64,000 bases of DNA from Reinekea blandensis MED297 (lineage in GTDB: Bacteria; Pseudomonadota; Gammaproteobacteria; Pseudomonadales; Natronospirillaceae). Under the pieces are notes generated by a model. It was not told the origin of the DNA. It did no database searches and saw only the letters and a program-made list of their open reading frames with translations. A program made the translations under genes and the position numbers. The DNA lies in contig NZ_CH724153.1 of NCBI RefSeq assembly GCF_000153185.1, forward strand, positions 446,008-510,007. Reading direction: 5' to 3'. Positions 1 to 64,000 of the stretch are shown here, in pieces (within the stretch, counting starts at the first letter, position 1; every line of letters starts with the position of its first letter).

Positions 1-471
1 ATTTCGGAAGATCTGGTGACGGAAGAAATCACCAAGCGAGCTTCAGAGGTCGAAGTTCTGATTACGGACGATTCTAAAATTGCCCGCAAACAGATCTGCA
101 AAACGCTGGAGCGTATTGGGTTTAAAGTGGTTCAGTTTAATGACGGCAAAGAAGCGCACGACCACTTGTTGTCTTTGATTGATCAAGGCATCAAACCGTC
201 AGACAAGTACCCCATCGTCATTTCCGATATCGAAATGCCGGAGATGGATGGCTATACCTTGACGGCTGAAATTCGTAATAATCCTCAACTGCAGGATCTG
301 TACGTCGTTTTGCACACGTCATTAAGTGGCGTCTTTAATAAGGCGATGGTGCAAAAAGTCGGCGCCAATGACTTCCTGGCAAAATTCCAACCGGATATGT
401 TGGGGCAGCTGGTGATCGATCGGTTAACGTCTTTGGGTATCGATTTGCCACCCAGTGAAGGTGAAGCCTGA
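1..471 (+). CDS. cheV: CheV chemotaxis coupling protein, 3' part (receiver domain)
   Basis: The reading frame is open to the left edge, so only the C-terminal receiver domain of a CheW-REC fusion (CheV) is present; the N-terminal CheW-like domain lies outside the window. The receiver shows the acidic pair DD (nt about 67-72), the phospho-acceptor Asp in the motif VISDIEMPEMDG (Asp codon near nt 226), a T/S position in HTSLSG and the conserved Lys in NDFLAKF. CheV couples chemoreceptors to CheA and adapts by phosphorylation in the cytoplasm. A GTG at 16 is an internal codon, not a start, because the frame continues upstream. The call as CheV rather than a free response regulator rests on the neighbouring cheR-flgB order known from Pseudomonas and Vibrio, and on the insert-rich receiver typical of CheV. 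Confidence is high for the receiver and slightly lower for the CheW half, which is not seen. Confidence 0.88.
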   Translation: MSEDLVTEEITKRASEVEVLITDDSKIARKQICKTLERIGFKVVQFNDGKEAHDHLLSLIDQGIKPSDKYPIVISDIEMPEMDGYTLTAEIRNNPQLQDLYVVLHTSLSGVFNKAMVQKVGANDFLAKFQPDMLGQLVIDRLTSLGIDLPPSEGEA

Positions 472-523
472 TTAATGCAACAGGCGCCATAGATGCAACT
501 TAATAAAAAAGGCTTAAAAAGGA

Positions 524-1348
524 ATGTCTGACGTCACTGCCGGGTATGACGAATTTTGCGCGTTTCTGGAAAAGCACAGTGGAATCTGTTTGGGTGCCAG
601 CAAACAGTATCTGGTGTCCAGTCGCTTGCGACGCCTGCTGGCCGAAAACGAACTTAAGAATCTGCATGAGTTAATTCGACGCATTCAGTCACCGTCTCAG
701 TCCCGGCTTAAAACGCAGGTGATTGATGCGATGACGACCAATGAAACACTGTGGTTCCGGGACAATCATCCTTTTCGGATTCTGCAAGATCGGTTGTTGC
801 CGGAGTTTTATGGCCAAAAAGCCTCCAGGCCGCTGCGTATCTGGTCTGCCGCTTGCTCAACCGGCCAAGAGCCGTACTCCGTGTCGATGGTGATTAACGA
901 TTATAAAGAACGTAATCGGGTCTTCTCATCTGGCGAAAAAATCATCGCAACGGACATTTCCCCCTCGGCAATCGAACAAGCCAAAAGTGGGGAGTATGCA
1001 ACGCTGGCCATCGGTCGTGGTTTGGACCCGAATAATCTGAAAAAACATTTTCAGGAAGTGCAGGGCGGTCGATTTCGGGTGAACCCGAAAATTGCAGCGC
1101 CTATTGAGTTCCGACTATTGAACCTGCAGGACAGCTACGCGTTGCTCGGCAAGTTCGATATCGTCTTCTGTCGAAACGTGCTCATCTATTTTACGGCCGA
1201 ATTTAAAAAGGACATTCTCACCCGCATTCACGCTACGCTGAACCCCGGTGGCTACTTGTTGGTAGGGGCGTCAGAAGCCGTGAATGGCTTGTCAGACCTT
1301 TATGAGATGGTGCATTGCCGACCGGGTATTATCTACCGTAAGCGCTGA
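524..1348 (+). CDS. cheR: CheR, chemoreceptor glutamate methyltransferase
   Basis: 274 aa, the usual length for CheR. It transfers methyl groups from S-adenosylmethionine to glutamates of chemoreceptors during adaptation. The N-terminal helical domain ends in the family motif TTNETLWFRD (residues about 71-80). The SAM-binding loop SAACSTGQEPYS is at about 108-119, followed by ATDIS and the FCRNVLIYF motif near residue 215. ATG 524 follows an AAAAAGGA ribosome-binding site. It lies 52 nt after cheV and is probably co-transcribed with it. No C-terminal receptor-tethering or TPR extension is present. Confidence 0.95.
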   Translation: MSDVTAGYDEFCAFLEKHSGICLGASKQYLVSSRLRRLLAENELKNLHELIRRIQSPSQSRLKTQVIDAMTTNETLWFRDNHPFRILQDRLLPEFYGQKASRPLRIWSAACSTGQEPYSVSMVINDYKERNRVFSSGEKIIATDISPSAIEQAKSGEYATLAIGRGLDPNNLKKHFQEVQGGRFRVNPKIAAPIEFRLLNLQDSYALLGKFDIVFCRNVLIYFTAEFKKDILTRIHATLNPGGYLLVGASEAVNGLSDLYEMVHCRPGIIYRKR

Positions 1349-1383
1349 GTACAACGTCATTCTTCCCAAAAATACGGCAATGA

Positions 1384-2178
1384 TCAGATGTGGACACCGT
1401 ACTGATGATCGATGCGGCGTTTTTCGGTCTGGTATTCGGTCGACTGAATGCGCCCGTCTAAATACTGCACGAGTTCTGCGGCATCATCTCGTTGTTTACT
1501 GATGCCTATATGAAATGGGATCAGACTGTTGTCGATAAAGGTTACCGGCTGCTGTTGCGCTTTGTTTGTCAGATTCAGGGTTTTGAGCAGATGTGAGGCT
1601 TCTAAAGACGACATGACCAGAAAGTCTCCTTCGCCCCGACGTAACAGAACCTGCATCATTTCCTGTTGATCGGAATACAGCGATCGTCGAATGATCGGTG
1701 GAATGTTTTCCGTTTCCCAGTCAGTATCCTGCTGACCAACGAGCGTGAAAGTTTTCAGGTCGTCCCAGCTTTTGGCATTGATCAGTTCTGCTTTTCTGGG
1801 ATGGTCGTGACGAAACACCAGATTGCCAAAGTTCATCGTAAAGAGAGGCGTCTGTGTAAACAGAGCATAGGCTTTACGAGTGTCTGAAGGGTAGGTACAA
1901 AACGCATCAGCAGCGCCTTCACGAACCATCCATTGAGCTCGCGACCAGGGGAACAACTCGACGCGGCAATCGAGTGACTCTGATGACGCGCAGCAGGCCC
2001 GGACCAGATCTGGCAGATACCCACCTGAGTCGCCTGAGGCCGTTTGATAACTGATCGGTGCGCTGTCTGTTGCTGATGCAAAACGCAAAGTGGACTGGGT
2101 GCTGCCAGCAACGTTTAACGGGTATAAGGCTGTGAGTAAAAAGCCTTGCATATAGCCGAGAAAGTCTCGCCGGTTCAT
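1384..2178 (-). CDS. Periplasmic solute-binding protein, family 3 (Tat-type signal)
   Basis: 264 aa. The N-terminus carries a twin-arginine-like motif (NRRDFLG) followed by a hydrophobic stretch, suggesting export through the Tat system. The mature part begins TLRFASATDSAPISYQ and continues with GGYLPDLVRACC, the pattern of family-3 extracellular solute-binding proteins (two-lobed amino-acid type or sensory binding proteins). No ABC permease or ATPase lies nearby, so it may be an orphan receptor or have a role other than uptake. It is on the opposite strand between cheR and flgB, which are usually adjacent. The ligand cannot be named. Confidence 0.75.
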   Translation of the reverse strand: MNRRDFLGYMQGFLLTALYPLNVAGSTQSTLRFASATDSAPISYQTASGDSGGYLPDLVRACCASSESLDCRVELFPWSRAQWMVREGAADAFCTYPSDTRKAYALFTQTPLFTMNFGNLVFRHDHPRKAELINAKSWDDLKTFTLVGQQDTDWETENIPPIIRRSLYSDQQEMMQVLLRRGEGDFLVMSSLEASHLLKTLNLTNKAQQQPVTFIDNSLIPFHIGISKQRDDAAELVQYLDGRIQSTEYQTEKRRIDHQYGVHI

Positions 2179-2475
2179 CGTGGTTGTTTCCTAGAATATC
2201 TGAATTGCCAGTTTAGTTGTTAAAGCCTGTGGTTGCCTGCTCTTCGGACGTAGTCGACTTGCCTGACTGTCTCGCAGGGTAACAGGCTCCAAGCGAGCGC
2301 TTAAGTCGTGCGACACGGCCTTATCTCGAGTTATGACTGGTCTGAACCTCTGCTGATTAATCGGAAATACTGTGAACCGATTCTAAAGCGGAACCCCGTT
2401 GCCGGTTTCATCAGGGGGCTCCGGTTTATCGACTTCTATCCTTGCTAACCCACTGAAAAATATAGGTTTTTTATA

Positions 2476-2492
2476 TTGGCACCGGGATTGCT
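2476..2492 (+). promoter_or_regulatory. Sigma-54 promoter for flgB operon
   Basis: The site TTGGCACCGGGATTGCT has the -24 GG and -12 GC with exactly 10 nt between them, matching TGGCAC-N5-TTGC closely. Transcription would start near 2503, about 34 nt before the flgB ATG. It lies in the 358-nt gap 2179-2536, in which I saw no gene or strong hairpin. Confidence 0.88.
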
Positions 2493-2536
2493 ATATCCCA
2501 GTAAGTCTTAAAAAAAGCGGCAATAAGGGGCAACAC

Positions 2537-2935
2537 ATGTCAGCACTCGGATTCGAAAACTCTCTGGGCATACACGATAACGCTTTACTGGTGCGTTCAG
2601 AACGCTCCTCCGTGCTGGCAAACAATCTGGCCAATGCCGATACCCCAGGGTTTAAAGCCCGGGATATGGACTTTAAAGCCATTCTTCGCGGCGAGGTGGA
2701 AAAGCAGCAGAGTCTGGAAATGGCGGAAACCAACAGCCGGCATATTCCAGGACGACAGCACGAAGGCTGGGAAAAGCTCTATCGGCACCCGCTGCAGCCA
2801 TCCATTGATGGTAATACCGTAGAAGAGAACGTAGAAAACAAAGAGTTCACAGAAAACGCGATGAGCTATAACGCCAGTTTTGAGTTTCTTAACGGCAAGT
2901 TCAAAGGCCTGACCGGCGCGCTTCGAGGAGAATAA
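2537..2935 (+). CDS. flgB: FlgB, flagellar proximal rod protein
   Basis: 132 aa, normal for FlgB. The start at ATG 2537 (MSALGFENSLGIHDNALLV) is chosen over the longer frame from 2399 because an AAGGGG ribosome-binding site lies 6 nt upstream and the upstream codons would overlap the sigma-54 promoter. The rod-family motif LANNLANADTPGFKARDMDF is clear near the N-terminus, and the C-terminal helix is intact. It forms part of the rod in the periplasm next to the MS ring. First gene of flgBCDE, with 2 nt between its stop and flgC. Confidence 0.95.
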   Translation: MSALGFENSLGIHDNALLVRSERSSVLANNLANADTPGFKARDMDFKAILRGEVEKQQSLEMAETNSRHIPGRQHEGWEKLYRHPLQPSIDGNTVEENVENKEFTENAMSYNASFEFLNGKFKGLTGALRGE

Positions 2936-2937
2936 TC

Positions 2938-3378
2938 ATGAGTTTGGGTAATGTGTTTGACATTTCCGGATCCGGCATGAATGCGCAGTCGATCCGGCTG
3001 AACACCACCGCCAGTAACCTGGCGAATGCGCAGAGCGTCAGCTCGAGTATCGATGAAACGTATCGTGCACGTAAGCCGGTGTTCCAGCACATCCAGTCGC
3101 AATACATCGATCGCTCTCTGGTGCCGGTCGATATGGACTATGACGTCGGCAATGGCGTGGAAGTGGCGGCCATTGTTGAAAAAGACGCGCCACTGGAAAT
3201 TCGGTATGAACCAACCCATCCGATGGCTGATGAAGAGGGTTATGTTTATTACCCCAACGTCAATGTGGTCGAGGAAATGGCGGACATGATGTCGGCATCC
3301 CGCAGCTTTACGGTGAATGTGGAGGTCTTCAACACTGCGAAGACACTCATGCAGAAAACCCTGACCATGGGTAAATAA
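2938..3378 (+). CDS. flgC: FlgC, flagellar proximal rod protein
   Basis: 146 aa, canonical size. N-terminal axial motif (FDISGSGMNAQSIRLNTTAS, then NLANAQ) and C-terminal axial motif (NVNVVEEMADMMSASRSF, ending TLTMGK) are both complete. It is a rod component in the periplasm. ATG 2938 follows the flgB stop almost directly, preceded by GAGGAG, so the two are translationally coupled. Confidence 0.96.
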   Translation: MSLGNVFDISGSGMNAQSIRLNTTASNLANAQSVSSSIDETYRARKPVFQHIQSQYIDRSLVPVDMDYDVGNGVEVAAIVEKDAPLEIRYEPTHPMADEEGYVYYPNVNVVEEMADMMSASRSFTVNVEVFNTAKTLMQKTLTMGK

Positions 3379-3389
3379 GGAGAACCGTC

Positions 3390-4136
3390 ATGACGGATGT
3401 GAATAACGTCAATTCGGCCTTGGGTCAATATGACATCGGCAATAAGAAAAAAGAGGAAACGTCCAACGACGAGTTGGGTAAAACCGAGTTTCTTGAGCTG
3501 ATGATCGCCAAGCTCAACAATCAAGACCCGTTAAAGCCACAGGACGATGCTCAGTTTATTGCTGAGCTGGCTCAGTTCTCCACGGTTGAAGGCATTCAGA
3601 ATATGAGTGCCGGGTTTGAAGAGCTTGCAACGTCTTACAAGTCTTCTCAGGCCTTGCAAGCCAGTTCCTTAGTTGGTGGTGCTGTCACCATTGATGGTAA
3701 CACCAGCAGTAAGTTACGCCATGGTGAGTTGGTGTATGGCAGCGCTGAGATTCCGTCCGGCAGTGACAATCTGTTTTTGCAGATTGAGGATTCGACCGGT
3801 CAGATAATCGAAGATGTGCCGCTGGGTTATCAGCCCAATGGTGAGCTCACCTTCAAGTGGGATGGTGCCAATCTTGAAGTGAATGGCGAACTGGCGGACA
3901 TCGATTACAGCAAGTTCGAAACCGACGAGAACGGCAACATTATTCCGCATCCGGCTGGTGACTATACGTTTCGAATTCAGGGCAGCGTGGTGGGGCAGGC
4001 TCAGGTCATGGATGTGTCCATGTCTGATCGCGTTGACTCGGTGACGATCCTTGGTAACAACGATATCCAGTTGAACCTGGCCAGCGGCGAAACTGCCACC
4101 ATGGCCGATGTGAAACAGATTAACGCCGTCTATTAA
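3390..4136 (+). CDS. flgD: FlgD, hook assembly scaffold (hook cap)
   Basis: 248 aa, an ordinary FlgD length. The conserved N-terminal segment FLELMIAKLNNQDPLKPQ with QFIAELAQFSTVEGIQNM identifies the family. The central part is the beta-rich FlgD Ig/tudor-like region, and the protein ends with the short conserved tail containing DVKQINAVY. FlgD caps the growing hook and is discarded on completion. It is notable that this cap is of normal size while the hook protein it must chaperone (next gene) is more than three times the usual length. Confidence 0.95.
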   Translation: MTDVNNVNSALGQYDIGNKKKEETSNDELGKTEFLELMIAKLNNQDPLKPQDDAQFIAELAQFSTVEGIQNMSAGFEELATSYKSSQALQASSLVGGAVTIDGNTSSKLRHGELVYGSAEIPSGSDNLFLQIEDSTGQIIEDVPLGYQPNGELTFKWDGANLEVNGELADIDYSKFETDENGNIIPHPAGDYTFRIQGSVVGQAQVMDVSMSDRVDSVTILGNNDIQLNLASGETATMADVKQINAVY

Positions 4137-4246
4137 TCCTAACCGATAGACGGTTTGAACAGCGAAGCACAACAGAAAGGGTTTCATCCCGTGGCCGGGT
4201 TCGGTCTCGGCTGAATACCGGGTCAGACCAGAAGAGGTAACCGCAC

Positions 4247-7200
4247 ATGAGTTTTGGTTCAGGTTTGAGTGGCGTTGCCGCCGCCAATAAAGATTTAAAA
4301 ATCACGGGTAACAACATTGCCAACGCCAGTACGACGGGCTTTAAGGCCAGTCGGGCTGAGTTTGGCGACGCTTACACCACTTCGATTCTGGGCATGGGAC
4401 AAGACCCGATTGGCTCTGGTGTCAATGTCAACAACGTGGGCCAGAAGTTCGAGCAGGGCAATATTTCTCAGACCAACTCTGTGCTGGACCTGGCAATTGA
4501 CGGCAACGGATTCTTTGTCACAGAGTATCCGAACAACTCAGTGACCTACACGCGCTCCGGTATTTTTGGTATCGACAAAGATGGTTACATCGTCAGTAAC
4601 CAGGGTGCGACACTTCAGGGCTTTGGTGTCAATGAAAACGGCATTGTCTCCGGTATTCTGACGGATTTGCGTGTGGATGCCGGCAGTCAGCCTCCGCGTG
4701 GAACCCACGGTGTGGAAGCTCAGGTGAATGTACCGGCGGGTGCTAATGTGCTGCAGTCCATCGGCTCAACGACCCGGACCACCGGTCTGGCTGTCGGTGT
4801 CGCTCAGGTAGGCCCGGCGCAGGATACGACGACGACACTGACTCCAATCGGCATTCCAACAACCGAAGGTACGGCCTCACAAATTGTAGGCGGTCCGATT
4901 GGTTTCTCAGGAACGGTACCGGGGATCAATTTCCCATGGCAGCCCAATACGTCTCAAGCATCATCGACCATCGACTTTACGCTTCAGGGACCGAACATTA
5001 ACGGAGGGTTGTCGCCTCTGACCGCGACCGTTCAACCATTTTCCGATTCCATTATTTATGACGATGTGAATGATCTGGTGTCTTCCATTAACGCCAGCAT
5101 TAATGGCGACCCGGACCTCGCGGGTAAAGTCCAGGCCGTTGTGAACAACTTTGGCGGTATTACTTTTGAGACCGCAGGCACCTATGCGACTGATGGTACC
5201 AACATCGTGTCCATTGCCGATAACGTGAACAATCTCTCTGATCCGGAGTATCTGAACTTCGGCAGTACGGGCGTTACCTTTGCGGGTAACTCCGTGGCCG
5301 GACTGAACATAACCGGTGCGGATACCGGCTCCCGGTTGACGGGTGGTCGCAACCTGAACTCACTCGATTCCACGGTGAACTTCTTCGATGGTGCGGCTGT
5401 CGCCGGTCAGGATCTTGTTTATAACGTCAATATTGGCGGCACTTTGTTTGCTAATGAGACCTTCACGTTCAATGCGGCCGGTTACGCAACTCTTGGTGCG
5501 TTTGCTGCCGATTTGAACGCACAAGCGTCTGCAGGGCTTCAGGCGGAAGGCCAGTTCCAGATTAACGCCGGGCGATTGGAGTTCCAGGTGACCGGTGCCG
5601 GTAACCTGGGACCGACCAACGTGTCCGTGACGGCGGTATCCACTGGGACCACCAGTGCTATCACTATGGATGAGCTGGGTATGACCGGCAATGCCATCTT
5701 CCCTCCAACGTTGACGGAAGGTCAGGCGCAGAACAACTTGATCCAGTTTGATGTGGATGGCTCGATTTCTAACCTAACACTGTCTGCCGTGAATCATGCA
5801 GACCACGACTCATTGGTCGCCGATATTAATGCGCAGATCACCGCCGCCGGTGCCCCGTTGGCTAACGAAGTTGAGGCGTATCACGTCGGTGGTGTACTGC
5901 ACTTTGCACGCATCGATAACCCCACCGTGGGCGATACGTTAAACGTTAACTTTACCGATGGCGCTTTTGTTGAAGATCCGTTAGCTGAGTCCTATATGGG
6001 AGTCGATTCTCCTACGCAATACACCACACCACAAACCGTGTCGGCGGTTGCCGGTCTGGACTTGTTTGCTAACGATGGTTTCATCGATCTGACTTCCGAC
6101 CCGGGTGCCAATGCCACCGTGCAGGCGAACAATCAAACCAATCTGGAGTTCACCGATCAGGTGCCTGGTACATTGACGCAGTTAACGAGCTCCGTTGCAT
6201 TGCCTGCAGCACCGATTGAAGCGACCGCTCCGGGTGGCACGGTGATGGATTTCTCGATGAACTTGGGGGGTGTGACCAGCAACGTGACGTTAGCGGTCCC
6301 AGCCGGTGGTTGGGCGACAACGAATGCCTTTCTGAACGACTTTGAAAACGCCGTAAACTCGCAGCCCGCCTTTACCGCCGCCTACGGTTTGAACTCCGTC
6401 AGTGTGACGGCCGATGCGGTGACCAACCGGATGGAAATCACAGCTGATGATATGGGCATTGGTCCACAAACGATCAGCATTACCGATGTGGGTAGTACTT
6501 CGACAGTGACGCCAACAACCTTGGGCATTGCGACAAACTCCACACCGCAACCCACCACTGTTTTGGGTGAGGCTGTCATTCCATTTGATAACCAGATTGA
6601 AATCTCAATTGATGGTGGCGCCGCTCAGCGCCTGACCATTCCGGAAGGTGTCTACACTACCGAGAATGAGCTGGTCGAGCAGATTCAGAACCTGATTTCG
6701 TCGAACCCGAATCTGGCCGGTGAAGTTTCGGTCTCCCATGTGAACGGCCGACTGATTTTCGAACGAACGGATACCGGGGCATTCCCGCTTGACATAGACG
6801 TCACTGGTACGGCGGCATCGCTGGCGAATCTGGGAATGACCAGCACCACAAAAACGCTGGGTGAAGAACCGATTGATCGCAGTCATTCGTTCCGTATCAA
6901 TCTGACGGTACCACTGCCTGATGAAGAAGGCCGTTCCGGCTCGGTAGCGATCAGCCTCGATGAAACCATTTACTCGGTTGATCAATTGGCGGCGGCGATC
7001 AATCGTGAACTGGCCGCGGTACCGGAAGATGAGTATATCGGCGTTCGAGCCATTGTTGGACGCGACGAAAACGATAACGAAATTTTGGTTTTTGAAGCCA
7101 CTGAAGGTGGGGAAGCGTCGCAGATTTCGATCACCAACATTCAGGCGCCCGGTGATGATCTGGATGTTGAACAGCTTTATGCCTTGCTGCAATCGGACCA

Positions 7201-8665
7201 GTATGAATCTGAGCTGTTAACCATTGGCGAACCGGCGATTACTAACGGTTATCCTGAACAGAGTTTTGTTCTGCTGGATGAAGAAAACGACGTAAGGACC
7301 AACATCACCATCGATGAAGGCACACAGGCGTCAGCCATTGCCTCTCAGCTGTCTGCAAATGCCGGTGTGACGGCCACTGCGGAAACCGATGTCCGGATCT
7401 TGGCAGAAGACTACGTCAACGGCGGTGACATGGAGCTGTACATCAATGGCCAGATCATTGAAGCCAACACGTTCCAGGGCATCGTTGATGAAATCAACAG
7501 CTATTCCGGTACATCATTGAACAGCATCAGTGCTGACCTTGATGATGAAACCGGTGACATCCTCATCAACTCCAGTATCGGTATTGATATCTCGGTCGCT
7601 ATTGAATCGCCTCGCGAGCAGGACGGCTTAACCGTTCAGGGTTATACCGGCACACCACCGGTCACACTGGGGCGGGGCGCGGACGCTGAAACCAATGCGC
7701 GTATTGGTGGCTATGTGGATATCGTCCTCAACGAAGGCTACACCATGACCGAGCCGGACCCTCGTGTCGCGGGTCTGTTTAACGGCCTGACCGAGTCCAG
7801 TTTCGAAGAGTACGTGATCAACGAGTTTAATCCGGACGATCCGGAAACCTACAATGAGTCGGCCTCGTTAACGGTTTACGACTCATTGGGTAACCAGCAT
7901 CGACTGCAGCTGTTTTATGTGAAAGATCCGGAAGATCCGGCTCGCCCGCAGGCTTTGAACAGCTGGACCGTCTATGCACAGATCGACGGTGAGAATGTCG
8001 GTGACCCGGACGCCAGCCTGCCGTTCCCGGAAAACATTGAGCCAACCTATGCGGAGTTCAAACTCTACTTCAATGCCGACGGAACGCTGGATGAAGAGAA
8101 CACCGGTGAATGGCTGATTTCCAACTGGGATCCGGTGGACGAAAACGGCGATTCCAACGGTGCTTACACATCGTTGAACGTGGCTGAAGGCGGCAGCTTG
8201 CCCATACCCGATCCCAACACCAACTCGAACTTCTCCGTCAGCTTTGGTGGCACCACGCAGTACGGCGGACCGTTTGCCCGCTACAACTTCCAGCAGGACG
8301 GCTACGCCAGTGGTCGACTGAAGGATCTGGAGATTGACGATGATGGTACCATCTATGCCCGTTACACCAACGGCGAAGCGCAGGTCCTGGGGCAGGTGGC
8401 ATTGGCATCCTTTGCCAACATGGAAGGGTTAAATCCAGTCGGGCAAACCGAGTGGCAGGAGAGCTTTGAGTCCGGTGATGCCACCATCGGCGAGCCGGGA
8501 ACCGGCTTGCTGGGCACCTTGCAGTCAGCCGCGCTGGAAGATTCAACGGTCGACCTTTCCGAGCAGTTGGTGCATCTGATTATCGCGCAGCGAAATTATC
8601 AGGCCAGCGCCAAGACCATTGAAACGGCCAACGCGGTGACTCAGACGATTATTAATCTGAGGTAA
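4247..8665 (+). CDS. flgE: Giant flagellar hook protein FlgE
   Basis: 1472 aa, compared with about 400-460 aa in most relatives. Residues 1-165 are canonical (SFGSGLSGVAAANKDLKITG, NNIANASTTGFKASRAEF, the DLAIDGNGFF motif). The conventional C-terminal 280 residues resume at FNPDDPETYNESASLTVYDS (nt about 7825) and end with LVHLIIAQRNYQASAKTIET. Between them lie about 1000 extra residues made of successive beta-rich modules with the pattern 'I-x-VDG-x-LT-x-G-x-Y-x-L-x-I-N-x-G-x-V-x-G-L-x-F-x-I-T-LGM', resembling the flagellin/hook IN motif. It is one uninterrupted frame, so not a fusion artefact of two genes. It forms the extracellular universal joint. ATG 4247 follows AGAGGTAACCGC. Confidence 0.95.
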   Translation: MSFGSGLSGVAAANKDLKITGNNIANASTTGFKASRAEFGDAYTTSILGMGQDPIGSGVNVNNVGQKFEQGNISQTNSVLDLAIDGNGFFVTEYPNNSVTYTRSGIFGIDKDGYIVSNQGATLQGFGVNENGIVSGILTDLRVDAGSQPPRGTHGVEAQVNVPAGANVLQSIGSTTRTTGLAVGVAQVGPAQDTTTTLTPIGIPTTEGTASQIVGGPIGFSGTVPGINFPWQPNTSQASSTIDFTLQGPNINGGLSPLTATVQPFSDSIIYDDVNDLVSSINASINGDPDLAGKVQAVVNNFGGITFETAGTYATDGTNIVSIADNVNNLSDPEYLNFGSTGVTFAGNSVAGLNITGADTGSRLTGGRNLNSLDSTVNFFDGAAVAGQDLVYNVNIGGTLFANETFTFNAAGYATLGAFAADLNAQASAGLQAEGQFQINAGRLEFQVTGAGNLGPTNVSVTAVSTGTTSAITMDELGMTGNAIFPPTLTEGQAQNNLIQFDVDGSISNLTLSAVNHADHDSLVADINAQITAAGAPLANEVEAYHVGGVLHFARIDNPTVGDTLNVNFTDGAFVEDPLAESYMGVDSPTQYTTPQTVSAVAGLDLFANDGFIDLTSDPGANATVQANNQTNLEFTDQVPGTLTQLTSSVALPAAPIEATAPGGTVMDFSMNLGGVTSNVTLAVPAGGWATTNAFLNDFENAVNSQPAFTAAYGLNSVSVTADAVTNRMEITADDMGIGPQTISITDVGSTSTVTPTTLGIATNSTPQPTTVLGEAVIPFDNQIEISIDGGAAQRLTIPEGVYTTENELVEQIQNLISSNPNLAGEVSVSHVNGRLIFERTDTGAFPLDIDVTGTAASLANLGMTSTTKTLGEEPIDRSHSFRINLTVPLPDEEGRSGSVAISLDETIYSVDQLAAAINRELAAVPEDEYIGVRAIVGRDENDNEILVFEATEGGEASQISITNIQAPGDDLDVEQLYALLQSDQYESELLTIGEPAITNGYPEQSFVLLDEENDVRTNITIDEGTQASAIASQLSANAGVTATAETDVRILAEDYVNGGDMELYINGQIIEANTFQGIVDEINSYSGTSLNSISADLDDETGDILINSSIGIDISVAIESPREQDGLTVQGYTGTPPVTLGRGADAETNARIGGYVDIVLNEGYTMTEPDPRVAGLFNGLTESSFEEYVINEFNPDDPETYNESASLTVYDSLGNQHRLQLFYVKDPEDPARPQALNSWTVYAQIDGENVGDPDASLPFPENIEPTYAEFKLYFNADGTLDEENTGEWLISNWDPVDENGDSNGAYTSLNVAEGGSLPIPDPNTNSNFSVSFGGTTQYGGPFARYNFQQDGYASGRLKDLEIDDDGTIYARYTNGEAQVLGQVALASFANMEGLNPVGQTEWQESFESGDATIGEPGTGLLGTLQSAALEDSTVDLSEQLVHLIIAQRNYQASAKTIETANAVTQTIINLR

Positions 8666-8676
8666 TCCGCTAAGGG

Positions 8677-8718
8677 CTTCGAGCGGCGAGCTACGAGATG
8701 AGTGTCGCCGCTTCGAAG
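8677..8718. repeat. Imperfect inverted repeat after flgE
   Basis: CTTCGAGCGGCGA (8677-8689) pairs with TCGCCGCTTCGAAG (8705-8718) with one bulged base, leaving a 15-nt loop. It sits 11 nt after the flgE stop, just before a canonical terminator. The same kind of CTTCGAG/GAGCTACGAG sequence recurs near 35405 in this window, so it may be a dispersed intergenic repeat. Confidence 0.55.
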
Positions 8719-8740
8719 TCATTGGCTTGGTATTAATTTG

Positions 8741-8765
8741 GCGGCAATCCGGCTTGCCGCTTTTT
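8741..8765 (+). terminator. Rho-independent terminator after flgE
   Basis: GCGGCAA, 6-nt loop TCCGGC, TTGCCGC, followed by TTTTT. A seven-pair perfect stem with a T tract ends the flgBCDE unit. The next unit (flgF onward) has its own sigma-54 promoter. Confidence 0.85.
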
Positions 8766-8832
8766 GGTTTAGTGGCAACGAATTTCCCCATTCAAGCGGT
8801 TGTTGTATGCAGTGCAACCGGAAAACTGATTA

Positions 8833-8907
8833 CCCGCAGCCCGCAGCCCGCAGCCCGCAGCCCGCAGCCCGCAGCCCGCAGCCCGCAGCCCGCAGCCCGC
8901 AGCCCGC
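8833..8907. repeat. Tandem heptamer repeat, 10 x CCCGCAG
   Basis: Ten perfect tandem copies of the 7-mer CCCGCAG (8833-8902) plus a partial eleventh. It lies in the 340-nt flgE-flgF gap between the flgE terminator and the flgF sigma-54 promoter. Seven copies of a different heptamer (GGGCTTC) occur after flgK, and two GCAGCCC units occur near 35808. Because it is free of start signals and not in a gene, it is probably slippage-prone spacer DNA; a phase-variation role would require an effect on promoter spacing. Confidence 0.9.
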
Positions 8908-8953
8908 CCTTACTGACTGCTGAAAGCTAACAACTAAACACTTTCTCTTAAAC

Positions 8954-8969
8954 TGGCACACCTTTCGCT
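8954..8969 (+). promoter_or_regulatory. Sigma-54 promoter for flgFGH
   Basis: TGGCACACCTTTCGCT has -24 GG and -12 GC with 10 nt between them. Predicted start is near 8980, with the flgF ATG at 9006 and a CAGGAGG ribosome-binding site between them. Confidence 0.82.
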
Positions 8970-9005
8970 ATCTAACTTCTGACACTTATTTTCAGGAGGC
9001 CGGAT

Positions 9006-9749
9006 ATGGATCGTGCTATCTACATTGCGATGACAGGCGCCAAGAACAACATGATGGCGCAGACGTCACATTCCAATAACCTGGCGAACGCCCGAACCTT
9101 TGGTTTTAAAGCCGATTGGGCTCAGGCGCGCGCGATCCCGGTGTGGGGCGAACACCATCCTTCCCGAGCCTTTTCCATGACCGAACGTCCAGCGTCCGAC
9201 TTTAATGACGGCGCCCTGATTGAAACAGGCAACGAACTGGATACCGCCATCACCGGCGATGGTTTTTTTGCCGTGCTTGATGCCGAAGGGCAGGAGGCTT
9301 ACACCCGTCGTGGTGATTTTTCAGTGACACCATTGGGTGAGTTGATCAACGGTGCGGGCGAGTCAGTGATCGGCGAAGGCGGCCCGATTGTGTTGCCGCC
9401 GTATGAAAAAGTCGAGATCGCCGGCGATGGCACCATTTCAATTCGGCCGGCCGGTGCCGGACCTAATGAAATGATCGCCGTTGATGCACTGAAAATAGTG
9501 AACCCAAACTTTCAGGATTTTGAAAAGGGCACAGACGGTTTGTTCCGTCCTGTCGAAGGCGCGCCGATTTTACCGGACGATCCATTACTGAGTGTTGTGT
9601 CCGGTTTTGTTGAAGCGAGTAACGTGAACTCCGTTCATGAGCTGACCAACTTGTTGGCATTGAACCGACAGTACGAAACGCAAGTGAAGATGATGAAGAC
9701 TGCCGATGATGTCTCTAGAGCATCCGAGCGGATTCTGCAATTGAGTTAA
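9006..9749 (+). CDS. flgF: FlgF, flagellar proximal rod protein
   Basis: 247 aa, canonical. N-terminal axial motif MDRAIYIAMTGAKNNMMAQ followed by HSNNLANARTFGFKADW, the central GDGFFAV motif, and a C-terminal segment with VHELTNLLALNRQYETQVKM. Rod component in the periplasm. Preceded by AGGAGG. First gene of the second flagellar unit. Confidence 0.95.
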   Translation: MDRAIYIAMTGAKNNMMAQTSHSNNLANARTFGFKADWAQARAIPVWGEHHPSRAFSMTERPASDFNDGALIETGNELDTAITGDGFFAVLDAEGQEAYTRRGDFSVTPLGELINGAGESVIGEGGPIVLPPYEKVEIAGDGTISIRPAGAGPNEMIAVDALKIVNPNFQDFEKGTDGLFRPVEGAPILPDDPLLSVVSGFVEASNVNSVHELTNLLALNRQYETQVKMMKTADDVSRASERILQLS

Positions 9750-9818
9750 ACAATCGATTTGTTTCAGTCGCTGCGCACACTGAACCGAACGTCGCAGCAG
9801 GCTTGAGAGGGTAACAAT

Positions 9819-10604
9819 ATGCACAAGGCATTATGGGTCGGAAAAACGGGTTTGGAAGCGCAGGACATTGCGCTGTCGACCATTTCCAATAACCTGGCAA
9901 ACGCGGCAACCACGGGTTACAAAAAAGAACGGGCGGTCTTTGAAGACCTGATTTATCAGGTGCAGCGGCAGCCCGGTGCACAAAGCTCACAAAATACGCA
10001 GCTGCCTTCGGGTCTGCAGTTGGGTACCGGGGTTCGAACTGTTGGCACGCAAAAGCAGTTTGTCCAGGGCGATCTGAACATGACGGAACAACCGCTGGAC
10101 ATGGCGATTAACGGCCGCGGTTTCTTTCAGGTGTTGATGCCGGACGGCAACATCGCTTATACCCGAGACGGTACTTTTCACCTCGATGCTGAAGGTAATG
10201 TGGTGACGGCCAATGGATACTTTCTGGAACCCAACATTCAGGTACCGGAACAGACCAAAACCATCACCGTCGGCACCGATGGCATCGTGACTGCGGTCTC
10301 GGCCGGGGACAATGATCCGGTCGAAATCGGCAATATCGACATTGTCGACTTTGTTAACCCGGCCGGTTTACAGGCTATCGGTAATAACCTGTTTCTGGAA
10401 ACGGCAGCCAGTGGCGCTCCGGCAGAAGGCGTCCCCAGCTTGGACGGTTTCGGTTCCATCATCCAGGGCGCACTGGAAAATTCGAACGTGACGATTGTGG
10501 AAGAAATGGTCGATATGATTTCGACCCAGCGTGCCTACGAAATGAATTCAAAGGCGGTCAGTACTGCCGACCAGATGCTTGGATTCATTACGTCGAATCT
10601 CTAA
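9819..10604 (+). CDS. flgG: FlgG, flagellar distal rod protein
   Basis: 261 aa, the standard length, which sets distal rod geometry. Motifs: ALWVGKTGLEAQDIALSTIS, NNLANAATTGYKKERAVFED, MAINGRGFFQV, and the C-terminal NVTIVEEMVDMISTQRAYEM. Located in periplasm and outer membrane, joining rod to hook. AGAGGG ribosome-binding site. The ordinary size contrasts with the giant FlgE it supports. Confidence 0.96.
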   Translation: MHKALWVGKTGLEAQDIALSTISNNLANAATTGYKKERAVFEDLIYQVQRQPGAQSSQNTQLPSGLQLGTGVRTVGTQKQFVQGDLNMTEQPLDMAINGRGFFQVLMPDGNIAYTRDGTFHLDAEGNVVTANGYFLEPNIQVPEQTKTITVGTDGIVTAVSAGDNDPVEIGNIDIVDFVNPAGLQAIGNNLFLETAASGAPAEGVPSLDGFGSIIQGALENSNVTIVEEMVDMISTQRAYEMNSKAVSTADQMLGFITSNL

Positions 10605-10637
10605 GTACGCAGAATAACGGCTAAGGGGGCCAGTATT

Positions 10638-11327
10638 ATGTCAATTCTCAGAAATTTGCTCATAGGGCTGACAGCGGTGATCATGACCGGCTGCGGTTCC
10701 ATGCAGATTGCGAACCTGCCGTCCCCGCCGCAGCCGGGTGATCCGGAGTTCGCACCGGTACCGTCTGATTCACTGGTGCCACCACCGAACACCGGAGGCT
10801 CGCTCTATGCTGATGCTTACGGCATGAGTTTGTACGGGGACAAAAAAGCCCGTCGGGTGGGTGACATCATTACGGTATTGTTGGATGAACAGACGCAGGG
10901 CAGCAAATCGTCAGCGTCCAACACCAGCAAGACCAGTGAAGCTACGATCTCGGCCCCCTCGGTGGGTGGTATCGGCCCGATTGATCAACTCGGCGCATCG
11001 ATTCAGGGGGATCGCTCGTTCAGTGGACGTGGTGATGCGGATCAGTCGAACTCTCTGTCTGGTAACATCACGGTCACGGTTTCAGAAGTTCTACCCAATG
11101 GTGTCTTGCGCGTTCGCGGTGAAAAGTGGATCACGCTAAACAACGGGTCCGAGTTCATTCGCATTCAGGGCATGTTACGTCCGGATGATATTAACCTCGA
11201 TAACACTGTATCCAGTCAGAAACTTGCCGACGCGCGCATTTCATACAGCGGGGCCGGTGCCATCGCTAACTCCAGCAAACAGGGCTGGCTCAGCGCTTTT
11301 TTTAACTCACCGGTCTTTCCGTTCTAA
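10638..11327 (+). CDS. flgH: FlgH, flagellar L-ring lipoprotein
   Basis: 229 aa. A lipoprotein signal peptide with lipobox IMTGC (Cys at about residue 19) precedes a mature chain with the family features SLYGDKKARRVGDIITVLLD, SGRGDADQSNSLSG and ITVTVSEVLPNGVLRVRGEK, ending FFNSPVFPF. Forms the L-ring in the outer membrane. Its usual partner flgI does not follow directly: two regulatory genes intervene. Confidence 0.95.
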   Translation: MSILRNLLIGLTAVIMTGCGSMQIANLPSPPQPGDPEFAPVPSDSLVPPPNTGGSLYADAYGMSLYGDKKARRVGDIITVLLDEQTQGSKSSASNTSKTSEATISAPSVGGIGPIDQLGASIQGDRSFSGRGDADQSNSLSGNITVTVSEVLPNGVLRVRGEKWITLNNGSEFIRIQGMLRPDDINLDNTVSSQKLADARISYSGAGAIANSSKQGWLSAFFNSPVFPF

Positions 11328-11402
11328 CGACACAGTGATTCGGTGGTAATAAGAAGATTGGAGATTGTGTTCGCTACATTGAGAACAAATCACCAAACTT
11401 CA

Positions 11403-11427
11403 TGTAGGAGCGAGCCTGCTCGCGATC
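11403..11427 (+). repeat. REP-like palindrome
   Basis: TGTAGGAGCGAGCCTGCTCGC followed by GATC: a GTAGGAG head and a perfect GCGAGC-CT-GCTCGC palindrome, the form of Pseudomonas-type REP elements. It lies between flgH and the convergent sigma-factor gene. Related copies occur at 14585-14734 and 43047-43108. Confidence 0.8.
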
Positions 11428-11437
11428 CTCTTAGCGT

Positions 11438-11464
11438 GGTCGGCTATTACAGCTAAAGCCGACC
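11438..11464. terminator. Stem-loop between convergent flgH and sigma-factor genes
   Basis: GGTCGGCT (11438-11445) pairs perfectly with AGCCGACC (11457-11464) across an 11-nt loop. It begins 8 nt after the stop of the reverse-strand sigma factor. The T tract is weak, so termination is inferred. Confidence 0.5.
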
Positions 11465-11471
11465 AACGGCT

Positions 11472-12491
11472 TTAATGAGTCGTTTTCTCCATCTGCGCCC
11501 TGAGAAACCCAAGCGCCTGTTTTTCCAACTGACGCACCCGTTCACGACTTAAGTTCAACTGGTCGGCAATTTCCCGGTAGCCATACTCAGCCCCCATTCC
11601 AATGCCATAACGCATGGCAAGAATCTGTTGTTCGCGGCTCGTCAGGTGAGCCAACAGCGCCTGTACCCGTTCTTGGTTATCGGATCGTTCATGCTCAGAT
11701 TCCGGGCGGGCCAGATCACTGTCGAGCAAGTCCAGCGCAGAGACTTCGGAGTCATCGGACAATCGTTCATCAAGGGATTGAACCGGCGCATTCAGGCTCA
11801 TCAGATGCTCGGCGGCATCGGTTGATTGATTGGACAGACGGGCGAACTCTGTCACGCTCACCGGGCGCCCTTGCTGCTGTTGAGCGCGGGCCAAGGCCCG
11901 ATTGGTCCGGGCCAAATCATCCTGCACGTTGGTCGGGATGGGCACCGTTCGCGTCTGTTTTTTAATCGCCAACCGAATGTATTGCGTGATCCAGTGCGTC
12001 GCATAGGTTGAGAAGCGCAACTCTTTATCGCAGCGAAAACGTTCCAGTGCACGAACGAGCCCGAATTGCCCCTCCTGCGCCAAATCGAGCAAAGACAAAC
12101 CCCGTTCGGTATGGCGATGAGCCACTTTAAATACTAGGCGAATGTTGCTTGCAATCAAAAATTCCCGAACCGATAGCCATCGCTCAAAGATCGGGTTTAA
12201 GTCCGGTTTTGATTCGAGACGCATCAGCTCGACAATGTCACTGCCGGTGGGACGACGTTCCCAGAGTACGTTTAGCCAGTCCGGACCGGATAAATCCAAC
12301 GTTGTGTACTTATCCCGAAACCAGTCGGGATGATGCTCTGCGCACCCGATGACGAGGGCTTGAAAGGCCTGCTCATGCTCCCACAGGCGATCTCGCTCCG
12401 TCTCTGCCGAGAGCAGGGGGTACTGATCTGACCAGACATCATAACCTGACAGGTGTCGTTCTATTTCGATAGACAGTTCCTGCTTGGTCAT
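11472..12491 (-). CDS. Sigma-70 family RNA polymerase sigma factor
   Basis: 339 aa. Region 2 is clear (LASNIRLVFKVAHR-type helix, LLDLAQEGQFGLVRALERF, then FSTYATHWITQYIRLAI), region 3 follows, and region 4 ends in the helix-turn-helix YREIADQLNLSRERVRQLEK. The organisation is that of a group 2/3 factor (RpoD/RpoS/RpoH-like), not ECF. The first 105 or so residues do not resemble region 1.2 of RpoD or RpoS and I do not recognise them. The -10 recognition helix has WITQ where housekeeping factors have WIRQ. It is divergently paired with a MerR-type regulator across a 106-nt gap that contains a perfect inverted repeat. The pair is inserted between flgH and flgI. Regulon unknown. Confidence 0.85.
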   Translation of the reverse strand: MTKQELSIEIERHLSGYDVWSDQYPLLSAETERDRLWEHEQAFQALVIGCAEHHPDWFRDKYTTLDLSGPDWLNVLWERRPTGSDIVELMRLESKPDLNPIFERWLSVREFLIASNIRLVFKVAHRHTERGLSLLDLAQEGQFGLVRALERFRCDKELRFSTYATHWITQYIRLAIKKQTRTVPIPTNVQDDLARTNRALARAQQQQGRPVSVTEFARLSNQSTDAAEHLMSLNAPVQSLDERLSDDSEVSALDLLDSDLARPESEHERSDNQERVQALLAHLTSREQQILAMRYGIGMGAEYGYREIADQLNLSRERVRQLEKQALGFLRAQMEKTTH

Positions 12492-12512
12492 ACAACGACT
12501 CCTCTGAAAGTG

Positions 12513-12535
12513 ATACAGAAGGTTCGTTTCTGTAT
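12513..12535. promoter_or_regulatory. Candidate MerR-type operator between divergent regulators
   Basis: ATACAGAA (12513-12520), 7-nt spacer GGTTCGT, TTCTGTAT (12528-12535): perfect 8-nt arms, 22 nt upstream of the sigma-factor start and 63 nt upstream of the merR-type start. A second palindrome, AAAAAGATCTTTTT, lies at 12539-12552. Dyads of this spacing in a shared divergent promoter are typical of MerR-family binding sites. Function is inferred. Confidence 0.6.
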
Positions 12536-12597
12536 AGAAAAAAGATCTTTTTCAGCGATTTTTCCGTACTAACTGCGACGAAATTGAGACAAAGACA

Positions 12598-13395
12598 ATG
12601 TTTTATCGAATTGGACAGGTATCGCAGTTGTTGGGCATCAGTGAGCACGCCCTGCGGCAGTGGGCACGCCGCTACCGGATTACGGCGAGTCATCGGACAG
12701 AAGGCGGGCAGCGACTATACAGTGAGCAGGACTTGCAGCGTCTGACCTTGATCGTTCAGGGACGGGAGAAAGGTCTCCGCCTGATGGATCTGGCGCGGCT
12801 GTCCATTGCCGGACTGGCGGAAGCCGTTGGATCACAGGGCGGGGAACCCCGGGTATACTGGTCAGGACCGGCTCGGACGCGATTGCAGGCCAGTTTTGCC
12901 GACATCGAGTGGCTATCGGACGATCCTGGAGCTCAAAGCCAGGCACTTCGGGTGTTTGAAATGGACACCGTGACGGAGGACGCATTGAAAATGCTGACGC
13001 CGGTGAGTTCAGAGCAGTTGAACATTGTCATCTACCAGTACGCCAGTCGCCCGATGCAAAAGGCCATTGGCGCGCTGGGCTACGATGCTGTGACCGGCCC
13101 GGTCAATGAGGACTGGCTGACGCAGCGATTGAACAACCAGTTGGCACAAAGACAGTTTACCAATGAGGATCTTGAACGCTTTTTAACCTTCAAACCAGAG
13201 CTGGATTGCGAATGCCCGAACCACATTGCCGGCATACTGAAACAACTTCGGTCATTTGCCTATTACAGCCTGGATTGCAAAACGCAGAACGCGCAGCAAG
13301 CCTGGGTGCATCAGCAAATTTTTCGCCATATCCGAGACGCGCAACAGGATGTTGAAGCCGCCTTGCGATTGATTGCCGACGAAGAGGGGATTTAA
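12598..13395 (+). CDS. MerR-family transcriptional regulator
   Basis: 265 aa. Residues 1-70 form a MerR winged-helix domain (YRIGQVSQLLGISEHALRQW, then RYRI..RTEGGQRLYSEQDLQRL). The remaining 190 residues are alpha-helical and lack the cobalamin-binding signature of CarH/LitR class I proteins. They contain a C-x-C-P-x-H motif (Cys204, Cys206, His209) with another Cys at 227 and His at 238, possibly a metal or redox site. It is divergent from a sigma factor gene, which suggests it controls that factor. The call as MerR is firm; the signal sensed is unknown. Confidence 0.85.
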   Translation: MFYRIGQVSQLLGISEHALRQWARRYRITASHRTEGGQRLYSEQDLQRLTLIVQGREKGLRLMDLARLSIAGLAEAVGSQGGEPRVYWSGPARTRLQASFADIEWLSDDPGAQSQALRVFEMDTVTEDALKMLTPVSSEQLNIVIYQYASRPMQKAIGALGYDAVTGPVNEDWLTQRLNNQLAQRQFTNEDLERFLTFKPELDCECPNHIAGILKQLRSFAYYSLDCKTQNAQQAWVHQQIFRHIRDAQQDVEAALRLIADEEGI

Positions 13396-13456
13396 GTCAC
13401 CAGGTCTGGCCTGAGAATTGCTTTGATAGACGGTACTCCATCGTTTCGTCAATGAG

Positions 13457-14551
13457 ATGACAGCCATGACCCGTATTTTGATTTTCACATTGTGCCTGCT
13501 CCAGTCGTTTGCGTTTGCAGATCGCATTAAAGATCTGTCAGCTGTGCAAGGGGTGCGCAATAATCAGCTGGTCGGCTATGGCCTGGTGGTCGGTCTCGAC
13601 GGCTCCGGCGATAAAGCTCCGTTTACCAATCAAACGTTTCGCAACATGATGGAACAGTTCGGCATTACCATTCCGGAAGGCGAGGACCCGAAACTGGCGA
13701 ACGTGGCGGCCGTGTCCGTTCACGCAACCTTGCCACCCTTTGCCAAGCCCGGTCAGGAAATTGATGTGACCGTCTCCAGCATTGGCAACAGTGACAGTCT
13801 GCGCGGTGGTAGTTTGTTGCTGACACCGTTGCGAGGCGCCGATGGCAAAGTGTACGCCGTTGCGCAGGGCAATATGATTGTCGGCGGTTTTGGCGCCGAA
13901 GGTGAAGATGGCTCTTCGATTAAAGTTAATATTCAGAGCGCAGGGCGAATACCGAATGGGGCCATTGTTGAGCGTGAAGTGCCAACGGCTTTTTCACAGG
14001 GCGATTACCTGACCTTTAACCTGCACCGGCCAGACTTCACAACGGCTAAACGTATGCAGGAGGTGATTAACGAGCTGCTCGGTCCTGACGCTGCTTACGC
14101 TGTTGATGCCGCGTCCGTTCGAGTTACAGCACCGCGCGATGCCAGCCAGCGCGTCAGTTTTCTCAGTGTGCTGGAAAACCTTGAAGTAACCCCCGGGGAA
14201 GAAGCCGCCAAAGTCATCATCAATAGCCGTACCGGAACCATCGTGGTTGGCCAACATGTGAAAATCGAACCGGTTGCGATCACGCATGGCGATTTAACGG
14301 TCACCATTCAGAATGATCTCGAAGCCGTTCAACCCGAAGGCTTGTCCGCCGGAGAAACCGTCGTCGTGCCGGACGCAGAAGTCAATGCAGAAGAAGAACA
14401 GAACCCGATGTTCCTGTTCGGTCCAACCGTCACACTCAGTGATTTGGTGGATGCGGTTAATGAAGTCGGCGCCGCACCTGGCGATCTCATGGCGATCCTG
14501 GAAGCGCTCAAGTCAGCTGGCGCGTTGAAAGCTGAGCTGATTGTGATTTAA
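13457..14551 (+). CDS. flgI: FlgI, flagellar P-ring protein
   Basis: 364 aa, normal length. A Sec signal peptide ([16 protein letters not shown]) precedes the conserved mature start [20 protein letters not shown]. Further family marks are [16 protein letters not shown] and the C-terminal [20 protein letters not shown], ending [10 protein letters not shown]. Forms the P-ring in the periplasm around the rod. ATG 13457 is given; ATG 13466 (MTRILIF) is an equally plausible start, since neither has a strong ribosome-binding site. It is 61 nt after the merR-type gene, so it may now be read from that unit or its own promoter rather than from the flgF promoter. Confidence 0.94.
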
Positions 14552-14584
14552 CTTTCGCGAAGAGAAGTCTGTTGAGGTTGCTCT

Positions 14585-14734
14585 TGTAGGAGCCAGCCTG
14601 CTGGCGAAACTGTACCCAGGTGGCACACCTTCGCGAGCAACGCTCCCTCCCACGGACTGACTCAACGGTAAGAGCCAGCTTGCTGGCGAAACCATACTCG
14701 AGCGGCACTTAGTCGCGAGCAGGCTCACTCGTAC
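14585..14734. repeat. Cluster of four REP palindromes in alternating orientation
   Basis: The 314-nt flgI-flgJ gap holds four REP-like units: forward 14585-14608 (TGTAGGAGCCAGCCTGCTGG), inverted 14631-14652 (TCGCGAGCAACGCTCCCTCC), forward 14667-14691 (GTAAGAGCCAGCTTGCTGGC), inverted 14713-14734 (TCGCGAGCAGGCTCACTCGT). Forward plus inverted pairs are the REPIN arrangement mobilised by RAYT-type transposases in pseudomonads; no such transposase is in this window. The remaining part of the gap carries a sigma-54-like promoter. Confidence 0.8.
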
Positions 14735-14787
14735 CGGTTACTTCAGTTATTCGTTTTCCTGAGATCTAAAAACTATTTCCCACCCAA

Positions 14788-14804
14788 CTGGCACAACCTT
14801 TGTA
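14788..14804 (+). promoter_or_regulatory. Sigma-54-like promoter for flgJKL
   Basis: CTGGCACAACCTTTGTA: a perfect -24 element (TGGCAC) with -12 TTTGT instead of TTTGC at the correct 10-nt spacing. It lies 61 nt before the flgJ ATG. It is weaker than the flgB and flgF sites because the invariant -12 C is replaced by T. Confidence 0.55.
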
Positions 14805-14865
14805 TAGTCATATTTAACGACTGTATGCCGCCAAAAAAACCGGCAAAGTTTAACCGGAGATTCCG

Positions 14866-15798
14866 ATGTCAGCTCAAATCGATGCCGCCTTTAACTATAA
14901 CGACCTTCAGGGCCTTGAGTCTCTGAAGTCGGGTGCGCGTAAAGATGACCCGGAAGCGTTGCGAGCGGTCGCGCAACAATTTGAGTCGATGTTTATGGGT
15001 CTGATCATGAAGTCCATGCGCGATGCAACGGATGTGATCAAATCCGATCTGGAAAGCAGCTATCAGACTGAGTTTTATCGTGATATGCATGACCAGCAGC
15101 TCACGCTGTCGCTGGCTCAAAACGGCGGGTTCGGCTTGGCCGATGTTCTGTATGAGCAGCTGTCACAATCGAAAAATCCAGAACCCTTTAATCCTTACAC
15201 CATTAATATTAAGTCGATGGAAAATTCCATCCGCCCTCAGGTGATACCACCGCAACCCAATCATAGAAATGATGTTGAATCGCCGTCACCTGAATTGCCG
15301 GTAGCGCCAACCAGCGGTGTCGATGAGGGCTTTTCTTCGCCGCAGGATTTTATCGCCACGCTGATGCCAATCGCTGAAAAACAGGCGGATGAACTGGGCG
15401 TCGATCCCAAGGTATTGCTGGCCCAAGCTGCACTCGAAACCGGATGGGGGCAGCGGATGATTACTAAATCTGACGGCGCTAACTCGAATAACTTTTTCGG
15501 CATAAAGGCCGATCATCGTTGGGACGGTGAGTCTGCGATGACCAAGACCACCGAGTTTCTGGGCGGTAAGGCCATGACCGTATCGGCACCGTTCCGGGCT
15601 TATGCCTCTCCGGAAGACAGCTTTGCCGATTACGTGCAGTTTTTGAAACAATCAGAACGGTATCAGCCTGCATTGGCTAACGCATCAAACCCGTCTCGAT
15701 ATGTGCAAGCGCTTCAGGATGCCGGGTATGCGACGGACCCTGAGTACGCCAACAAAATACTGGGCATCGCCAACAGCGCCTGGTTTGACAACGCCTGA
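14866..15798 (+). CDS. flgJ: FlgJ, rod scaffold and peptidoglycan hydrolase
   Basis: 310 aa, the dual-domain form. Residues 1-115 are the rod-binding/scaffold domain (QQFESMFMGLIMKSMRDATD). Residues about 155-305 are a glucosaminidase/muramidase domain with the catalytic Glu in AQAALETGWGQRMI, then NNFFGIKAD and the tail YAD..FLKQSERYQPAL. It opens the murein for rod growth in the periplasm. ATG 14866 follows ACCGGAGA. Its stop is 12 nt from flgK. Confidence 0.95.
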   Translation: MSAQIDAAFNYNDLQGLESLKSGARKDDPEALRAVAQQFESMFMGLIMKSMRDATDVIKSDLESSYQTEFYRDMHDQQLTLSLAQNGGFGLADVLYEQLSQSKNPEPFNPYTINIKSMENSIRPQVIPPQPNHRNDVESPSPELPVAPTSGVDEGFSSPQDFIATLMPIAEKQADELGVDPKVLLAQAALETGWGQRMITKSDGANSNNFFGIKADHRWDGESAMTKTTEFLGGKAMTVSAPFRAYASPEDSFADYVQFLKQSERYQPALANASNPSRYVQALQDAGYATDPEYANKILGIANSAWFDNA

Positions 15799-15809
15799 GG
15801 TCGGTTGCC

Positions 15810-18800
15810 ATGAGTCTATTAAGTACAGCCATCACGGGAATCAAAGCGCATCAGACCGCGCTGGAAACCACAGGTCATAACATTTCCAATGCCAACACGC
15901 CCGGCTATTCGCGCCAGGAAGCGGTGATGGCCACCAATAATCCGCTGTTTCGAGGCGTGGGTTATATTGGTCAGGGTGTTAATATTTCGACCGTCCGTCG
16001 GGTGACCGATGAGTTTCTCACCATTCAATTGCGCCAGGACACCTCGACTTTCCACGATTTACAGACCTATCGGGAAAGCATCGAACAGGTCGACCGTATT
16101 CTGGCCGATGATGCGACTGGGCTTCAGCCTCAGCTGGATCGTTATTTCGCCGCATTGCAAGGCGCAGCTGACAACCCGGCTTACATTCCCTCGCGTGATG
16201 TCGTTCTCGGCGAAGCGCAGGGGTTAGTGGACAGGTTTGAAACCATCTCGCGATACCTTCAGGACATCAACAGCACTTTAAACGGGCAGCTGAAAACCTC
16301 CACCGAGCAGGTAAATGCCATTGCAAAAGGCATTGCCGAGCTGAACGAGGAAATTGTTACGGCACGCGGTGATGCCGCGGCACAACCGCCCAACGACCTT
16401 TACGATAAACGGGATGAACTGGTTCGTCAGCTGTCAGAGTTGGTCGAAGTCGACGTGGTAAAAGTGGGTGAAACCTACAACATCGCCATAGGCAATGGAC
16501 AGCCTCTGGTACTGAAATACGACGCGAATCGCCTGGAAGCAACCCCCAGTCTGGAAGACCCGAACCGGTATGGCATTCGTTATACCAGTAAGACTGAAAA
16601 CCTCGACATTACCGACAACATCACCGGCGGCTCCATTGGTGGGCGGCTTGAGTTTCGTTCAGAAGCCTTAGACCTGGCAGTCAATAGCCTGGGTCGACTG
16701 GCTGTCGCCTTCGTTCAGGAAACGAATGCTCAGCATAAGCAGGGGATTGACCTGGAGGGTCGGTTTGGTAACGACTTTTTCCGTGATATGAACGACCCGT
16801 CACTGACCGGTGATCGTGTATATGCCTACGGCACCAATAAACCGCCAAACGATCGTGTGTTTAATGTTACCTTCGAAAACACCAAAGAGCTGACCACCAG
16901 TGAGTACACCCTGAATTTGCCCGGCCCGGATGCGTCACGGTTTGAGGTGATTCGAAAATTCGATGGTAAGGTGGTTGAAGAGGGTGCGCTGACCGGTGAT
17001 TATCCGCAGGCGATTGAGTTTGACGGGCTCAAGGTCACCTTGGAATCGGGCACCTTCCAACAGGGGGATACCTTTACCATCGCGCCATTGAGATTCGCCG
17101 CCGAAGACGTTGAGAAAATGATCCAACGTCCGGCCGAGTTGGCGCTGGCGTATCCAGTGCGCGCCGAATCCAGCTTAAGTAATGTCGGCAGTGGATACAT
17201 CGACCAAGGCCAGATGCTCAGTCGGGACTCGAAAGCGTTTGCCGTTGATGGGGCATTGACGCCGCCGCTGGTGATTAAGTTTGAAAGCCCGACACGCTAT
17301 TCGGTCTACGACAACTCTGACCCCGGAAGGCCGGTACCACTGGAGCCGCCGTTGGAAAATATTCCCTTTGTACCGGGTACGGCCAACACCATTTTTACAG
17401 ATGATCCCGGCGAAACCATCGTCAGTTCCTGGCGGGCACGGTTACCACAAACACCCGCGATCGGAAATGGTGGACCGTCCACAGCTTACCTTTACAACGG
17501 CATTAATCCGGAACGATTTCAGTTCTTTCAAACCGATCCGGTGACCGGCAAAGAAACAGAGCTGGATCGGGTTTCGACTGGATACGGCGCATCTGCCTAC
17601 GAAATTGCTGAGGAACTGAACCTGGTTGAGGGCGTCACAGCAAGAGCCTATACCGAAGTACAGCTCAGTAATTTCAGTAACTCAACGGATACCTCGGGTG
17701 CGCCAACTTACAACCCGCATAACCCGATGGAAGTCTGGGTGAACGGGTTTGAGCTGACGCAGGAGATTCCGAACCAGAATCAGAACATCTACATGGACGG
17801 TTTTCCGGTTGAAGTGCCTGAAGAGATGAATCCAAACTTCCTGGCGGATCGAATTAACCATCATTATGAACTGCAGCAGTTGGGGATTACTGCTAAGAGC
17901 GATGGTGAAACGCTGACCATTACCGATGAAAACGGCAATGACATCTTGGTTGAAATGCGGGGCGATAAACCGCAACCAGTGATTTCCGGAGCGCCTGTGT
18001 TGCCTCCAGGCATTCCTGGCAATGTGACGGACTACATCGATCCGGGCGATACCTTTGAAATCAGTACCGGCGAAAGCTGGTCAGTTGATCCCTTTGAGGG
18101 AAATACGAACGGTCAACTCAGTAATCTGAACGGTTATGATTTCTCCGAAGGCGGGCCGTACCGATATGAAATGTATCTGCCAGACGGTCGAACGGGGACC
18201 GTCCGATTGGATGGCATCTATGCCGATGGTGACGCCGTCAAGGCCGCCTTCGAAGAACAGATTCAAGCGCAACTGGATAGCCCGGGTCGAGCCGAGGTTG
18301 ACATCGATGAGCAGGGTAACGTCAGCTACAAAGTGTTTATGCGAGTCGAAGGGACCGGCACCCAGGCGGTGTCGCGAGTCAATGTCGGAGGTCAGGTCGA
18401 TGTCGTGATGGCCGATGGCATTCGGTTGGAAACCGATCCGGAAGTCGGGGGCATCTTCAATGGTGTACCAGACGCGCGCTCATCTTATATGGGGTTTCAG
18501 TTTCAAGTTGGTGGTCGTCCCGAAGCCGGCGACGAGTTCACCATTGAATGGAACGATGCGGGTGTGTCAGACAACCGAAATGCCTTAGACCTAGTGGGAT
18601 TAGAAACCACTGATACCATTAATGACATCGACGGCGGGATGACCTTCACGGAATCTTATAGCCAAACGGTCGAGCAAATTGGCACCCTGACAAGCCAGGC
18701 TCAAATCCGTTCGGATGCATCACGCGCTGTTTTGGAAGGCACGCAATCTGAAGTCGATTCCGTGCAAGGCGTTAATCTGGACGAAGAAGCCGCCAGACTG

Positions 18801-18887
18801 ATCGAGTTCCAGGTGGCTTATAACGCAAATGCCAAGGTCATCGCCGTTGCACAAGAACTGTTTGATTCGATTTTGGCGGCGTTTTAA
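15810..18887 (+). CDS. flgK: Enlarged hook-filament junction protein FlgK (HAP1)
   Basis: 1025 aa, about twice the usual 450-680. N-terminal axial domain canonical (LLSTAITGIKAHQTALETTG, HNISNANTPGYSRQEAVM), through the coiled D1 part with DDATGLQPQLDRYFAALQGA. C-terminal axial domain canonical (GVNLDEEAARLIEFQVAYNA, ending ELFDSILAAF). Roughly residues 340-960 hold the expansion: beta-rich segments such as FNVTFENTKELTTSEYTLNL, FDGLKVTLESGTFQQGDTFT and ETLTITDENGNDILVEM, the same style as in FlgE and FliD. It joins hook to filament outside the cell. Confidence 0.94.
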   Translation: MSLLSTAITGIKAHQTALETTGHNISNANTPGYSRQEAVMATNNPLFRGVGYIGQGVNISTVRRVTDEFLTIQLRQDTSTFHDLQTYRESIEQVDRILADDATGLQPQLDRYFAALQGAADNPAYIPSRDVVLGEAQGLVDRFETISRYLQDINSTLNGQLKTSTEQVNAIAKGIAELNEEIVTARGDAAAQPPNDLYDKRDELVRQLSELVEVDVVKVGETYNIAIGNGQPLVLKYDANRLEATPSLEDPNRYGIRYTSKTENLDITDNITGGSIGGRLEFRSEALDLAVNSLGRLAVAFVQETNAQHKQGIDLEGRFGNDFFRDMNDPSLTGDRVYAYGTNKPPNDRVFNVTFENTKELTTSEYTLNLPGPDASRFEVIRKFDGKVVEEGALTGDYPQAIEFDGLKVTLESGTFQQGDTFTIAPLRFAAEDVEKMIQRPAELALAYPVRAESSLSNVGSGYIDQGQMLSRDSKAFAVDGALTPPLVIKFESPTRYSVYDNSDPGRPVPLEPPLENIPFVPGTANTIFTDDPGETIVSSWRARLPQTPAIGNGGPSTAYLYNGINPERFQFFQTDPVTGKETELDRVSTGYGASAYEIAEELNLVEGVTARAYTEVQLSNFSNSTDTSGAPTYNPHNPMEVWVNGFELTQEIPNQNQNIYMDGFPVEVPEEMNPNFLADRINHHYELQQLGITAKSDGETLTITDENGNDILVEMRGDKPQPVISGAPVLPPGIPGNVTDYIDPGDTFEISTGESWSVDPFEGNTNGQLSNLNGYDFSEGGPYRYEMYLPDGRTGTVRLDGIYADGDAVKAAFEEQIQAQLDSPGRAEVDIDEQGNVSYKVFMRVEGTGTQAVSRVNVGGQVDVVMADGIRLETDPEVGGIFNGVPDARSSYMGFQFQVGGRPEAGDEFTIEWNDAGVSDNRNALDLVGLETTDTINDIDGGMTFTESYSQTVEQIGTLTSQAQIRSDASRAVLEGTQSEVDSVQGVNLDEEAARLIEFQVAYNANAKVIAVAQELFDSILAAF

Positions 18888-18891
18888 GTTT

Positions 18892-18940
18892 GGGCTTCGG
18901 GCTTCGGGCTTCGGGCTTCGGGCTTCGGGCTTCGGGCTTC
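18892..18940. repeat. Tandem heptamer repeat, 7 x GGGCTTC
   Basis: Seven perfect copies of GGGCTTC starting 5 nt after the flgK stop. It resembles the CCCGCAG array before flgF in unit length and location between flagellar genes. The rest of the flgK-flgL gap has a TGGC sequence near 18996 but no matching -12 element. Confidence 0.9.
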
Positions 18941-19072
18941 GAGTGTTGACGCCTAGTGCTTATTAACTAATTTTACGTGCCGTTCAGCCATTAAACTGGC
19001 AAACAATACTAGGTCGGTGCCGTAAAGCTCGCGGCTCGCAGCCAGAAGCTCGCAGTCTAAAAGGAGAACACC

Positions 19073-20329
19073 ATGGTCGACAGAGTCTCAACCTATTGGA
19101 CGTTTCAGCGTCCAGTAAATGACATGCTCCGACTGCAATCGAACCTGAACAAAACATCAGAACAGATTGCCAGCGGGAAAAAAATGCTGTCACCGGCTGA
19201 TGATCCAGTGGGGGCAGCCCGTGTGCTGCAATTGGATCAGGAAATCGCACTGCTGAATCAGTACGAGAGGAACATAACCCTGCTGGACTCCCGTCTTGAG
19301 CAGGAAGAGGGCGTGCTGGATGGCGTCACCTCGGTACTGCAACGGGTTCGCGAGCTGACTGTGCAGGCGGGTAATGCCGCTGTTTATTCCGAATCAGAAC
19401 GGCAGGCCATTGCTCTGGAGCTGGATGAGCGGCTTAAAGAGCTTTTCGACCTGGCCAACAGTCGGGACGGCAGCGGTGAGTATCTGTTTTCCGGTTTCCA
19501 GGGTGAAAAGCAGACCTTCGTTCAGAACCCGGGTGGTGGTTATGGTTATCAGGGGGATGAAGGCGTTCGTTTTCTGCAGATCAGTCGTACCATTACCATG
19601 GCTTCTGGCGATACGGGAAAAGACATCTTCATGGATGTACCTGCCACCGTACCATCGTTTAACAGCTATGCGAGCAATGAGAATCGAGGCAATCCACCGG
19701 GGATTATTTCTCAGGGTATTACTGTCGATCAGGAAGCATTGGATGAGTTTTTCCCGGAAAATGCGGTAATCACCTTCGAAAACCCGTTAGACGTGGACCC
19801 GCCTCGAAAGAACTACACCGTTCGTCAAAAGTCAGACGGCCGGGTCATCGACGGATTAGAAAACATTCCCTACAACTCGGGTTCTCCCATCGGGTTCGCC
19901 GGGATGAATGTCAATGTTATCGGGAATCCGGCACCGGGTGATCAATTTATCGTCGAGACCTCTCCCTCTCAGAACATGATGGTCACTGTCGAAAAGCTGA
20001 CTTTTGCGCTGAACAACTACAGCACCTCGCCTGAGTTTTCTGATGTGTACGACACGGCGATTTCCAATACATTGGAAAACATCGACAATGCCTTACAGAA
20101 TGTCTCTCAGGTTCGTGCCAGAATCGGTGCTCGGCTCAATACCACCGAAAATACGGCAAATCAACATGCAGATAACAAGCTGGCAGCGCAGGATATCCGG
20201 GCAGATATCCGTGATCTCGACTATGCTGAAGCGGTAAGTCGGCTGCAGCTGGAAGAGTTTATTTTGCAGGCGACCCAGCAGAGTTTTGCAACGACAACCC
20301 AATTGAACCTGTTTGATTTTATCCGCTAG
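19073..20329 (+). CDS. flgL: FlgL, hook-filament junction protein (HAP3)
   Basis: 418 aa, moderately longer than the enteric 317 aa but within the Pseudomonas/Vibrio range. N-terminal flagellin-like domain (LQSNLNKTSEQIASGKKMLS, PADDPVGAARVLQLDQEI) and C-terminal flagellin-like domain (DLDYAEAVSRLQLEEFILQA, ending TTQLNLFDFIR). The central insert contains a segment (KNYTVRQKSDGRVIDGLENI...PGDQFIVE) similar in style to the FlgK insert. AAGGAG lies before ATG 19073. It connects FlgK to the flagellin filament. Confidence 0.95.
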   Translation: MVDRVSTYWTFQRPVNDMLRLQSNLNKTSEQIASGKKMLSPADDPVGAARVLQLDQEIALLNQYERNITLLDSRLEQEEGVLDGVTSVLQRVRELTVQAGNAAVYSESERQAIALELDERLKELFDLANSRDGSGEYLFSGFQGEKQTFVQNPGGGYGYQGDEGVRFLQISRTITMASGDTGKDIFMDVPATVPSFNSYASNENRGNPPGIISQGITVDQEALDEFFPENAVITFENPLDVDPPRKNYTVRQKSDGRVIDGLENIPYNSGSPIGFAGMNVNVIGNPAPGDQFIVETSPSQNMMVTVEKLTFALNNYSTSPEFSDVYDTAISNTLENIDNALQNVSQVRARIGARLNTTENTANQHADNKLAAQDIRADIRDLDYAEAVSRLQLEEFILQATQQSFATTTQLNLFDFIR

Positions 20330-20407
20330 GTGACGTTCAGCTCGGACAGTGTTAACGGGTTTAATGTTAGTTGTTGATAGCGATGGCAGGAGGATAGTGA
20401 GCCTAAC

Positions 20408-20704
20408 ATGCCCAACGAACTTACCCTGAAAGATCTGGATCAGGCCTTTCATCAAATCTGGCGTAACACCGCTCAAATGCCCGCATTGCTGGACAAGTGG
20501 CAGCAATTAGTCCGTGATTTTTTGGCGAAACAGACTGACGATGATAGTCAGATCAGAGAGTTTGAATCATACATGAGCCATTGGCAGTCTGTTCTTGAGG
20601 AAAATCGGGCGTTGCTGGAAAAACATCAGAAGTCTTTAAAGTCGGAGTTAGAAACGGGGACAGACAACCCGTTAAAGGCAAAAAAAGCCAAAAAATACAC
20701 TTAG
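20408..20704 (+). CDS. Small helical hypothetical protein between flgL and glycan operon
   Basis: 98 aa, charged and predicted almost entirely alpha-helical, with no signal peptide and a basic Lys-rich tail (KAKKAKKYT). I do not recognise a family. Size and composition resemble flagellar export chaperones such as FliT or FlgN, and position after flgL is compatible with that, but there is no diagnostic motif. ATG 20408 is preceded by AGGAGGA about 15 nt upstream, a rather long spacing. Confidence 0.6.
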   Translation: MPNELTLKDLDQAFHQIWRNTAQMPALLDKWQQLVRDFLAKQTDDDSQIREFESYMSHWQSVLEENRALLEKHQKSLKSELETGTDNPLKAKKAKKYT

Positions 20705-20760
20705 CATTCTAAATGATTCGGGCATAATCGGTCGTTCGAGTGGGAATAGGCGAGACGGAA

Positions 20761-21744
20761 GTGAAAAAGAAGGTATTGGTGACCGGCGCCGACGGTTTTA
20801 TCGGCTCACATTTGGTTGAACTGCTGGTTGCGAAGGGATATCAGGTCCGAGCTTTAGCGCAATATAATTCTTTCAACTTTTGGGGTTGGCTGGAAGATCT
20901 GGATTGTCTTGACCAGGTCGAGGTTGTATGCGGTGACGTGCGAGATCCATATTTCTGCCAAACGCTGACCAAAGACATAGATTGGGTGTTTCATCTGGCC
21001 GCATTGATCGCCATTCCATACTCTTATACTGCCCCCGACAGCTATGTCGATACAAATGTTAAGGGTACTTTGAATATCTGTCAGGCGGCGTTGCACAATG
21101 GTGTTGAGCAGGTCATACACACGTCAACCAGTGAGGTTTATGGCACCGCTCAATACGTCCCTATCGATGAACAGCACCCATTACAACCGCAATCACCCTA
21201 TAGCGCTTCCAAAATGAGTGGTGACCACATGGCTTTGAGCTTTTTCAATGCCTTTGGTTTGCCGGTGAGCGTGGCCCGACCTTTTAACACGTATGGACCT
21301 CGCCAGTCAGCTCGCGCGGTCATTCCCTCGGTGATCACTCAGATCGCCAGTGGTAAAAAAGTGCTGAAGCTTGGTGACTTAAGTCCAACTCGAGATTTCA
21401 ATTATGTTACCGATACATGCCACGGTTTTCTCAGCATCGCTGAGGCAAAGGGTACGGAAGGTGAAATCATTAACATAGGTTCAAACTCTGAGATTTCGAT
21501 TTACGATACTCTCGAGCTGATTCGTCAGATAATGCAGGCGGATGTTGCGATTCAAACTGATGAAGCCCGGTTGCGACCGGAAAAATCAGAAGTTCATCGC
21601 TTGTGGTGCGACAATCGGAAAATCAAGGAACTGACTGGTTATGTTCCCCAGCACGATCTTAAAGCCGGACTGACTAAAACCATCGAGTGGTTTTTGTTGG
21701 CCGAAAACCTGCGTCGGTATAAATCTGATTTGTATAACGTGTAA
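20761..21744 (+). CDS. legB: LegB-like NAD-dependent sugar-nucleotide 4,6-dehydratase
   Basis: 327 aa from GTG 20761 (KKKVLVTGADGFIGSHL); a GTG at 20740 is an alternative. It is an extended short-chain dehydrogenase with the NAD loop TGADGFIGSH, the serine/threonine motif HTSTSEVYG and the catalytic YSASK. By family and context it is LegB, which in Campylobacter converts GDP-GlcNAc to the 4-keto-6-deoxy sugar as the first committed step to legionaminic acid. Its stop overlaps the start of the next gene (TAATG), so the operon is translationally coupled. Confidence 0.85.
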   Translation: MKKKVLVTGADGFIGSHLVELLVAKGYQVRALAQYNSFNFWGWLEDLDCLDQVEVVCGDVRDPYFCQTLTKDIDWVFHLAALIAIPYSYTAPDSYVDTNVKGTLNICQAALHNGVEQVIHTSTSEVYGTAQYVPIDEQHPLQPQSPYSASKMSGDHMALSFFNAFGLPVSVARPFNTYGPRQSARAVIPSVITQIASGKKVLKLGDLSPTRDFNYVTDTCHGFLSIAEAKGTEGEIINIGSNSEISIYDTLELIRQIMQADVAIQTDEARLRPEKSEVHRLWCDNRKIKELTGYVPQHDLKAGLTKTIEWFLLAENLRRYKSDLYNV

Positions 21745-22910
21745 TGAACTTAGCAACTGAATTTATTGAACATTTTCGTGCAGCAATACCTGAAGGCATT
21801 GTGCCCTTGCACGAACCTGAGTTTTATGGAAACGAACGCACTTATGTCTTAGATACGCTGGATTCCACCTTCGTGTCCAGCGTTGGTCGGTATGTTGATC
21901 AGTTTGAATCCGGGATGGCAGACTTTGTTGATGCAGACTATGCTGTCGCTGTAGGCAACGGCACCTTGGGTTTGCATCTTTTACTGACCGCGATGGGTGT
22001 GCGACATGGTGACGCCGTCATTACGCAATCGCTGACCTTCGTGGCTACCTGTAATGCCATTTTACAATCAGGCGCGTCGCCAATATTGCTCGATTCAGCC
22101 GAAGATTCACTTGGCTTGTGCCCTGAGCAACTGAAGTCCTATCTTACATCTGAGACTGAACGTGATCATAAAGGCGTATTGCGATCTCGTAAAACTGGTC
22201 TGAGAGTTGCTGCCATTATGCCTATGCATGTGTTTGGCATGCCGGCTAACCTGAATGCGATTCAATCCGTTGCCGACGAGTTTTTATTGCCGGTTGTTGA
22301 AGATGCTGCAGAAGCACTTGGTACTGAGTTTCAGGGGAAGCGTATTGGCCAACATACGAAAGCCAGTGTTTTCAGCTTTAACGGCAATAAAATTGTAACC
22401 ACTGGTGGTGGCGGCATGATTACCACCAATGATGAAACTTTGGCACGTCGCTTAAAATCGTTGTCAACGACCGCTAAGCAAGCGCACCCTTATGAGTTTC
22501 TTCACGAGGAAACTGCTTTCAACTATCGACTTCCTAATCTTAATGCGGCCTTGGGATGTGCACAGTTGGAGGTCTTACCGGAACGACTGTCATTGAAACG
22601 TGATCTGACTCGGCACTATCAATCTTTTTTTTCTGAACGGGATGGTGAGTTATTGCTGGAACCGGATTATGGCCGTTCGAATTACTGGCTTAACAATATT
22701 CGGCTGTCGTCTTTAAAGGAGCGTGATCGGTTTTTAGAAGACACGAACCAAGCGGGCATCCAGACCCGGCCTTTATGGCGCCCCATGCACATGACTCCGT
22801 TTTTACAGCCCTGTGAACGTATGACTTGTCCTGTCGCCGAAAGAAGTTATGAACAGATAGTAAGTCTTCCAAGCAGTGCAAACCTGAGGCAGCGGCTGTG
22901 TATCGGGTAG
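21744..22910 (+). CDS. legC: LegC-like PLP-dependent sugar aminotransferase
   Basis: 388 aa, DegT/DnrJ/EryC1 family. Markers are NGTLGLHLLLTAMGV, QSLTFVATCNAI, VVEDAAEALGTEF and the PLP lysine in SFNGNKIVTTGGGG. In the legionaminate route it aminates C4 of the keto sugar made by LegB. Start ATG 21744 shares its A with the legB stop, and the end overlaps the next gene by 13 nt. Confidence 0.87.
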   Translation: MNLATEFIEHFRAAIPEGIVPLHEPEFYGNERTYVLDTLDSTFVSSVGRYVDQFESGMADFVDADYAVAVGNGTLGLHLLLTAMGVRHGDAVITQSLTFVATCNAILQSGASPILLDSAEDSLGLCPEQLKSYLTSETERDHKGVLRSRKTGLRVAAIMPMHVFGMPANLNAIQSVADEFLLPVVEDAAEALGTEFQGKRIGQHTKASVFSFNGNKIVTTGGGGMITTNDETLARRLKSLSTTAKQAHPYEFLHEETAFNYRLPNLNAALGCAQLEVLPERLSLKRDLTRHYQSFFSERDGELLLEPDYGRSNYWLNNIRLSSLKERDRFLEDTNQAGIQTRPLWRPMHMTPFLQPCERMTCPVAERSYEQIVSLPSSANLRQRLCIG

Positions 22911-24091
22911 CGTTTTTTACCGGTGGCCGAGCAGACTATGGGCTTTTGGCACCAACCGCGGCCGAATTGCAGCGCAGCGATCAGGTCGAGGTTGGTTTTA
23001 TTGTCTCCGGCAATCACTTTTCGACTGTCTTTGGTGAAACCTATCGAGATATTATCGAAGATGGTTTTGACATCTGGTGTGCAGCACGTCTTTCAGATGA
23101 TTCGAACACAACCGTCGCATGCCAGGTGTCTGAGACGATTCGACTCATTGATCAAAACGGTATTCTGTCCTCGGTTGATGTTTTGATAATTCTGGGGGAT
23201 CGCTATGAAGCCCTCGCGGCCGCGCAAGCTGCTTTCTATGCCAGGGTGCCCATTGTTCATCTGCATGCCGGTGAGCGGACTGACGGCGCGCAAGATGATT
23301 TTATTCGGCACAGCATCTCTCAGCTGGCCAGTGTATTGGTCTGTGCGACTGAACGGTATCGGTTACGCTGCATTCAGCTGGGTTTTGCGGAACATCGGGT
23401 TCTGAAATTAGGGGCTCCCGGTCAGGACAATACTGCTCAAGTTGCTCATATAGAGCCTGCCACCTTATTATCAGGTTTCGGCATGTCCAGTTTGCCGTTT
23501 GTCCTGGTGACTGTTCACCCTGAGACTCAGCATCCGGAAAATACCGGAAAGATTCTGCCTGCGATTGAGACTGCACTGTCAGGCTTTGCGGATATGAAGG
23601 TGTTAGCAACGTATCCGAATATGGACGAAGGCTATGAAATCATCATTGATCAGTTGACCGAAATGAATAACCGGCTAGGTGATCGGATGGTCGTAGTCAA
23701 AAGTCTTGGACTGGAGCGATATATTCAGGCTGCCCGCCTCGCGACTGCGGTTGTCGGTAATTCGTCCAGTGGCATTATTGAAGTCCCCTCCTTAAATACG
23801 CCAACCATAGACATTGGTACCCGACAGGCAGGTAGGGAAGCGGCCAGCAGCGTGTTACACGTACCCATTCAGGCTGAGGCTATCCAACAAGCGTTATCAG
23901 CTGTGACAGATCCATCTTTTCGTACGGCCCCGACCCGGTTTGACAACCCATATGGCGAAGCAGGGTTCGCTCAAAGATTGTCGTACTGGCTGCTCGAAAC
24001 ATTGACATCTACGTCACTATTTTCAACTCCGCGAAGCTTTTCCGATCTGTCAGAGACGTTGCTGACTAAGGCGCTTTCCAATGAAGAATGA
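22898..24091 (+). CDS. legG: LegG-like hydrolysing NDP-sugar 2-epimerase (NeuC family)
   Basis: 397 aa, GTG start at 22898. NeuC/WecB-type GT-B fold with FFTGGRADYGLLAP at the N-terminus, VLIILGDRYEALAAA, VHLHAGE and the C-terminal VVGNSSSGIIEVP. It would release 2,4-diacetamido-2,4,6-trideoxymannose from the nucleotide sugar. It overlaps legC by 13 nt and legI by 11 nt. Confidence 0.88.
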   Translation: MYRVAFFTGGRADYGLLAPTAAELQRSDQVEVGFIVSGNHFSTVFGETYRDIIEDGFDIWCAARLSDDSNTTVACQVSETIRLIDQNGILSSVDVLIILGDRYEALAAAQAAFYARVPIVHLHAGERTDGAQDDFIRHSISQLASVLVCATERYRLRCIQLGFAEHRVLKLGAPGQDNTAQVAHIEPATLLSGFGMSSLPFVLVTVHPETQHPENTGKILPAIETALSGFADMKVLATYPNMDEGYEIIIDQLTEMNNRLGDRMVVVKSLGLERYIQAARLATAVVGNSSSGIIEVPSLNTPTIDIGTRQAGREAASSVLHVPIQAEAIQQALSAVTDPSFRTAPTRFDNPYGEAGFAQRLSYWLLETLTSTSLFSTPRSFSDLSETLLTKALSNEE

Positions 24092-25145
24092 TTCGGTTTT
24101 TCTGATCGCTGAAGCCGGCGTTAATCACAATGGTGATGTGGAGCTCGCTAAAGAGCTCATTGAACTGGCTGCCGCAGCGGGAGCAGATGCGATCAAGTTT
24201 CAAACTTTCATTCCCGAAGCATTGGTCACTACAACTGCTAGGAAAGCAGGCTATCAAAAGACGGCGCATGAAGAATCACAACTCGCTATGTTGCAGGCGT
24301 TAGCGCTGCCATTGCCTGTTTTCGACGAACTGAAGGCTTATGCTGATTCAAAAGCCATCGAGTTTATGTCGACTGCCTTCGAATCCGAAAGTTTAGCCTT
24401 ACTTAGTCAATTGGCAGTGCGACGATATAAAATTCCATCGGGCGAACTGACCAATCTTCCGTTTCTGATTGAACATGCGGCCTTACAACAAGATCTGATA
24501 CTCAGTACAGGTATGGCCACGCTTGGTGAAATAGAGCTGGCTTTAGCGAGTATCTACTGGGGTCGGGTTCAGAAAGACTATCCACCCTCGATTTCGGCAT
24601 TAAGAAAGGCGTGGATAGAGCGAGATCCAAGCGTTGCCTTGAACACGACGTTATTGCACTGTACGTCTTCCTATCCTGCTGCGCCTGATACTGTGAACAT
24701 TCGGGCAATGACAACGTTAGCTGAAATTTTTCAACTGCCGGTCGGCTATTCGGATCATACACAGGGGACAACTGCCTCAATTATGGCTATTGCTAAGGGG
24801 GCTCGTGTGATTGAGAAGCATGTCACCCTGGATAAAACGTTGTCCGGACCGGATCATCGGGCGTCAATGTCTCCAGCGGAGCTGCACGAATGGGTCGCGG
24901 TCTGCCGAGAGGCAGTCAGCATGCTGGGTGATGGGAATAAACAACCTCAAACCAGCGAAATGGATGTCAAACAAGCCGCTCGAAAAAGTCTGGTGGCTAA
25001 GACAGCTATCCGGAAGGGTGATGTTTTTACTTCTGAAAATCTAGCCATCAAGCGACCTGGCACGGGAAGGCCCCCGGAGGATTTATTTTCGTGTCTCAAT
25101 CAAACCGCAACTCGGGATTACCTAGCCGATGAGTTTATTGAGTGA
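24081..25145 (+). CDS. legI: LegI-like N-acetylneuraminate/legionaminate synthase (NeuB family)
   Basis: 354 aa. TIM-barrel NeuB domain (FLIAEAGVNHNGDVELAKEL, DAIKFQTF, YKIPSGELTNLPFL, HCTSSYPA, GYSDHT, IEKHVTLDKTLSGPDHRASM) followed by a C-terminal SAF/antifreeze-like domain (ARKSLVAKTAIRKGD). It condenses the six-carbon sugar with phosphoenolpyruvate to form the nine-carbon acid. Which nonulosonate is made follows from the neighbours, not this protein alone. Confidence 0.9.
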   Translation: MKNDSVFLIAEAGVNHNGDVELAKELIELAAAAGADAIKFQTFIPEALVTTTARKAGYQKTAHEESQLAMLQALALPLPVFDELKAYADSKAIEFMSTAFESESLALLSQLAVRRYKIPSGELTNLPFLIEHAALQQDLILSTGMATLGEIELALASIYWGRVQKDYPPSISALRKAWIERDPSVALNTTLLHCTSSYPAAPDTVNIRAMTTLAEIFQLPVGYSDHTQGTTASIMAIAKGARVIEKHVTLDKTLSGPDHRASMSPAELHEWVAVCREAVSMLGDGNKQPQTSEMDVKQAARKSLVAKTAIRKGDVFTSENLAIKRPGTGRPPEDLFSCLNQTATRDYLADEFIE

Positions 25146-25725
25146 TCACAAATTTGTCATATTAGGGGGTGGCGGGCATGCCTGTGTGATCGCCGATCTA
25201 ATCCAATCCATTGGCTCGCAGGTCGCCGGGTTTGTGACGCCAAACGTGCCACAGGGGCAGTTGGTTTATCAAGATCTGCCATCACTCGGATCGGATGCTG
25301 AATTTGCAGCGGCTTACGCGCCCGAAAATACGCTGCTGGCATTGGGGGTTGGTGATAAAGGTCTCCGACAATCGTTGTATCAGCAATACTCGAAACAGGG
25401 GTTCGGTTTCCCTTCACTGGTTCATCCGTCGGCTTGGTTATCACCGACTGTTCAGATCGGCGAAGGTACGCAGGTAATGGCCGGGAGTATCGTGCAGGCA
25501 CGATCTGTGCTTGGTATAGCTGTAATCGTCAATACTCAGGCATCTGTGGACCACGATGCCATGGTGGGTGATTTTACACACATCGCGCCAGGCGCCGTTT
25601 TATGCGGGTCAGTACAGGTTGGTACCGGAGTTCACATCGGTGCAGGCGCAACCGTTATTCAAGAGATCTCACTATCTGCCGATACATTCATTAAGGCAGG
25701 AATCTGCGTCAAACGATCGCAGTAA
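25129..25725 (+). CDS. legH: LegH-like sugar N-acetyltransferase (NeuD/PglD family)
   Basis: 198 aa. An N-terminal nucleotide/CoA-type domain (FVILGGGGHACVIADLIQSI) is followed by hexapeptide repeats of a left-handed beta helix (VQIGEGTQVMAGSIVQARSV, NTQASVDHDAMVGDFTHIAP). His in VDHDA is the expected general base. It probably acetylates the C4 amino group made by LegC. It overlaps legI by 17 nt. Confidence 0.85.
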   Translation: MSLLSDHKFVILGGGGHACVIADLIQSIGSQVAGFVTPNVPQGQLVYQDLPSLGSDAEFAAAYAPENTLLALGVGDKGLRQSLYQQYSKQGFGFPSLVHPSAWLSPTVQIGEGTQVMAGSIVQARSVLGIAVIVNTQASVDHDAMVGDFTHIAPGAVLCGSVQVGTGVHIGAGATVIQEISLSADTFIKAGICVKRSQ

Positions 25726-25755
25726 AACGCCCTGAGGTGAGAAGAGGCTCGAAAC

Positions 25756-26835
25756 ATGAATTATCAAGGCATCCAACAGCATTTTTTGCCGCCAACGGCG
25801 TCTGCCGAGGTCGCGGTGGAGTTGTTGAACCGGCTCAAAATCAAGCTCATTCTGGTAACCGATCATAAAGATCGATTGTTGGGTACATTAACGGACGGTG
25901 ATATTCGACGTGGCCTATTGAGGCATCTGCCTCTGAATGCACCGGTCAATGAGTTCATGGAAACCCAGCCAAAAGTCTTGGGGTTGGATGGAAGTATTCG
26001 CCAGGCCAGAGCGCTCATGCTTCAGTACGGATTGAATGGTGTTCCGCAATTGGACAACGAACAGCGTGTGGTCGACCTTTTGGGTTTGAAGCCGGCCTGC
26101 CAACGTAAAGACAATGCGGTCTTCCTGATGGCAGGGGGGTTTGGTAAGCGTCTGCGTCCTCTGACGAATAATTGCCCGAAGCCGATGTTGAAGGTGGGAG
26201 ATAAGCCCATATTGGAAACCATTCTTGAGCAGTTTATCGATGCTGGTTTCCATAATTTTTTTATATCGACACATTACCTCAATGAGCAGATCGAAGCGTA
26301 TTTCGGCGACGGTGCCAACTACGGCGTCAGTATATCCTATATTAATGAGCAAACCCCGCTGGGAACGGCAGGTGCGATCGGTTTATTGCCCGAAAGCGCG
26401 AAACAGCTGCCGTTTTTAATGATGAACGGAGATTTGCTGACTCGGGTAAACTTTGACGAGCTGCTTGAGTACCATATGCGAGAAGGCTCTGACGTCAGTG
26501 TTGCGGTACGTGAGTATCAGATGCAGGTACCCTTTGGTGTCGTACAGCATCAGGGCTCCGTTATCTCAGACATCGTTGAAAAACCGGTTCAAAACTATTT
26601 TATTAATGCTGGTATTTATTGCATTTCACCCTCGGCCGCGTTCGCGGTGGATGGCATTAATGTCTTGGACATGCCGGACTTGATAGAAAGTCGCATTAAG
26701 CTGGGACGAAAAGTCTCGATGTTTCCGATTCATGAGTATTGGCTTGATATTGGCCAACTACCAGATTTTGAACAGGCTCAGATCGACTATTCATCGCGCT
26801 TTTCTCGTCGTCAGCTGTTGGCCGCCAGAGGGTAA
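25756..26835 (+). CDS. ptmE: PtmE-like CBS-domain nucleotidyltransferase
   Basis: 359 aa. Residues 1-115 contain a CBS pair (KLILVTDHKDRLLGTLTDGD; GVPQLDNEQRVVDLLG). Residues 120-359 are a sugar-phosphate nucleotidyltransferase with the signature MAGGFGKRLRPLT and PKPMLKVGDKPILE. In Campylobacter the equivalent PtmE is a glucosamine-1-phosphate guanylyltransferase supplying GDP-activated precursor, and that role is assumed here. It sits 4 nt before legF. Confidence 0.82.
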   Translation: MNYQGIQQHFLPPTASAEVAVELLNRLKIKLILVTDHKDRLLGTLTDGDIRRGLLRHLPLNAPVNEFMETQPKVLGLDGSIRQARALMLQYGLNGVPQLDNEQRVVDLLGLKPACQRKDNAVFLMAGGFGKRLRPLTNNCPKPMLKVGDKPILETILEQFIDAGFHNFFISTHYLNEQIEAYFGDGANYGVSISYINEQTPLGTAGAIGLLPESAKQLPFLMMNGDLLTRVNFDELLEYHMREGSDVSVAVREYQMQVPFGVVQHQGSVISDIVEKPVQNYFINAGIYCISPSAAFAVDGINVLDMPDLIESRIKLGRKVSMFPIHEYWLDIGQLPDFEQAQIDYSSRFSRRQLLAARG

Positions 26836-26838
26836 ACG

Positions 26839-27558
26839 GTGATAGGCGGACGTCAGGTGATGGCTGTCATTACCGCCAGAAGCGGTAGTAAAGGTATGCC
26901 CGGCAAAAATACAACTTTGCTGGGGAGGCGACCGCTGCTTGGATGGCCGATACAGGCTGCGCGTCGGTCGGAATATATTGATAGCGTTATCCTCTCGACT
27001 GATTCAGAAGACTACGCTGAACTTGGTCGGGAAGAGGGTGCGACCGTACCGTTTCTTCGACCGGCTGAGCTGGCAACAGATACCGCGACATCAGTTGATG
27101 TAATCAAACATGCCATTCAGGAATCGGGGATGAACCTGTCCTCGGATGACTATGTGGTATTGCTGGAACCGACCTCACCATTGACGAGTCCGGAAGTTAT
27201 TGACCGAGGGTTGTCCGAGTTGGATAAAAACCGGGTCCATGCTGACGCCAGTGTCGGTATGGTTCAGGAAATCAATGCGCATCCCTCCTATTTGTTTACA
27301 CTTGGTCCGGGTGACTTGCTAAAACCGACTTCTGCAGCATCAATTGGCTCGGGACTGAGGCGACAGGATTTAACCGCAGTTTATCGGCCAGAAGGTTCTT
27401 GTTACATCAGCACTGTAGGGGCACTCTTGGCAACGGAGAGCTTTTATCATGAGCGGACGATGGCCAACGTTGTCCCCGACTGGATGGCTTATGAAATTGA
27501 TACGCCTTTGGATTTTGTGATTGTTGAAGCCATTGCGCGTCACCACCATTTGATTTAA
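26839..27558 (+). CDS. legF: LegF-like CMP-legionaminate cytidylyltransferase
   Basis: 239 aa, GTG start at 26839 with GAGGG upstream. NeuA family: ARSGSKGMPGKN is the CTP-binding loop, followed by VILSTDSEDYAELG and LEPTSPL. It activates the nine-carbon acid with CMP for transfer to protein, here presumably by the Maf protein at 30328. Also called PtmB. Confidence 0.87.
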   Translation: MIGGRQVMAVITARSGSKGMPGKNTTLLGRRPLLGWPIQAARRSEYIDSVILSTDSEDYAELGREEGATVPFLRPAELATDTATSVDVIKHAIQESGMNLSSDDYVVLLEPTSPLTSPEVIDRGLSELDKNRVHADASVGMVQEINAHPSYLFTLGPGDLLKPTSAASIGSGLRRQDLTAVYRPEGSCYISTVGALLATESFYHERTMANVVPDWMAYEIDTPLDFVIVEAIARHHHLI

Positions 27559-27569
27559 CAGAGGCGGTC

Positions 27570-28889
27570 ATGTCTGATTCTTACCAACAACGACTATTGA
27601 ACGTTATTCCAGGTGGTGCTCACACCTATTCTCGAGGCTTTGATCAGTTCCCCAGTAACGCACCAGACATTCTTGAGCGAGCGGAAGGCGCTTATACGTT
27701 TGATGTCGACGGTCGTCGGTATCTGGATTATGGAATGGCCTTGCGGTCGGTGGGAATTGGCTATGCCGAACCCGAAGTCAATGCCGCAGCGGCTAAGTAT
27801 ATGGGGTTCGGTAACAATCTGACTCGACCTTCATTAATTGAGCTGGAAGCGGCCGAACTGTTTGTGCAGGCGATACCAAGTGTGGACATGGTGAAGTTCA
27901 CTAAAAATGGCTCTACTGCTGTATCCGCGGCCGTTAAACTGGCCAGGGCGGCCACAGGGCGAGAGCTTATAGCGAGATGCGTTGATCATCCGTTCTTCTC
28001 GTTTGATGACTGGTTTATCGGGTCTACCAACATCCCGAAAGGCGTTCCGCAGCCAGTGATTGATCAAACCAAAATATTCTCCTATAACCAGATTGAAACG
28101 CTGGAAGCACTCATAGATCGTTATCCGAACGACATTGCCTGCGTGGTGCTTGAAGCCAGTACGCTTGCTCATCCTGGGCCGTCTCGTGATGTCGACGGTG
28201 AAACATTTCTTCATGATGTTCAGCGTTTGTGTAAAAAACACGGTATCGTATTTGTTCTGGATGAGATGATCACCGGGTTTCGTTGGGCCGAGCAGGGCGC
28301 GCAAGACTACTATGGCATTTCACCAGACCTGTGTACCTTTGGCAAAGCCATGGCGAACGGCTTTTCGGTTGCAGCGGTTGGAGGGAAGCGCGAACTCATG
28401 CAGCTCGGGTCCATTGAGCTTGAAGGACAGGAACGGGTTTTTTTATTGTCCACAACGCATGGCGCCGAAATGTCTGGACTGGGTGCATTTGTGGCCACCT
28501 ATCGATTTATGCAACAGCACGACGTGATTCCGCATTACTGGTCATATGGCGACCGTTTGATTGGTCTGTTGAATCAGGTTGCTGAAAAACAGGGTGTTGT
28601 CTCGGTTTTTCAAGCGGGGGGCGTGCCATGCAGCCCTTTTTATATGTTTCGGGACTGTTCCCAGGCGTCCTCAGCGGAACTTCGAACGCTTTTTATGCAG
28701 GAAATGTTCAAAGAGGGCGTCATGATGCCATGGATTGCGTTGTGTTATCGCATGGGCCAAGATGAGCTTGAGCTGACGGAAACAGCTGTGAGTAAAGCCT
28801 TCAGTATGGTTGCTCGAGCTATGTCAACAGGGGTGGATGGACTGCTTCAGGGGCCGGTTGTCAAACCGGTTTTTCGGACCTTTAATTGA
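27570..28889 (+). CDS. Class-III PLP aminotransferase (glutamate-1-semialdehyde aminomutase-like)
   Basis: 439 aa. Homologous to glutamate-1-semialdehyde aminomutase: N-terminal NVIPGGAHTYSRGFDQFP, KFTKNGSTAVSAAVKLARAA, VLDEMITGFRW and the PLP lysine in CTFGKAMANGFSVAAV. Its place in the middle of a nonulosonate operon, with no haem genes nearby, suggests a modified-sugar or side-chain aminotransferase rather than HemL. Members of this subgroup recur in nonulosonate loci, but the substrate is not settled. Confidence 0.8.
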   Translation: MSDSYQQRLLNVIPGGAHTYSRGFDQFPSNAPDILERAEGAYTFDVDGRRYLDYGMALRSVGIGYAEPEVNAAAAKYMGFGNNLTRPSLIELEAAELFVQAIPSVDMVKFTKNGSTAVSAAVKLARAATGRELIARCVDHPFFSFDDWFIGSTNIPKGVPQPVIDQTKIFSYNQIETLEALIDRYPNDIACVVLEASTLAHPGPSRDVDGETFLHDVQRLCKKHGIVFVLDEMITGFRWAEQGAQDYYGISPDLCTFGKAMANGFSVAAVGGKRELMQLGSIELEGQERVFLLSTTHGAEMSGLGAFVATYRFMQQHDVIPHYWSYGDRLIGLLNQVAEKQGVVSVFQAGGVPCSPFYMFRDCSQASSAELRTLFMQEMFKEGVMMPWIALCYRMGQDELELTETAVSKAFSMVARAMSTGVDGLLQGPVVKPVFRTFN

Positions 28890-28908
28890 TGAAAAATGCG
28901 GTACTTGA

Positions 28909-29670
28909 ATGAGCAAGGTTATTGTATTGACTGGCGCCGCTGGTCTGATTGGCCGTACCTTCAGTGAATACTTACTGACAAAAGACTATCGTCTGGTTCT
29001 GGCAGACATCAACGTCGATGCATTGAGGCAGCAATCCGAGTCGCTTTCTTTGAAGGGCTTTTCACAACACATCATTTGCGAGTTCGATGCGACAGATAAA
29101 CTCAGCGTTGAAAGCTTGTTAGTCAGCGCAATCGATGCATTCGGGCAAGTAAACGGATTGATCAATAACATTTACCCCAGGAATCGTGAATACGGTAGAT
29201 CGCTTTTTGAGGTTTCTTACGATAGCTTTACTGAGAACGTGAGTCTGAATCTGGGAGGGTATTTTTTATGCTCTCAGGTATTCGCGAAACACTTCATGGA
29301 TCATGGTGGTGGTTCTATGGTTAACGTTGCCAGCATTTATGGCAGTGTTGCGCCAAAGTTTGAAATATACCAGAACACACACATGACTATGCCTGTGGAG
29401 TATTCTGTCATCAAATCGGGTGTGATTCATTTGACTCGCTACTTCGCTCGGTACCTCGCGGGACATGAGGTGCGAGTTAATTCACTGAGCCCTGGTGGCA
29501 TCATCGATGGTCAACCGGATTCTTTTTTACAAGCCTACCGTTCGAAAACGTTAAACAAAGGGATGTTAGATGCACAGGATCTGTGCGGAGCCATGGAGTT
29601 TTTAGTCAGCGATCGTTCCGAATACGTCAATGGGCAAGACCTGATTGTTGATGACGGCTTCACACTATAG
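28909..29670 (+). CDS. Short-chain dehydrogenase, PtmA-like
   Basis: 253 aa. Classical SDR with cofactor loop TGAAGLIGRTF, NNIYPRN at the active-site helix, catalytic Ser region VNVASIYGSV and YSVIK (YxxxK). The tail YVNGQDLIVDDGFTL is typical. Context and similarity to PtmA flagellin-modification oxidoreductases suggest a precursor-supply or tailoring role. ATG 28909 lies 20 nt after the aminotransferase. Confidence 0.8.
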   Translation: MSKVIVLTGAAGLIGRTFSEYLLTKDYRLVLADINVDALRQQSESLSLKGFSQHIICEFDATDKLSVESLLVSAIDAFGQVNGLINNIYPRNREYGRSLFEVSYDSFTENVSLNLGGYFLCSQVFAKHFMDHGGGSMVNVASIYGSVAPKFEIYQNTHMTMPVEYSVIKSGVIHLTRYFARYLAGHEVRVNSLSPGGIIDGQPDSFLQAYRSKTLNKGMLDAQDLCGAMEFLVSDRSEYVNGQDLIVDDGFTL

Positions 29671-29680
29671 TGGCTCACTG

Positions 29681-30334
29681 ATGAAAACACGTATGACGCA
29701 AACCGAACTGACCCATTACGTTGTAAAGCAGCTACAACAATTTTTTCCTGATAATAAATCTGTAACATCCGGCGTCGCCCAGGTCATTGGCGCAGCCCTA
29801 GAAAGGGTAGAGGCGTCATTTTCACGTATTAAAAGTCGTTACTATCGCCAGAATGATGACGTGTTTTTTAATCATTTGAACACGGATCACTATGCTGCTT
29901 TTCTGTATTTGTTGTCTAATGAACTCTATCGACAGAGGTTTGAACCGGTCGCTGAAAAAGTATTCGCGCTCAACAAGGCTTTACATGGACTGGATGCATT
30001 TTATGCGGTCGAACTTCCCGAGGTGTTTTTATTGGTGCATCCGTTAGGCACGGTTTTAGGTAACGCCGATTATTCGGATCGGTTAGTGGTGTATCAGAAT
30101 GTGACTGTTGGATCGGATATTGATGGCATCTATCCACAATTTGGAGAAGGGTGTGTTTTATATTCCGGGGTGAGTGCGATTGGCAATGTCCAAACGGGCA
30201 GCTGCTGTGTTTTTGGTGCCAATACTTTTGTCAAAGGCGTGAAGGTACCCGATGACTCAACGGTGGTTGGCTCATACCCCGACACTAAAATAGTGTCGGG
30301 TTCAAATGAGCTGATCTCACATTATTTTTACTGA
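29681..30334 (+). CDS. CysE-like hexapeptide acetyltransferase
   Basis: 217 aa from ATG 29681 (the frame opens at 29645, inside the previous gene, which is less likely). The N-terminal half is helical like serine acetyltransferases; the C-terminal half is a left-handed beta helix with HPLGTVLGNADYSDRLVVYQ and NVTVGSDIDGIYPQFGEGCV. It ends without the long CysE tail. Probably O- or N-acetylates a sugar intermediate or side chain. It converges with maf, overlapping its stop by 7 nt. Confidence 0.72.
   Translation: MKTRMTQTELTHYVVKQLQQFFPDNKSVTSGVAQVIGAALERVEASFSRIKSRYYRQNDDVFFNHLNTDHYAAFLYLLSNELYRQRFEPVAEKVFALNKALHGLDAFYAVELPEVFLLVHPLGTVLGNADYSDRLVVYQNVTVGSDIDGIYPQFGEGCVLYSGVSAIGNVQTGSCCVFGANTFVKGVKVPDDSTVVGSYPDTKIVSGSNELISHYFY
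30278..30300. repeat. Perfect 10-bp palindrome inside the 3' end of the acetyltransferase gene
   Basis: CCCGACACTA, 3-nt loop AAA, TAGTGTCGGG. It is entirely coding (protein part YPDTKIVSGS) and lies 34 nt before the stop, at the convergent junction with maf. No T tract follows on either strand. It may act as a transcript-end hairpin for both genes. Confidence 0.7.
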
Positions 30335-32439
30335 TCTTCAAAGTCCTCGAACCAAGCTTCAATCTCGGGTTCGGCTTCCAGAATTGTTCGTTCCAATCTG
30401 AGGTCATTCGTTTCTGTAGACAGATAAAACGAAAAGTGATCAGGAAGTCGGTCTGCAAATCTGAGAAAATGCCGTCGGAAAATTTCTGTTTGTTCCTCGA
30501 GTGATTTTTCCGGATTGATTTGCTTTGATAATGCGTAAAAGTTGTACAACCAATACCAGATCGACCCTCGTAAAAGCATTGACAATGATCCAGACGCTTT
30601 TTTGTTTTTAACATTCACCCGGTTGATGTTTGTGAGCGCTGTATCAATCGATTGTCGGTTTGGCTTTAGTTGAGCAACTTCTTTTCGCATCTTCGCAAGT
30701 CGTTGTTCCATATCGGTTTTAATGAACTTAATAGCATCATCGAACTGCTGCCGGCTAATGGTGTGTGCGTTTTTTATCAGTTCAGCTTTAAGATCGATAT
30801 CGGTTTCAGATGGCGTCCAGGCATGGATGGCATTCAGCAGGTCATCTGGTGTTCCAAATTCGGCCAGTTCTACCGTTGCCCCACGACTTAAGTTGATGAT
30901 ATCTTTTCGGTTGACATCTCGAAGTTTCTTTTGTGTGAAAAGATTGCAGTTGTTATAGAAGGGCGTGGTATGAATTTCACCATATTGATTTTTTTCCAGA
31001 AAGAAAGTATCGCTGGCAACGTAGTCTTTAGCCCTCTGGATTAATTCAACCTTGTCATGTTTTTCGTCAAAGTAGAATGAGGAATCTGCGTGGGTTTTAC
31101 CGGATTTAGTAAAACCGAAGTCCATGCCGACCATGAACAGATTCTGAATCTTAAGATCCAGCATAACCGCAAGGGCTGCGTTAGCAGCACTCGGTGTTGC
31201 AAAGGTTACTGAATGCGTGAGATTTTCAAACGCTTCGGAAGTAGCCGTTTCCTGTTTAATATATGCGAGGCTGTGTCCGAACAGTTCCCAGGTCCGGGGG
31301 TGAATCTGTGAGGCGCCGATAATTAACGTGTCTTTAAATGCATCCCGGTCGAGCAATTTAAAGGCTCGGTATGCGACCAAGTCCGATTCAGACGTGACAA
31401 CAATATCGGGTTGAATCCCCTCTTTGCTGAGAGAATAGGCCGCACTCCCTGCTGCGACAACAGTCAGGCTATCTCGGTGTTCTCGAATGATGTCAACGTA
31501 ATGATTCAGCGACGGACCATTCCCGCAGATGATTACAGGTTTTGACAAACCGGAGTAATCCTGAACATTCAGTAAAGGAGTGCCGCTGGTCAGATTGTGT
31601 TTAATGTGATTCAGCTGGTTTATTTCATCGTCATAGAATCCCCAAACTGTTATGTAAGATTCAATTTCTTTATTCAACCGGTTGGCGACTTGGGTGTAGA
31701 AAGCATCGCCCTGATGAACGTAATAAACAGTTTGGATGGGCATAAAGGGAACGTTCAGGCAGATGCCATTCCATGCTGAAGCAAACGCCTGATGAATTTG
31801 GTCTTTGTTTTCGGAGTGAGAGGTGTCACCGACTGAAAACACAAATGACCGGGTGGCATCAGTGATGAAAGGCATGATGACTTCTTCCCAGTCGGTAAAG
31901 TACATACTAGCCAGGAATTTGTCCGGATTGTGCTCTACAAGTGTCACATGCCTGATATGCCGTTCTTTGACTAAAGAGGCTACATGGACACCGGCACCGC
32001 TACCGAGAAAAACAACCTGTGGTAGTTCAGAATCAAAAGAATAGGGCTTTACATTGCCTTTAACCGAACCGGCTTCTTGCAAATATCGACCAATTGAACC
32101 ATGAAAAAAGCGGTTCCAGTTGTACTCGTCAGCGAACGATTGTCTCAATGGCAGGTTGGAACTGCCTGCTTGAAACGCGTTGGAAAAGGTTCGGGCTTCC
32201 TTGATGGATGTTTTATAGACATCGCCGTTGTAGATAGCCTTGTCGTTTTCGATGATTTCAAAGGTCAGGGTATTCGGGTCAATGTTGATTTTCAGGCTTT
32301 CAAGCACCCGATCTTTGAATGCATTGTAGGTGTCCGGAAAGTATTTCTGGAAAAAGGCCAGGTTTTTCGTTTTTCGGGCCGTGATTTCCGAGAGCATCTG
32401 CTGTGGTGACGTCATTTTTTTGTCCATAAACGAGTGCAT
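30328..32439 (-). CDS. maf: Motility accessory factor, Maf-type flagellin nonulosonate transferase
   Basis: 703 aa. The DUF115 core is recognisable: KPVIICGNGPSLNHYVDIIR, VVAAGSAAYSL, IVVTSESD, ATPSAANAALAVMLDL and NLFMVGMDFGFT, with an N-terminal part containing a VVFLGSGAGVHVASLV nucleotide-binding-like loop. Maf proteins are required for, and probably carry out, transfer of legionaminic or pseudaminic acid to Ser/Thr of flagellin in the cytoplasm. It lies between the legionaminate operon and fliC. Alternative starts at Met5 (32427) and Met9 (32415) are possible, as no clear ribosome-binding site fixes the first Met. Confidence 0.88.
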   Translation of the reverse strand: MHSFMDKKMTSPQQMLSEITARKTKNLAFFQKYFPDTYNAFKDRVLESLKINIDPNTLTFEIIENDKAIYNGDVYKTSIKEARTFSNAFQAGSSNLPLRQSFADEYNWNRFFHGSIGRYLQEAGSVKGNVKPYSFDSELPQVVFLGSGAGVHVASLVKERHIRHVTLVEHNPDKFLASMYFTDWEEVIMPFITDATRSFVFSVGDTSHSENKDQIHQAFASAWNGICLNVPFMPIQTVYYVHQGDAFYTQVANRLNKEIESYITVWGFYDDEINQLNHIKHNLTSGTPLLNVQDYSGLSKPVIICGNGPSLNHYVDIIREHRDSLTVVAAGSAAYSLSKEGIQPDIVVTSESDLVAYRAFKLLDRDAFKDTLIIGASQIHPRTWELFGHSLAYIKQETATSEAFENLTHSVTFATPSAANAALAVMLDLKIQNLFMVGMDFGFTKSGKTHADSSFYFDEKHDKVELIQRAKDYVASDTFFLEKNQYGEIHTTPFYNNCNLFTQKKLRDVNRKDIINLSRGATVELAEFGTPDDLLNAIHAWTPSETDIDLKAELIKNAHTISRQQFDDAIKFIKTDMEQRLAKMRKEVAQLKPNRQSIDTALTNINRVNVKNKKASGSLSMLLRGSIWYWLYNFYALSKQINPEKSLEEQTEIFRRHFLRFADRLPDHFSFYLSTETNDLRLERTILEAEPEIEAWFEDFEDQ

Positions 32440-32449
32440 CTATCAGTAA

Positions 32450-32465
32450 AGCACTAACTGTGCCT
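32450..32465 (-). promoter_or_regulatory. Possible sigma-54 promoter for maf
   Basis: On the reverse strand AGGCACAGTTAGTGCT has -24 GG and -12 GC at the right spacing, but with A instead of T before GG and GTGC instead of TTGC. The predicted start would be at about 32440, so a start codon at Met5 or Met9 of maf would be needed. Confidence 0.35.
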
Positions 32466-32530
32466 AGACACGCAATGGTTATTTAATACTCGGTTAGCAT
32501 ATAAAAAGACTAATATATATCCAAAAGATA

Positions 32531-32558
32531 TAAAAGATTTTCAAGTCGTGGCCGTTAT
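32531..32558 (+). promoter_or_regulatory. Sigma-28-like promoter for fliC
   Basis: TAAAAGAT (32531-32538) and GCCGTTAT (32551-32558) resemble TAAAGTTT-N11-GCCGATAA, with a 12-nt spacer by this alignment. It lies about 63 nt before the fliC ATG. The rest of the AT-rich 182-nt maf-fliC gap shows no gene. Confidence 0.6.
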
Positions 32559-32621
32559 AGAGACTGTAAGCAAACAACGTCGCACCTTCACAGAAGATTG
32601 GTGTCGGCTTAGGAGAAAAAA

Positions 32622-34865
32622 ATGCCTCAAATTATTAACACAAACATTGCTTCCTTAACGGCACAACGTAATTTGAACACTTCTCAAGGTGCGAACGCTA
32701 CAGCTCTTGAGCGTCTGTCTTCAGGTTTACGTATTAACAGTGCTAAAGATGACGCAGCCGGTCTGGCCATTTCTACCAAGTTTGAATCTCAGGTGAAAGG
32801 TCTGAACGTCGCTATTCGTAACGCAGGGGACGGTATCTCATTGGCTCAGACAGCGGAAGGTGCGCTGGGGTCGATGACTGAAAACCTGCAGCGGATTCGT
32901 GAGCTGGCGGTACAGTCCTCTAACGCCACCAACTCTGACGATGACCGAGTTGCACTGCAACAGGAAGTTAAACAGCTCATGGCTGAAGTCAGCCGTACGG
33001 CTTCTGAAACCAACTTTAACGGCCGTAACCTGCTGGATGGTACCTTTAAGGGGACTTTCCAGATTGGCGCCGACGCTGGCCAGACGGTCGACGTACAGAT
33101 TTCTGAGCTCACTGCGGAAAAACTGGGTGCTTCCGACCAGGTTGGTGTGTCCTCTATCGGCACCGACTACGGCATATCCAATGGCGACCTGGTGTTGAAT
33201 GGTGTCCAAATCGGCCCTTCTTCTGCTACGGACGACACCGCATCCACTATCGGTGGTGACGCCTCAGCCATTGCGAAAGTGGCGACCATCAACCGCTACA
33301 GCGATGAGACTGGTGTTACTGCGTTTGCCAATGAAAACGAAGTGAACGGCTCTACCATGGCAGCAAACGGTGGTACAACCGCGACCGTGATTCTGAATGG
33401 CGTCAGCATTAATCTGCAGGCCACCACGAACAACAATGACGTGGAGAAAGCGGCGACTCGTCAATCGGTTATTGAAGCAATCAACGCCAAGTCCGACCAG
33501 ACAGGTGTTGTTGCGACCGATGGTGGTAACGAAAACGGTGTAATTCTGACTGCCGAAGACGGTCGTAACATTACTCTGACCAGTGGTGCTACTCAGATTA
33601 CTGAAGAAGCCTTCGGTCTGGGTACAGTGCATACTGCCGCTGCAGCACAAACCACCGGTACATCGGTCGGTGTGTATGAAGCCGGCTTTACTCTTGTAGC
33701 AAATGGCGATACCAAAACGATCAATATCGAAGGTGGTGATGGTACTGGTACCGGCGATCTTGCGAATACTGGTCTGACAGAAGGTAGTTACAAGCGTGAA
33801 ACGTCGGTTTACTCTACCGAAGCCGTTACCGTGACTTCTGCCACGGCGGCAACGGCCGCCCGTGTAACTAACGTTGCCATTGCTGAAGGTGACTTGGTGA
33901 TCAACGGCGTAACCATCGGAGCGTCTTCTTCAGTGGACGATAAAGCTTCGGATACGGTTGCGAACTCCTCTGACGCTTCTGCTTCCGGTATTGCCGTTGC
34001 CGCCGCTATTAACCGTTCTGCAGATGACACCGGTGTAACCGCCTACGTCAATGAAACCGTTGTAGTGGGTGTCACGGGTGCTGCAACTGCAGCAACTGCT
34101 GGGGATAGCATCGGCATCATGATCAACGGCGTAGACATCGGTGATGTTGTGTCGCAAGGCGATATACAGAAAGACCGCGCAGCGACCATTGATGCGATTA
34201 ACAACAAGTCGGGTCAAACTGGTGTGATGGCAACCGATAACGGTGAAGGTATTACCTTGACAGCAGCCGACGGTCGAAACATTTCCGTTGCGCTGGTTGA
34301 AACGGGTGCCGGAACGGCTGCTCAGGGGCAGTTCGGCCTGAGTGAAACCGTCGACGGTATTGGTGCGATTGCGGATGGCGCTACGTCAACCCTGGCAGCT
34401 GCCACGTTCGATACTGGTGCTTCGACTACTTACTCAACGGTTCGTTTGGAGTCTGCGGGTACCATCGATATCGATGCTGGATCTAACGGTACAACAGGTT
34501 TGACTGACACTGGTTTTGCACGAGGTGAGTACGGTGGGGGCATGGACGGTACCTACCTTAAGGATGTGGATATCTCTACGTTCCAGGGTGCACAGGATGC
34601 CATTACAGCCATCGATAACGCCTTGAAGACGGTGGCCAGTCAGCGAGCAGAGCTCGGTGCCTTGCAGAACCGATTCGAGTCGACCAGCTCTAACCTTCAG
34701 ATTACCTCTGAAAACCTGGCGGCTGCGAACTCTCGAATCCGGGATGCGGACTTTGCAGCGGAAACTGCTGAACTGTCCCGAACCCAGGTACTGCAGCAGG
34801 CTGGTATTTCGATTCTGGCCCAGGCTAACCAGCGACCACAGCAGGTACTGTCACTGCTCGGTTAA
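32622..34865 (+). CDS. fliC: Large flagellin FliC
   Basis: 747 aa, compared with about 280-500 in most relatives. D0/D1 N-terminal (QIINTNIASLTAQRNLNTSQ, LERLSSGLRINSAKDDAAGL) and C-terminal (ENLAAANSRIRDADFAAETA, ending QQVLSLLG) domains are canonical. Residues about 187-640 form the surface region and consist of two homologous halves: NGDLVLNGVQIG (187) to TGLTEGSY, and EGDLVINGVTIG (422) to TGLTDTGF, each with IN-type blocks such as AINRSADDTGVTAYVNE and TAADGRNI. The many Ser and Thr in this region are potential glycosylation sites. AGGAG precedes ATG 32622. It is the only flagellin gene in the window. Confidence 0.96.
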   Translation: MPQIINTNIASLTAQRNLNTSQGANATALERLSSGLRINSAKDDAAGLAISTKFESQVKGLNVAIRNAGDGISLAQTAEGALGSMTENLQRIRELAVQSSNATNSDDDRVALQQEVKQLMAEVSRTASETNFNGRNLLDGTFKGTFQIGADAGQTVDVQISELTAEKLGASDQVGVSSIGTDYGISNGDLVLNGVQIGPSSATDDTASTIGGDASAIAKVATINRYSDETGVTAFANENEVNGSTMAANGGTTATVILNGVSINLQATTNNNDVEKAATRQSVIEAINAKSDQTGVVATDGGNENGVILTAEDGRNITLTSGATQITEEAFGLGTVHTAAAAQTTGTSVGVYEAGFTLVANGDTKTINIEGGDGTGTGDLANTGLTEGSYKRETSVYSTEAVTVTSATAATAARVTNVAIAEGDLVINGVTIGASSSVDDKASDTVANSSDASASGIAVAAAINRSADDTGVTAYVNETVVVGVTGAATAATAGDSIGIMINGVDIGDVVSQGDIQKDRAATIDAINNKSGQTGVMATDNGEGITLTAADGRNISVALVETGAGTAAQGQFGLSETVDGIGAIADGATSTLAAATFDTGASTTYSTVRLESAGTIDIDAGSNGTTGLTDTGFARGEYGGGMDGTYLKDVDISTFQGAQDAITAIDNALKTVASQRAELGALQNRFESTSSNLQITSENLAAANSRIRDADFAAETAELSRTQVLQQAGISILAQANQRPQQVLSLLG

Positions 34866-34874
34866 TAACGTCTC

Positions 34875-34904
34875 TCAGGCAGGCCGTTTAGCGGCCTAGC
34901 CTGA
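34875..34904 (+). terminator. Stem-loop after fliC
   Basis: TCAGGC-A-GGCCG, loop TTTAG, CGGCC-TA-GCCTGA: a GC-rich 11-pair stem with a small internal bulge. No T tract follows, so it could be a partial terminator or an RNA-stabilising element that limits read-through from the abundant fliC transcript into flaG. Confidence 0.6.
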
Positions 34905-34947
34905 AGCTTCCCGAAAGGGGTTAACTGATTGGTGATCGGAGGTGTTT

Positions 34948-35364
34948 ATGAGTGATATCAGTATTCAGCAAACGCTGACTGCTAGAGCTTCCGCACCCGC
35001 CAAAGATGCTGGTAAGCAACGTGCCGATGCACAGGATGTGTCATCTAAGGGTCAAGCGTCGGAAGCGCGCCAGACCGAAAAGGCATCAGGGCTCTCTCCA
35101 CTGGAGATAATGCAGAAACAGAGAGCTGAGGAACAAAAGGATGAAAATGTCGAGCGTGCGGTAGCACAGCTTAACGATTATGTTCAAAACACTGAACGGA
35201 AACTGGAATTTCAGTTAGATGACGAATCGGGTGATACTATCGTCCGAGTTTATGACAAGAACTCAGATGAATTGATTCGACAGATTCCGAATGAAGAAGC
35301 CGTGGAGCTCGCGAGACGGCTGAATCAGGAAGAGCCGCTTAGTTTGTTTAGTGCTCAGGTCTGA
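34948..35364 (+). CDS. flaG: FlaG family protein
   Basis: 138 aa from ATG 34948, chosen because GGAGG lies 5 nt upstream (an in-frame GTG at 34942 overlaps that site). The N-terminal half is polar and disordered. The C-terminal half carries the FlaG core: VAQLNDYVQNTERKLEFQLD, SGDTIVRVYDKNSDELIRQI, PNEEAVELARRL. FlaG proteins lie between flagellin and fliD in many polar flagellates and influence filament length. Confidence 0.9.
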   Translation: MSDISIQQTLTARASAPAKDAGKQRADAQDVSSKGQASEARQTEKASGLSPLEIMQKQRAEEQKDENVERAVAQLNDYVQNTERKLEFQLDDESGDTIVRVYDKNSDELIRQIPNEEAVELARRLNQEEPLSLFSAQV

Positions 35365-35394
35365 AAAAAAAACCGCCGTAAGGCGGTTTTTTTT
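35364..35394 (+). terminator. Rho-independent terminator after flaG
   Basis: AACCGCC, loop GTAA, GGCGGTT followed by an uninterrupted T tract, preceded by an A tract that overlaps the flaG stop. It is a strong, probably bidirectional terminator. Confidence 0.92.
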
Positions 35395-35416
35395 GCTGAG
35401 TGCTTCGGGCTGCGAG

Positions 35417-35769
35417 CTACGAGATTTTCCGTGCCAGGCTGGTGAGCATTGCTGAAATTTGGTCTATGGTTGTGACCCAAGGTTTTCCTTTACTTTATCG
35501 ATATAGTTGATTTTCATTCCAATCCAGAGCTGGGTTTTCAGTTCTGCAGCAGAGCCATAGGCGATATTCAAAAAGCGTTTTCTTTCCGCGACATTCTCTC
35601 GAGACATGCCTTCTGCGATATTTGACGGGACGCTGAGCCCAGATCGCGTCATCTGGTCTTTAGACCCATAGTCTTTTAGATCTTTCAGCTCAAGATACAG
35701 TTCACTGCTTAATTGCGCAGAGAGCTTCCACACATCCAGTTTCTCAAAATTCATATTCCTTTTACTCAT
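35417..35769 (-). pseudogene. Four-helix-bundle (S23/IVS type) protein gene with C-terminal frameshift
   Basis: The open frame (stop at 35464) encodes 101 aa: FEKLDVWKLSAQLSSELYLE, SGLSVPSNIAEGMSRENVAE, FLNIAYGSAAELKTQLWIGM. These are hallmarks of the small four-helix-bundle family often found within 23S rRNA intervening sequences or standing alone. It stops at NLGSQP, without the last helix. In another frame directly downstream (to a stop at 35417-35419) the sequence reads VTTIDQISAMLTSLARKIS, which resembles the family's missing C-terminal helix. A single frameshift near the run CCTTGGG (about 35480) therefore seems to have split the gene. It lies on the strand opposite to flaG and fliD. 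Sequencing error is possible. Confidence 0.7.
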
Positions 35770-35829
35770 TCCTTGACAGAGTCGTCAGGAAAATAACACT
35801 GTTCGCCGCAGCCCGCAGCCCAACAAACC

Positions 35830-35856
35830 TAAAGTTTTCGAGAATCCTGCCGCTAT
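35830..35856 (+). promoter_or_regulatory. Sigma-28 (FliA) promoter for fliD
   Basis: A perfect -35 TAAAGTTT (35830-35837), an 11-nt spacer and -10 GCCGCTAT (35849-35856), compared with the consensus TAAAGTTT-N11-GCCGATAA. It lies about 80 nt before the fliD ATG. Confidence 0.82.
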
Positions 35857-35936
35857 AAAGTTCAGCAGATAGTCTATCTTTACCCCATTGGTAAAGTTCT
35901 TGCTATCAAAAAGTGTTCGATTAATAGGGTATTCGC

Positions 35937-38900
35937 ATGGCTGGCATTCAATCTCTCGGTATCGGTTCAGGGCTGCTGACGTCAGAACTCGTCGAACAGT
36001 TAGTTGAAGCGGAACGGGCGGCAAGTGATCTCCGCCTGGATACAAGAACGGCTCGGGTTGAGGCGAAAATTACCGCTTATGCGGAAGTGCGTAATATGCT
36101 TGATGGATTGTCTTCGAGCATTTCCAGCCTGTCACAAGCTGCCACCATCCAAAGTTCTTCGGCGACTTCCTCAAATGATTCGGTTCTGACGGCTTCTACC
36201 AGTAGTACGGCAGAACCGGGATCTTATCGAATAAATGTTGATGAAATAGCTAAATCTCACTCGCTGGCCAGCAAACAGTACAACTCCGTCGATGACACCA
36301 TTGGTACCGGTACACTTACCTTTAAGTTCGGTACCACCAATTACGATACGGATAACAGTTATCTGAGCTTTGAACAAAGCGCTGATTCTGAAGTCACCAG
36401 TATCGAGATCAATTCGGAGAACAATACGCTTGGTGGTGTGCGTGATGCTATTAATAACGCGGACTTTGGTGTCAGCGCGTCTGTTGTTTATGACGGAACC
36501 GGCTATCGCTTGCTGTTGACCAGTGACGAAACCGGCGAAGAAACCAGTATGGAGATTACAGCTTCCGGTGATGCTGGACTGCAAGCATTAGCCTATAACG
36601 GGGCACAAAATACAGCCGGCACAAACATGGAAGAGACCCAAAAAGGCTCCGATGCCTCTGTCCGTATCAATGGCCTTGCCATCACCAGCACCGATAACAG
36701 CCTGGACCAAGTCATTAAAGGCGTCACCATTAACCTGACGGAAACCAGTGACAGTGCTGTGACTTTAAATGTCAGCCGTGACGTTAGCGATATTGCGGAT
36801 AAGATTGATACTTTCGTTGAAAAATACAATGAGTACAAAGGACTGTATGACGAATTAACCAAGTACGACCCATCAGATGAAATCGGTGGCATTTTGCTGG
36901 GCGATAATGTGTTGCGTACCGTTCAAACTCAATTAAGGGCCGGTATATCCGAAGTCATAACCGGTCTTACAGGATCGAGTTACTCATCGATGATTGAAAT
37001 CGGTTTGTCGACTGACCAGAACGATGATTTTAATCTGGTGTTCAACCGTGCCAAGTTCGAAGAAGCCATGGCCAACGATGCGAAAAGTGTGGTGGGTTTG
37101 TTGGCAACAGACAAGCAAGCCAGTGATGCACAAATCAGTGTGGTGACCGTTGGGCCAAACACGCAACCGGGTAGCTACGATGTCAATATTACCAAAGCCG
37201 CGACTCAGGGAACCTACACCGGTCTATCGTCAGCAGCTTTAAGTTTTGCGGACGATGTAATTGTTTCCGATCTGAACGATCAGTTTTCTATGAACATCGA
37301 TGGAACCAGTAAGCTTGTCTCTTTGGAGCAGGGCACCTACAGCTCTGGTGAAGACCTGGCGTTAATGTTACAGACTTCCATCAACAGTGCATTCGTCGGT
37401 CAAAGTGTCACTGTGGATTTTGATGATGCTAATGATCGTTTTAATATCACTTCAAGCAAGTTTGGTAGCTCCTCCTCGGTCAGCTTCGGCGGTGGTGATG
37501 CGCTGGTTGCGGATACTTTTGGTTTTGCCACGGCAGGTAGTGGTCAGTATGCCGGTGCGTACTTCTCTACGTTGAACGACGCGGCTTTTGCTGCATCAAC
37601 AGCACCGGGTACTCAAGCCTTAGGGGCCGAAGAAGGTGTCGACTTTTCCACCAATCCTGTGTCGTTTGATATTACGGTTAATGGTACCGGCTCATCTGAA
37701 GACGGTATAACGAAATCGATCACCTTGGATGAAGACTGGGCCGATGTGTTAGACACCGATGGCGAGATTGTGACTGACCGAGATCGCGCAGATGTTCTGA
37801 CTTATATTCAGAGTGAGTTGAATAACGCTGGGTTAGCCGGTGTGGTCACTGCTGAGTTTAACAGCAGCGATCGTTTGGTATTTCGAACCGATCCCGCGGC
37901 AGGTTCGCAGAGCATTACCATCGCGAATACCTCGGTAACAGGTGTAGATTACTTGGGGATTACCGACGGTACGACAAGCTCTGGCGTGAGTGTCACTTCA
38001 AATAGCTTCGATCTTTCTTACAGCAATCGCTATGGATCCGTCAGCTCAGCGGCGACAATTAATGTCCCCGATGGAAACTATGAAACTGCAGCCGATCTGG
38101 CCGCTGCAATGGAAAGTGCCATTAATGCGGATCCAAATATTGCAGCAGGTGCCCAAGGGGCCATGACTGAAAAAGGGTCGCGCGATATAGGTTCGGCAAT
38201 TGATTTCTCTTCGGATGAAGCGCAGTTTGTTTTCTCTTTGAACGGTACCGATTTTGAAGTCACGGTGAATGCGAATGGTGCTGATAACCTAGATTCTATT
38301 CAAACGGCCATCGATACTTCATTGATCGCTGGTGGGGCCAGTGCCGGTGACGTAGTTGCAAGTCTGGACAGTAATGGTCTGGTGTTGACGACAGCCGCGA
38401 CGGGAGCGTCTGAGACGTTGGAAGTCAAGCGAGACGGCATTGGTGCGACCACTGCGCCAGGAACCGTTGACCTATCAACGGGTGTCGATTTTTCGGCAAC
38501 ACCGGCAACCTTTAGTTTATTGGTTGATGGTCAAAGTATTGACGTTACCGTTAATGGCGATGGCACGGCGGGATCAAATGATGGTGAGTCCAACCTGTCC
38601 GTAATTCAACAGGCATTAGATACCGCGCTTTCCGCGGCTGGCGGTGGCGGTGAGTTTTCAGCAGGTGACGTTGTTGCCAAACTTGACAGTTCTAACCAAC
38701 TTTATTTCGAAACCGTCTCCAAAAACGGGGTGGCTACTGAAACCACATTTGGAGCGGACGCTTCTATTCAGATAACGTCGGCTGATGCTAATGCCAATAG
38801 TGCTTTAGGGGTCTCCGCAGGTACGCCCAATGTGAATGGTTTCGACGGGTTTGGATTGGACAAAGGTGTCTACACTGGCTTCGATTCACAAGCCAGCGTG

Positions 38901-39848
38901 AGTTATCAGGCCGATGAGGATGGCAAAGGTCGATTCGTCATCAGTTTCGACAACAGCACTAATATCACGCTCAGCAACGTCTCGAACAATGCCATTGCTC
39001 AGTTGGGGATGTCGAGTAGCAACCAGGCTGTCAACGATTCAACAAGTGGTCAGGATGTCGAAGGGACCATTAATGGCGTGGAAGCCACCGGTCGAGGGCA
39101 ATATTTGACCGCGTCTGAAGGCAATGAAGCGGCGACCAACGGGTATCTGCTTGGTGGAACGGGATCTGACTTTTCCTCCGCAGAAATTATTGATGGCTCA
39201 AACAATACGTTGAAAGTTGTGATTGATGGCGTGGAAACCAACACAGTGACATTGACCAGCGGCGCTTATGCTTCTGGCGATGCGTTGGCCGCTGAACTGA
39301 AAGCACAAATCAATGCCGATTCAAACCTGCAGGCAGCGAACAAAGCTGTCGATGTTCAATATGATGAAGACACTGCGACATTCGGGATATTCTCTATCTC
39401 TAAAGGGGCTGAGTCGACGGTACGAGTCTCTGAAATTGCCAGTGGCGCTATTGATGTCTTTGGCTTCACGACCTCAACGCAGGGCGTGAAAGGTAAAGAT
39501 ACGGTTGGATCTGTGGATGAGGCTGCCGGGTTGATGCTGAAAGTCACAGGCACTCGAACGGGTGACCGTGGCAGCGTGTCGTATGTCGAAGGCGTGATGA
39601 AAAAGCTGGATGATCTGTTTGATAGCATCCTCAATGCCAATGGATTGTTGACGGTGAAAGAGCAGAACCTCGAAGACGAAATGGATGACATCGAGGTAGA
39701 ACGCACTGAGGTCGATGAGCGTACCGCTGCTTTTGAAGCGAGGTTACGCTCTAAGTTTCTGTATAACGATAAACTCATCAGTCAGTTGAAAACAACCGAA
39801 GACTTTTTAACTCAGCAGTTTGAAGCGATGAATGCTTCGAAAGAATAA
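35937..39848 (+). CDS. fliD: Giant filament cap protein FliD (HAP2)
   Basis: 1303 aa, nearly three times the usual 450-680. Residues 1-100 are the FliD N-terminal domain (GIQSLGIGSGLLTSELVEQL). The first part of the FliD C-terminal domain runs to FEEAMANDAKSVVGLLA at about 390, and the last part resumes at about 1198 (GLMLKVTGTRTGDRGSV, YVEGVMKKLDDLFDSILNAN) with the coiled-coil end. About 800 residues (395-1195) are inserted within that C-terminal domain as roughly six beta-rich IN-like modules, e.g. FSMNIDGTSKLVSLEQGTYS, FSLNGTDFEVTVNANG, LKVVIDGVETNTVTLTSGAY. It caps the filament and folds flagellin outside the cell. No fliS or fliT follows. Confidence 0.95.
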   Translation: MAGIQSLGIGSGLLTSELVEQLVEAERAASDLRLDTRTARVEAKITAYAEVRNMLDGLSSSISSLSQAATIQSSSATSSNDSVLTASTSSTAEPGSYRINVDEIAKSHSLASKQYNSVDDTIGTGTLTFKFGTTNYDTDNSYLSFEQSADSEVTSIEINSENNTLGGVRDAINNADFGVSASVVYDGTGYRLLLTSDETGEETSMEITASGDAGLQALAYNGAQNTAGTNMEETQKGSDASVRINGLAITSTDNSLDQVIKGVTINLTETSDSAVTLNVSRDVSDIADKIDTFVEKYNEYKGLYDELTKYDPSDEIGGILLGDNVLRTVQTQLRAGISEVITGLTGSSYSSMIEIGLSTDQNDDFNLVFNRAKFEEAMANDAKSVVGLLATDKQASDAQISVVTVGPNTQPGSYDVNITKAATQGTYTGLSSAALSFADDVIVSDLNDQFSMNIDGTSKLVSLEQGTYSSGEDLALMLQTSINSAFVGQSVTVDFDDANDRFNITSSKFGSSSSVSFGGGDALVADTFGFATAGSGQYAGAYFSTLNDAAFAASTAPGTQALGAEEGVDFSTNPVSFDITVNGTGSSEDGITKSITLDEDWADVLDTDGEIVTDRDRADVLTYIQSELNNAGLAGVVTAEFNSSDRLVFRTDPAAGSQSITIANTSVTGVDYLGITDGTTSSGVSVTSNSFDLSYSNRYGSVSSAATINVPDGNYETAADLAAAMESAINADPNIAAGAQGAMTEKGSRDIGSAIDFSSDEAQFVFSLNGTDFEVTVNANGADNLDSIQTAIDTSLIAGGASAGDVVASLDSNGLVLTTAATGASETLEVKRDGIGATTAPGTVDLSTGVDFSATPATFSLLVDGQSIDVTVNGDGTAGSNDGESNLSVIQQALDTALSAAGGGGEFSAGDVVAKLDSSNQLYFETVSKNGVATETTFGADASIQITSADANANSALGVSAGTPNVNGFDGFGLDKGVYTGFDSQASVSYQADEDGKGRFVISFDNSTNITLSNVSNNAIAQLGMSSSNQAVNDSTSGQDVEGTINGVEATGRGQYLTASEGNEAATNGYLLGGTGSDFSSAEIIDGSNNTLKVVIDGVETNTVTLTSGAYASGDALAAELKAQINADSNLQAANKAVDVQYDEDTATFGIFSISKGAESTVRVSEIASGAIDVFGFTTSTQGVKGKDTVGSVDEAAGLMLKVTGTRTGDRGSVSYVEGVMKKLDDLFDSILNANGLLTVKEQNLEDEMDDIEVERTEVDERTAAFEARLRSKFLYNDKLISQLKTTEDFLTQQFEAMNASKE

Positions 39849-39873
39849 AAGATAGTTCGAAGCTGCAAGCTGT

Positions 39874-39917
39874 CAGCTATCAGTTGGGATGTTGTCGTCA
39901 TCCCTATCCGATAGCTG
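39874..39917. terminator. Long stem-loop between convergent fliD and amt
   Basis: CAGCTATC (39874-39881) pairs with GATAGCTG (39910-39917), with an inner stem GGGATG/CATCCC. No T tract. It lies between two genes that converge and may serve both as a transcript end. Confidence 0.5.
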
Positions 39918-39940
39918 ATCGCTATTAACTGACCGCTTTA

Positions 39941-41155
39941 TTAATCATCCATACTCGAAGCCGCAATCTTATGAATCGCCAGGTCTGCGCCCTGGAACTC
40001 ATCTTCCGGCTCCAATCGCAAGCCCGAGATTTGTTTAACGGCACCGTAAACGATAAATCCGCCCAGCGTTGCAATGGCCACACCCGTCAGTGAGCCAACC
40101 AGCTGCGCTAAGAAGCTCACGCCCCCCAGGCCACCAAAGGTGGTTGTCCCAAAGATACCAGCCGCCAAACCACCCCAAAGGCCACACAATCCATGCAACG
40201 GCCATACACCCAGTACGTCATCAAATGACTTCAGGTTGTTTTGAGCCCAGGTAAATACAAAGACAAAGAGTGCGCCGGCAATCCCGCCAGTCAGCAGGGC
40301 GCCAATGGGATGCATAATGTCAGACCCTGCGCAGACTGCGACCAGACCCGCTAAGGGACCATTGTGAATAAAGCCCGGGTCATTTTTGCCTACCATTAAC
40401 GCGACCAGCGTGCCGCCGACCATCGCCATCAGGCTGTTAACGGCAACGAGCCCGGAAATGGCGTCGATGGTTTGTGCAGACATGACATTAAAGCCAAACC
40501 ATCCGACGGTCAGAATCCATGCACCAAGCGCAAGGAAGGGAATGTTAGACGGTGCAAAAGCCACCAGTTTGTTGTTGCGAAAGCGACCCTGCCGGGAACC
40601 CAGCAGATAAACCGCGGCAAAGGCCACCCAACCGCCAACAGCATGGACCACAATAGAGCCTGCAAAGTCATGAAAAGCGGCTCCGAAAGTCGCTTCTAAC
40701 CAAGCCTGATAGCCAAAGTTACCGTTCCAGATCATGCCTTCAAAGAAGGGGTAAACCAGCGCAACAATAAAGAAGGACGCAATCAGGAACGGATTAAACT
40801 TAGCCCGTTCTGCGATACCGCCAGAAACGATGGCCGGTATAGCGGCCGCGAATGTCAGTAAGAAAAAGAACTTAACCAGGTCATAGCCGTTGTTTTGAGT
40901 CAGTTCGGCAGCGCCGGAGAAGAAGGTGGCTCCGTATGCGACCCAGTACCCGATAAAGAAGTAGGCAATGGTTGAAATACCAAAATCGGTGATGATTTTA
41001 ACCAGCGCGTTAACCTGATTTTTGTGGCGAACGGTGCCGACTTCCAGAAACGCAAATCCCGCGTGCATGAACAGCACCATGATGGCGCCCAGCAGGATGA
41101 AAAGTGTATTGGTTCCGCTCATAAGTGTTTCGACGGCACTGTTAATCGGGTCCAC
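39941..41155 (-). CDS. amt: Ammonium transporter Amt
   Basis: 404 aa from GTG 41155 (DPINSAVETLMSGTNTLFIL). That start is preferred to ATG 41182 because GGAGG lies exactly 5 nt before the GTG and the extra nine codons would contain it. It is a polytopic inner-membrane protein of the Amt/Rh family: HAGFAFLEVGTVRHKNQVNA, FAGSIVVHAVGGW and PLHGLCGLWGGLAAGIFG include the paired pore histidines. No glnK partner is adjacent. Upstream are a sigma-54-like promoter and an NtrC-like box, fitting nitrogen control. Confidence 0.92.
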   Translation of the reverse strand: MDPINSAVETLMSGTNTLFILLGAIMVLFMHAGFAFLEVGTVRHKNQVNALVKIITDFGISTIAYFFIGYWVAYGATFFSGAAELTQNNGYDLVKFFFLLTFAAAIPAIVSGGIAERAKFNPFLIASFFIVALVYPFFEGMIWNGNFGYQAWLEATFGAAFHDFAGSIVVHAVGGWVAFAAVYLLGSRQGRFRNNKLVAFAPSNIPFLALGAWILTVGWFGFNVMSAQTIDAISGLVAVNSLMAMVGGTLVALMVGKNDPGFIHNGPLAGLVAVCAGSDIMHPIGALLTGGIAGALFVFVFTWAQNNLKSFDDVLGVWPLHGLCGLWGGLAAGIFGTTTFGGLGGVSFLAQLVGSLTGVAIATLGGFIVYGAVKQISGLRLEPEDEFQGADLAIHKIAASSMDD

Positions 41156-41177
41156 GATTACCTCCAATGATTGAGAG

Positions 41178-41194
41178 TGCACCGATAGGGTGCT
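41178..41194. promoter_or_regulatory. NtrC-like binding box in the amt leader
   Basis: TGCACCGATAGGGTGCT: half-sites GCACC and GGTGC separated by 5 nt, matching the enteric NtrC form TGCACC-N5-GGTGCA at all but the final base. It lies between the predicted transcription start (about 41220) and the GTG start, an unusual downstream position for an enhancer. Confidence 0.5.
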
Positions 41195-41229
41195 TTTATT
41201 GTGTGATTTATGTGATTCGAGGCAGGGTA

Positions 41230-41246
41230 TAGCGAGAAGTGTGCCG
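41230..41246 (-). promoter_or_regulatory. Sigma-54-like promoter for amt
   Basis: On the reverse strand CGGCACACTTCTCGCTA: -24 GG and -12 GC with 10 nt between them. It differs from the flgF promoter core mainly at the first base and the spacer. The predicted leader is about 65 nt. Confidence 0.6.
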
Positions 41247-41360
41247 AATGAGTGCGAATGGGTCGAAGGTATGCGTTTTCTTAGTGCGGACTGAGTTTGA
41301 TCTCTTCGGGTTGTGCTGATTGGTCAATAACGAAGCAAGTGACGGCTGGTTTTTGGTGTG

Positions 41361-41394
41361 AAATGGTGCGGATGCGTGATTCGTCGCACCATTT
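41361..41394. repeat. Inverted repeat between amt and CBM48 gene
   Basis: AAATGGTGCG (41361-41370) and CGCACCATTT (41385-41394) are perfect 10-nt arms with a 14-nt spacer. It lies 21 nt after the stop of the reverse-strand CBM48 gene, so it may be that gene's terminator. The half-site order (GGTGC then GCACC) is opposite to an NtrC site. Confidence 0.6.
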
Positions 41395-41414
41395 CTGTGC
41401 TGTGAGCGAGTATC

Positions 41415-41723
41415 TCAGAGTGTGACTACAGAGTTATCGGTGCCAAATTCGGGTACTGGTATGTAATCGTCTGCCTGCCAGTCGTTTTCCCAGATTTCAC
41501 CATCTATCAGGTAACGGAACTGATACTCTCGACCGGTTTCAAGGTCGACCTCCAGTTTAAAGTCGCCGGTTTTTAATTGTTTGAGCTCATGCGACTCCGG
41601 TTGCCAGTTATTGAAGTCGCCGACCAACGCGACTCGGGTCGCTTCAGGGGCGGCGTCTTTTGGCAACGAGAATGTGCACTTACAGATGGGTTTTGTCTTC
41701 AGGAACTTCTTTTTGATCGCCAT
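41415..41723 (-). CDS. Small glycogen-binding (CBM48/E-set) domain protein
   Basis: 102 aa from ATG 41723 (MAIKKKFLKTKP) with GGAGA about 10 nt upstream; a longer frame from 41765 is less likely. After a basic N-terminus it is one isoamylase-N/CBM48-type beta domain: VALVGDFNNWQPESHELKQL, FKLEVDLETGREYQFRYLID, WENDWQADDYIPVPEFGTDN. No catalytic domain is attached and no glycogen genes are near. It could bind alpha-glucan or act as a regulatory beta-subunit-like protein. Confidence 0.8.
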   Translation of the reverse strand: MAIKKKFLKTKPICKCTFSLPKDAAPEATRVALVGDFNNWQPESHELKQLKTGDFKLEVDLETGREYQFRYLIDGEIWENDWQADDYIPVPEFGTDNSVVTL

Positions 41724-41740
41724 GGTTTTGTGTCTCCGGG

Positions 41741-41770
41741 TTGCTGTGGGTAAAACCGTAACCACAGCAA
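41741..41770. promoter_or_regulatory. Inverted repeat upstream of CBM48 gene
   Basis: TTGCTGTGG, 12-nt spacer, CCACAGCAA, 18 nt upstream of the CBM48 start codon. A candidate operator or leader hairpin. The remainder of the 304-nt gap 41724-42027 holds nothing else I recognise. Confidence 0.4.
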
Positions 41771-42027
41771 GGTAGAGTCAGGCTGTGGTTGTTTGTCCTT
41801 ATGGCCCTGATTGGCTGATGCCAGTCAGTTGTCCGAAAAACCGATGTTGATTAAACATTGCACAGAGTAGACCAGTTTTCGTTCAATGAGTGTGCGTGCG
41901 ATCTAAAATGAAATGACGATCGAAAAACTCTTTAAACGGGTGCGTATAGATAGACGTGGTTACTGAAATGCCTTTTAAATGGCGTTAATATTAATACCAA
42001 ATGAGATTTTCTGGACGGGAGGTCCAA

Positions 42028-43035
42028 ATGATAGTCGGGTTAGTGCTGATAGGTTTAATTGTCATCGGGGTCTGGCTTTGGGCGCCAAGAGAGCGGGTTG
42101 CGCTGTTCTGGCGCACAGACAGCGGACGTTTTACCGTGGATAAGCCATTGGAGGATCTGACGACCGCCGATTTGCGAGCACTGCGAGAGCAAATTGCTGA
42201 GCAGGAGGCTGAGTACCCCGATGTCACCGATGGTGCTGAAAAAGCCATTCGGTTTTCGGCTGAATCCCGACCTAAGAGAACGCCTTATGTCGTGCTATAC
42301 ATACACGGCTTTTCGGCCACCCGGCAGGAAATTTCTCCGATTCCTGAAACCATCGCTCAGAACTTACATGCAAATTATTATGCGACTCGGCTGACCGGGC
42401 ATGGCTTGGATGGTGAAGCGCTGGCCGCCGCGACCCCATCAGATTGGATTTTTGATGTGATGGAAGCTTGGCAGGTTGCCCGACAACTGGGCGATCAGGT
42501 CATTGTCATCGCCACGTCAACCGGTGCCACCCTGGCTACCTGGTTAGCACAACAGCATCAGGTGCAGCCCTACTTAGCGGCCTTGTTAATGGTTTCTCCG
42601 AACTTTCAGCCCGGGCATTGGGCAACACCAATGTTCCTCTGGCCATTGGCCCGACGGTGGCTGCCACGGCTATCCGGTCCGACCTATGGTTGGGAACCTT
42701 CCAATGATTTAGGCGCAAAATACTGGACTTACCGTTATCCGGTCTCGGCTGTTTACGGTATGGCGGCCTTGGTCAAGGCCGTTCGAAATAGCAATCTGGA
42801 AGCCATTACCGCGCCCACGCTCTTTATCTACAGCGATGACGATCAGGTCGTCAGTGCTTTATATACCGACCGGGCAATGAAGCGTTGGGGGGCGGATATC
42901 AAACACCGCATCGCTGTGGCGGCTAAGCCAAACGACAATAATCATGTCATTGCCGGTGACATTGTACGGCCTGAAGCCACAGAGCAGCGTTTGGCGGATA
43001 TGATGAGTTTTCTGAAGACCAATGTGATTTCTTGA
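42028..43035 (+). CDS. Membrane-anchored alpha/beta hydrolase
   Basis: 335 aa from ATG 42028, selected over 42001 because GGGAGG lies 5 nt upstream of it. One N-terminal transmembrane segment (IVGLVLIGLIVIGVWLW) anchors an alpha/beta-hydrolase domain: oxyanion region LYIHGFSATRQE, LTGHG, nucleophile Ser in ATSTGATLA (a variant of GxSxG with Ala first), acid region FIYSDDDQVV and catalytic His in NDNNHVIAGD. Similar to serine aminopeptidase or monoglyceride lipase types. Substrate unknown. Confidence 0.8.
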   Translation: MIVGLVLIGLIVIGVWLWAPRERVALFWRTDSGRFTVDKPLEDLTTADLRALREQIAEQEAEYPDVTDGAEKAIRFSAESRPKRTPYVVLYIHGFSATRQEISPIPETIAQNLHANYYATRLTGHGLDGEALAAATPSDWIFDVMEAWQVARQLGDQVIVIATSTGATLATWLAQQHQVQPYLAALLMVSPNFQPGHWATPMFLWPLARRWLPRLSGPTYGWEPSNDLGAKYWTYRYPVSAVYGMAALVKAVRNSNLEAITAPTLFIYSDDDQVVSALYTDRAMKRWGADIKHRIAVAAKPNDNNHVIAGDIVRPEATEQRLADMMSFLKTNVIS

Positions 43036-43046
43036 AGTCGGACTGT

Positions 43047-43108
43047 TCGCGAGCAGGCTCGCTCTTACAGGGTGATGGTGTTTTTGTAGGAGCCTGCCTG
43101 CTGGTCAT
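43047..43108. repeat. Pair of REP-like palindromes
   Basis: An inverted unit (TCGCGAGCAGGCTCGCTCTT, 43047-43069) followed by a forward, degenerate unit (TTGTAGGAGCCTGCCTGCTG, 43084-43108), same family as those near flgH and flgI. Confidence 0.75.
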
Positions 43109-43215
43109 GTTCAATAAACGATCAGTTGCAGGCGTCGTCGGGTCTGATAGAATCCGCGCCCTTGTGAAATCATCCAATTTGCGCTGCATTTACGCTGCAG
43201 TGAGCAGAGGTCCTT

Positions 43216-44217
43216 ATGAAGCCCATCGTTGTTTCGGCGCTCTATCATTTTGTGCGCCTGGAATCCCCCGAAACCCTGAAAGAGCCGCTACTGACGTTCT
43301 TGAAAGATCACAATATCCGCGGAACGCTGATTCTCGCCGTTGAAGGTATAAACGGCACCGTATCCGGCTCCCGGGATGCGATCGATCAGCTCTATCGCTG
43401 GTTTGATGAACACCCGCCACTTAACGCGGTCAAAGCCAAAGAGTCCTATCACGATGAACAGCCGTTTTACCGGACTAAGGTAAAGCTGAAAAAAGAAATC
43501 GTCACCATGGGCGTTGAAGGCATAGATCCGAATCGGGTAGTCGGTACCTACGTTAAACCCAAAGACTGGAATGCACTGATTTCGGACCCGGATGTGGTGC
43601 TGATCGATACCCGTAACGATTATGAGTATGACGTTGGCACCTTTGAAAATGCCGTTAACCCGAATACCGACAGTTTTCGGGAGTTTCCGGAGTATGTTGC
43701 TGAACATCTGGATCCGACTAAGCATAAAAAAGTCGCCATGTTCTGTACCGGCGGTATCCGATGCGAAAAATCGACGGCTTACCTGAAAGAACAGGGCTTT
43801 GACGAGGTCTATCACCTGGAAGGCGGCATCCTCAAGTATCTCGAAGAGGTGCCAGCGGAAGAGTCTAAATGGCAGGGTGAGTGTTTTGTTTTTGACTACC
43901 GCGTAACGGTCGGTCACCAGCTTAAAGTGGGTGAGTACGAGCTCTGCCACGCCTGTCGTAAACCGTTGTCACCGGCGGATCGACAGCATCAACACTTTCA
44001 GGCCGGTTTGAGTTGCCATCACTGTTATGACCAACTGAGTGAAAAACAGAAACAACGCTTTGCAGAACGGCAAAAGCAGGTTGATATTGCTCGTGAACGG
44101 GGGATGGCCCATTTGGGTGCTGACGCCACTGAGTCCATCGCTGAACAAAAGGCACGCAAACAACGCGAGCGGGAAGCACAGCGTCAACTCAACCTGAAAT
44201 CGGAGGCGCGTTCATGA
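43216..44217 (+). CDS. trhO: TrhO, tRNA uridine-34 hydroxylase (rhodanese family)
   Basis: 333 aa. N-terminal acylphosphatase-like segment with [15 protein letters not shown], then a rhodanese domain with the active-site Cys177 in [15 protein letters not shown], and a C-terminal Cys-rich part ([20 protein letters not shown]) with a basic coiled tail. TrhO (YceA) forms 5-hydroxyuridine at the tRNA wobble base in an oxygen-dependent reaction. Overlaps trhP by ATGA. Confidence 0.93.
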
Positions 44218-45572
44218 CGTTTAAACCAGAGCTTTTGTCTCCGGCGGGCACGATCCGCAACATGCGCTATGCCTTTGCCTATGGTGCCGATGCGGTCTAT
44301 GCCGGTCAGCCCCGGTATTCCCTGAGGGTGCGCAACAATGATTTTACGCTGGCGAACCTGGAGCAGGGGATCAACGAGGCACATGCCTTGGGCAAGCAGT
44401 TTTATGTGGCCAGTAACATTGCGCCTCATAATGCCAAAATCAAAACCTACATGCGCGATATCGAACCGGTTATCGAGATGAAGCCGGATGCCTTGATCAT
44501 GTCCGATCCCGGTCTGATTATGATGGTGCGTGATCGTTTCCCGGATCAGGTGGTGCACTTATCGGTCCAGGCCAACGTCGTTAACTATGCCTCCGCGGAG
44601 TTTTGGTACCGGCAGGGCATCCGTCGGATTATTCTGTCGCGCGAGCTGTCATTGGAAGAGATCGCGCAGATCCGCGAGCATTGCCCGGATCTGGAAATTG
44701 AAACCTTTGTCCACGGTGCGTTGTGCATTGCGTACTCCGGTCGTTGCCTGTTGAGTGGTTATATCAATAAACGCGACCCGAATCAGGGGACCTGCACCAA
44801 TACCTGCCGGTGGAAATACAATGCCCATGAAGCGCGCGAAGACGACAGCGGCGATGTGGTGCCGACCAACCCTGAAATCTGGACGCCACCGGAGCAGAAA
44901 ATTGCCTCGGATGCGCCGACCTTAGGCGCAGGTGGACCGACGGATGAGCTGTTCTTGCTGGAAGAAGAGGGCCGGCCGGGGACGTTTATGCCCGCCTATG
45001 AAGACGAGCACGGTACCTACATCATGAATTCTAAAGATCTGCGTGCGATTCAACACGTGGATACGCTGACCCGAATGGGCGTGCACAGTCTGAAAATCGA
45101 AGGCCGCACCAAGAGCCACTATTACGTAGCCAGAACGGCTCAGGCTTATCGCCAGGCCATTGATGATGCCGCGGCGGGTAAACCCTTTGATAAAGGCTTG
45201 ATGAATACTCTGGAAAATCTCGCGCATCGGGGTTACACAGAAGGGTTTTATCGCCGACACGTTCATGATGAGTATCAGAACTATGAGACGGGCCGATCCA
45301 TTAGTGTGCATCAGCAGTTCGTTGCAGAAGTGATAGAGCGCGATGGCGAAGCGCTGACCATGGAAGTTAAAAATAAGTTTGCCGTCGGCGACTCCGTTGA
45401 ATTGATGACGCCAAAAGGTAACCAGACCTTCGTGTTAGAGCATGTGCAAAATGCTAAAAATAACCACGATATGGAAGAAGTACCTGGGGCCGGTTATCGA
45501 GTGCGTATTCGAGTGCCGGAAGCGCTGGCTCAAGACGCTGAGCAATACGGTCTGCTGATGAAGAATCTGTAA
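44214..45572 (+). CDS. trhP: TrhP, prephenate-dependent tRNA uridine-34 hydroxylase (peptidase U32 family)
   Basis: 452 aa. U32 family: [76 protein letters not shown] and the Cys set ending [13 protein letters not shown], likely iron-sulfur ligands. TrhP (YegQ) makes the same 5-hydroxyuridine as TrhO without oxygen. Start ATG overlaps the trhO stop, so the two are made together. Confidence 0.92.
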
Positions 45573-45613
45573 TCGCTTAAAAGCTATGGCTGATGAAAGG
45601 GTAAACGGAAGCT

Positions 45614-45641
45614 AAGGGTGAGTGCACAAGCACTCACCCTT
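45614..45641. terminator. Bidirectional hairpin between trhP and reverse gene
   Basis: AAGGGTGAGTGC, loop ACAA, GCACTCACCCTT: a perfect 12-bp stem between two genes that converge. T tract short. Confidence 0.75.
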
Positions 45642-45647
45642 CATCGA

Positions 45648-46085
45648 TCAGAAACGCAGACCGACGCCGACATAGCTTTCAGACGGGTGAGAACCGCCTT
45701 CGATGACGATGGAGCTCTGATTGACATCGATGTTCAGGCCCACTTCAAAACCGAGACCAAACTGGGTTGATTCACCGCCACTGATGGCTGGGCCCAGGCT
45801 GCCGTAAAGGCTCAAACCGGTTGAAAGACCAATGAGCAGGCCACCAGACAGTTCTGCACCAATGGCTAAGCCATCCGCAAACCCGGCACCGACTTCAATC
45901 TCACCAAAGGTGTTGATGCCATTAGAGCGCAAAAACGCGATGTCCAGTGGGATGCCCTGAGACGCTACAAATCCGAGGCCGCTGTAGTTTGCCAGTGCCA
46001 GCTCGGTACCACCTTTTCCGCCGGCAAATGCCGGAGTTGCTAACGCGACAGAGACAGCCGCAGCAAGAATCGTCTTTTTCATCAT
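45648..46085 (-). CDS. Small secreted barrel-like outer membrane protein
   Basis: 145 aa from ATG 46085 (the frame opens at GTG 46091). A Sec signal peptide (KKTILAAAVSVALATPAFA) is followed by a glycine-rich, alternating hydrophobic chain ending in Phe (VGVGLRF), typical of small outer-membrane beta barrels. I do not recognise the family. It follows galM with only 2 nt between start and stop, so it is the last gene of the gal operon. Confidence 0.7.
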   Translation of the reverse strand: MMKKTILAAAVSVALATPAFAGGKGGTELALANYSGLGFVASQGIPLDIAFLRSNGINTFGEIEVGAGFADGLAIGAELSGGLLIGLSTGLSLYGSLGPAISGGESTQFGLGFEVGLNIDVNQSSIVIEGGSHPSESYVGVGLRF

Positions 46086-46087
46086 GG

Positions 46088-47149
46088 TCACTCGTTTATG
46101 GTTTGGAATGAGTATTCGATTATAGCGGAATAGGCCTTAGCCGGGTCAATGATGCAATCTGGAAAGTGTGCATGGTTCGGCGAATCCGGCCAAAAGCCGG
46201 GTTCCAGGCAAAACGCGCCATGTTGCTGGAAACGATAGTGATCGTTCTTGGGCGAGCCGCCGACAAAATTACCGGTATAGAGCTGCATGCCAGGCAAATC
46301 GGACCAGCACTCCAGTTGAACGTCTCGCGCAGGCAGCCGGACCGAGGCTAGGCGACGAAAGGCGCGATCCTGCGGATAACAGTAGCAGTGATCAACACCG
46401 CCGGCTCTTTGCAACCTGGTATCATTGGACTGTTCAAGTCGCTCGGCGACATCGCTCCATTGGGTGAAATCGAGTCCGGTGTTGGTAACCGATGCGACTG
46501 TCCCTGTTGGCAGAGCCTGCTCATCGGCTTCCAGAAACTGATCGCTGTCGACTTTGACCAGTTGACCATTTAAATGACCGGTGGTTTCTCCAGCCAGGTT
46601 AAAATAGGTGTGATTGGTAATACTGATGGGAGTGGCCGCGTCGGTTTCAGCACGGTACTCAAAGCGGACGCGATCATCGTCACTGAGCGTTATGACCAGT
46701 TCGAAAGAAACATTGCCAGGATACCCGCTGTCGCCCGCCCTAGATTGGCAGCGCAGAGTCAGGGTCGGAATGTGATCATTTTTTAAGGTGAGGTAACTGT
46801 CCCAGACTTTGCTGGCCAACCCGGTTGAACCACCGTGAATATGGTGAGGATGAAGATTGACTTCCAGTTGCAGCGGTGTGCCATCAACCGTCAGTTTGCC
46901 ATGCCCGATGCGATTGGCAAAACGACCAACGGTCGCGCCAATGAAGCCGCGCTGACTGTTTTGTGCATCCAGCGTATCGCAACCCAAAACCAGACTTTCG
47001 GCATCTTCCGGCCGGGTAAAACCAAGCCAAGAAGCCCCCAGGCTGCTGAACTGGGCGCGGGTGCCTCGTGCGTTGGTCAGAGTGAATCGTTTGACCTCCG
47101 TGCCATCTGGCAGATGGCCGAAGGTTTGCTCGGAAATGCTCGCGGTCAT
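46088..47149 (-). CDS. galM: GalM, aldose 1-epimerase
   Basis: 353 aa. Mutarotase fold with TVGRFANRIGHGKL, HHIHGGSTGLASKVWDS, SITNHTYFNLAGE (catalytic His), GVDHCY and CLEPGFWPDSPNHAHFPDCI with the Glu base. Interconverts alpha and beta galactose for GalK. Cytoplasmic. Third gene of galTKM. Confidence 0.93.
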   Translation of the reverse strand: MTASISEQTFGHLPDGTEVKRFTLTNARGTRAQFSSLGASWLGFTRPEDAESLVLGCDTLDAQNSQRGFIGATVGRFANRIGHGKLTVDGTPLQLEVNLHPHHIHGGSTGLASKVWDSYLTLKNDHIPTLTLRCQSRAGDSGYPGNVSFELVITLSDDDRVRFEYRAETDAATPISITNHTYFNLAGETTGHLNGQLVKVDSDQFLEADEQALPTGTVASVTNTGLDFTQWSDVAERLEQSNDTRLQRAGGVDHCYCYPQDRAFRRLASVRLPARDVQLECWSDLPGMQLYTGNFVGGSPKNDHYRFQQHGAFCLEPGFWPDSPNHAHFPDCIIDPAKAYSAIIEYSFQTINE

Positions 47150-47184
47150 AAACGTATCCGTAAAGGTTTACTGCAAAGCCGCGA

Positions 47185-48336
47185 TTATGCCACAAAGGCT
47201 CCGTTCACGGCTCGGCAGATGTAAACCGATTCTTTGATACCGAAGCGTTTTTCATACTGATCCGCCACTCGGGCAATGACTGCGTCGACCTGATCGCGAT
47301 GAACCAGCGAGACAACACAGCCGCCGAAGCCACCGCCGGTCATTCGAACACCGCCGGGTTTACCCGTGAGAGCGTCTCTGATGATGTCAACCAAGCCGTC
47401 AATCGCCGGAACCGTAATTTCAAAGTCGTCTTTCATCGACTCATGAGAAGCATGCATCAGACGCCCCATGGTTTGCCAATCTCGATCGCGCAATGCAGTG
47501 GCGGCATCGAGCGTGCGAGCATTTTCGCTGATGATGTGCCGCGCCCGGCGATAGATGACTGAATCCATAGATGGACGTGCCCGTTCCAAATCGTCTAGCG
47601 AGGCGTCCCTGAGTGCCGGAACCTTTAAAAGGTCGCTGGCAAGCTGGCACTGCCGTCGCCGCGTGTTGTATTCGCTGTCGACGAGCCCTCGTTGCACATT
47701 CGAGTTGAAAATCACGATCCGGAAGTCCGCGTCCATGGGAACGGCTTGACTGGTCAGTGAGCGGCAATCAATCAGTAATGCATGATTGTCCTGCCCCTGA
47801 GCGCTGATCAACTGATCCATGATCCCGGTTTGAGCACCAATAAAATCGTTTTCGGCACGTTGACCGTATTGTGCGGCTTCGACAGACGAAATACTGAGTT
47901 GGTTCAGGTCGGCGAACATGCGAATCAGAACAATTTCCAGCGCTGCTGATGAGCTTAATCCAGCGCCGTATGGGACGTCACCAATCACACAGATGTCCAC
48001 ACCCTGAAGCGTGAAGTTGGCTTTCAACAGTGTGTCGGCCACCGCACGTACATAGTTTGCCCAGGTCGACGTCGTCGATTTCTCCAGGCGATCCTGAAGC
48101 GAAAACTCAACGACCTCTTGATGAAAATTCAGCGCGCAAATGCGGACGGTGTTGTCTGAACGGGGCGATGCGGCTACGACGGTACCGAAGTTTATCGCTG
48201 CCGGCAGGACAAATCCGTCGTTATAGTCCGTGTGTTCGCCGATCAGATTGACTCGTCCGGGGGCGTGATAAGTGCTGGCTGGTTCATAGCCAAAGGCCTC
48301 TTTGAAACCGGATATTACCTGGGCTGTCAGACTCAT
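47185..48336 (-). CDS. galK: GalK, galactokinase
   Basis: 383 aa, GHMP kinase. Galactose signature GRVNLIGEHTDYNDGFVLP, ATP loop VPYGAGLSSSAALEI and GVRMTGGGFGGCVVSL. Makes galactose-1-phosphate. Its ATG overlaps the galT stop by 4 nt. Confidence 0.96.
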   Translation of the reverse strand: MSLTAQVISGFKEAFGYEPASTYHAPGRVNLIGEHTDYNDGFVLPAAINFGTVVAASPRSDNTVRICALNFHQEVVEFSLQDRLEKSTTSTWANYVRAVADTLLKANFTLQGVDICVIGDVPYGAGLSSSAALEIVLIRMFADLNQLSISSVEAAQYGQRAENDFIGAQTGIMDQLISAQGQDNHALLIDCRSLTSQAVPMDADFRIVIFNSNVQRGLVDSEYNTRRRQCQLASDLLKVPALRDASLDDLERARPSMDSVIYRRARHIISENARTLDAATALRDRDWQTMGRLMHASHESMKDDFEITVPAIDGLVDIIRDALTGKPGGVRMTGGGFGGCVVSLVHRDQVDAVIARVADQYEKRFGIKESVYICRAVNGAFVA

Positions 48337-49382
48337 TCAGAGTGCTCCTTAAAATGCGTAGTCGATACGGTCTGCAGTTTTTCAGCGGCTTGCTCCGGTG
48401 TCAGGTCACGTTGCGCTTCAGCAAGCATCTCATAACCCACCATAAACTTTTTAACGCTTGAGCTGCGTAACAAAGGCGGGAAGAAATGTGCGTGTAACTG
48501 CCAGGCTGGGTTTTCGGCTTCGGAACTCGGCGCACCGTGCCAGCCCATTGAATAGGGGAATGAAGTGTTGAACAAGTTGTCGTACCGGCAAGTAAGTTCG
48601 CTCAGTGCGGCCGCAAGTGTATGGCGCTGTGGTTCACTGAGTTCTCCGATATGTCGGCAGGCGAACTTTGGTAACAACAGGGTTTCAAAGGGCCAGGCGG
48701 CCCAATAGGGGACCACCGCAATCCAATCGTCATTTTCGACGACGGTGCGCGCACCATCGGCCGACTCCCGAAGCGCATAATCCAGAAGCATCGCACTGCT
48801 ATGAGTCTGGAAGTAAGCCTGTTGTTGATTGTGCTCGCGGGCAGGCAGCGTGGGTACTGTGGTATTTGCCCAGATCTGGCCATGTGGGTGTGGTTGTGAG
48901 CACCCCATGATTTCACCTTTGTTTTCGAACAGCTGTACCCATTCGTAGCTCTGTGACAGTCGCTGGTGCTGCTCTATCCAGGTGTTGATGACGGCAAAAA
49001 TGTCGCTCAATGGCAGTTCAGGCAATGTTTTGCTGTGATCAGGGCTGAAACAGATGACGTGCGCCTCACCCTGTTCTGAGGCGTAGCGGAACAGCGGGTC
49101 CTGTTGAGACGATAACGGTGTGGTCTTCTGTAGGGCTGCAAAGTCATTTTCAAAAACAAAGGTCGTTTGATAATCCGGATTGGTTGCACCACTGATTCGG
49201 GTATTCCCGGGGCACAAAAAACACTGGTCATCGTAACTGGGCAGTTGCGGAATGTCGGCGGCTTCCTGTTGACCCTGCCAAGGGCGTTTGGCCCGGTGTG
49301 GCGAGACCAGCACCCAGTCATCGGTCAATGGGTTATAACGTTTGTGTGGATGGTCTGTTGGGTCAAAAGTGTCGTTGGCCAT
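48333..49382 (-). CDS. galT: GalT, galactose-1-phosphate uridylyltransferase
   Basis: 349 aa from ATG 49382 (ANDTFDPTDHPHKRYNPLTD); the frame extends to 49481 but that would cover the operator. HIT-family enzyme with the uridylylated His in GCSQPHPHGQIWA, the zinc Cys pair in CFLCPGN, and LHAHFFPP. First gene of the operon. galE is not in the window. Confidence 0.94.
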   Translation of the reverse strand: MANDTFDPTDHPHKRYNPLTDDWVLVSPHRAKRPWQGQQEAADIPQLPSYDDQCFLCPGNTRISGATNPDYQTTFVFENDFAALQKTTPLSSQQDPLFRYASEQGEAHVICFSPDHSKTLPELPLSDIFAVINTWIEQHQRLSQSYEWVQLFENKGEIMGCSQPHPHGQIWANTTVPTLPAREHNQQQAYFQTHSSAMLLDYALRESADGARTVVENDDWIAVVPYWAAWPFETLLLPKFACRHIGELSEPQRHTLAAALSELTCRYDNLFNTSFPYSMGWHGAPSSEAENPAWQLHAHFFPPLLRSSSVKKFMVGYEMLAEAQRDLTPEQAAEKLQTVSTTHFKEHSE

Positions 49383-49428
49383 CTCGGTCTCACCCTTTTG
49401 TAAAGAAAGTGTTCGAATTTTACCTAGT

Positions 49429-49444
49429 TTGAAAACGTTTTCAA
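49429..49444. promoter_or_regulatory. GalR/LacI-type operator 1
   Basis: TTGAAAACGTTTTCAA is a perfect 16-bp palindrome with the central CG typical of LacI/GalR-family sites. It lies between galT and the regulator gene, nearer to galT. Confidence 0.8.
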
Positions 49445-49483
49445 GTGCTATCCCATTGTTTAAAATCAAGAAATGGGTCACTA

Positions 49484-49501
49484 TTTGAAACCTGTTTCAA
49501 A
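49484..49501. promoter_or_regulatory. GalR/LacI-type operator 2
   Basis: TTTGAAACCTGTTTCAAA: perfect 8-nt arms around CT, a variant of operator 1 placed 19 nt before the regulator's ATG. Its centre is about 56 nt from that of operator 1. Confidence 0.72.
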
Positions 49502-49519
49502 CATCTGGGGTGCCCTTGC

Positions 49520-50521
49520 ATGGCCAATATCAAAGACGTCGCAAAAGAAGCGGGTGTGTCCGTTTCAACGGTGTCACGAGTAATTAATAACTCGGCATCG
49601 GTGGTACCGGATAAGCGACAAGCCGTATTGGTGGCCATGGAAAAGCTTAAATACCAACCAAACACGCTGGCTCGTGCCTTGGTCAGTAACCGATCAGACT
49701 GTGTTGGCTTGCTGGTCGGTGAGATCGATTCCCCGTTTTTTGCGCAATTAATGGCGGGCGTTCATCGGGTGGTGATGGAGGCCGGCAAACACGTGATCGT
49801 GACCGCGGGCTATCATCAGCCGGACCTCGAACGCAAAGCCATTCAGTTTATGCAGGAACGACGCTGCGACGCGCTGATCATTCACTCAAAAGCCATCCCC
49901 GATGATGAGCTCATTGAGCTGTTGAAGCTGGACACGCCGGTGTTCCTCATTAACCGTGTGATTGTTGGTTGGGAAGATCGGTGCGTGTATCTGGATAATG
50001 AATACGGTGCCTATCTCGCGACCCGGCACCTGCTCAGTCGCGGTCATCGGTCGATTGCTTACATCGGAACCAACATCGCCATTGAAGATGGTGAAAGCCG
50101 ATTAGCCGGGTACCGAAAAGCCCTGGAAGAGGCGGACATCGTTTATGACGACCGAATGGTCGTAAAAGCCTTTCCGGATGAAGAAGGCGGTAACTACGCG
50201 ATGTCGGAGGTTATGTCCCGGGATCTGGGGATTACGGCGCTCTTTGCCTATAACGATGCCATGGCAGCGGGTGCCATGGTCATGCTACAGGACTCTGGCC
50301 GGGCCATTCCGCAGGAAGTCTCGGTGGTAGGGTTTGATGACGTTATTCTCGCGCGGATTCTGAAGCCCCACCTGACGACCATTCGATACCCGATTAATGA
50401 AATGGGCGCACTGGCCGCGAAACTCGCGCTTTCCTCGATGGACGACAGCCCGATCAACCGCGATCAATCGCTGCGTTTTACGCCGAGACTGATAGAGAGA
50501 CAATCGGTGATTGCGCGATAA
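49520..50521 (+). CDS. LacI/GalR-family transcriptional repressor of gal genes
   Basis: 333 aa from ATG 49520 (ANIKDVAKEAGVSVSTVSRV); upstream codons in frame from 49445 would overlap operator 2. N-terminal LacI helix-turn-helix with the hinge helix YQPNTLARALVSNRSDCVGL, then a periplasmic-binding-protein-like domain (IGTNIAIEDGESRLAGYRKA, FAYNDAMAAGAMVML, VVGFDDV). Divergent from galTKM and flanked by two operators, so probably a galactose-responsive repressor. Confidence 0.9.
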   Translation: MANIKDVAKEAGVSVSTVSRVINNSASVVPDKRQAVLVAMEKLKYQPNTLARALVSNRSDCVGLLVGEIDSPFFAQLMAGVHRVVMEAGKHVIVTAGYHQPDLERKAIQFMQERRCDALIIHSKAIPDDELIELLKLDTPVFLINRVIVGWEDRCVYLDNEYGAYLATRHLLSRGHRSIAYIGTNIAIEDGESRLAGYRKALEEADIVYDDRMVVKAFPDEEGGNYAMSEVMSRDLGITALFAYNDAMAAGAMVMLQDSGRAIPQEVSVVGFDDVILARILKPHLTTIRYPINEMGALAAKLALSSMDDSPINRDQSLRFTPRLIERQSVIAR

Positions 50522-50776
50522 TGCTCGGTATTATGGCGAGAAATCAGATGATTGGACTTATATATTGAGTCCTGGTGGTTAATCTTCTTGAATGATGGGT
50601 CTGATTCAGAGACTCATTTTTAACACTTATTTTTATACTATTTTCCATGGATAACATCGGCTTCCCGGTTTGAGTGTGGATGTCGGAAAAATAAATAAGT
50701 TCGTCTGCTACGGCATGCAACGCAGAGTCAAAACATCGCTATAACTGCAGAACGAATGTCACCCTGGAGATTAGTT

Positions 50777-51898
50777 ATGAAAATCGGTATCCCGAAGGAA
50801 ATCAAAAATCACGAATATCGCGTTGGTTTAACGCCGATGGCAGTGCTTGAACTGACACACCATGGCCATGACGTTGCTGTCGAAACACTGGCAGGCGATG
50901 CCATTGGTTTCAGTGATGAACAGTATCAGGCCGCCGGCGCGCAGATTCTGAATACGGCCGCCGATGTGTTTGACTGGGCAGAAATGATTGTCAAGGTCAA
51001 AGAGCCTCAGGCGGTTGAACGTGCCATGCTAAAGCCAGAGCACACTTTGTTTACTTACTTGCATCTGGCTCCGGATGTTCCTCAAACGCAGGACCTGATT
51101 AAATCGGGCGCAGTCTGCATTGCTTATGAAACGGTGACGGATGCACGAGGTCAGTTGCCATTACTGGCTCCGATGTCGGAAGTGGCCGGGCGGATGTCCG
51201 TTCAGGCGGGTGCTCATTCATTGGAAATCGCACAGGGTGGTCGTGGCCTGTTGTTGGGCGGTGTGCCAGGAGTCGAGGCCGCCAAAGTCGTCGTAATCGG
51301 AGCCGGTGTTGTCGGACAAAACGCGGTTGCGATGGCCGTGGGAACCGGCGCTGATGTTGTCGTTTTGGATAAGAATGTGGATGTATTGCGTCAACTCGAC
51401 AAGCAGTATGGCAATCGAATTAAGACCGTTTATTCAAACAAAGAAGCGCTTGAGCGGCATGTGCTTGAGGCTGATCTGGTCGTCGGTGCGGTATTGATTC
51501 CCGGGGCGGCGGCACCGAAGCTGGTTACCCGCGATATGATCAGTCGTATGAAGAAAGGTGCGGTGCTGGTGGATGTCGCGATCGATCAAGGCGGTTGTTT
51601 TGAAACCTCGAAAGCCACCACACATGCAGAGCCAACTTACATCGTCGATGGTGTGGTGCATTACTGTGTGGCCAATATGCCTGGTGCCGTTGCCCGAACG
51701 TCGACCATGGCGCTGAACAATGCAACGCTGCCCTTTGTCCTTCAGTTGGCAAACAAAGGCGCGAAACAAGCCATGGCGGACAACCCGCATTTGTTGGATG
51801 GCTTGAATGTGTGCCGCGGAAAAGTGACTTACAAGAGCGTTGCTGATGATCAGAACCTGGAACATGTCTCAGCGGAAGATGCACTTGCATTAATTTGA
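50777..51898 (+). CDS. ald: Alanine dehydrogenase
   Basis: 373 aa from ATG 50777, with GGAG 8-9 nt upstream. IGIPKEIKNHEYRVGLTP is the family start, then the pyruvate/NAD elements LAPMSEVAGRMSVQ, VVVIGAGVVGQNAVAMA and HYCVANMPGAVARTST. It interconverts L-alanine and pyruvate with NAD. The 255-nt upstream gap shows no hairpin or operator I trust. Confidence 0.94.
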   Translation: MKIGIPKEIKNHEYRVGLTPMAVLELTHHGHDVAVETLAGDAIGFSDEQYQAAGAQILNTAADVFDWAEMIVKVKEPQAVERAMLKPEHTLFTYLHLAPDVPQTQDLIKSGAVCIAYETVTDARGQLPLLAPMSEVAGRMSVQAGAHSLEIAQGGRGLLLGGVPGVEAAKVVVIGAGVVGQNAVAMAVGTGADVVVLDKNVDVLRQLDKQYGNRIKTVYSNKEALERHVLEADLVVGAVLIPGAAAPKLVTRDMISRMKKGAVLVDVAIDQGGCFETSKATTHAEPTYIVDGVVHYCVANMPGAVARTSTMALNNATLPFVLQLANKGAKQAMADNPHLLDGLNVCRGKVTYKSVADDQNLEHVSAEDALALI

Positions 51899-51917
51899 TT
51901 GATGTTCCTTTCTCCAC

Positions 51918-51940
51918 AGGCGGCCGATTGACGGCCGCCT
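51918..51940 (+). terminator. GC-rich hairpin after ald
   Basis: AGGCGGCCG, loop ATTGA, CGGCCGCCT: 9 perfect pairs, 19 nt after the ald stop, without a strong T tract. Confidence 0.6.
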
Positions 51941-52010
51941 GACTTCAAGCTATTTCCCCAGTGTTCATAAGTCGGATAAACTGCCCGTTTTGTTGTGATG
52001 ATCGCGAAAC

Positions 52011-52784
52011 ATGATAGGCGTATTTGATTCTGGCCTCGGCGGCTTAACCGTTTTAAACAGTATCCGTAGTCTGTTGCCGGATCAGGCATTGATTTACGTG
52101 GCCGATCAGGCCTATACACCCTATGGAGATCAGTCAGAAGCAACCGTCACTCAGCGCAGTCGCGAAATCAGTCAATGGCTGATCGAGCAGGGGTGCCAGC
52201 TCATAGTCATTGCCTGCAATACGGCTACAGCCATCGCCATCGATCAGTTGCGCCGGGAGTTCTCAGTACCTATTGTGGGTGTTGAGCCGGGTGTTAAGCC
52301 TGCCGCTTTGCTTAGTCGTACTCGGAAAATTGGTATTCTGGCCACTGAAAACACCGTTGCTTCGCAACGCTATCAACGACTCATTCAGGCGTTTTTGCCC
52401 AATGTTCAGGTAATTAGCCAGGGTTGCTCGGGTCTGGCGGATGCGATTGAGTCTGACCCTGAGGCCATTCCGGCTTTGTTGCAGAAATATTTGTGCCCGC
52501 TGCTTGATGAAGGTGTTGATCAGGTTGTTCTCGGGTGCACGCATTACCCGTTGATACGGTCGCAGATTGAACAGCTGGCGGGTGCACGGGCCCGAGTCAT
52601 TGACACCAGTGACGCCATTGCCATGGAGGTTCGGCGTCGTTTGCCGGCAAAGACAAGCAATGACGTGGTTGATGTGCGCTGGTACACCACAAAGTTTGAT
52701 GCCTCTCAGGCCGGGCGGCTGCAGCACTACGACCAATTGAAAGCCCTGGCTGGCGTTCAGCCAGAAGCGCTGAATTTGCCTTAG
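52011..52784 (+). CDS. murI: MurI, glutamate racemase
   Basis: 257 aa. GVFDSGLGGLTVLNSIR at the start, first catalytic Cys69 in IACNTATA, second in LGCTHYPLI. Supplies D-glutamate for peptidoglycan. ATG 52011 has only a weak ribosome-binding site (GCGAAAC). Confidence 0.94.
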   Translation: MIGVFDSGLGGLTVLNSIRSLLPDQALIYVADQAYTPYGDQSEATVTQRSREISQWLIEQGCQLIVIACNTATAIAIDQLRREFSVPIVGVEPGVKPAALLSRTRKIGILATENTVASQRYQRLIQAFLPNVQVISQGCSGLADAIESDPEAIPALLQKYLCPLLDEGVDQVVLGCTHYPLIRSQIEQLAGARARVIDTSDAIAMEVRRRLPAKTSNDVVDVRWYTTKFDASQAGRLQHYDQLKALAGVQPEALNLP

Positions 52785-52919
52785 TCCGGCCATATCTCAC
52801 GGTGAGCGAACGTTTTGGCAGCGATGGGCCATTAGTCACTTTAACCGAGGCTTGGCTTTTAATCGGGCGGTTAGCCCTGATAATGGGCGGACGTGTCCGA
52901 CATTACCAAGGATCCCGCC

Positions 52920-54761
52920 ATGACCGACGCCACTTCATCTGACAACGCCGATACACAGCCAAAACCGGTCCCTCCGGTCTCATTTCTGGCGCAGTTGTGG
53001 CCGTACCTTTCTCGCTACAAAAAGGTCATGACCGGAGCTGCCACAGCGCTGATTTTTACCAGTTTGATCACCCTCGCCCTGGGACAGGGCGTCCGGCTGG
53101 TGATTGATGACGGCATTTTGTCACAGTCAATGACGGCGTTGAATCAGATGCTGGGCCTGGTGTTGATTCTGGTAGTGGCCATGGCCATCGGTACGTTCGT
53201 TCGGTTCTATCTGGTGACCTGGTTAGGCGAAAGGGTCTCGGCAGACTTGCGTAACGATGTCTTCAGTCATCTGGTGCGGATGCACCCAAGTTACTTTGAA
53301 GAGAACCAAAGCGGCGAGATCATGTCACGCCTGACCACCGATACCACACTGCTGCAATCGATCATTGGGTCCAGCCTGTCCTTTGCTTTGCGTAATGCGC
53401 TGACGGTAACCGGTGGTTTGATTATGTTGTTCGTGACCAACCTGAAACTGACGGCCGTGGTCATGCTTGGAGTGCCCGCCGTTTTGGTACCGGCCATTTT
53501 ACTTGGGCGCAAGGTTCGCACGCTGAGTCGCCAAAGTCAGGACAGCGTGGCTGACGTCGGCAGCTATGCCGGAGAGGTAATTCGTCAGGTGAAAACGGTT
53601 CAGTCCTATTCTCGGGAGCAGTTTGAAATTAATGCGTTCAGTGCGGAAGTGAACCGTGCATTTGAAGTGGCCAAGAAGCGCATTCGACAACGGTCGTTGT
53701 TGCTTGGTCTGGTAATCATGCTAGCCTTTACGGCCATCGCGGCGATGGTTTGGGTCGGTGGCTACGATGTCATGACCGGTCGCATGTCCGGCGGTGAACT
53801 GGCGGCCTTCGTGTTTTATGCGCTGATGGTGGCCTTTGGCGTGGCGGGTGTTTCTGAAGTTTATGGTGAGATTCAGCGAGCCGCGGGCGCGACCGAACGG
53901 TTGATGGAGCTTTTAGCGGAACCGTCATTAATTAAAGATCCGGATCAGGCTCAGTCGATAGACTCGTCGGTGAGTGAACACCTGCGGTTTGAATCGGTTC
54001 GCTTTTTCTACCCAAGCCGTCCGGATCGAGCCGCGCTGAATGATCTGAATCTGGTAGTGAAGCGGGGTGAAACGGTGGCATTGGTTGGACCCAGTGGGGC
54101 CGGTAAGTCGACCTTGTTTGAGTTGATCCTCCGGTTTTATGACCCGCAAAAAGGCCGCATTCTGATGGATGGAGCGGACATATCCGAACTGGCGCTGGAG
54201 GACCTTCGTCGTCCCATGGCGCTGGTGCCACAGCAGCCCGTCCTGTTCAGCAATAATGTTTGGTATAACATCCGTTATGGCCGGCCAGACGCGACAGACG
54301 ATGAAGTGATTGCAGCAGCACGAGCGGCGCATGCCTATGAGTTTATTATGGATCTGCCGCAAGGGTTTGACAGCGATCTTGGTGAAAACGGCGTTCGGCT
54401 CAGCGGCGGCCAGAAACAGCGGATTGTCATTGCCCGGGCGATTTTGAATGACCCGGACATTCTGTTACTGGATGAGGCCACCAGTGCACTGGACGCGGAA
54501 AGCGAGTACCAGGTCCAGCAGGCACTGAATGAATTAATGAAAAACCGGACAACGCTGATCATTGCTCATCGGCTGGCTACCGTTCTCGGCGCGGACCGCA
54601 CCGTCGTGCTTCACGAAGGTGAACTGGTTGCCGAAGGGACACATCGTTCCTTGCTGGCCAGTTCGCCGTTGTACAAGCGCTTAGCCGATCTGCAGTTTGC
54701 ATCGGACAATCATGCCGATGGGCAAACAATGCAGCCGGTTGCCGATGTAAAAGACGATTGA
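52920..54761 (+). CDS. ABC exporter, fused membrane and ATPase domains (MsbA/MdlB type)
   Basis: 613 aa from ATG 52920 with AAGGA 7 nt upstream; GTG 52893 is an alternative. Six-helix membrane domain (residues about 30-310), then an ABC domain with Walker A GPSGAGKST, Q-loop VPQQPVLFSN, signature RLSGGQKQR, Walker B ILLLDEATSALD and H-loop IAHRL. It works as a homodimer or half-transporter. MsbA- or multidrug-like; the substrate is not evident. Confidence 0.88.
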   Translation: MTDATSSDNADTQPKPVPPVSFLAQLWPYLSRYKKVMTGAATALIFTSLITLALGQGVRLVIDDGILSQSMTALNQMLGLVLILVVAMAIGTFVRFYLVTWLGERVSADLRNDVFSHLVRMHPSYFEENQSGEIMSRLTTDTTLLQSIIGSSLSFALRNALTVTGGLIMLFVTNLKLTAVVMLGVPAVLVPAILLGRKVRTLSRQSQDSVADVGSYAGEVIRQVKTVQSYSREQFEINAFSAEVNRAFEVAKKRIRQRSLLLGLVIMLAFTAIAAMVWVGGYDVMTGRMSGGELAAFVFYALMVAFGVAGVSEVYGEIQRAAGATERLMELLAEPSLIKDPDQAQSIDSSVSEHLRFESVRFFYPSRPDRAALNDLNLVVKRGETVALVGPSGAGKSTLFELILRFYDPQKGRILMDGADISELALEDLRRPMALVPQQPVLFSNNVWYNIRYGRPDATDDEVIAAARAAHAYEFIMDLPQGFDSDLGENGVRLSGGQKQRIVIARAILNDPDILLLDEATSALDAESEYQVQQALNELMKNRTTLIIAHRLATVLGADRTVVLHEGELVAEGTHRSLLASSPLYKRLADLQFASDNHADGQTMQPVADVKDD

Positions 54762-54794
54762 GCCGGTTTGACGTTCGTTATTGGTAAACACAAT

Positions 54795-54820
54795 AAAAAA
54801 GGGGCCTGAGCCCCTTTTTT
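54795..54820. terminator. Bidirectional Rho-independent terminator
   Basis: AAAAAAGGGGC, loop CTGA, GCCCCTTTTTT between the ABC exporter gene and the convergent gcv operon. Confidence 0.93.
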
Positions 54821-54835
54821 GTTCAGACATGATAA

Positions 54836-55333
54836 TTACGGTCGATCGACCATTAAATCCGGCGATAGCCGTTCCAGAGCCTGGACAACGGTATCCATTT
54901 GCTGTTCCGGCGTCAGAGTGATTTCTATGGTGGCTTTGAACAGCTCACCACCGGACATCGACGCCGGCTCGATGACCGTGTTTAAGTCGATGACATTGGC
55001 TCCGACGGACGCCAGTGCATTGGTCACTTCCCGGACAATACCCGGACGGTCATTACCGACCACTTCAAAGCAGTATCGATTGAGTTCCGCATCGGCCGTT
55101 TCACCGGATTCTATCTGAACATTCAGACCCTCTTTGCTTAACGCCGACAATGCTGACGTCAAGGCATCCGCCGACTCGGCTTTAACATCGACCCGGATGA
55201 TGCCGGCAAACTTTCCGGCCATGGTCGCCATGCGGCTTTCCAGCCAGTTGCCCTGATTGATTTCAATCTCTCGGGCCAGTCGCTCGGCAATGCCTGGGCG
55301 GTCTTCAGCCATTACGGTTAGTATCAGTTCCAT
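54836..55333 (-). CDS. gcvR: GcvR-like ACT-domain regulator
   Basis: 165 aa from ATG 55333 with GGAG 8 nt upstream. Two ACT domains: LILTVMAEDRPGIAERLARE and YCFEVVGNDRPGIVREVTNA. No DNA-binding domain. The GcvR family represses glycine cleavage by sequestering GcvA in enteric bacteria. Here the gene is the last member of the gcv operon, and its ATG starts right after the gcvP stop, so feedback by glycine is plausible. No gcvA is in the window. Confidence 0.82.
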   Translation of the reverse strand: MELILTVMAEDRPGIAERLAREIEINQGNWLESRMATMAGKFAGIIRVDVKAESADALTSALSALSKEGLNVQIESGETADAELNRYCFEVVGNDRPGIVREVTNALASVGANVIDLNTVIEPASMSGGELFKATIEITLTPEQQMDTVVQALERLSPDLMVDRP

Positions 55334-55334
55334 C

Positions 55335-58217
55335 TCAGTTCTCCGCATACGAATCGGTGGTCGGGCAGGCACAGAACAGGTTTCGGTCACCCCAGACATC
55401 GTCAATGCGATTGACGGCCGGCCAGAATTTATTGTCGCCGACCCAGGCTAACGGGAAGGCCGCGGTTTCCCGGCTGTAAGGATGGCTCCAGTCGCCGATC
55501 AAATCCTGCTGACTGTGAGGGGCATTGACCAGCGGGTTGTCCTCTGCGGGCCAGGTGCCGTTACCCACTTTCTGAATTTCATGATAAATCGCGATCATCG
55601 CGTCAGCGAATCGATCCAGCTCATCTTTGGACTCTGATTCCGTCGGTTCCACCATAAAAGTACCGGCCACCGGGAATGACATGGTCGGCGCGTGAAAACC
55701 GTAATCCATCAGTCGTTTGGCAATGTCCACTTCCGTGATGCCGGTCTGCGCTTTCAGCGGTCGTAAATCCAGAATGCATTCGTGTGCGACCCGGCCGTTG
55801 GGCGCGGTATAGAGAATCGGGTAGTAATCCTTCAATCGCTCGACCAGGTAGTTGGCGTTGAGCAGGGCCGTTTGCGTGGCTTTGCGCAAGCCATTGGCAC
55901 CCAGTAAGCGGATGTACATCCAGGAAATGGTCAGGATCGAAGCACTGCCGTAAGCACTGGCAGAGACGGCACCCATCAGCGGGTTTCGCTCTTCAATGGG
56001 GGTCACGCAGTGGTTCGGTAAGAAGGGTGCCAGGTGCGCACCCACGCCAATCGGACCCATGCCAGGGCCTCCACCACCGTGAGGAATGGCGAAGGTTTTA
56101 TGCAGGTTCATATGGGAGACGTCGGCACCAATGTCCGCTGGGCGGGTTAAGCCCACCTGGGCATTGAGGTTTGCACCGTCCATATAGACCTGTCCGCCGG
56201 CCTGGTGGATGACTTCGCAGATATGGCGAATGCCTTCCTCGTAGACGCCGTGGGTGGAGGGGTAGGTAATCATCAGACAACACAGCTGGTCGCCGGCTTG
56301 TTCGGCTTTGGCTTCAAGATCCTGTTGATCGACATTACCCTGATCGTCGGTTTTGACCACCACGACTTTCAAGCCCATCATCTGTGCGGAGGCCGGGTTC
56401 GTTCCATGTGCCGATTGGGGAATCAGACAGATGTTTCGCTGGCCTTCACCATTGGCTTCCTGGTACTTGCGGATTGCCAGCAAGCCGGCGTACTCGCCTT
56501 GTGCGCCGGAGTTGGGTTGCAGACTGATGGCATCAAACCCGGTAATGCTTTTGAGCATGGACTGAAGCTCATCGACCAAGGTCTGATACCCAGCTGTTTG
56601 GGTGGCCGGTGCAAAGGGATGCAGGCGACCGAACTTTTCCCAGGTGACCGGAATCATCTGTGCCGTCGCATTCAGCTTCATGGTGCACGAACCTAACGCA
56701 ATCATGCTGTGGTTGAGCGCCAGATCCCGGTTTTCCAGCATTTTCAGGTACCGCAGCATCTTGGTTTCACTGTGGTGGCTGTTAAAGACCGGGTGAGTCA
56801 GGTAATCCGTGGTTCGCTCCAGGTTTTCTGGAAGGAACGTTGTGTTCTGTGCTTCCAGTTCCCGATCGATGTCACTGACATCCAGGTCATTGTCACCCAG
56901 CAGAATGTCGAACAGCTCTTCAATGTCGTCTCGGGTCGTGGTTTCGTTTACCGACAGACCGATTCGGCCATCGGAAGTGACGCGGAAGTTCACCCGATGT
57001 TTTTCGGCGCGCTCCTGAATCAGTTCCAGATTATGCAGTGGATCAATGGTCAGGGTGTCGAAGAAGTGTGAGTTGACAACCCGTACGCCTTTGGCTTCGA
57101 GACCTTCGGAAAGAATGCCGGTCAGGCGGTGGATACGTTCCGCGATACGTTTCAGTCCTTCCGGGCCGTGATAAACGGCGTAAAATCCGGCCATGTTGGC
57201 CAGTAAAACCTGAGCGGTACAGATGTTCGACGTCGCCTTTTCCCGGCGGATGTGCTGCTCACGTGTTTGCAGGGCCATACGCAGAGCCGGTTTTCCGGTG
57301 GTGTCCTTGGAAACACCGATGATACGCCCGGGAATGGCACGCTTGTGTGTCTCACGCACGGCAAAAAATGCCGCATGCGGACCGCCAAAGCCCATCGGGA
57401 CACCAAAACGCTGACTGTTACCGAGTACAATATCGGCGCCCATTTCACCCGGCGACCGCAGCAGGCATAAGGCCATCAAATCTGTGGCAACGATGGCTAA
57501 CGCATCCTTTCGGTGTAGTTCCTGAATGTAGGGCTCCGGGTCGACAACCGCGCCATTACTGCCAGGATATTGAATCAGGGCACCAAAGACGTGGTGGTTT
57601 TCTAATTCGCTGAGCTTGCCGGTGATAATGTTAAACCCATAATACTCAGCCCGTGTTCGCAGGACATCCAGCGTCTGTGGGTGGGCATTCGCGTCGACAA
57701 AGAATGACTGTGATTTGTTTTTTCGGACAGAGCGTTTGGCCATGGCCATGGCTTCAGCGGCGGCCGTTGCTTCGTCGAGTAACGACGCGTTGGCGATTTC
57801 CATACCGGTCAGGTCAATGACCATCTGCTGGTAGTTGATCAGTGCCTGCAAGCGGCCTTGCGCGATTTCCGGCTGATAGGGTGTATAGGCCGTGTACCAA
57901 CCCGGGTTTTCCAAAACATTTCTCAAGATCACGTTCGGCACGTGCGTGTCGTGGTAGCCCATGCCGATGTAGCTGGTAAAGACATCATTCTGGTCCGCAA
58001 CCGCTTTCAGGTAACTCAGTGCTTCAGCTTCCGGAACCGCATCCTCCATCGACAGTGGTTCGTTCAACAGAATGTTGGCCGGCACAATCTGTTGGGTCAG
58101 ATCGTCCAGGTCTTTGGCATTGACCTGATTCAGCATGTCCTGCTGCTGTTGAGGGTCGGGACCGTTGTGGCGGTCGATGAAGGCATTGCGGTATTCAAGA
58201 TCAGTCAGGGAAGTCAT
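55335..58217 (-). CDS. gcvP: GcvP, glycine dehydrogenase (decarboxylating), P protein
   Basis: 960 aa, full length homodimeric P protein. [19 protein letters not shown] at the start, [20 protein letters not shown], the PLP Lys in [18 protein letters not shown], and the C-terminal [13 protein letters not shown]. Decarboxylates glycine and transfers aminomethyl to GcvH. Confidence 0.96.
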
Positions 58218-58343
58218 CGTACTCTCGATAAATCAAAGGCATGCGTTCATGGCATGCCGTTATTATTGTCCGCTTTCAGTGGATAGCCGTGTTCAGGTCA
58301 GGAAACCGTGGAGGCTGCGGTTGGGGCTGTCTGCGATGATGTA

Positions 58344-58733
58344 TCAGTCTTCAGCGCAAACGTCCGCATAAGAATCGGCATCCATCAGGTCGACGTTTTC
58401 ATTGTCGTCTGCAACCTGAACCTTAAAAAACCAACCGTCTTCGTAGGCGTCTTCATTAACCTGTTCAGGAGAGTCTTCCAGGCTGCTGTTGACTTCGACC
58501 ACGGTTCCGGTGACTGGAGCGTAGATGTCAGACGCCGCTTTTACCGACTCAACGACCGCGACCGGGTCACCGACGGTGATTGTCGCCCCTTCTTCCGGTA
58601 ACTCAACAAAGACCACATCGCCGAGTTTTTCCTGAGCGAAGTCACTGATGCCGACGGTAACGATTCCGTTACCTTCATCGCGGACCCATTCATGGGAGTT
58701 AGCATATTTCAGATCGGCAGGGATGTTACTCAT
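58344..58733 (-). CDS. gcvH: GcvH, glycine cleavage lipoyl carrier
   Basis: 129 aa. Lipoylation Lys65 lies in [16 protein letters not shown], and [20 protein letters not shown] is the conserved N-terminal part. Shuttles the aminomethyl and hydrogen groups between P, T and L proteins. The 126-nt gap to gcvP shows no separate promoter I trust. Confidence 0.96.
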
Positions 58734-58763
58734 GGGCGTATCCTTTAACAGAGAGTTTAACGA

Positions 58764-59855
58764 TTAATCAAATTGCTTCTTGCCGTTTCGGACGAACGGC
58801 AGTTTCACGATTTTTACCGGCAGCATCTTACCGCGCATTGAAACAAAACAGGAGTCCTTGACCTCCCGATCGATCCGTGCCATCGCAATGGATTGATTCA
58901 GGGTCGGGGAGAAGGTCCCACTGGTAATTTCGCCAATTGCGGGGCCGTCTTCACTGGCGTGCAATGTCTGGTGTGCCCGCATAACGCCGCGCTGCTCCAG
59001 AACCAGACCGATCAGTTTGCGATAACCGCCTTGTTCCCGAAGTTTGGTCAGGGCGTCGCGACCCATAAAGTCACGTTCTTCCGGTTCCCAGGCCACGGTC
59101 CAGGCCATGCCGGACTCCAACGGGTGGGTTTGTTCATCCATGTCGTTGCCGTAGAGATTCATACCTGCCTCTAAACGCAACGTGTCTCGTGCGCCTAAAC
59201 CGCAGGGTTGTACGCCATTGTCGAGCAGTCTGGACCAGAAATCGGTCACTTCGTTATTCGGTACCATGACCTCGAGGCCGTCTTCGCCGGTGTAGCCGGT
59301 TCGGGCAATAAACCAGTCGCCGCTGGGCAGGCCTTGAAATGGCTTTACCTGATTGGCAATCGGACCGTGTTCTTCACCCAAGGCCACCGTCGCTTTTTCT
59401 ACCGATTGTGGCCCTTGAATGGCAACCATGGCCAGGTCATCGCGCTCTTTGATAGTCACGGCCATATCGGTGGCCTGTTGCTGAATCCATTCGAGATCTT
59501 TTTCACGGGTGGCACAGTTCACAACCGTTCGGTAACCCTCGTCGAGGCGATAGACGATCAGATCATCGATCACCCCGCCTTGAGGGTTTAGCATGGCTGT
59601 ATACAAAGCTTTGCCGGGGGTCTTGAGCTTGGCAACGTCATTCGCCAGCAGTTTCTGTAAAAAGGCTTGAGCGTCGTCCCCGAGGATATCGACAATGGTC
59701 ATATGAGAGACATCAAACATGCCGGCAGATTCGCGCACAGCCTGATGCTCACTGATCTGCGAGCCATAATTGATGGGCATTTCCCAACCGCCGAAATCGA
59801 CCAGTTTTGCGCCGCTATCAAGATGCGCATCAAAAAGCGGGGTCTGTTTAGCCAT
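58764..59855 (-). CDS. gcvT: GcvT, aminomethyltransferase
   Basis: 363 aa. Motifs [68 protein letters not shown]. Releases ammonia and gives methylene-tetrahydrofolate. First gene of the operon gcvT-gcvH-gcvP-gcvR. I looked for a glycine riboswitch in 59856-60000 and did not see one. Confidence 0.96.
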
Positions 59856-59977
59856 ACCTGACCAATCTCCGTTATGAAAAGTCTGGCAAGGCTACCGTAT
59901 TTTGCCATTTGTTGTCATTTCAGAGTTCAGGATCTGAACGATCGGTCAGGTGTCTTGAGGGTTTTACAGAGAATGAT

Positions 59978-60003
59978 AAGCCCGCTGATCGTTCAGAGGG
60001 CTT
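59978..60003 (-). terminator. Stem-loop after the small hypothetical gene
   Basis: AAGCCC-G-CTGA, loop TCGT, TCAG-A-GGGCTT: 10 pairs with one mismatch. It begins 9 nt downstream of the reverse-strand gene ending at 60013 and upstream of gcvT. Confidence 0.6.
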
Positions 60004-60012
60004 AATGGATTA

Positions 60013-60258
60013 TCACTTCCAGGGTGACTTTTGAGTCGGAGAGGCAGGCGATTGGCTTGACATTCTTGGCGCCGGATCGACATAGATGCGTTCAATTTTC
60101 ATCATACGAATCAGCAGCAAGGAGGATTGAATTGCAGCATCGGCCGCAAGAGATTTGAGTTGCACAAGGTTGCGGTTACCTTGGTTCTGATCGCTGAAAG
60201 CGTGTTCTATCAGCTCGTCGTCTGACAGCAGGTTTTTGCCGAGAATGATGGCCGCCAT
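60013..60258 (-). CDS. Small hypothetical protein
   Basis: 81 aa from ATG 60258 with AAGGGG 8 nt upstream; the frame opens at TTG 60303. The first part is helical (ILGKNLLSDDELIEHAFSDQ), followed by a polar Pro/Ser-rich tail. No family recognised. It is followed by a clear hairpin, supporting expression. Confidence 0.5.
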   Translation of the reverse strand: MAAIILGKNLLSDDELIEHAFSDQNQGNRNLVQLKSLAADAAIQSSLLLIRMMKIERIYVDPAPRMSSQSPASPTQKSPWK

Positions 60259-60361
60259 GACATTGGCCCCTTGGTTGATGAACGTTGCTAAAGCTATCGG
60301 CAAGTTATCTCAGAACATGAATGAGAAATGTGTTGTCTGGTTCACAATATTCCATCTTGCT

Positions 60362-61099
60362 TCACGGCGAAGAATGGCTTTCCTCGGATAGCCAGTCTGC
60401 CAGAAATTCCGCTGTCATGGCGCGCTGTTGTTCCGGTGAGATACCGGCGAAGTTGTCTTGCTCCTGCGGCCCATAGTCGGCAAAGCCGGCATGGTTACCA
60501 CCTGGTATCACACCTCGTTGCGCAGTCGCTGGCAGTCTTTGTAAGGATGCGCGCCAGGTGTCCTGGTTAATCAGACCATCACGGTCGCCAATAATACTGA
60601 TGACGGGTAGGTCCAATTGTGAAAGATCATGGCTGTCCTGAGGATAAGACGCCAGCAGCACTAAACCATCCCACCGTTCGGGGTGTTTGTATACCCGAGA
60701 TGCGGCCATGGTACCGCCCAGAGAATGGCCGCCAATGAACCAATGCTGTATCGATGGGAATGCGTCAGGCACCTCTTCACCCCGGGATGCCCCCAAAACA
60801 GCAAGATTCAGTGGCATTGGCACGATAATCACGGTGGCATTCAGGGTCTGACTGATGGTCTCTGCCAGAGGGGCATAGGCTTCGGGTTGAACCTTTCCTC
60901 CGGGATAAAAAACGACACCGGTACTGACAGGAGTGGTGGGCGAAAACACCAACCAACCGGTTGTTTCGCTTAGGCTGGTCTGATAAGAAGGCTGCTCAGT
61001 GATTGCTGATGCCGCTGGGTAACTGGGCGCCAGCAACGCACAGCCTGTCAGAAGTAGGGCGAGACCACTAATAAGTGAGTAACGTAATAATTGGATCAT
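60362..61099 (-). CDS. Alpha/beta-hydrolase lipoprotein
   Basis: 245 aa. Lipoprotein signal (LISGLALLLTGC) and an alpha/beta-hydrolase domain of the dienelactone hydrolase-like type: GVVFYPGGKVQPEAYAPLAE, nucleophile FIGGHSLGGTMA, acid IIGDRDGL, and His in IPGGNHAGFADYGPQ. Located at the cell envelope. Overlaps the adenosyltransferase stop by ATGA. Substrate unknown. Confidence 0.82.
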   Translation of the reverse strand: MIQLLRYSLISGLALLLTGCALLAPSYPAASAITEQPSYQTSLSETTGWLVFSPTTPVSTGVVFYPGGKVQPEAYAPLAETISQTLNATVIIVPMPLNLAVLGASRGEEVPDAFPSIQHWFIGGHSLGGTMAASRVYKHPERWDGLVLLASYPQDSHDLSQLDLPVISIIGDRDGLINQDTWRASLQRLPATAQRGVIPGGNHAGFADYGPQEQDNFAGISPEQQRAMTAEFLADWLSEESHSSP

Positions 61100-61653
61100 G
61101 GCTTATGCCGAGTTTGCCACAGTACTTCGTCACCACCTTGAAGCTTCAGGACGAACCTCGACAACACAAACAAGAAATCGGACAGTCGGTTCAGGTAAGT
61201 CTGAGCCAACAAATGAGGGTGATCTTCCGATTGGTTAAACGTAATCACGGTTCGTTCTGCTCGCCGACAAATAGCACGCGCCAGATGAAGACGAGCATTG
61301 GCGTCGCTGCCGCCAGGTAGAATGAAGTTCTTTAACGGGGGCAGTTCGGCGTTTCGGTCATCAATTTTTTCTTCCAGTTCGGCGACAATGGCTTCATCCA
61401 GCAAACTGTGACCGGGCATGGCCAGTTCGCCACCTAAGTCAAAGAGATCGTGTTGAATCTGCCGGAGATCGGCCAAGACGTCAGGTTGCTCCGTTAAGGT
61501 TTCAGCGGCCAGAGCCATCGCGCTGTTCAGTTCATCGATGTCGCCAATGGCGTGTATGCGCAGGCTGTCTTTGGCGATACGTTCGTTAATGCCAAGCCCA
61601 GTCGTTCCGGCGTCTCCGGTTCGGGTGTAGATTTTGGTCAGGCGGTTGCCCAC
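61096..61653 (-). CDS. PduO-type ATP:cob(I)alamin adenosyltransferase
   Basis: 185 aa, GTG start. TKIYTRTGDAGTTGLGINER is the ATP-binding N-terminus; HAIGDIDELNSAMALA and ARAICRRAERTVI complete the signature. It makes adenosylcobalamin in the cytoplasm. It lies 4 nt after the histidine kinase stop and overlaps the hydrolase gene, forming a three-gene unit. Confidence 0.9.
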   Translation of the reverse strand: MGNRLTKIYTRTGDAGTTGLGINERIAKDSLRIHAIGDIDELNSAMALAAETLTEQPDVLADLRQIQHDLFDLGGELAMPGHSLLDEAIVAELEEKIDDRNAELPPLKNFILPGGSDANARLHLARAICRRAERTVITFNQSEDHPHLLAQTYLNRLSDFLFVLSRFVLKLQGGDEVLWQTRHKP

Positions 61654-61657
61654 GGTG

Positions 61658-63286
61658 TTAACCCTCTGCTAATGGAATCGAAATCTCAAATACGGTACCG
61701 GATCCAAAACTGGATTCAACGGTCATCTGGCCATTGTGGTGTGAGCGGACGATGAAGTAACTGACGGATAACCCCAGCCCTGTTCCTGCACCGACTTCCT
61801 TCGTGGTGAAAAATGGTTCAAATATTTTTTTACGGGTGTTGGCTTCCATACCAATGCCGTTATCACTGACTCGCACCAGGCAATGACGGTCGGACTGGGT
61901 CAGTTGCAGCGTGATAATGCCTTCATCAATATCGTTCAGCGTCAGGCGACGTTCATTGATAGCTTGTGCCGCGTTTTTAATCAGGTTCAGAAAGACCTGC
62001 TCCAGCTCATTAAACACGCCCATGACCGTCGCTTCGGGCGCTTTAAAATCCTGGTCAATGTTCAGCTCAAACGCCCCTTTGACGCCGTAAAGTTGGTCAT
62101 CGGTGACGGCAATGTTAACGGCCTTTTCCAGAACGTCGACCATCAGGCACGGTTGCAGTCTCAGGTCGCTCGCCCGGCTAAATTGCAGCATGTTGGTGAC
62201 CAGTTGCGAGGAACGCACGCCAGACTCGGAAATATGATTTAAAAAAGACAAGATGCGGCGATCTTTCATGTAGGCTTGCATCTGGTGCAGGTCCACCTGA
62301 TGGCGTTGTGCAACTTCGATGTTGGCTGAGAGTTCCGGGTCCAGTCGGCGTTGAATGTTCTGAACGTTTTGTATAATCGCGCTGATCGGGTTGTTGATTT
62401 CATGAGCCATACCGGCAGCCATGCCACCCAAGGACTTGACCTTCTCAGACTGCACCATGGCTTCTTCCATTTTGTATTTTTCACTGACATCGTCGATGCG
62501 AATAACCGCGCTTGGCGTCTCAGTGTTTTTTAATGGATAAACCACAATGTCGAAGCGGCGACCCGAGTAGGGGGAGAGTTGGTTACGCAGTGTACGGTTT
62601 TTATTGTCGCGCCAGACATCGGCGATCCAATCTTTGTGTCCACCAAACAACGGGAAAACGTCTTGTACCGGACGGCCGATGGCATTGGAGTCAGGTGTGC
62701 CGCTGATGTTTGACGCCTCCTGATTCCATTGTGTCACGGTCAGATTTTCATCGACTGCAATGAGGCCTGAAGGCATGGAGTTGATAATGGAGTTCAGAAA
62801 CTTCTGGAAATCCGTTAACTTGGCCTCGATACGCTTTCGAACCTTGACTTCGAACTCCAGCTTTTTGTTGGTACTTTGAGTGACCCGGGCGTAGTCGTCG
62901 GCCTGTTCTAATGCGATTGCTACCCGATCTCTTTCCGAAATGATGATTTCTTCGCGCAGTTGAATCTGATTGATCATTTCATTGAGCGCATCGACCAGAT
63001 CACCCAGTTCATCGTCAAACAGCTTTTGCGCGCGGACCTGGGAGTTGTTTGAATTAGCCAGCTCGCGGGTTATCTGAATCAAATGATGCACCGGTCGCAG
63101 GAAGTGACGATAGAAGAACAGATGGATGACCAAAAAGACTGCGACAATCGCCAGAATCGAAAGCGCGAACTGAGCCATCATGCCCAGTTCGGTCACATCG
63201 AAGAGGGTCAGTAACGCGCCGAGTATGACCGTGCCACTGATGTAGCCAAAGGACAGTCGTTGACTGAGGGATCGGAATTTCATCAT
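61658..63286 (-). CDS. Membrane sensor histidine kinase (HAMP-PAS)
   Basis: 542 aa from ATG 63286 (the open frame reaches 63361 but that would overlap the panE stop). Two transmembrane segments with almost no periplasmic loop, a HAMP linker, a coiled coil, a PAS domain ([20 protein letters not shown]), then HisKA with phospho-His in [13 protein letters not shown], and HATPase_c ([36 protein letters not shown]). It resembles NtrB/ZraS-type kinases. No response regulator is adjacent. Confidence 0.88.
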
Positions 63287-63324
63287 GAGTCGCAAGGCAT
63301 GGGCTGAGTTCTCATCGTAGCCTC

Positions 63325-64000
63325 TCAGGAAACTTGGCGTTGTGCAATTCGTTTGTACCACCGTTCCAGTACAGGCGTTTTGATACCGAGCCGAGCCCCT
63401 TCGCGTATCAGAAAGCCGTTAATGAAGTCGATTTCAGTTTTCCGTCCTTCCTGCACATCCCTCGCCATCGATGACCAGTTTTCGGCGCTGTTGGTGATAA
63501 CCTGATTGACCATGGTGAGAGGGTCTTCGCTGAGCGTCAGGTGTTTTGCCTGTATCAGCTTGGTGATTTCATTAAGAATGGCGCAGATTTCCCTTTGATG
63601 ATCGTTCGTACTGAGTTGGCCGTTCTTAACCGAATGGTAGGCCGTCAAAGGGTTGATGCAGGCATTGACCAGAATTTTCTGCCAGAGCACAGCTTCAATC
63701 GATTCAATGGCGGCGGGCTTCAGAATGTTGGATTGGTCACTTCTGGCAATAAGCGCATTAAAATAGTCTGGCCGCTCGTGAGCGGCTCGTTGATCCATCA
63801 GCGTGTGACCAAAAGATGTTTGCACATAGTGTTGAGGTGAGATCGGCAAGGCACCACAGGTGGTCGACCCCCAGATGATTTGATCACCAAACGCTTCGCT
63901 TAATGCCTGTTGCGGACCCATACCATTGTGTAACAGGACGACGGTCGCGTTCGAGTACCTTGCCAGGGCTTGTTGTGTCGATTGTTCAGCGTGCATGGCT
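63325..64000 (-). CDS. panE: 2-dehydropantoate 2-reductase, 5' end missing
   Basis: The frame runs off the right edge, so the N-terminal Rossmann fold (GxGxxG) is not seen. The visible part has NGMGPQQALSEAFGD, GSTTCGALPI, the catalytic Lys in LWQKILVNACINPLTA, and SSMARDVQEGRKTEIDFINGF with the conserved Glu. It reduces ketopantoate with NADPH in pantothenate synthesis. Confidence 0.88.
   Translation of the reverse strand, partial: AMHAEQSTQQALARYSNATVVLLHNGMGPQQALSEAFGDQIIWGSTTCGALPISPQHYVQTSFGHTLMDQRAAHERPDYFNALIARSDQSNILKPAAIESIEAVLWQKILVNACINPLTAYHSVKNGQLSTNDHQREICAILNEITKLIQAKHLTLSEDPLTMVNQVITNSAENWSSMARDVQEGRKTEIDFINGFLIREGARLGIKTPVLERWYKRIAQRQVS

Follow-up and report, generated by a model that had tools for sequence, protein, structure and literature searches.

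Giant flagellins of more than 1000 aa, with two tandem DE regions and filaments of at least 30 nm, were described by Thomson et al. (2018; PMC6248924), who give 24 nm for the Salmonella filament. In the sections of that report considered here, DE matches are given for flagellins alone, and the question of whether other flagellar components are correspondingly large is posed without an answer. Extra domains of a different axial protein are known from Campylobacter jejuni, in which FlgE carries D3 and D4, published as strengthening the hook in the part of that study used here (PMC5097172). The D2/D3 domains of Pseudomonas aeruginosa FliC (8erm, 8sug) belong to the filament.

The locus presented here comes from Reinekea blandensis MED297 (GCF_000153185.1), contig NZ_CH724153.1, positions 446,008-510,007 of the forward strand; this whole stretch of 64,000 nt is called the window. 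As in the giant flagellins of Oceanospirillales, insofar as the sections considered describe them (PMC6248924), the host is marine, the increase in size is step-wise, and the main flagellin has two tandem modules, probably of the DE type, between its D0/D1 ends; unlike them, it has 747 aa, enlarged yet under the limit of 1000 aa set for 'giant' flagellins. Judging by its position and tandem order, the FliC repeat would be the DE region. Unlike the flagellin-only occurrence given in those sections, a module probably related to DE is present here in FlgE and FlgK. A domain type of the P. aeruginosa filament thus far occurs here in FlgE and, judged from sequence, in FlgK. Like FlgE of C. jejuni, as far as the part used describes it, the hook protein of the window has grown outward by extra domains.

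Enlarged genes and their neighbours

The first-pass annotation of this DNA had proposed four enlarged reading frames (FlgE, FlgK, FliC and FliD), and their coordinates and lengths are exactly as claimed. These genes and their neighbours are:

3390..4136, + strand: flgD, hook-cap scaffold, 248 aa, ordinary or slightly long
4247..8665, + strand: flgE, hook protein, 1472 aa; core 1-165 and about 1190-1472, insert about 166-1189
9006..11327, + strand: flgF, flgG, flgH, rod and ring proteins, 247, 261 and 229 aa, ordinary
15810..18887, + strand: flgK, hook-filament junction protein 1, 1025 aa; insert about 430-979
19073..20329, + strand: flgL, junction protein 2, 418 aa, normal length
32622..34865, + strand: fliC, main flagellin, 747 aa; insert 143-660
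35937..39848, + strand: fliD, filament cap, 1303 aa; insert about 395-1239

Ordinary axial domains are found at both ends of all four enlarged proteins (Pfam, NCBIfam), in agreement with the proposal that the inserts lie between unaltered termini. FlgE has Flg_bb_rod, D1, FlgE_D2 and Flg_bbr_C in order, scores 435.8 bits against NF004238 (cut-off 400) and is encoded between flgD and flgF. FlgK has the FlgK helical domain and a bbr_C end, scores 343.8 bits against TIGR02492 (cut-off 170.75) and its gene precedes flgL; FliD contains the FliD_N and FliD_C domains. The rod and ring proteins are normal, as had been stated, with FlgI (364 aa) and FlgJ (310 aa) also of ordinary length. FlgD, likewise called ordinary, is slightly longer than elsewhere (medians of 250 aa in family f1, to which the window's genome belongs, and 262 in f35, versus 226). 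The claim that all external axial proteins are enlarged holds for FlgE, FlgK, FliD and FliC and fails for FlgL, which lies between FlgK and the filament, and for a second flagellin of 281 aa, which is encoded on another contig of the same genome and has no outer domain. These two proteins rule out an enlargement of every exposed part.

Two module families in the inserts

Unrelated inserts would have spoken against a common surface; instead, module A (flagellin outer-domain type) is common to FlgE, FlgK and FliC, and module B (sheath-like) to FlgE and FliD. FlgE and FlgK each have one module A, and FliC has two (tandem repeat 176-394 / 411-641):

7214..7750, + strand: FlgE module A, residues 990-1168; matches the Pseudomonas FliC D2/D3 fold and FlgK 563-793
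17484..17975, + strand: FlgK module A, residues 559-722
33171..33722, + strand: FliC module A copy 1, residues 184-367
33948..34475, + strand: FliC module A copy 2, residues 443-618, tandem duplicate of copy 1

In FlgK, module A accounts for 164 residues of the insert, and the remainder is unexplained by modules A or B. Module A profiles built from a single protein find the other proteins (best E 9e-10 to 3e-30, decoys clean), and the FlgE-FlgK profile match reaches 99.9%. The FliC-only profile finds FlgE and FlgK of the window's genome at 3e-12 and 3e-10, respectively, as well as six FliD weakly (best 1.3e-6); A6, the profile of FlgE and FlgK only, gave no hit to FliC of this genome at E 0.01. 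Other reading frames of the surveyed loci also match at E<1e-3, eight with the FlgE+FlgK profile and 11 with the FliC profile, and those listed are of a size that fits second flagellin genes. In family f8, single-sequence comparison of the FlgE insert with the FlgK or FliD inserts gave no match. It must be considered that the FliC modules were first gathered by an iterated profile that had absorbed FlgE and FlgK; since the protein-specific profiles begin from mixed collections, circularity is reduced, not removed. The fold match is free of it, and so is a search with A6, built on an alignment of FlgE and FlgK only, in 38 genomes from outside the order. The only matches of this search were two frames (504 and 509 aa) close to fliD in a single genome, probably flagellins to judge from their size and place.

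In the predicted structure of FlgE (mean pLDDT 56.7, pTM 0.25), module A is modelled with the FliC D2/D3 fold; the FlgK model (pLDDT 39.7) was unusable. Searched by sequence against the PDB, A6 found no flagellin at E<=1; its rows were ribosomal proteins at chance level and nothing else (E 0.59 and above). The Flagellin_IN domain (PF07196) exceeds its cut-off of 22.7 bits in FliC of the window (27.4) and stays under it in FlgE module A (14.9). At E<=0.05 it matches 15 of 16 FliC, 11 of 19 FliD and one of 20 FlgE, and at E<=0.1 only 11 of the 43 A modules of FlgE and FlgK. Unlike this domain of 55 residues, modules A and B comprise 110-200 residues. Module B is repeated in the hook protein and the cap:

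4952..5302, + strand: FlgE module B copy 1, residues 236-352, weak (domain E 5e-5 and 0.002)
5396..5686, + strand: FlgE module B copy 2, residues 384-480 (domain E 1e-6 in one search, unreported in another)
5723..6025, + strand: FlgE module B copy 3, residues 493-593
6245..6550, + strand: FlgE module B copy 4, residues 667-768
6590..6859, + strand: FlgE module B copy 5, residues 782-871
6878..7150, + strand: FlgE module B copy 6, residues 878-968
37245..39518, + strand: FliD, seven module B stretches, residues 437-547, 566-687, 687-740, 750-843, 845-973, 981-1047 (found by one search only) and 1078-1194

Module B resembles the sheath domain of contractile phage tails (E217 8env, XM1 7kh1), in Pfam below the cut-off. 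The modelled region of FlgE around copy 4 (639-772) matches the fold of phage tail sheath and, more weakly, FliD D2-D3. Among the eight rows obtained by sequence from the PDB, the best four are phage sheath proteins (E 0.012-0.17). DUF3383 (phage sheath) matched one of ten singly scanned modules, eight of them from the window, namely FliD copy 1 (25.2 bits, below the cut-off of 34.9). A BFVD fold search with the FlgE model gave TM-scores of 0.03-0.31 in the 50 rows listed, of which number 48 was a tail sheath protein. The two families are weakly similar to each other (65% and, over 13 columns, 71%). Module B profiles weakly match a few FlgK and FliC as well, and the FliC module A profile weakly reaches FliD; therefore, the modules are not strictly sorted among the proteins.

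Covariation of lengths in relatives

Lengths were surveyed in 80 genomes, hand-picked to cover families and FlgE sizes (G060 and G125 left out), and were counted from the first possible start, in some genomes after being filled in from open frames. In genomes with several flagellins, lengths refer to the longest and modules to the best-scoring one. FliC of G074 (contig end) and the cut FliD frame of G102 were among the values dropped or shortened, and fliC and fliD were not found in G165. The phylogeny used for tree correction was built on flg genes, without G117, G025 and G088 (flgF-I outside the stretch examined).

In 11 f1 genomes, FlgE has 1213-1587 aa and FlgK 1004-1030 aa, and FliD has 1292-1328 aa in ten of them (all where it was located). 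The frames are uninterrupted in these relatives too, and therefore the enlargement is no assembly artefact. FlgL measures 412-423 aa in 20 genomes of f1 and f35; it is enlarged in some f13 and some f17 genomes and in f16, f19 and f29. Across the order, the tree-corrected length correlations are 0.77 for FlgE-FlgK, 0.66 for FlgE-FliD, 0.56 for FliD-FliC and 0.44 for FlgE-FliC, whereas FlgF/G/H/I lengths are uncorrelated with FlgE; FlgL gives 0.24 with FlgE, 0.37 with FlgK and about 0 with FliD and FliC. The expected covariation is thus found across the order, but the lengths are partly independent within families: in f1, FlgE and FliC (745-1191 aa, the latter the longest f1 flagellin) vary, with FlgK and FliD nearly constant. 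Module A is mostly gained or lost together in FlgE and FlgK, and its coupling with module A of FliC is weak (0.22, p 0.08 for FlgE; 0.28, p 0.03 for FlgK). Shared modules and tree-corrected contrasts rule out that each protein lengthened independently.

Outside the order, FlgE-FlgK is not significant in 44 genomes (rho 0.23, p 0.14), nor are FlgE-FliD (rho 0.30, p 0.09) and FlgK-FliD (-0.30, p 0.09) in 34, kinship being ignored throughout. This set consists of 45 hand-chosen genomes minus G347 (FlgK frame at contig start), with a single value taken from any genome that gave two, and it does not support a phylum-wide law of co-enlargement.

Probable partial coupling of the flagellar exterior

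The enlargement is probably best explained by matched outer layers, built from two shared module families on a conserved D0-D1 tube, which would make a thicker hook-junction-filament. The inserts would be outer domains attached to this tube and drawn from families common to the genes of one flagellum, A of the flagellin D2/D3 type and B repeated in hook and cap. FlgE and FlgK adjoin along the axis, and gains and losses of A mostly affect both; hook and junction would therefore have matched outer layers, and the cap may enlarge by module B while the filament thickens. By analogy with the extra FlgE domains of Campylobacter, the added layers could provide further contacts along and between protofilaments, and these in turn a thicker, stiffer and stronger continuum. 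The small FlgL ring may remain core-sized because the outer domains of FlgK and FliC flank it. A sheath, adhesion and phage shielding, the roles suggested in the first-pass annotation, are candidates.

A purely historical account, in which one f1+f35 ancestor gained all enlargements, repeats grew neutrally and the correlation reflects inheritance and not joint function, is unlikely. It would fit the single f1+f35 clade (support 1.0), to which 20 of the 23 listed genomes whose FlgE exceeds 900 aa belong, the single clade (0.94) of FlgK A modules in a tree of 99 modules from 31 chosen genomes, and the independence of FlgE and FliC from FlgK and FliD within f1. Nonetheless, all four correlations stay positive without f1+f35 (FlgE-FlgK 0.75, FliD-FliC 0.59), and separate joint changes are seen in f36, f32, f13 and f16/f19/f29. 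Since the tree is one of flg genes, transfer of the whole flg operon could explain FlgE-FlgK, less so fliC-fliD.

The enlarged domains might instead chiefly bear glycans and charge, for adhesion or escape from flagellum-binding phages and grazers, with exposed parts covered alike. The genes between flgL and fliC include a cluster for nonulosonic-acid-type sugars and one for a Maf glycosyltransferase, the inserts are acidic (12.6% D+E in FlgE) and their Lys/Arg content is lower than that of the cores (2.2-5.8% against 4.5-8.8%). However, FlgL is exposed as well and yet unenlarged, Ser/Thr/Asn are no higher in the inserts (20-28%) than in the cores (19-28%), and the sugar genes were read at this locus alone; this reading is rather improbable. 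Least probable is that the likeness of module A in hook, junction and flagellin reflects a common Flagellin_IN-like beta fold without common descent: the short Flagellin_IN motif in FliC, FliD and, weakly, the FlgE and FlgK modules, and the weak similarity of A to B, agree with it, but the cross-recovery by single-protein profiles, the FlgE-FlgK profile match and the restriction of A6 in 38 genomes outside the order to two probable flagellins argue for descent.

The open question of 2018 is answered for this order: hook, FlgK and cap are correspondingly large, and FlgL mostly is not. A domain probably of the DE type, which is reported only from flagellins, is here also a domain of the hook and FlgK. 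More tentatively, the exterior may be a replaceable coat, a flagellin coat domain having passed to hook and junction and a module used in phage sheaths to hook and cap, with the export tube unchanged. With up to 1587 aa, FlgE puts the capacity of the flagellar export channel to a severe test, and sister genomes differing in exactly modules A/B are available for comparison. The system offers a natural experiment on how a self-assembling tube keeps its adjoining parts compatible through changes in their outer layers. The suggested co-expansion as one unit is supported as a co-built surface, resolved into partly separate couplings (hook-junction; hook-cap and cap-filament) with FlgL excepted; around an ordinary inner core, the parts of the flagellum exterior seem to evolve in partial coupling with one another.

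Enlarged axial proteins in the window and in the order

The assembly that contains the window totals 4.53 Mb, and the window is part of its contig C3. As the first-pass annotation had claimed, FlgE, FlgK, FliD and FliC are enlarged: open reading frames and lengths match, and each protein has ordinary termini. The broader claim that all external axial proteins are enlarged is correct for these four but not for FlgL, which is external yet only 418 aa long; the enlargement is real, with this one overlooked exception. Cysteine is absent from all four enlarged proteins (FlgE, FlgK, FliC and FliD; window 4247-39848), and Lys/Arg are scarce in their inserts (2.2-5.8%). The five named relatives of FlgE come from Reinekea (two) and Saccharospirillum (three). 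Other genes of interest are:

Window 11472-12491 (-), sigma-70 family gene between flgH and flgI, RpoS/RpoD-like by NCBIfam, below the cut-offs of those models
Window 12598-13395 (+), MerR-type regulator gene between flgH and flgI
Window 20740-32439, flanked by flgL and fliC, a Maf glycosyltransferase gene and genes for sugar-acid synthesis (NeuB, DegT aminotransferase, UDP-GlcNAc 2-epimerase, cytidylyltransferase)
G000:C5:100012-100398 = L007:1093-1938 (-), orphan flagellin of 281 aa on contig C5 of the same genome, core domains only

The position of the sugar-acid genes and Maf between flgL and fliC suggests a glycosylated flagellin. The orphan, a second flagellin, lacks the outer domain; its neighbor is a gene which we take to be serine hydroxymethyltransferase-like. 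Flagellin_N frames about as long are also present in further genomes of f1, the family of the window genome, and in G035, G005, G045 and G019.

FlgE is present in 178 of 245 genomes searched within the order and, among the matches listed, frames above 900 aa are restricted to four families: f1 (11 genomes), f35 (9), f8 (1) and f36 (2). In a phylum-wide draw of 199 genomes, FlgE was found in 148, and none of the matches listed from outside the order exceeded 799 aa. Lengths of FlgK, FliD and Flagellin_N frames come from 80 genomes of the order, hand-chosen to span its families; DNA was fetched for 77 of them, besides the window.

Median lengths (aa) in f1, f35 and the rest, which leaves out f8 and f36
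Protein: f1, f35, rest
FlgE: 1461, 1209, 447
FlgK: 1020, 991, 670
FliD: 1304, 1317, 518
FliC: 976, 1190, 509
FlgL: 418, 412, 412
FlgG: 261, 261, 261

Modules shared among the inserts

Self-comparison revealed internal repeats in FlgE, FliD and FliC, and no convincing ones in FlgK. The first-pass annotation had named unrelated folds among the inserts as an outcome contrary to its reading; inserts of different proteins do share related stretches: in f1, FlgE 1000-1198 matches FlgK 563-793 and FlgE 494-826 matches FliD 445-738 (97% each). FlgE and FlgK inserts also match in f35 (96%) and, at 80-99%, in five groups whose proteins are mid-sized (f41, f10, f5, f16+f19+f29 and part of f13). In f8 single sequences gave no such match, but a deeper iterated profile does find f8 members; in f17 and f3, where FlgK is short, the FlgE insert has no match to that of FlgK.

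The iterated profile, seeded with FlgE and FlgK of three genomes, converged on a single module spanning about 200 positions (module A, a flagellin D2/D3-type outer domain), with 44 FlgE, 38 FlgK and 94 FliC stretches and 4 FlgL. The module is backed by decoys and protein-specific profiles. With the FlgE+FlgK profile, 45 of 61 FliC pass E 1e-3, while the best value on FlgE or FlgK without the module is only 0.15; weak FliD matches number one with this profile (1.2e-4) and six with the FliC profile (best 1.3e-6). FlgL reaches 766-769 aa in L135 (G019), L136 (G029) and G016:C26, against about 415 aa in the giant families, and the long FlgL of G019 and G029 contain module A.

Module B (about 110 aa, a phage sheath/FliD D2/D3-like repeat) was seeded from FliD and then found in FlgE. 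The window holds six copies in FlgE and seven in FliD; over all proteins, stretches number 173 in FliD, 84 in FlgE, 9 in FlgK and 4 in FliC. In a six-frame search of the window's own genome, all 12 module B rows at E<=0.002 fall within FlgE or FliD, and the 13th is FlgK at 0.08. Twelve of 29 copies, including window 37245-37577, match phrog_19400 (unknown function; best 5.3e-7). The flagellin encoded by fliC of G199 (L075) is 2154 aa long and carries modules A and B in two copies each; FlgE of this genome has 1348 aa.

Among 76 genomes with both proteins, module A occurs in FlgE and FlgK in 38, in FlgE only in 6 (f17, f3), in FlgK only in none and in neither in 32. By one parsimony reconstruction it changed 10 times in FlgE and 11 in FlgK, 8 changes sharing branch and direction. 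At least two A modules in FliC accompany A in FlgK in 29 genomes (FlgK only 6, FliC only 1, neither 24), a link that is weak once tree-corrected (0.28, p 0.03). At least two B modules in FlgE coincide with at least three in FliD in 21 genomes (discordant 1 and 3, neither 39). In a tree of 99 modules, those of FlgK form one clade (0.94) beside those of FlgE, with FliC modules apart; two FlgL modules stand beside one FliC (0.82), and the modules of two f17 FlgE nest among those of FliC (0.80), possibly reflecting a second transfer.

Correlated lengths and the outer surface

In a tree of FlgF+G+H+I from 75 genomes, f1 and f35 group together (clade support 1.0), with f8 and f36 falling outside that clade. 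Independent contrasts on log length (72 tips) gave correlations of 0.77 for FlgE-FlgK, 0.66 for FlgE-FliD, 0.56 for both FlgK-FliD and FliD-FliC, 0.44 for FlgE-FliC and 0.35 for FlgK-FliC; FlgE against FlgF, FlgG, FlgH and FlgI stayed near zero (-0.05 to 0.12). Without f1 and f35 (55 tips) the values were 0.75 (FlgE-FlgK), 0.54 (FlgE-FliD), 0.47 (FlgK-FliD) and 0.59 (FliD-FliC). Independent variation of the lengths, the other contrary outcome, is thus not observed across the order after tree correction, except that FlgL is close to zero with FliD (0.05) and FliC (0.02); it gave 0.24 with FlgE and 0.37 with FlgK. The top partial correlations are FlgE-FlgK 0.60, FliD-FliC 0.39, FlgE-FliD 0.35 and FlgK-FlgL 0.33, a pattern of separate couplings bridged by the hook (FlgE).

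In two marine Oceanospirillales, giant flagellins produce filaments of at least 30 nm; the authors state that the DE region has no significant matches outside flagellins and ask whether the remaining flagellar components are correspondingly large, and neither FliD nor FlgK is mentioned in the main text (PMC6248924). Among the matches listed from a literature set with few subscription papers, no report of enlarged hook or cap proteins alongside giant flagellins appeared, which does not prove absence in print.

The co-built surface proposed at first pass is supported within this order, and the modules shared by the inserts make it concrete. FlgE, FlgK, FlgL and FliC make up continuous protofilaments in Salmonella, so that FlgE and FlgK are direct neighbors (PMC12221982), and two extra FlgE domains in Campylobacter add contacts and give a robust hook (PMC5097172). 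From these systems and the filaments of at least 30 nm, we infer that the enlarged proteins would provide a thicker, stronger outer layer from the hook through the cap.
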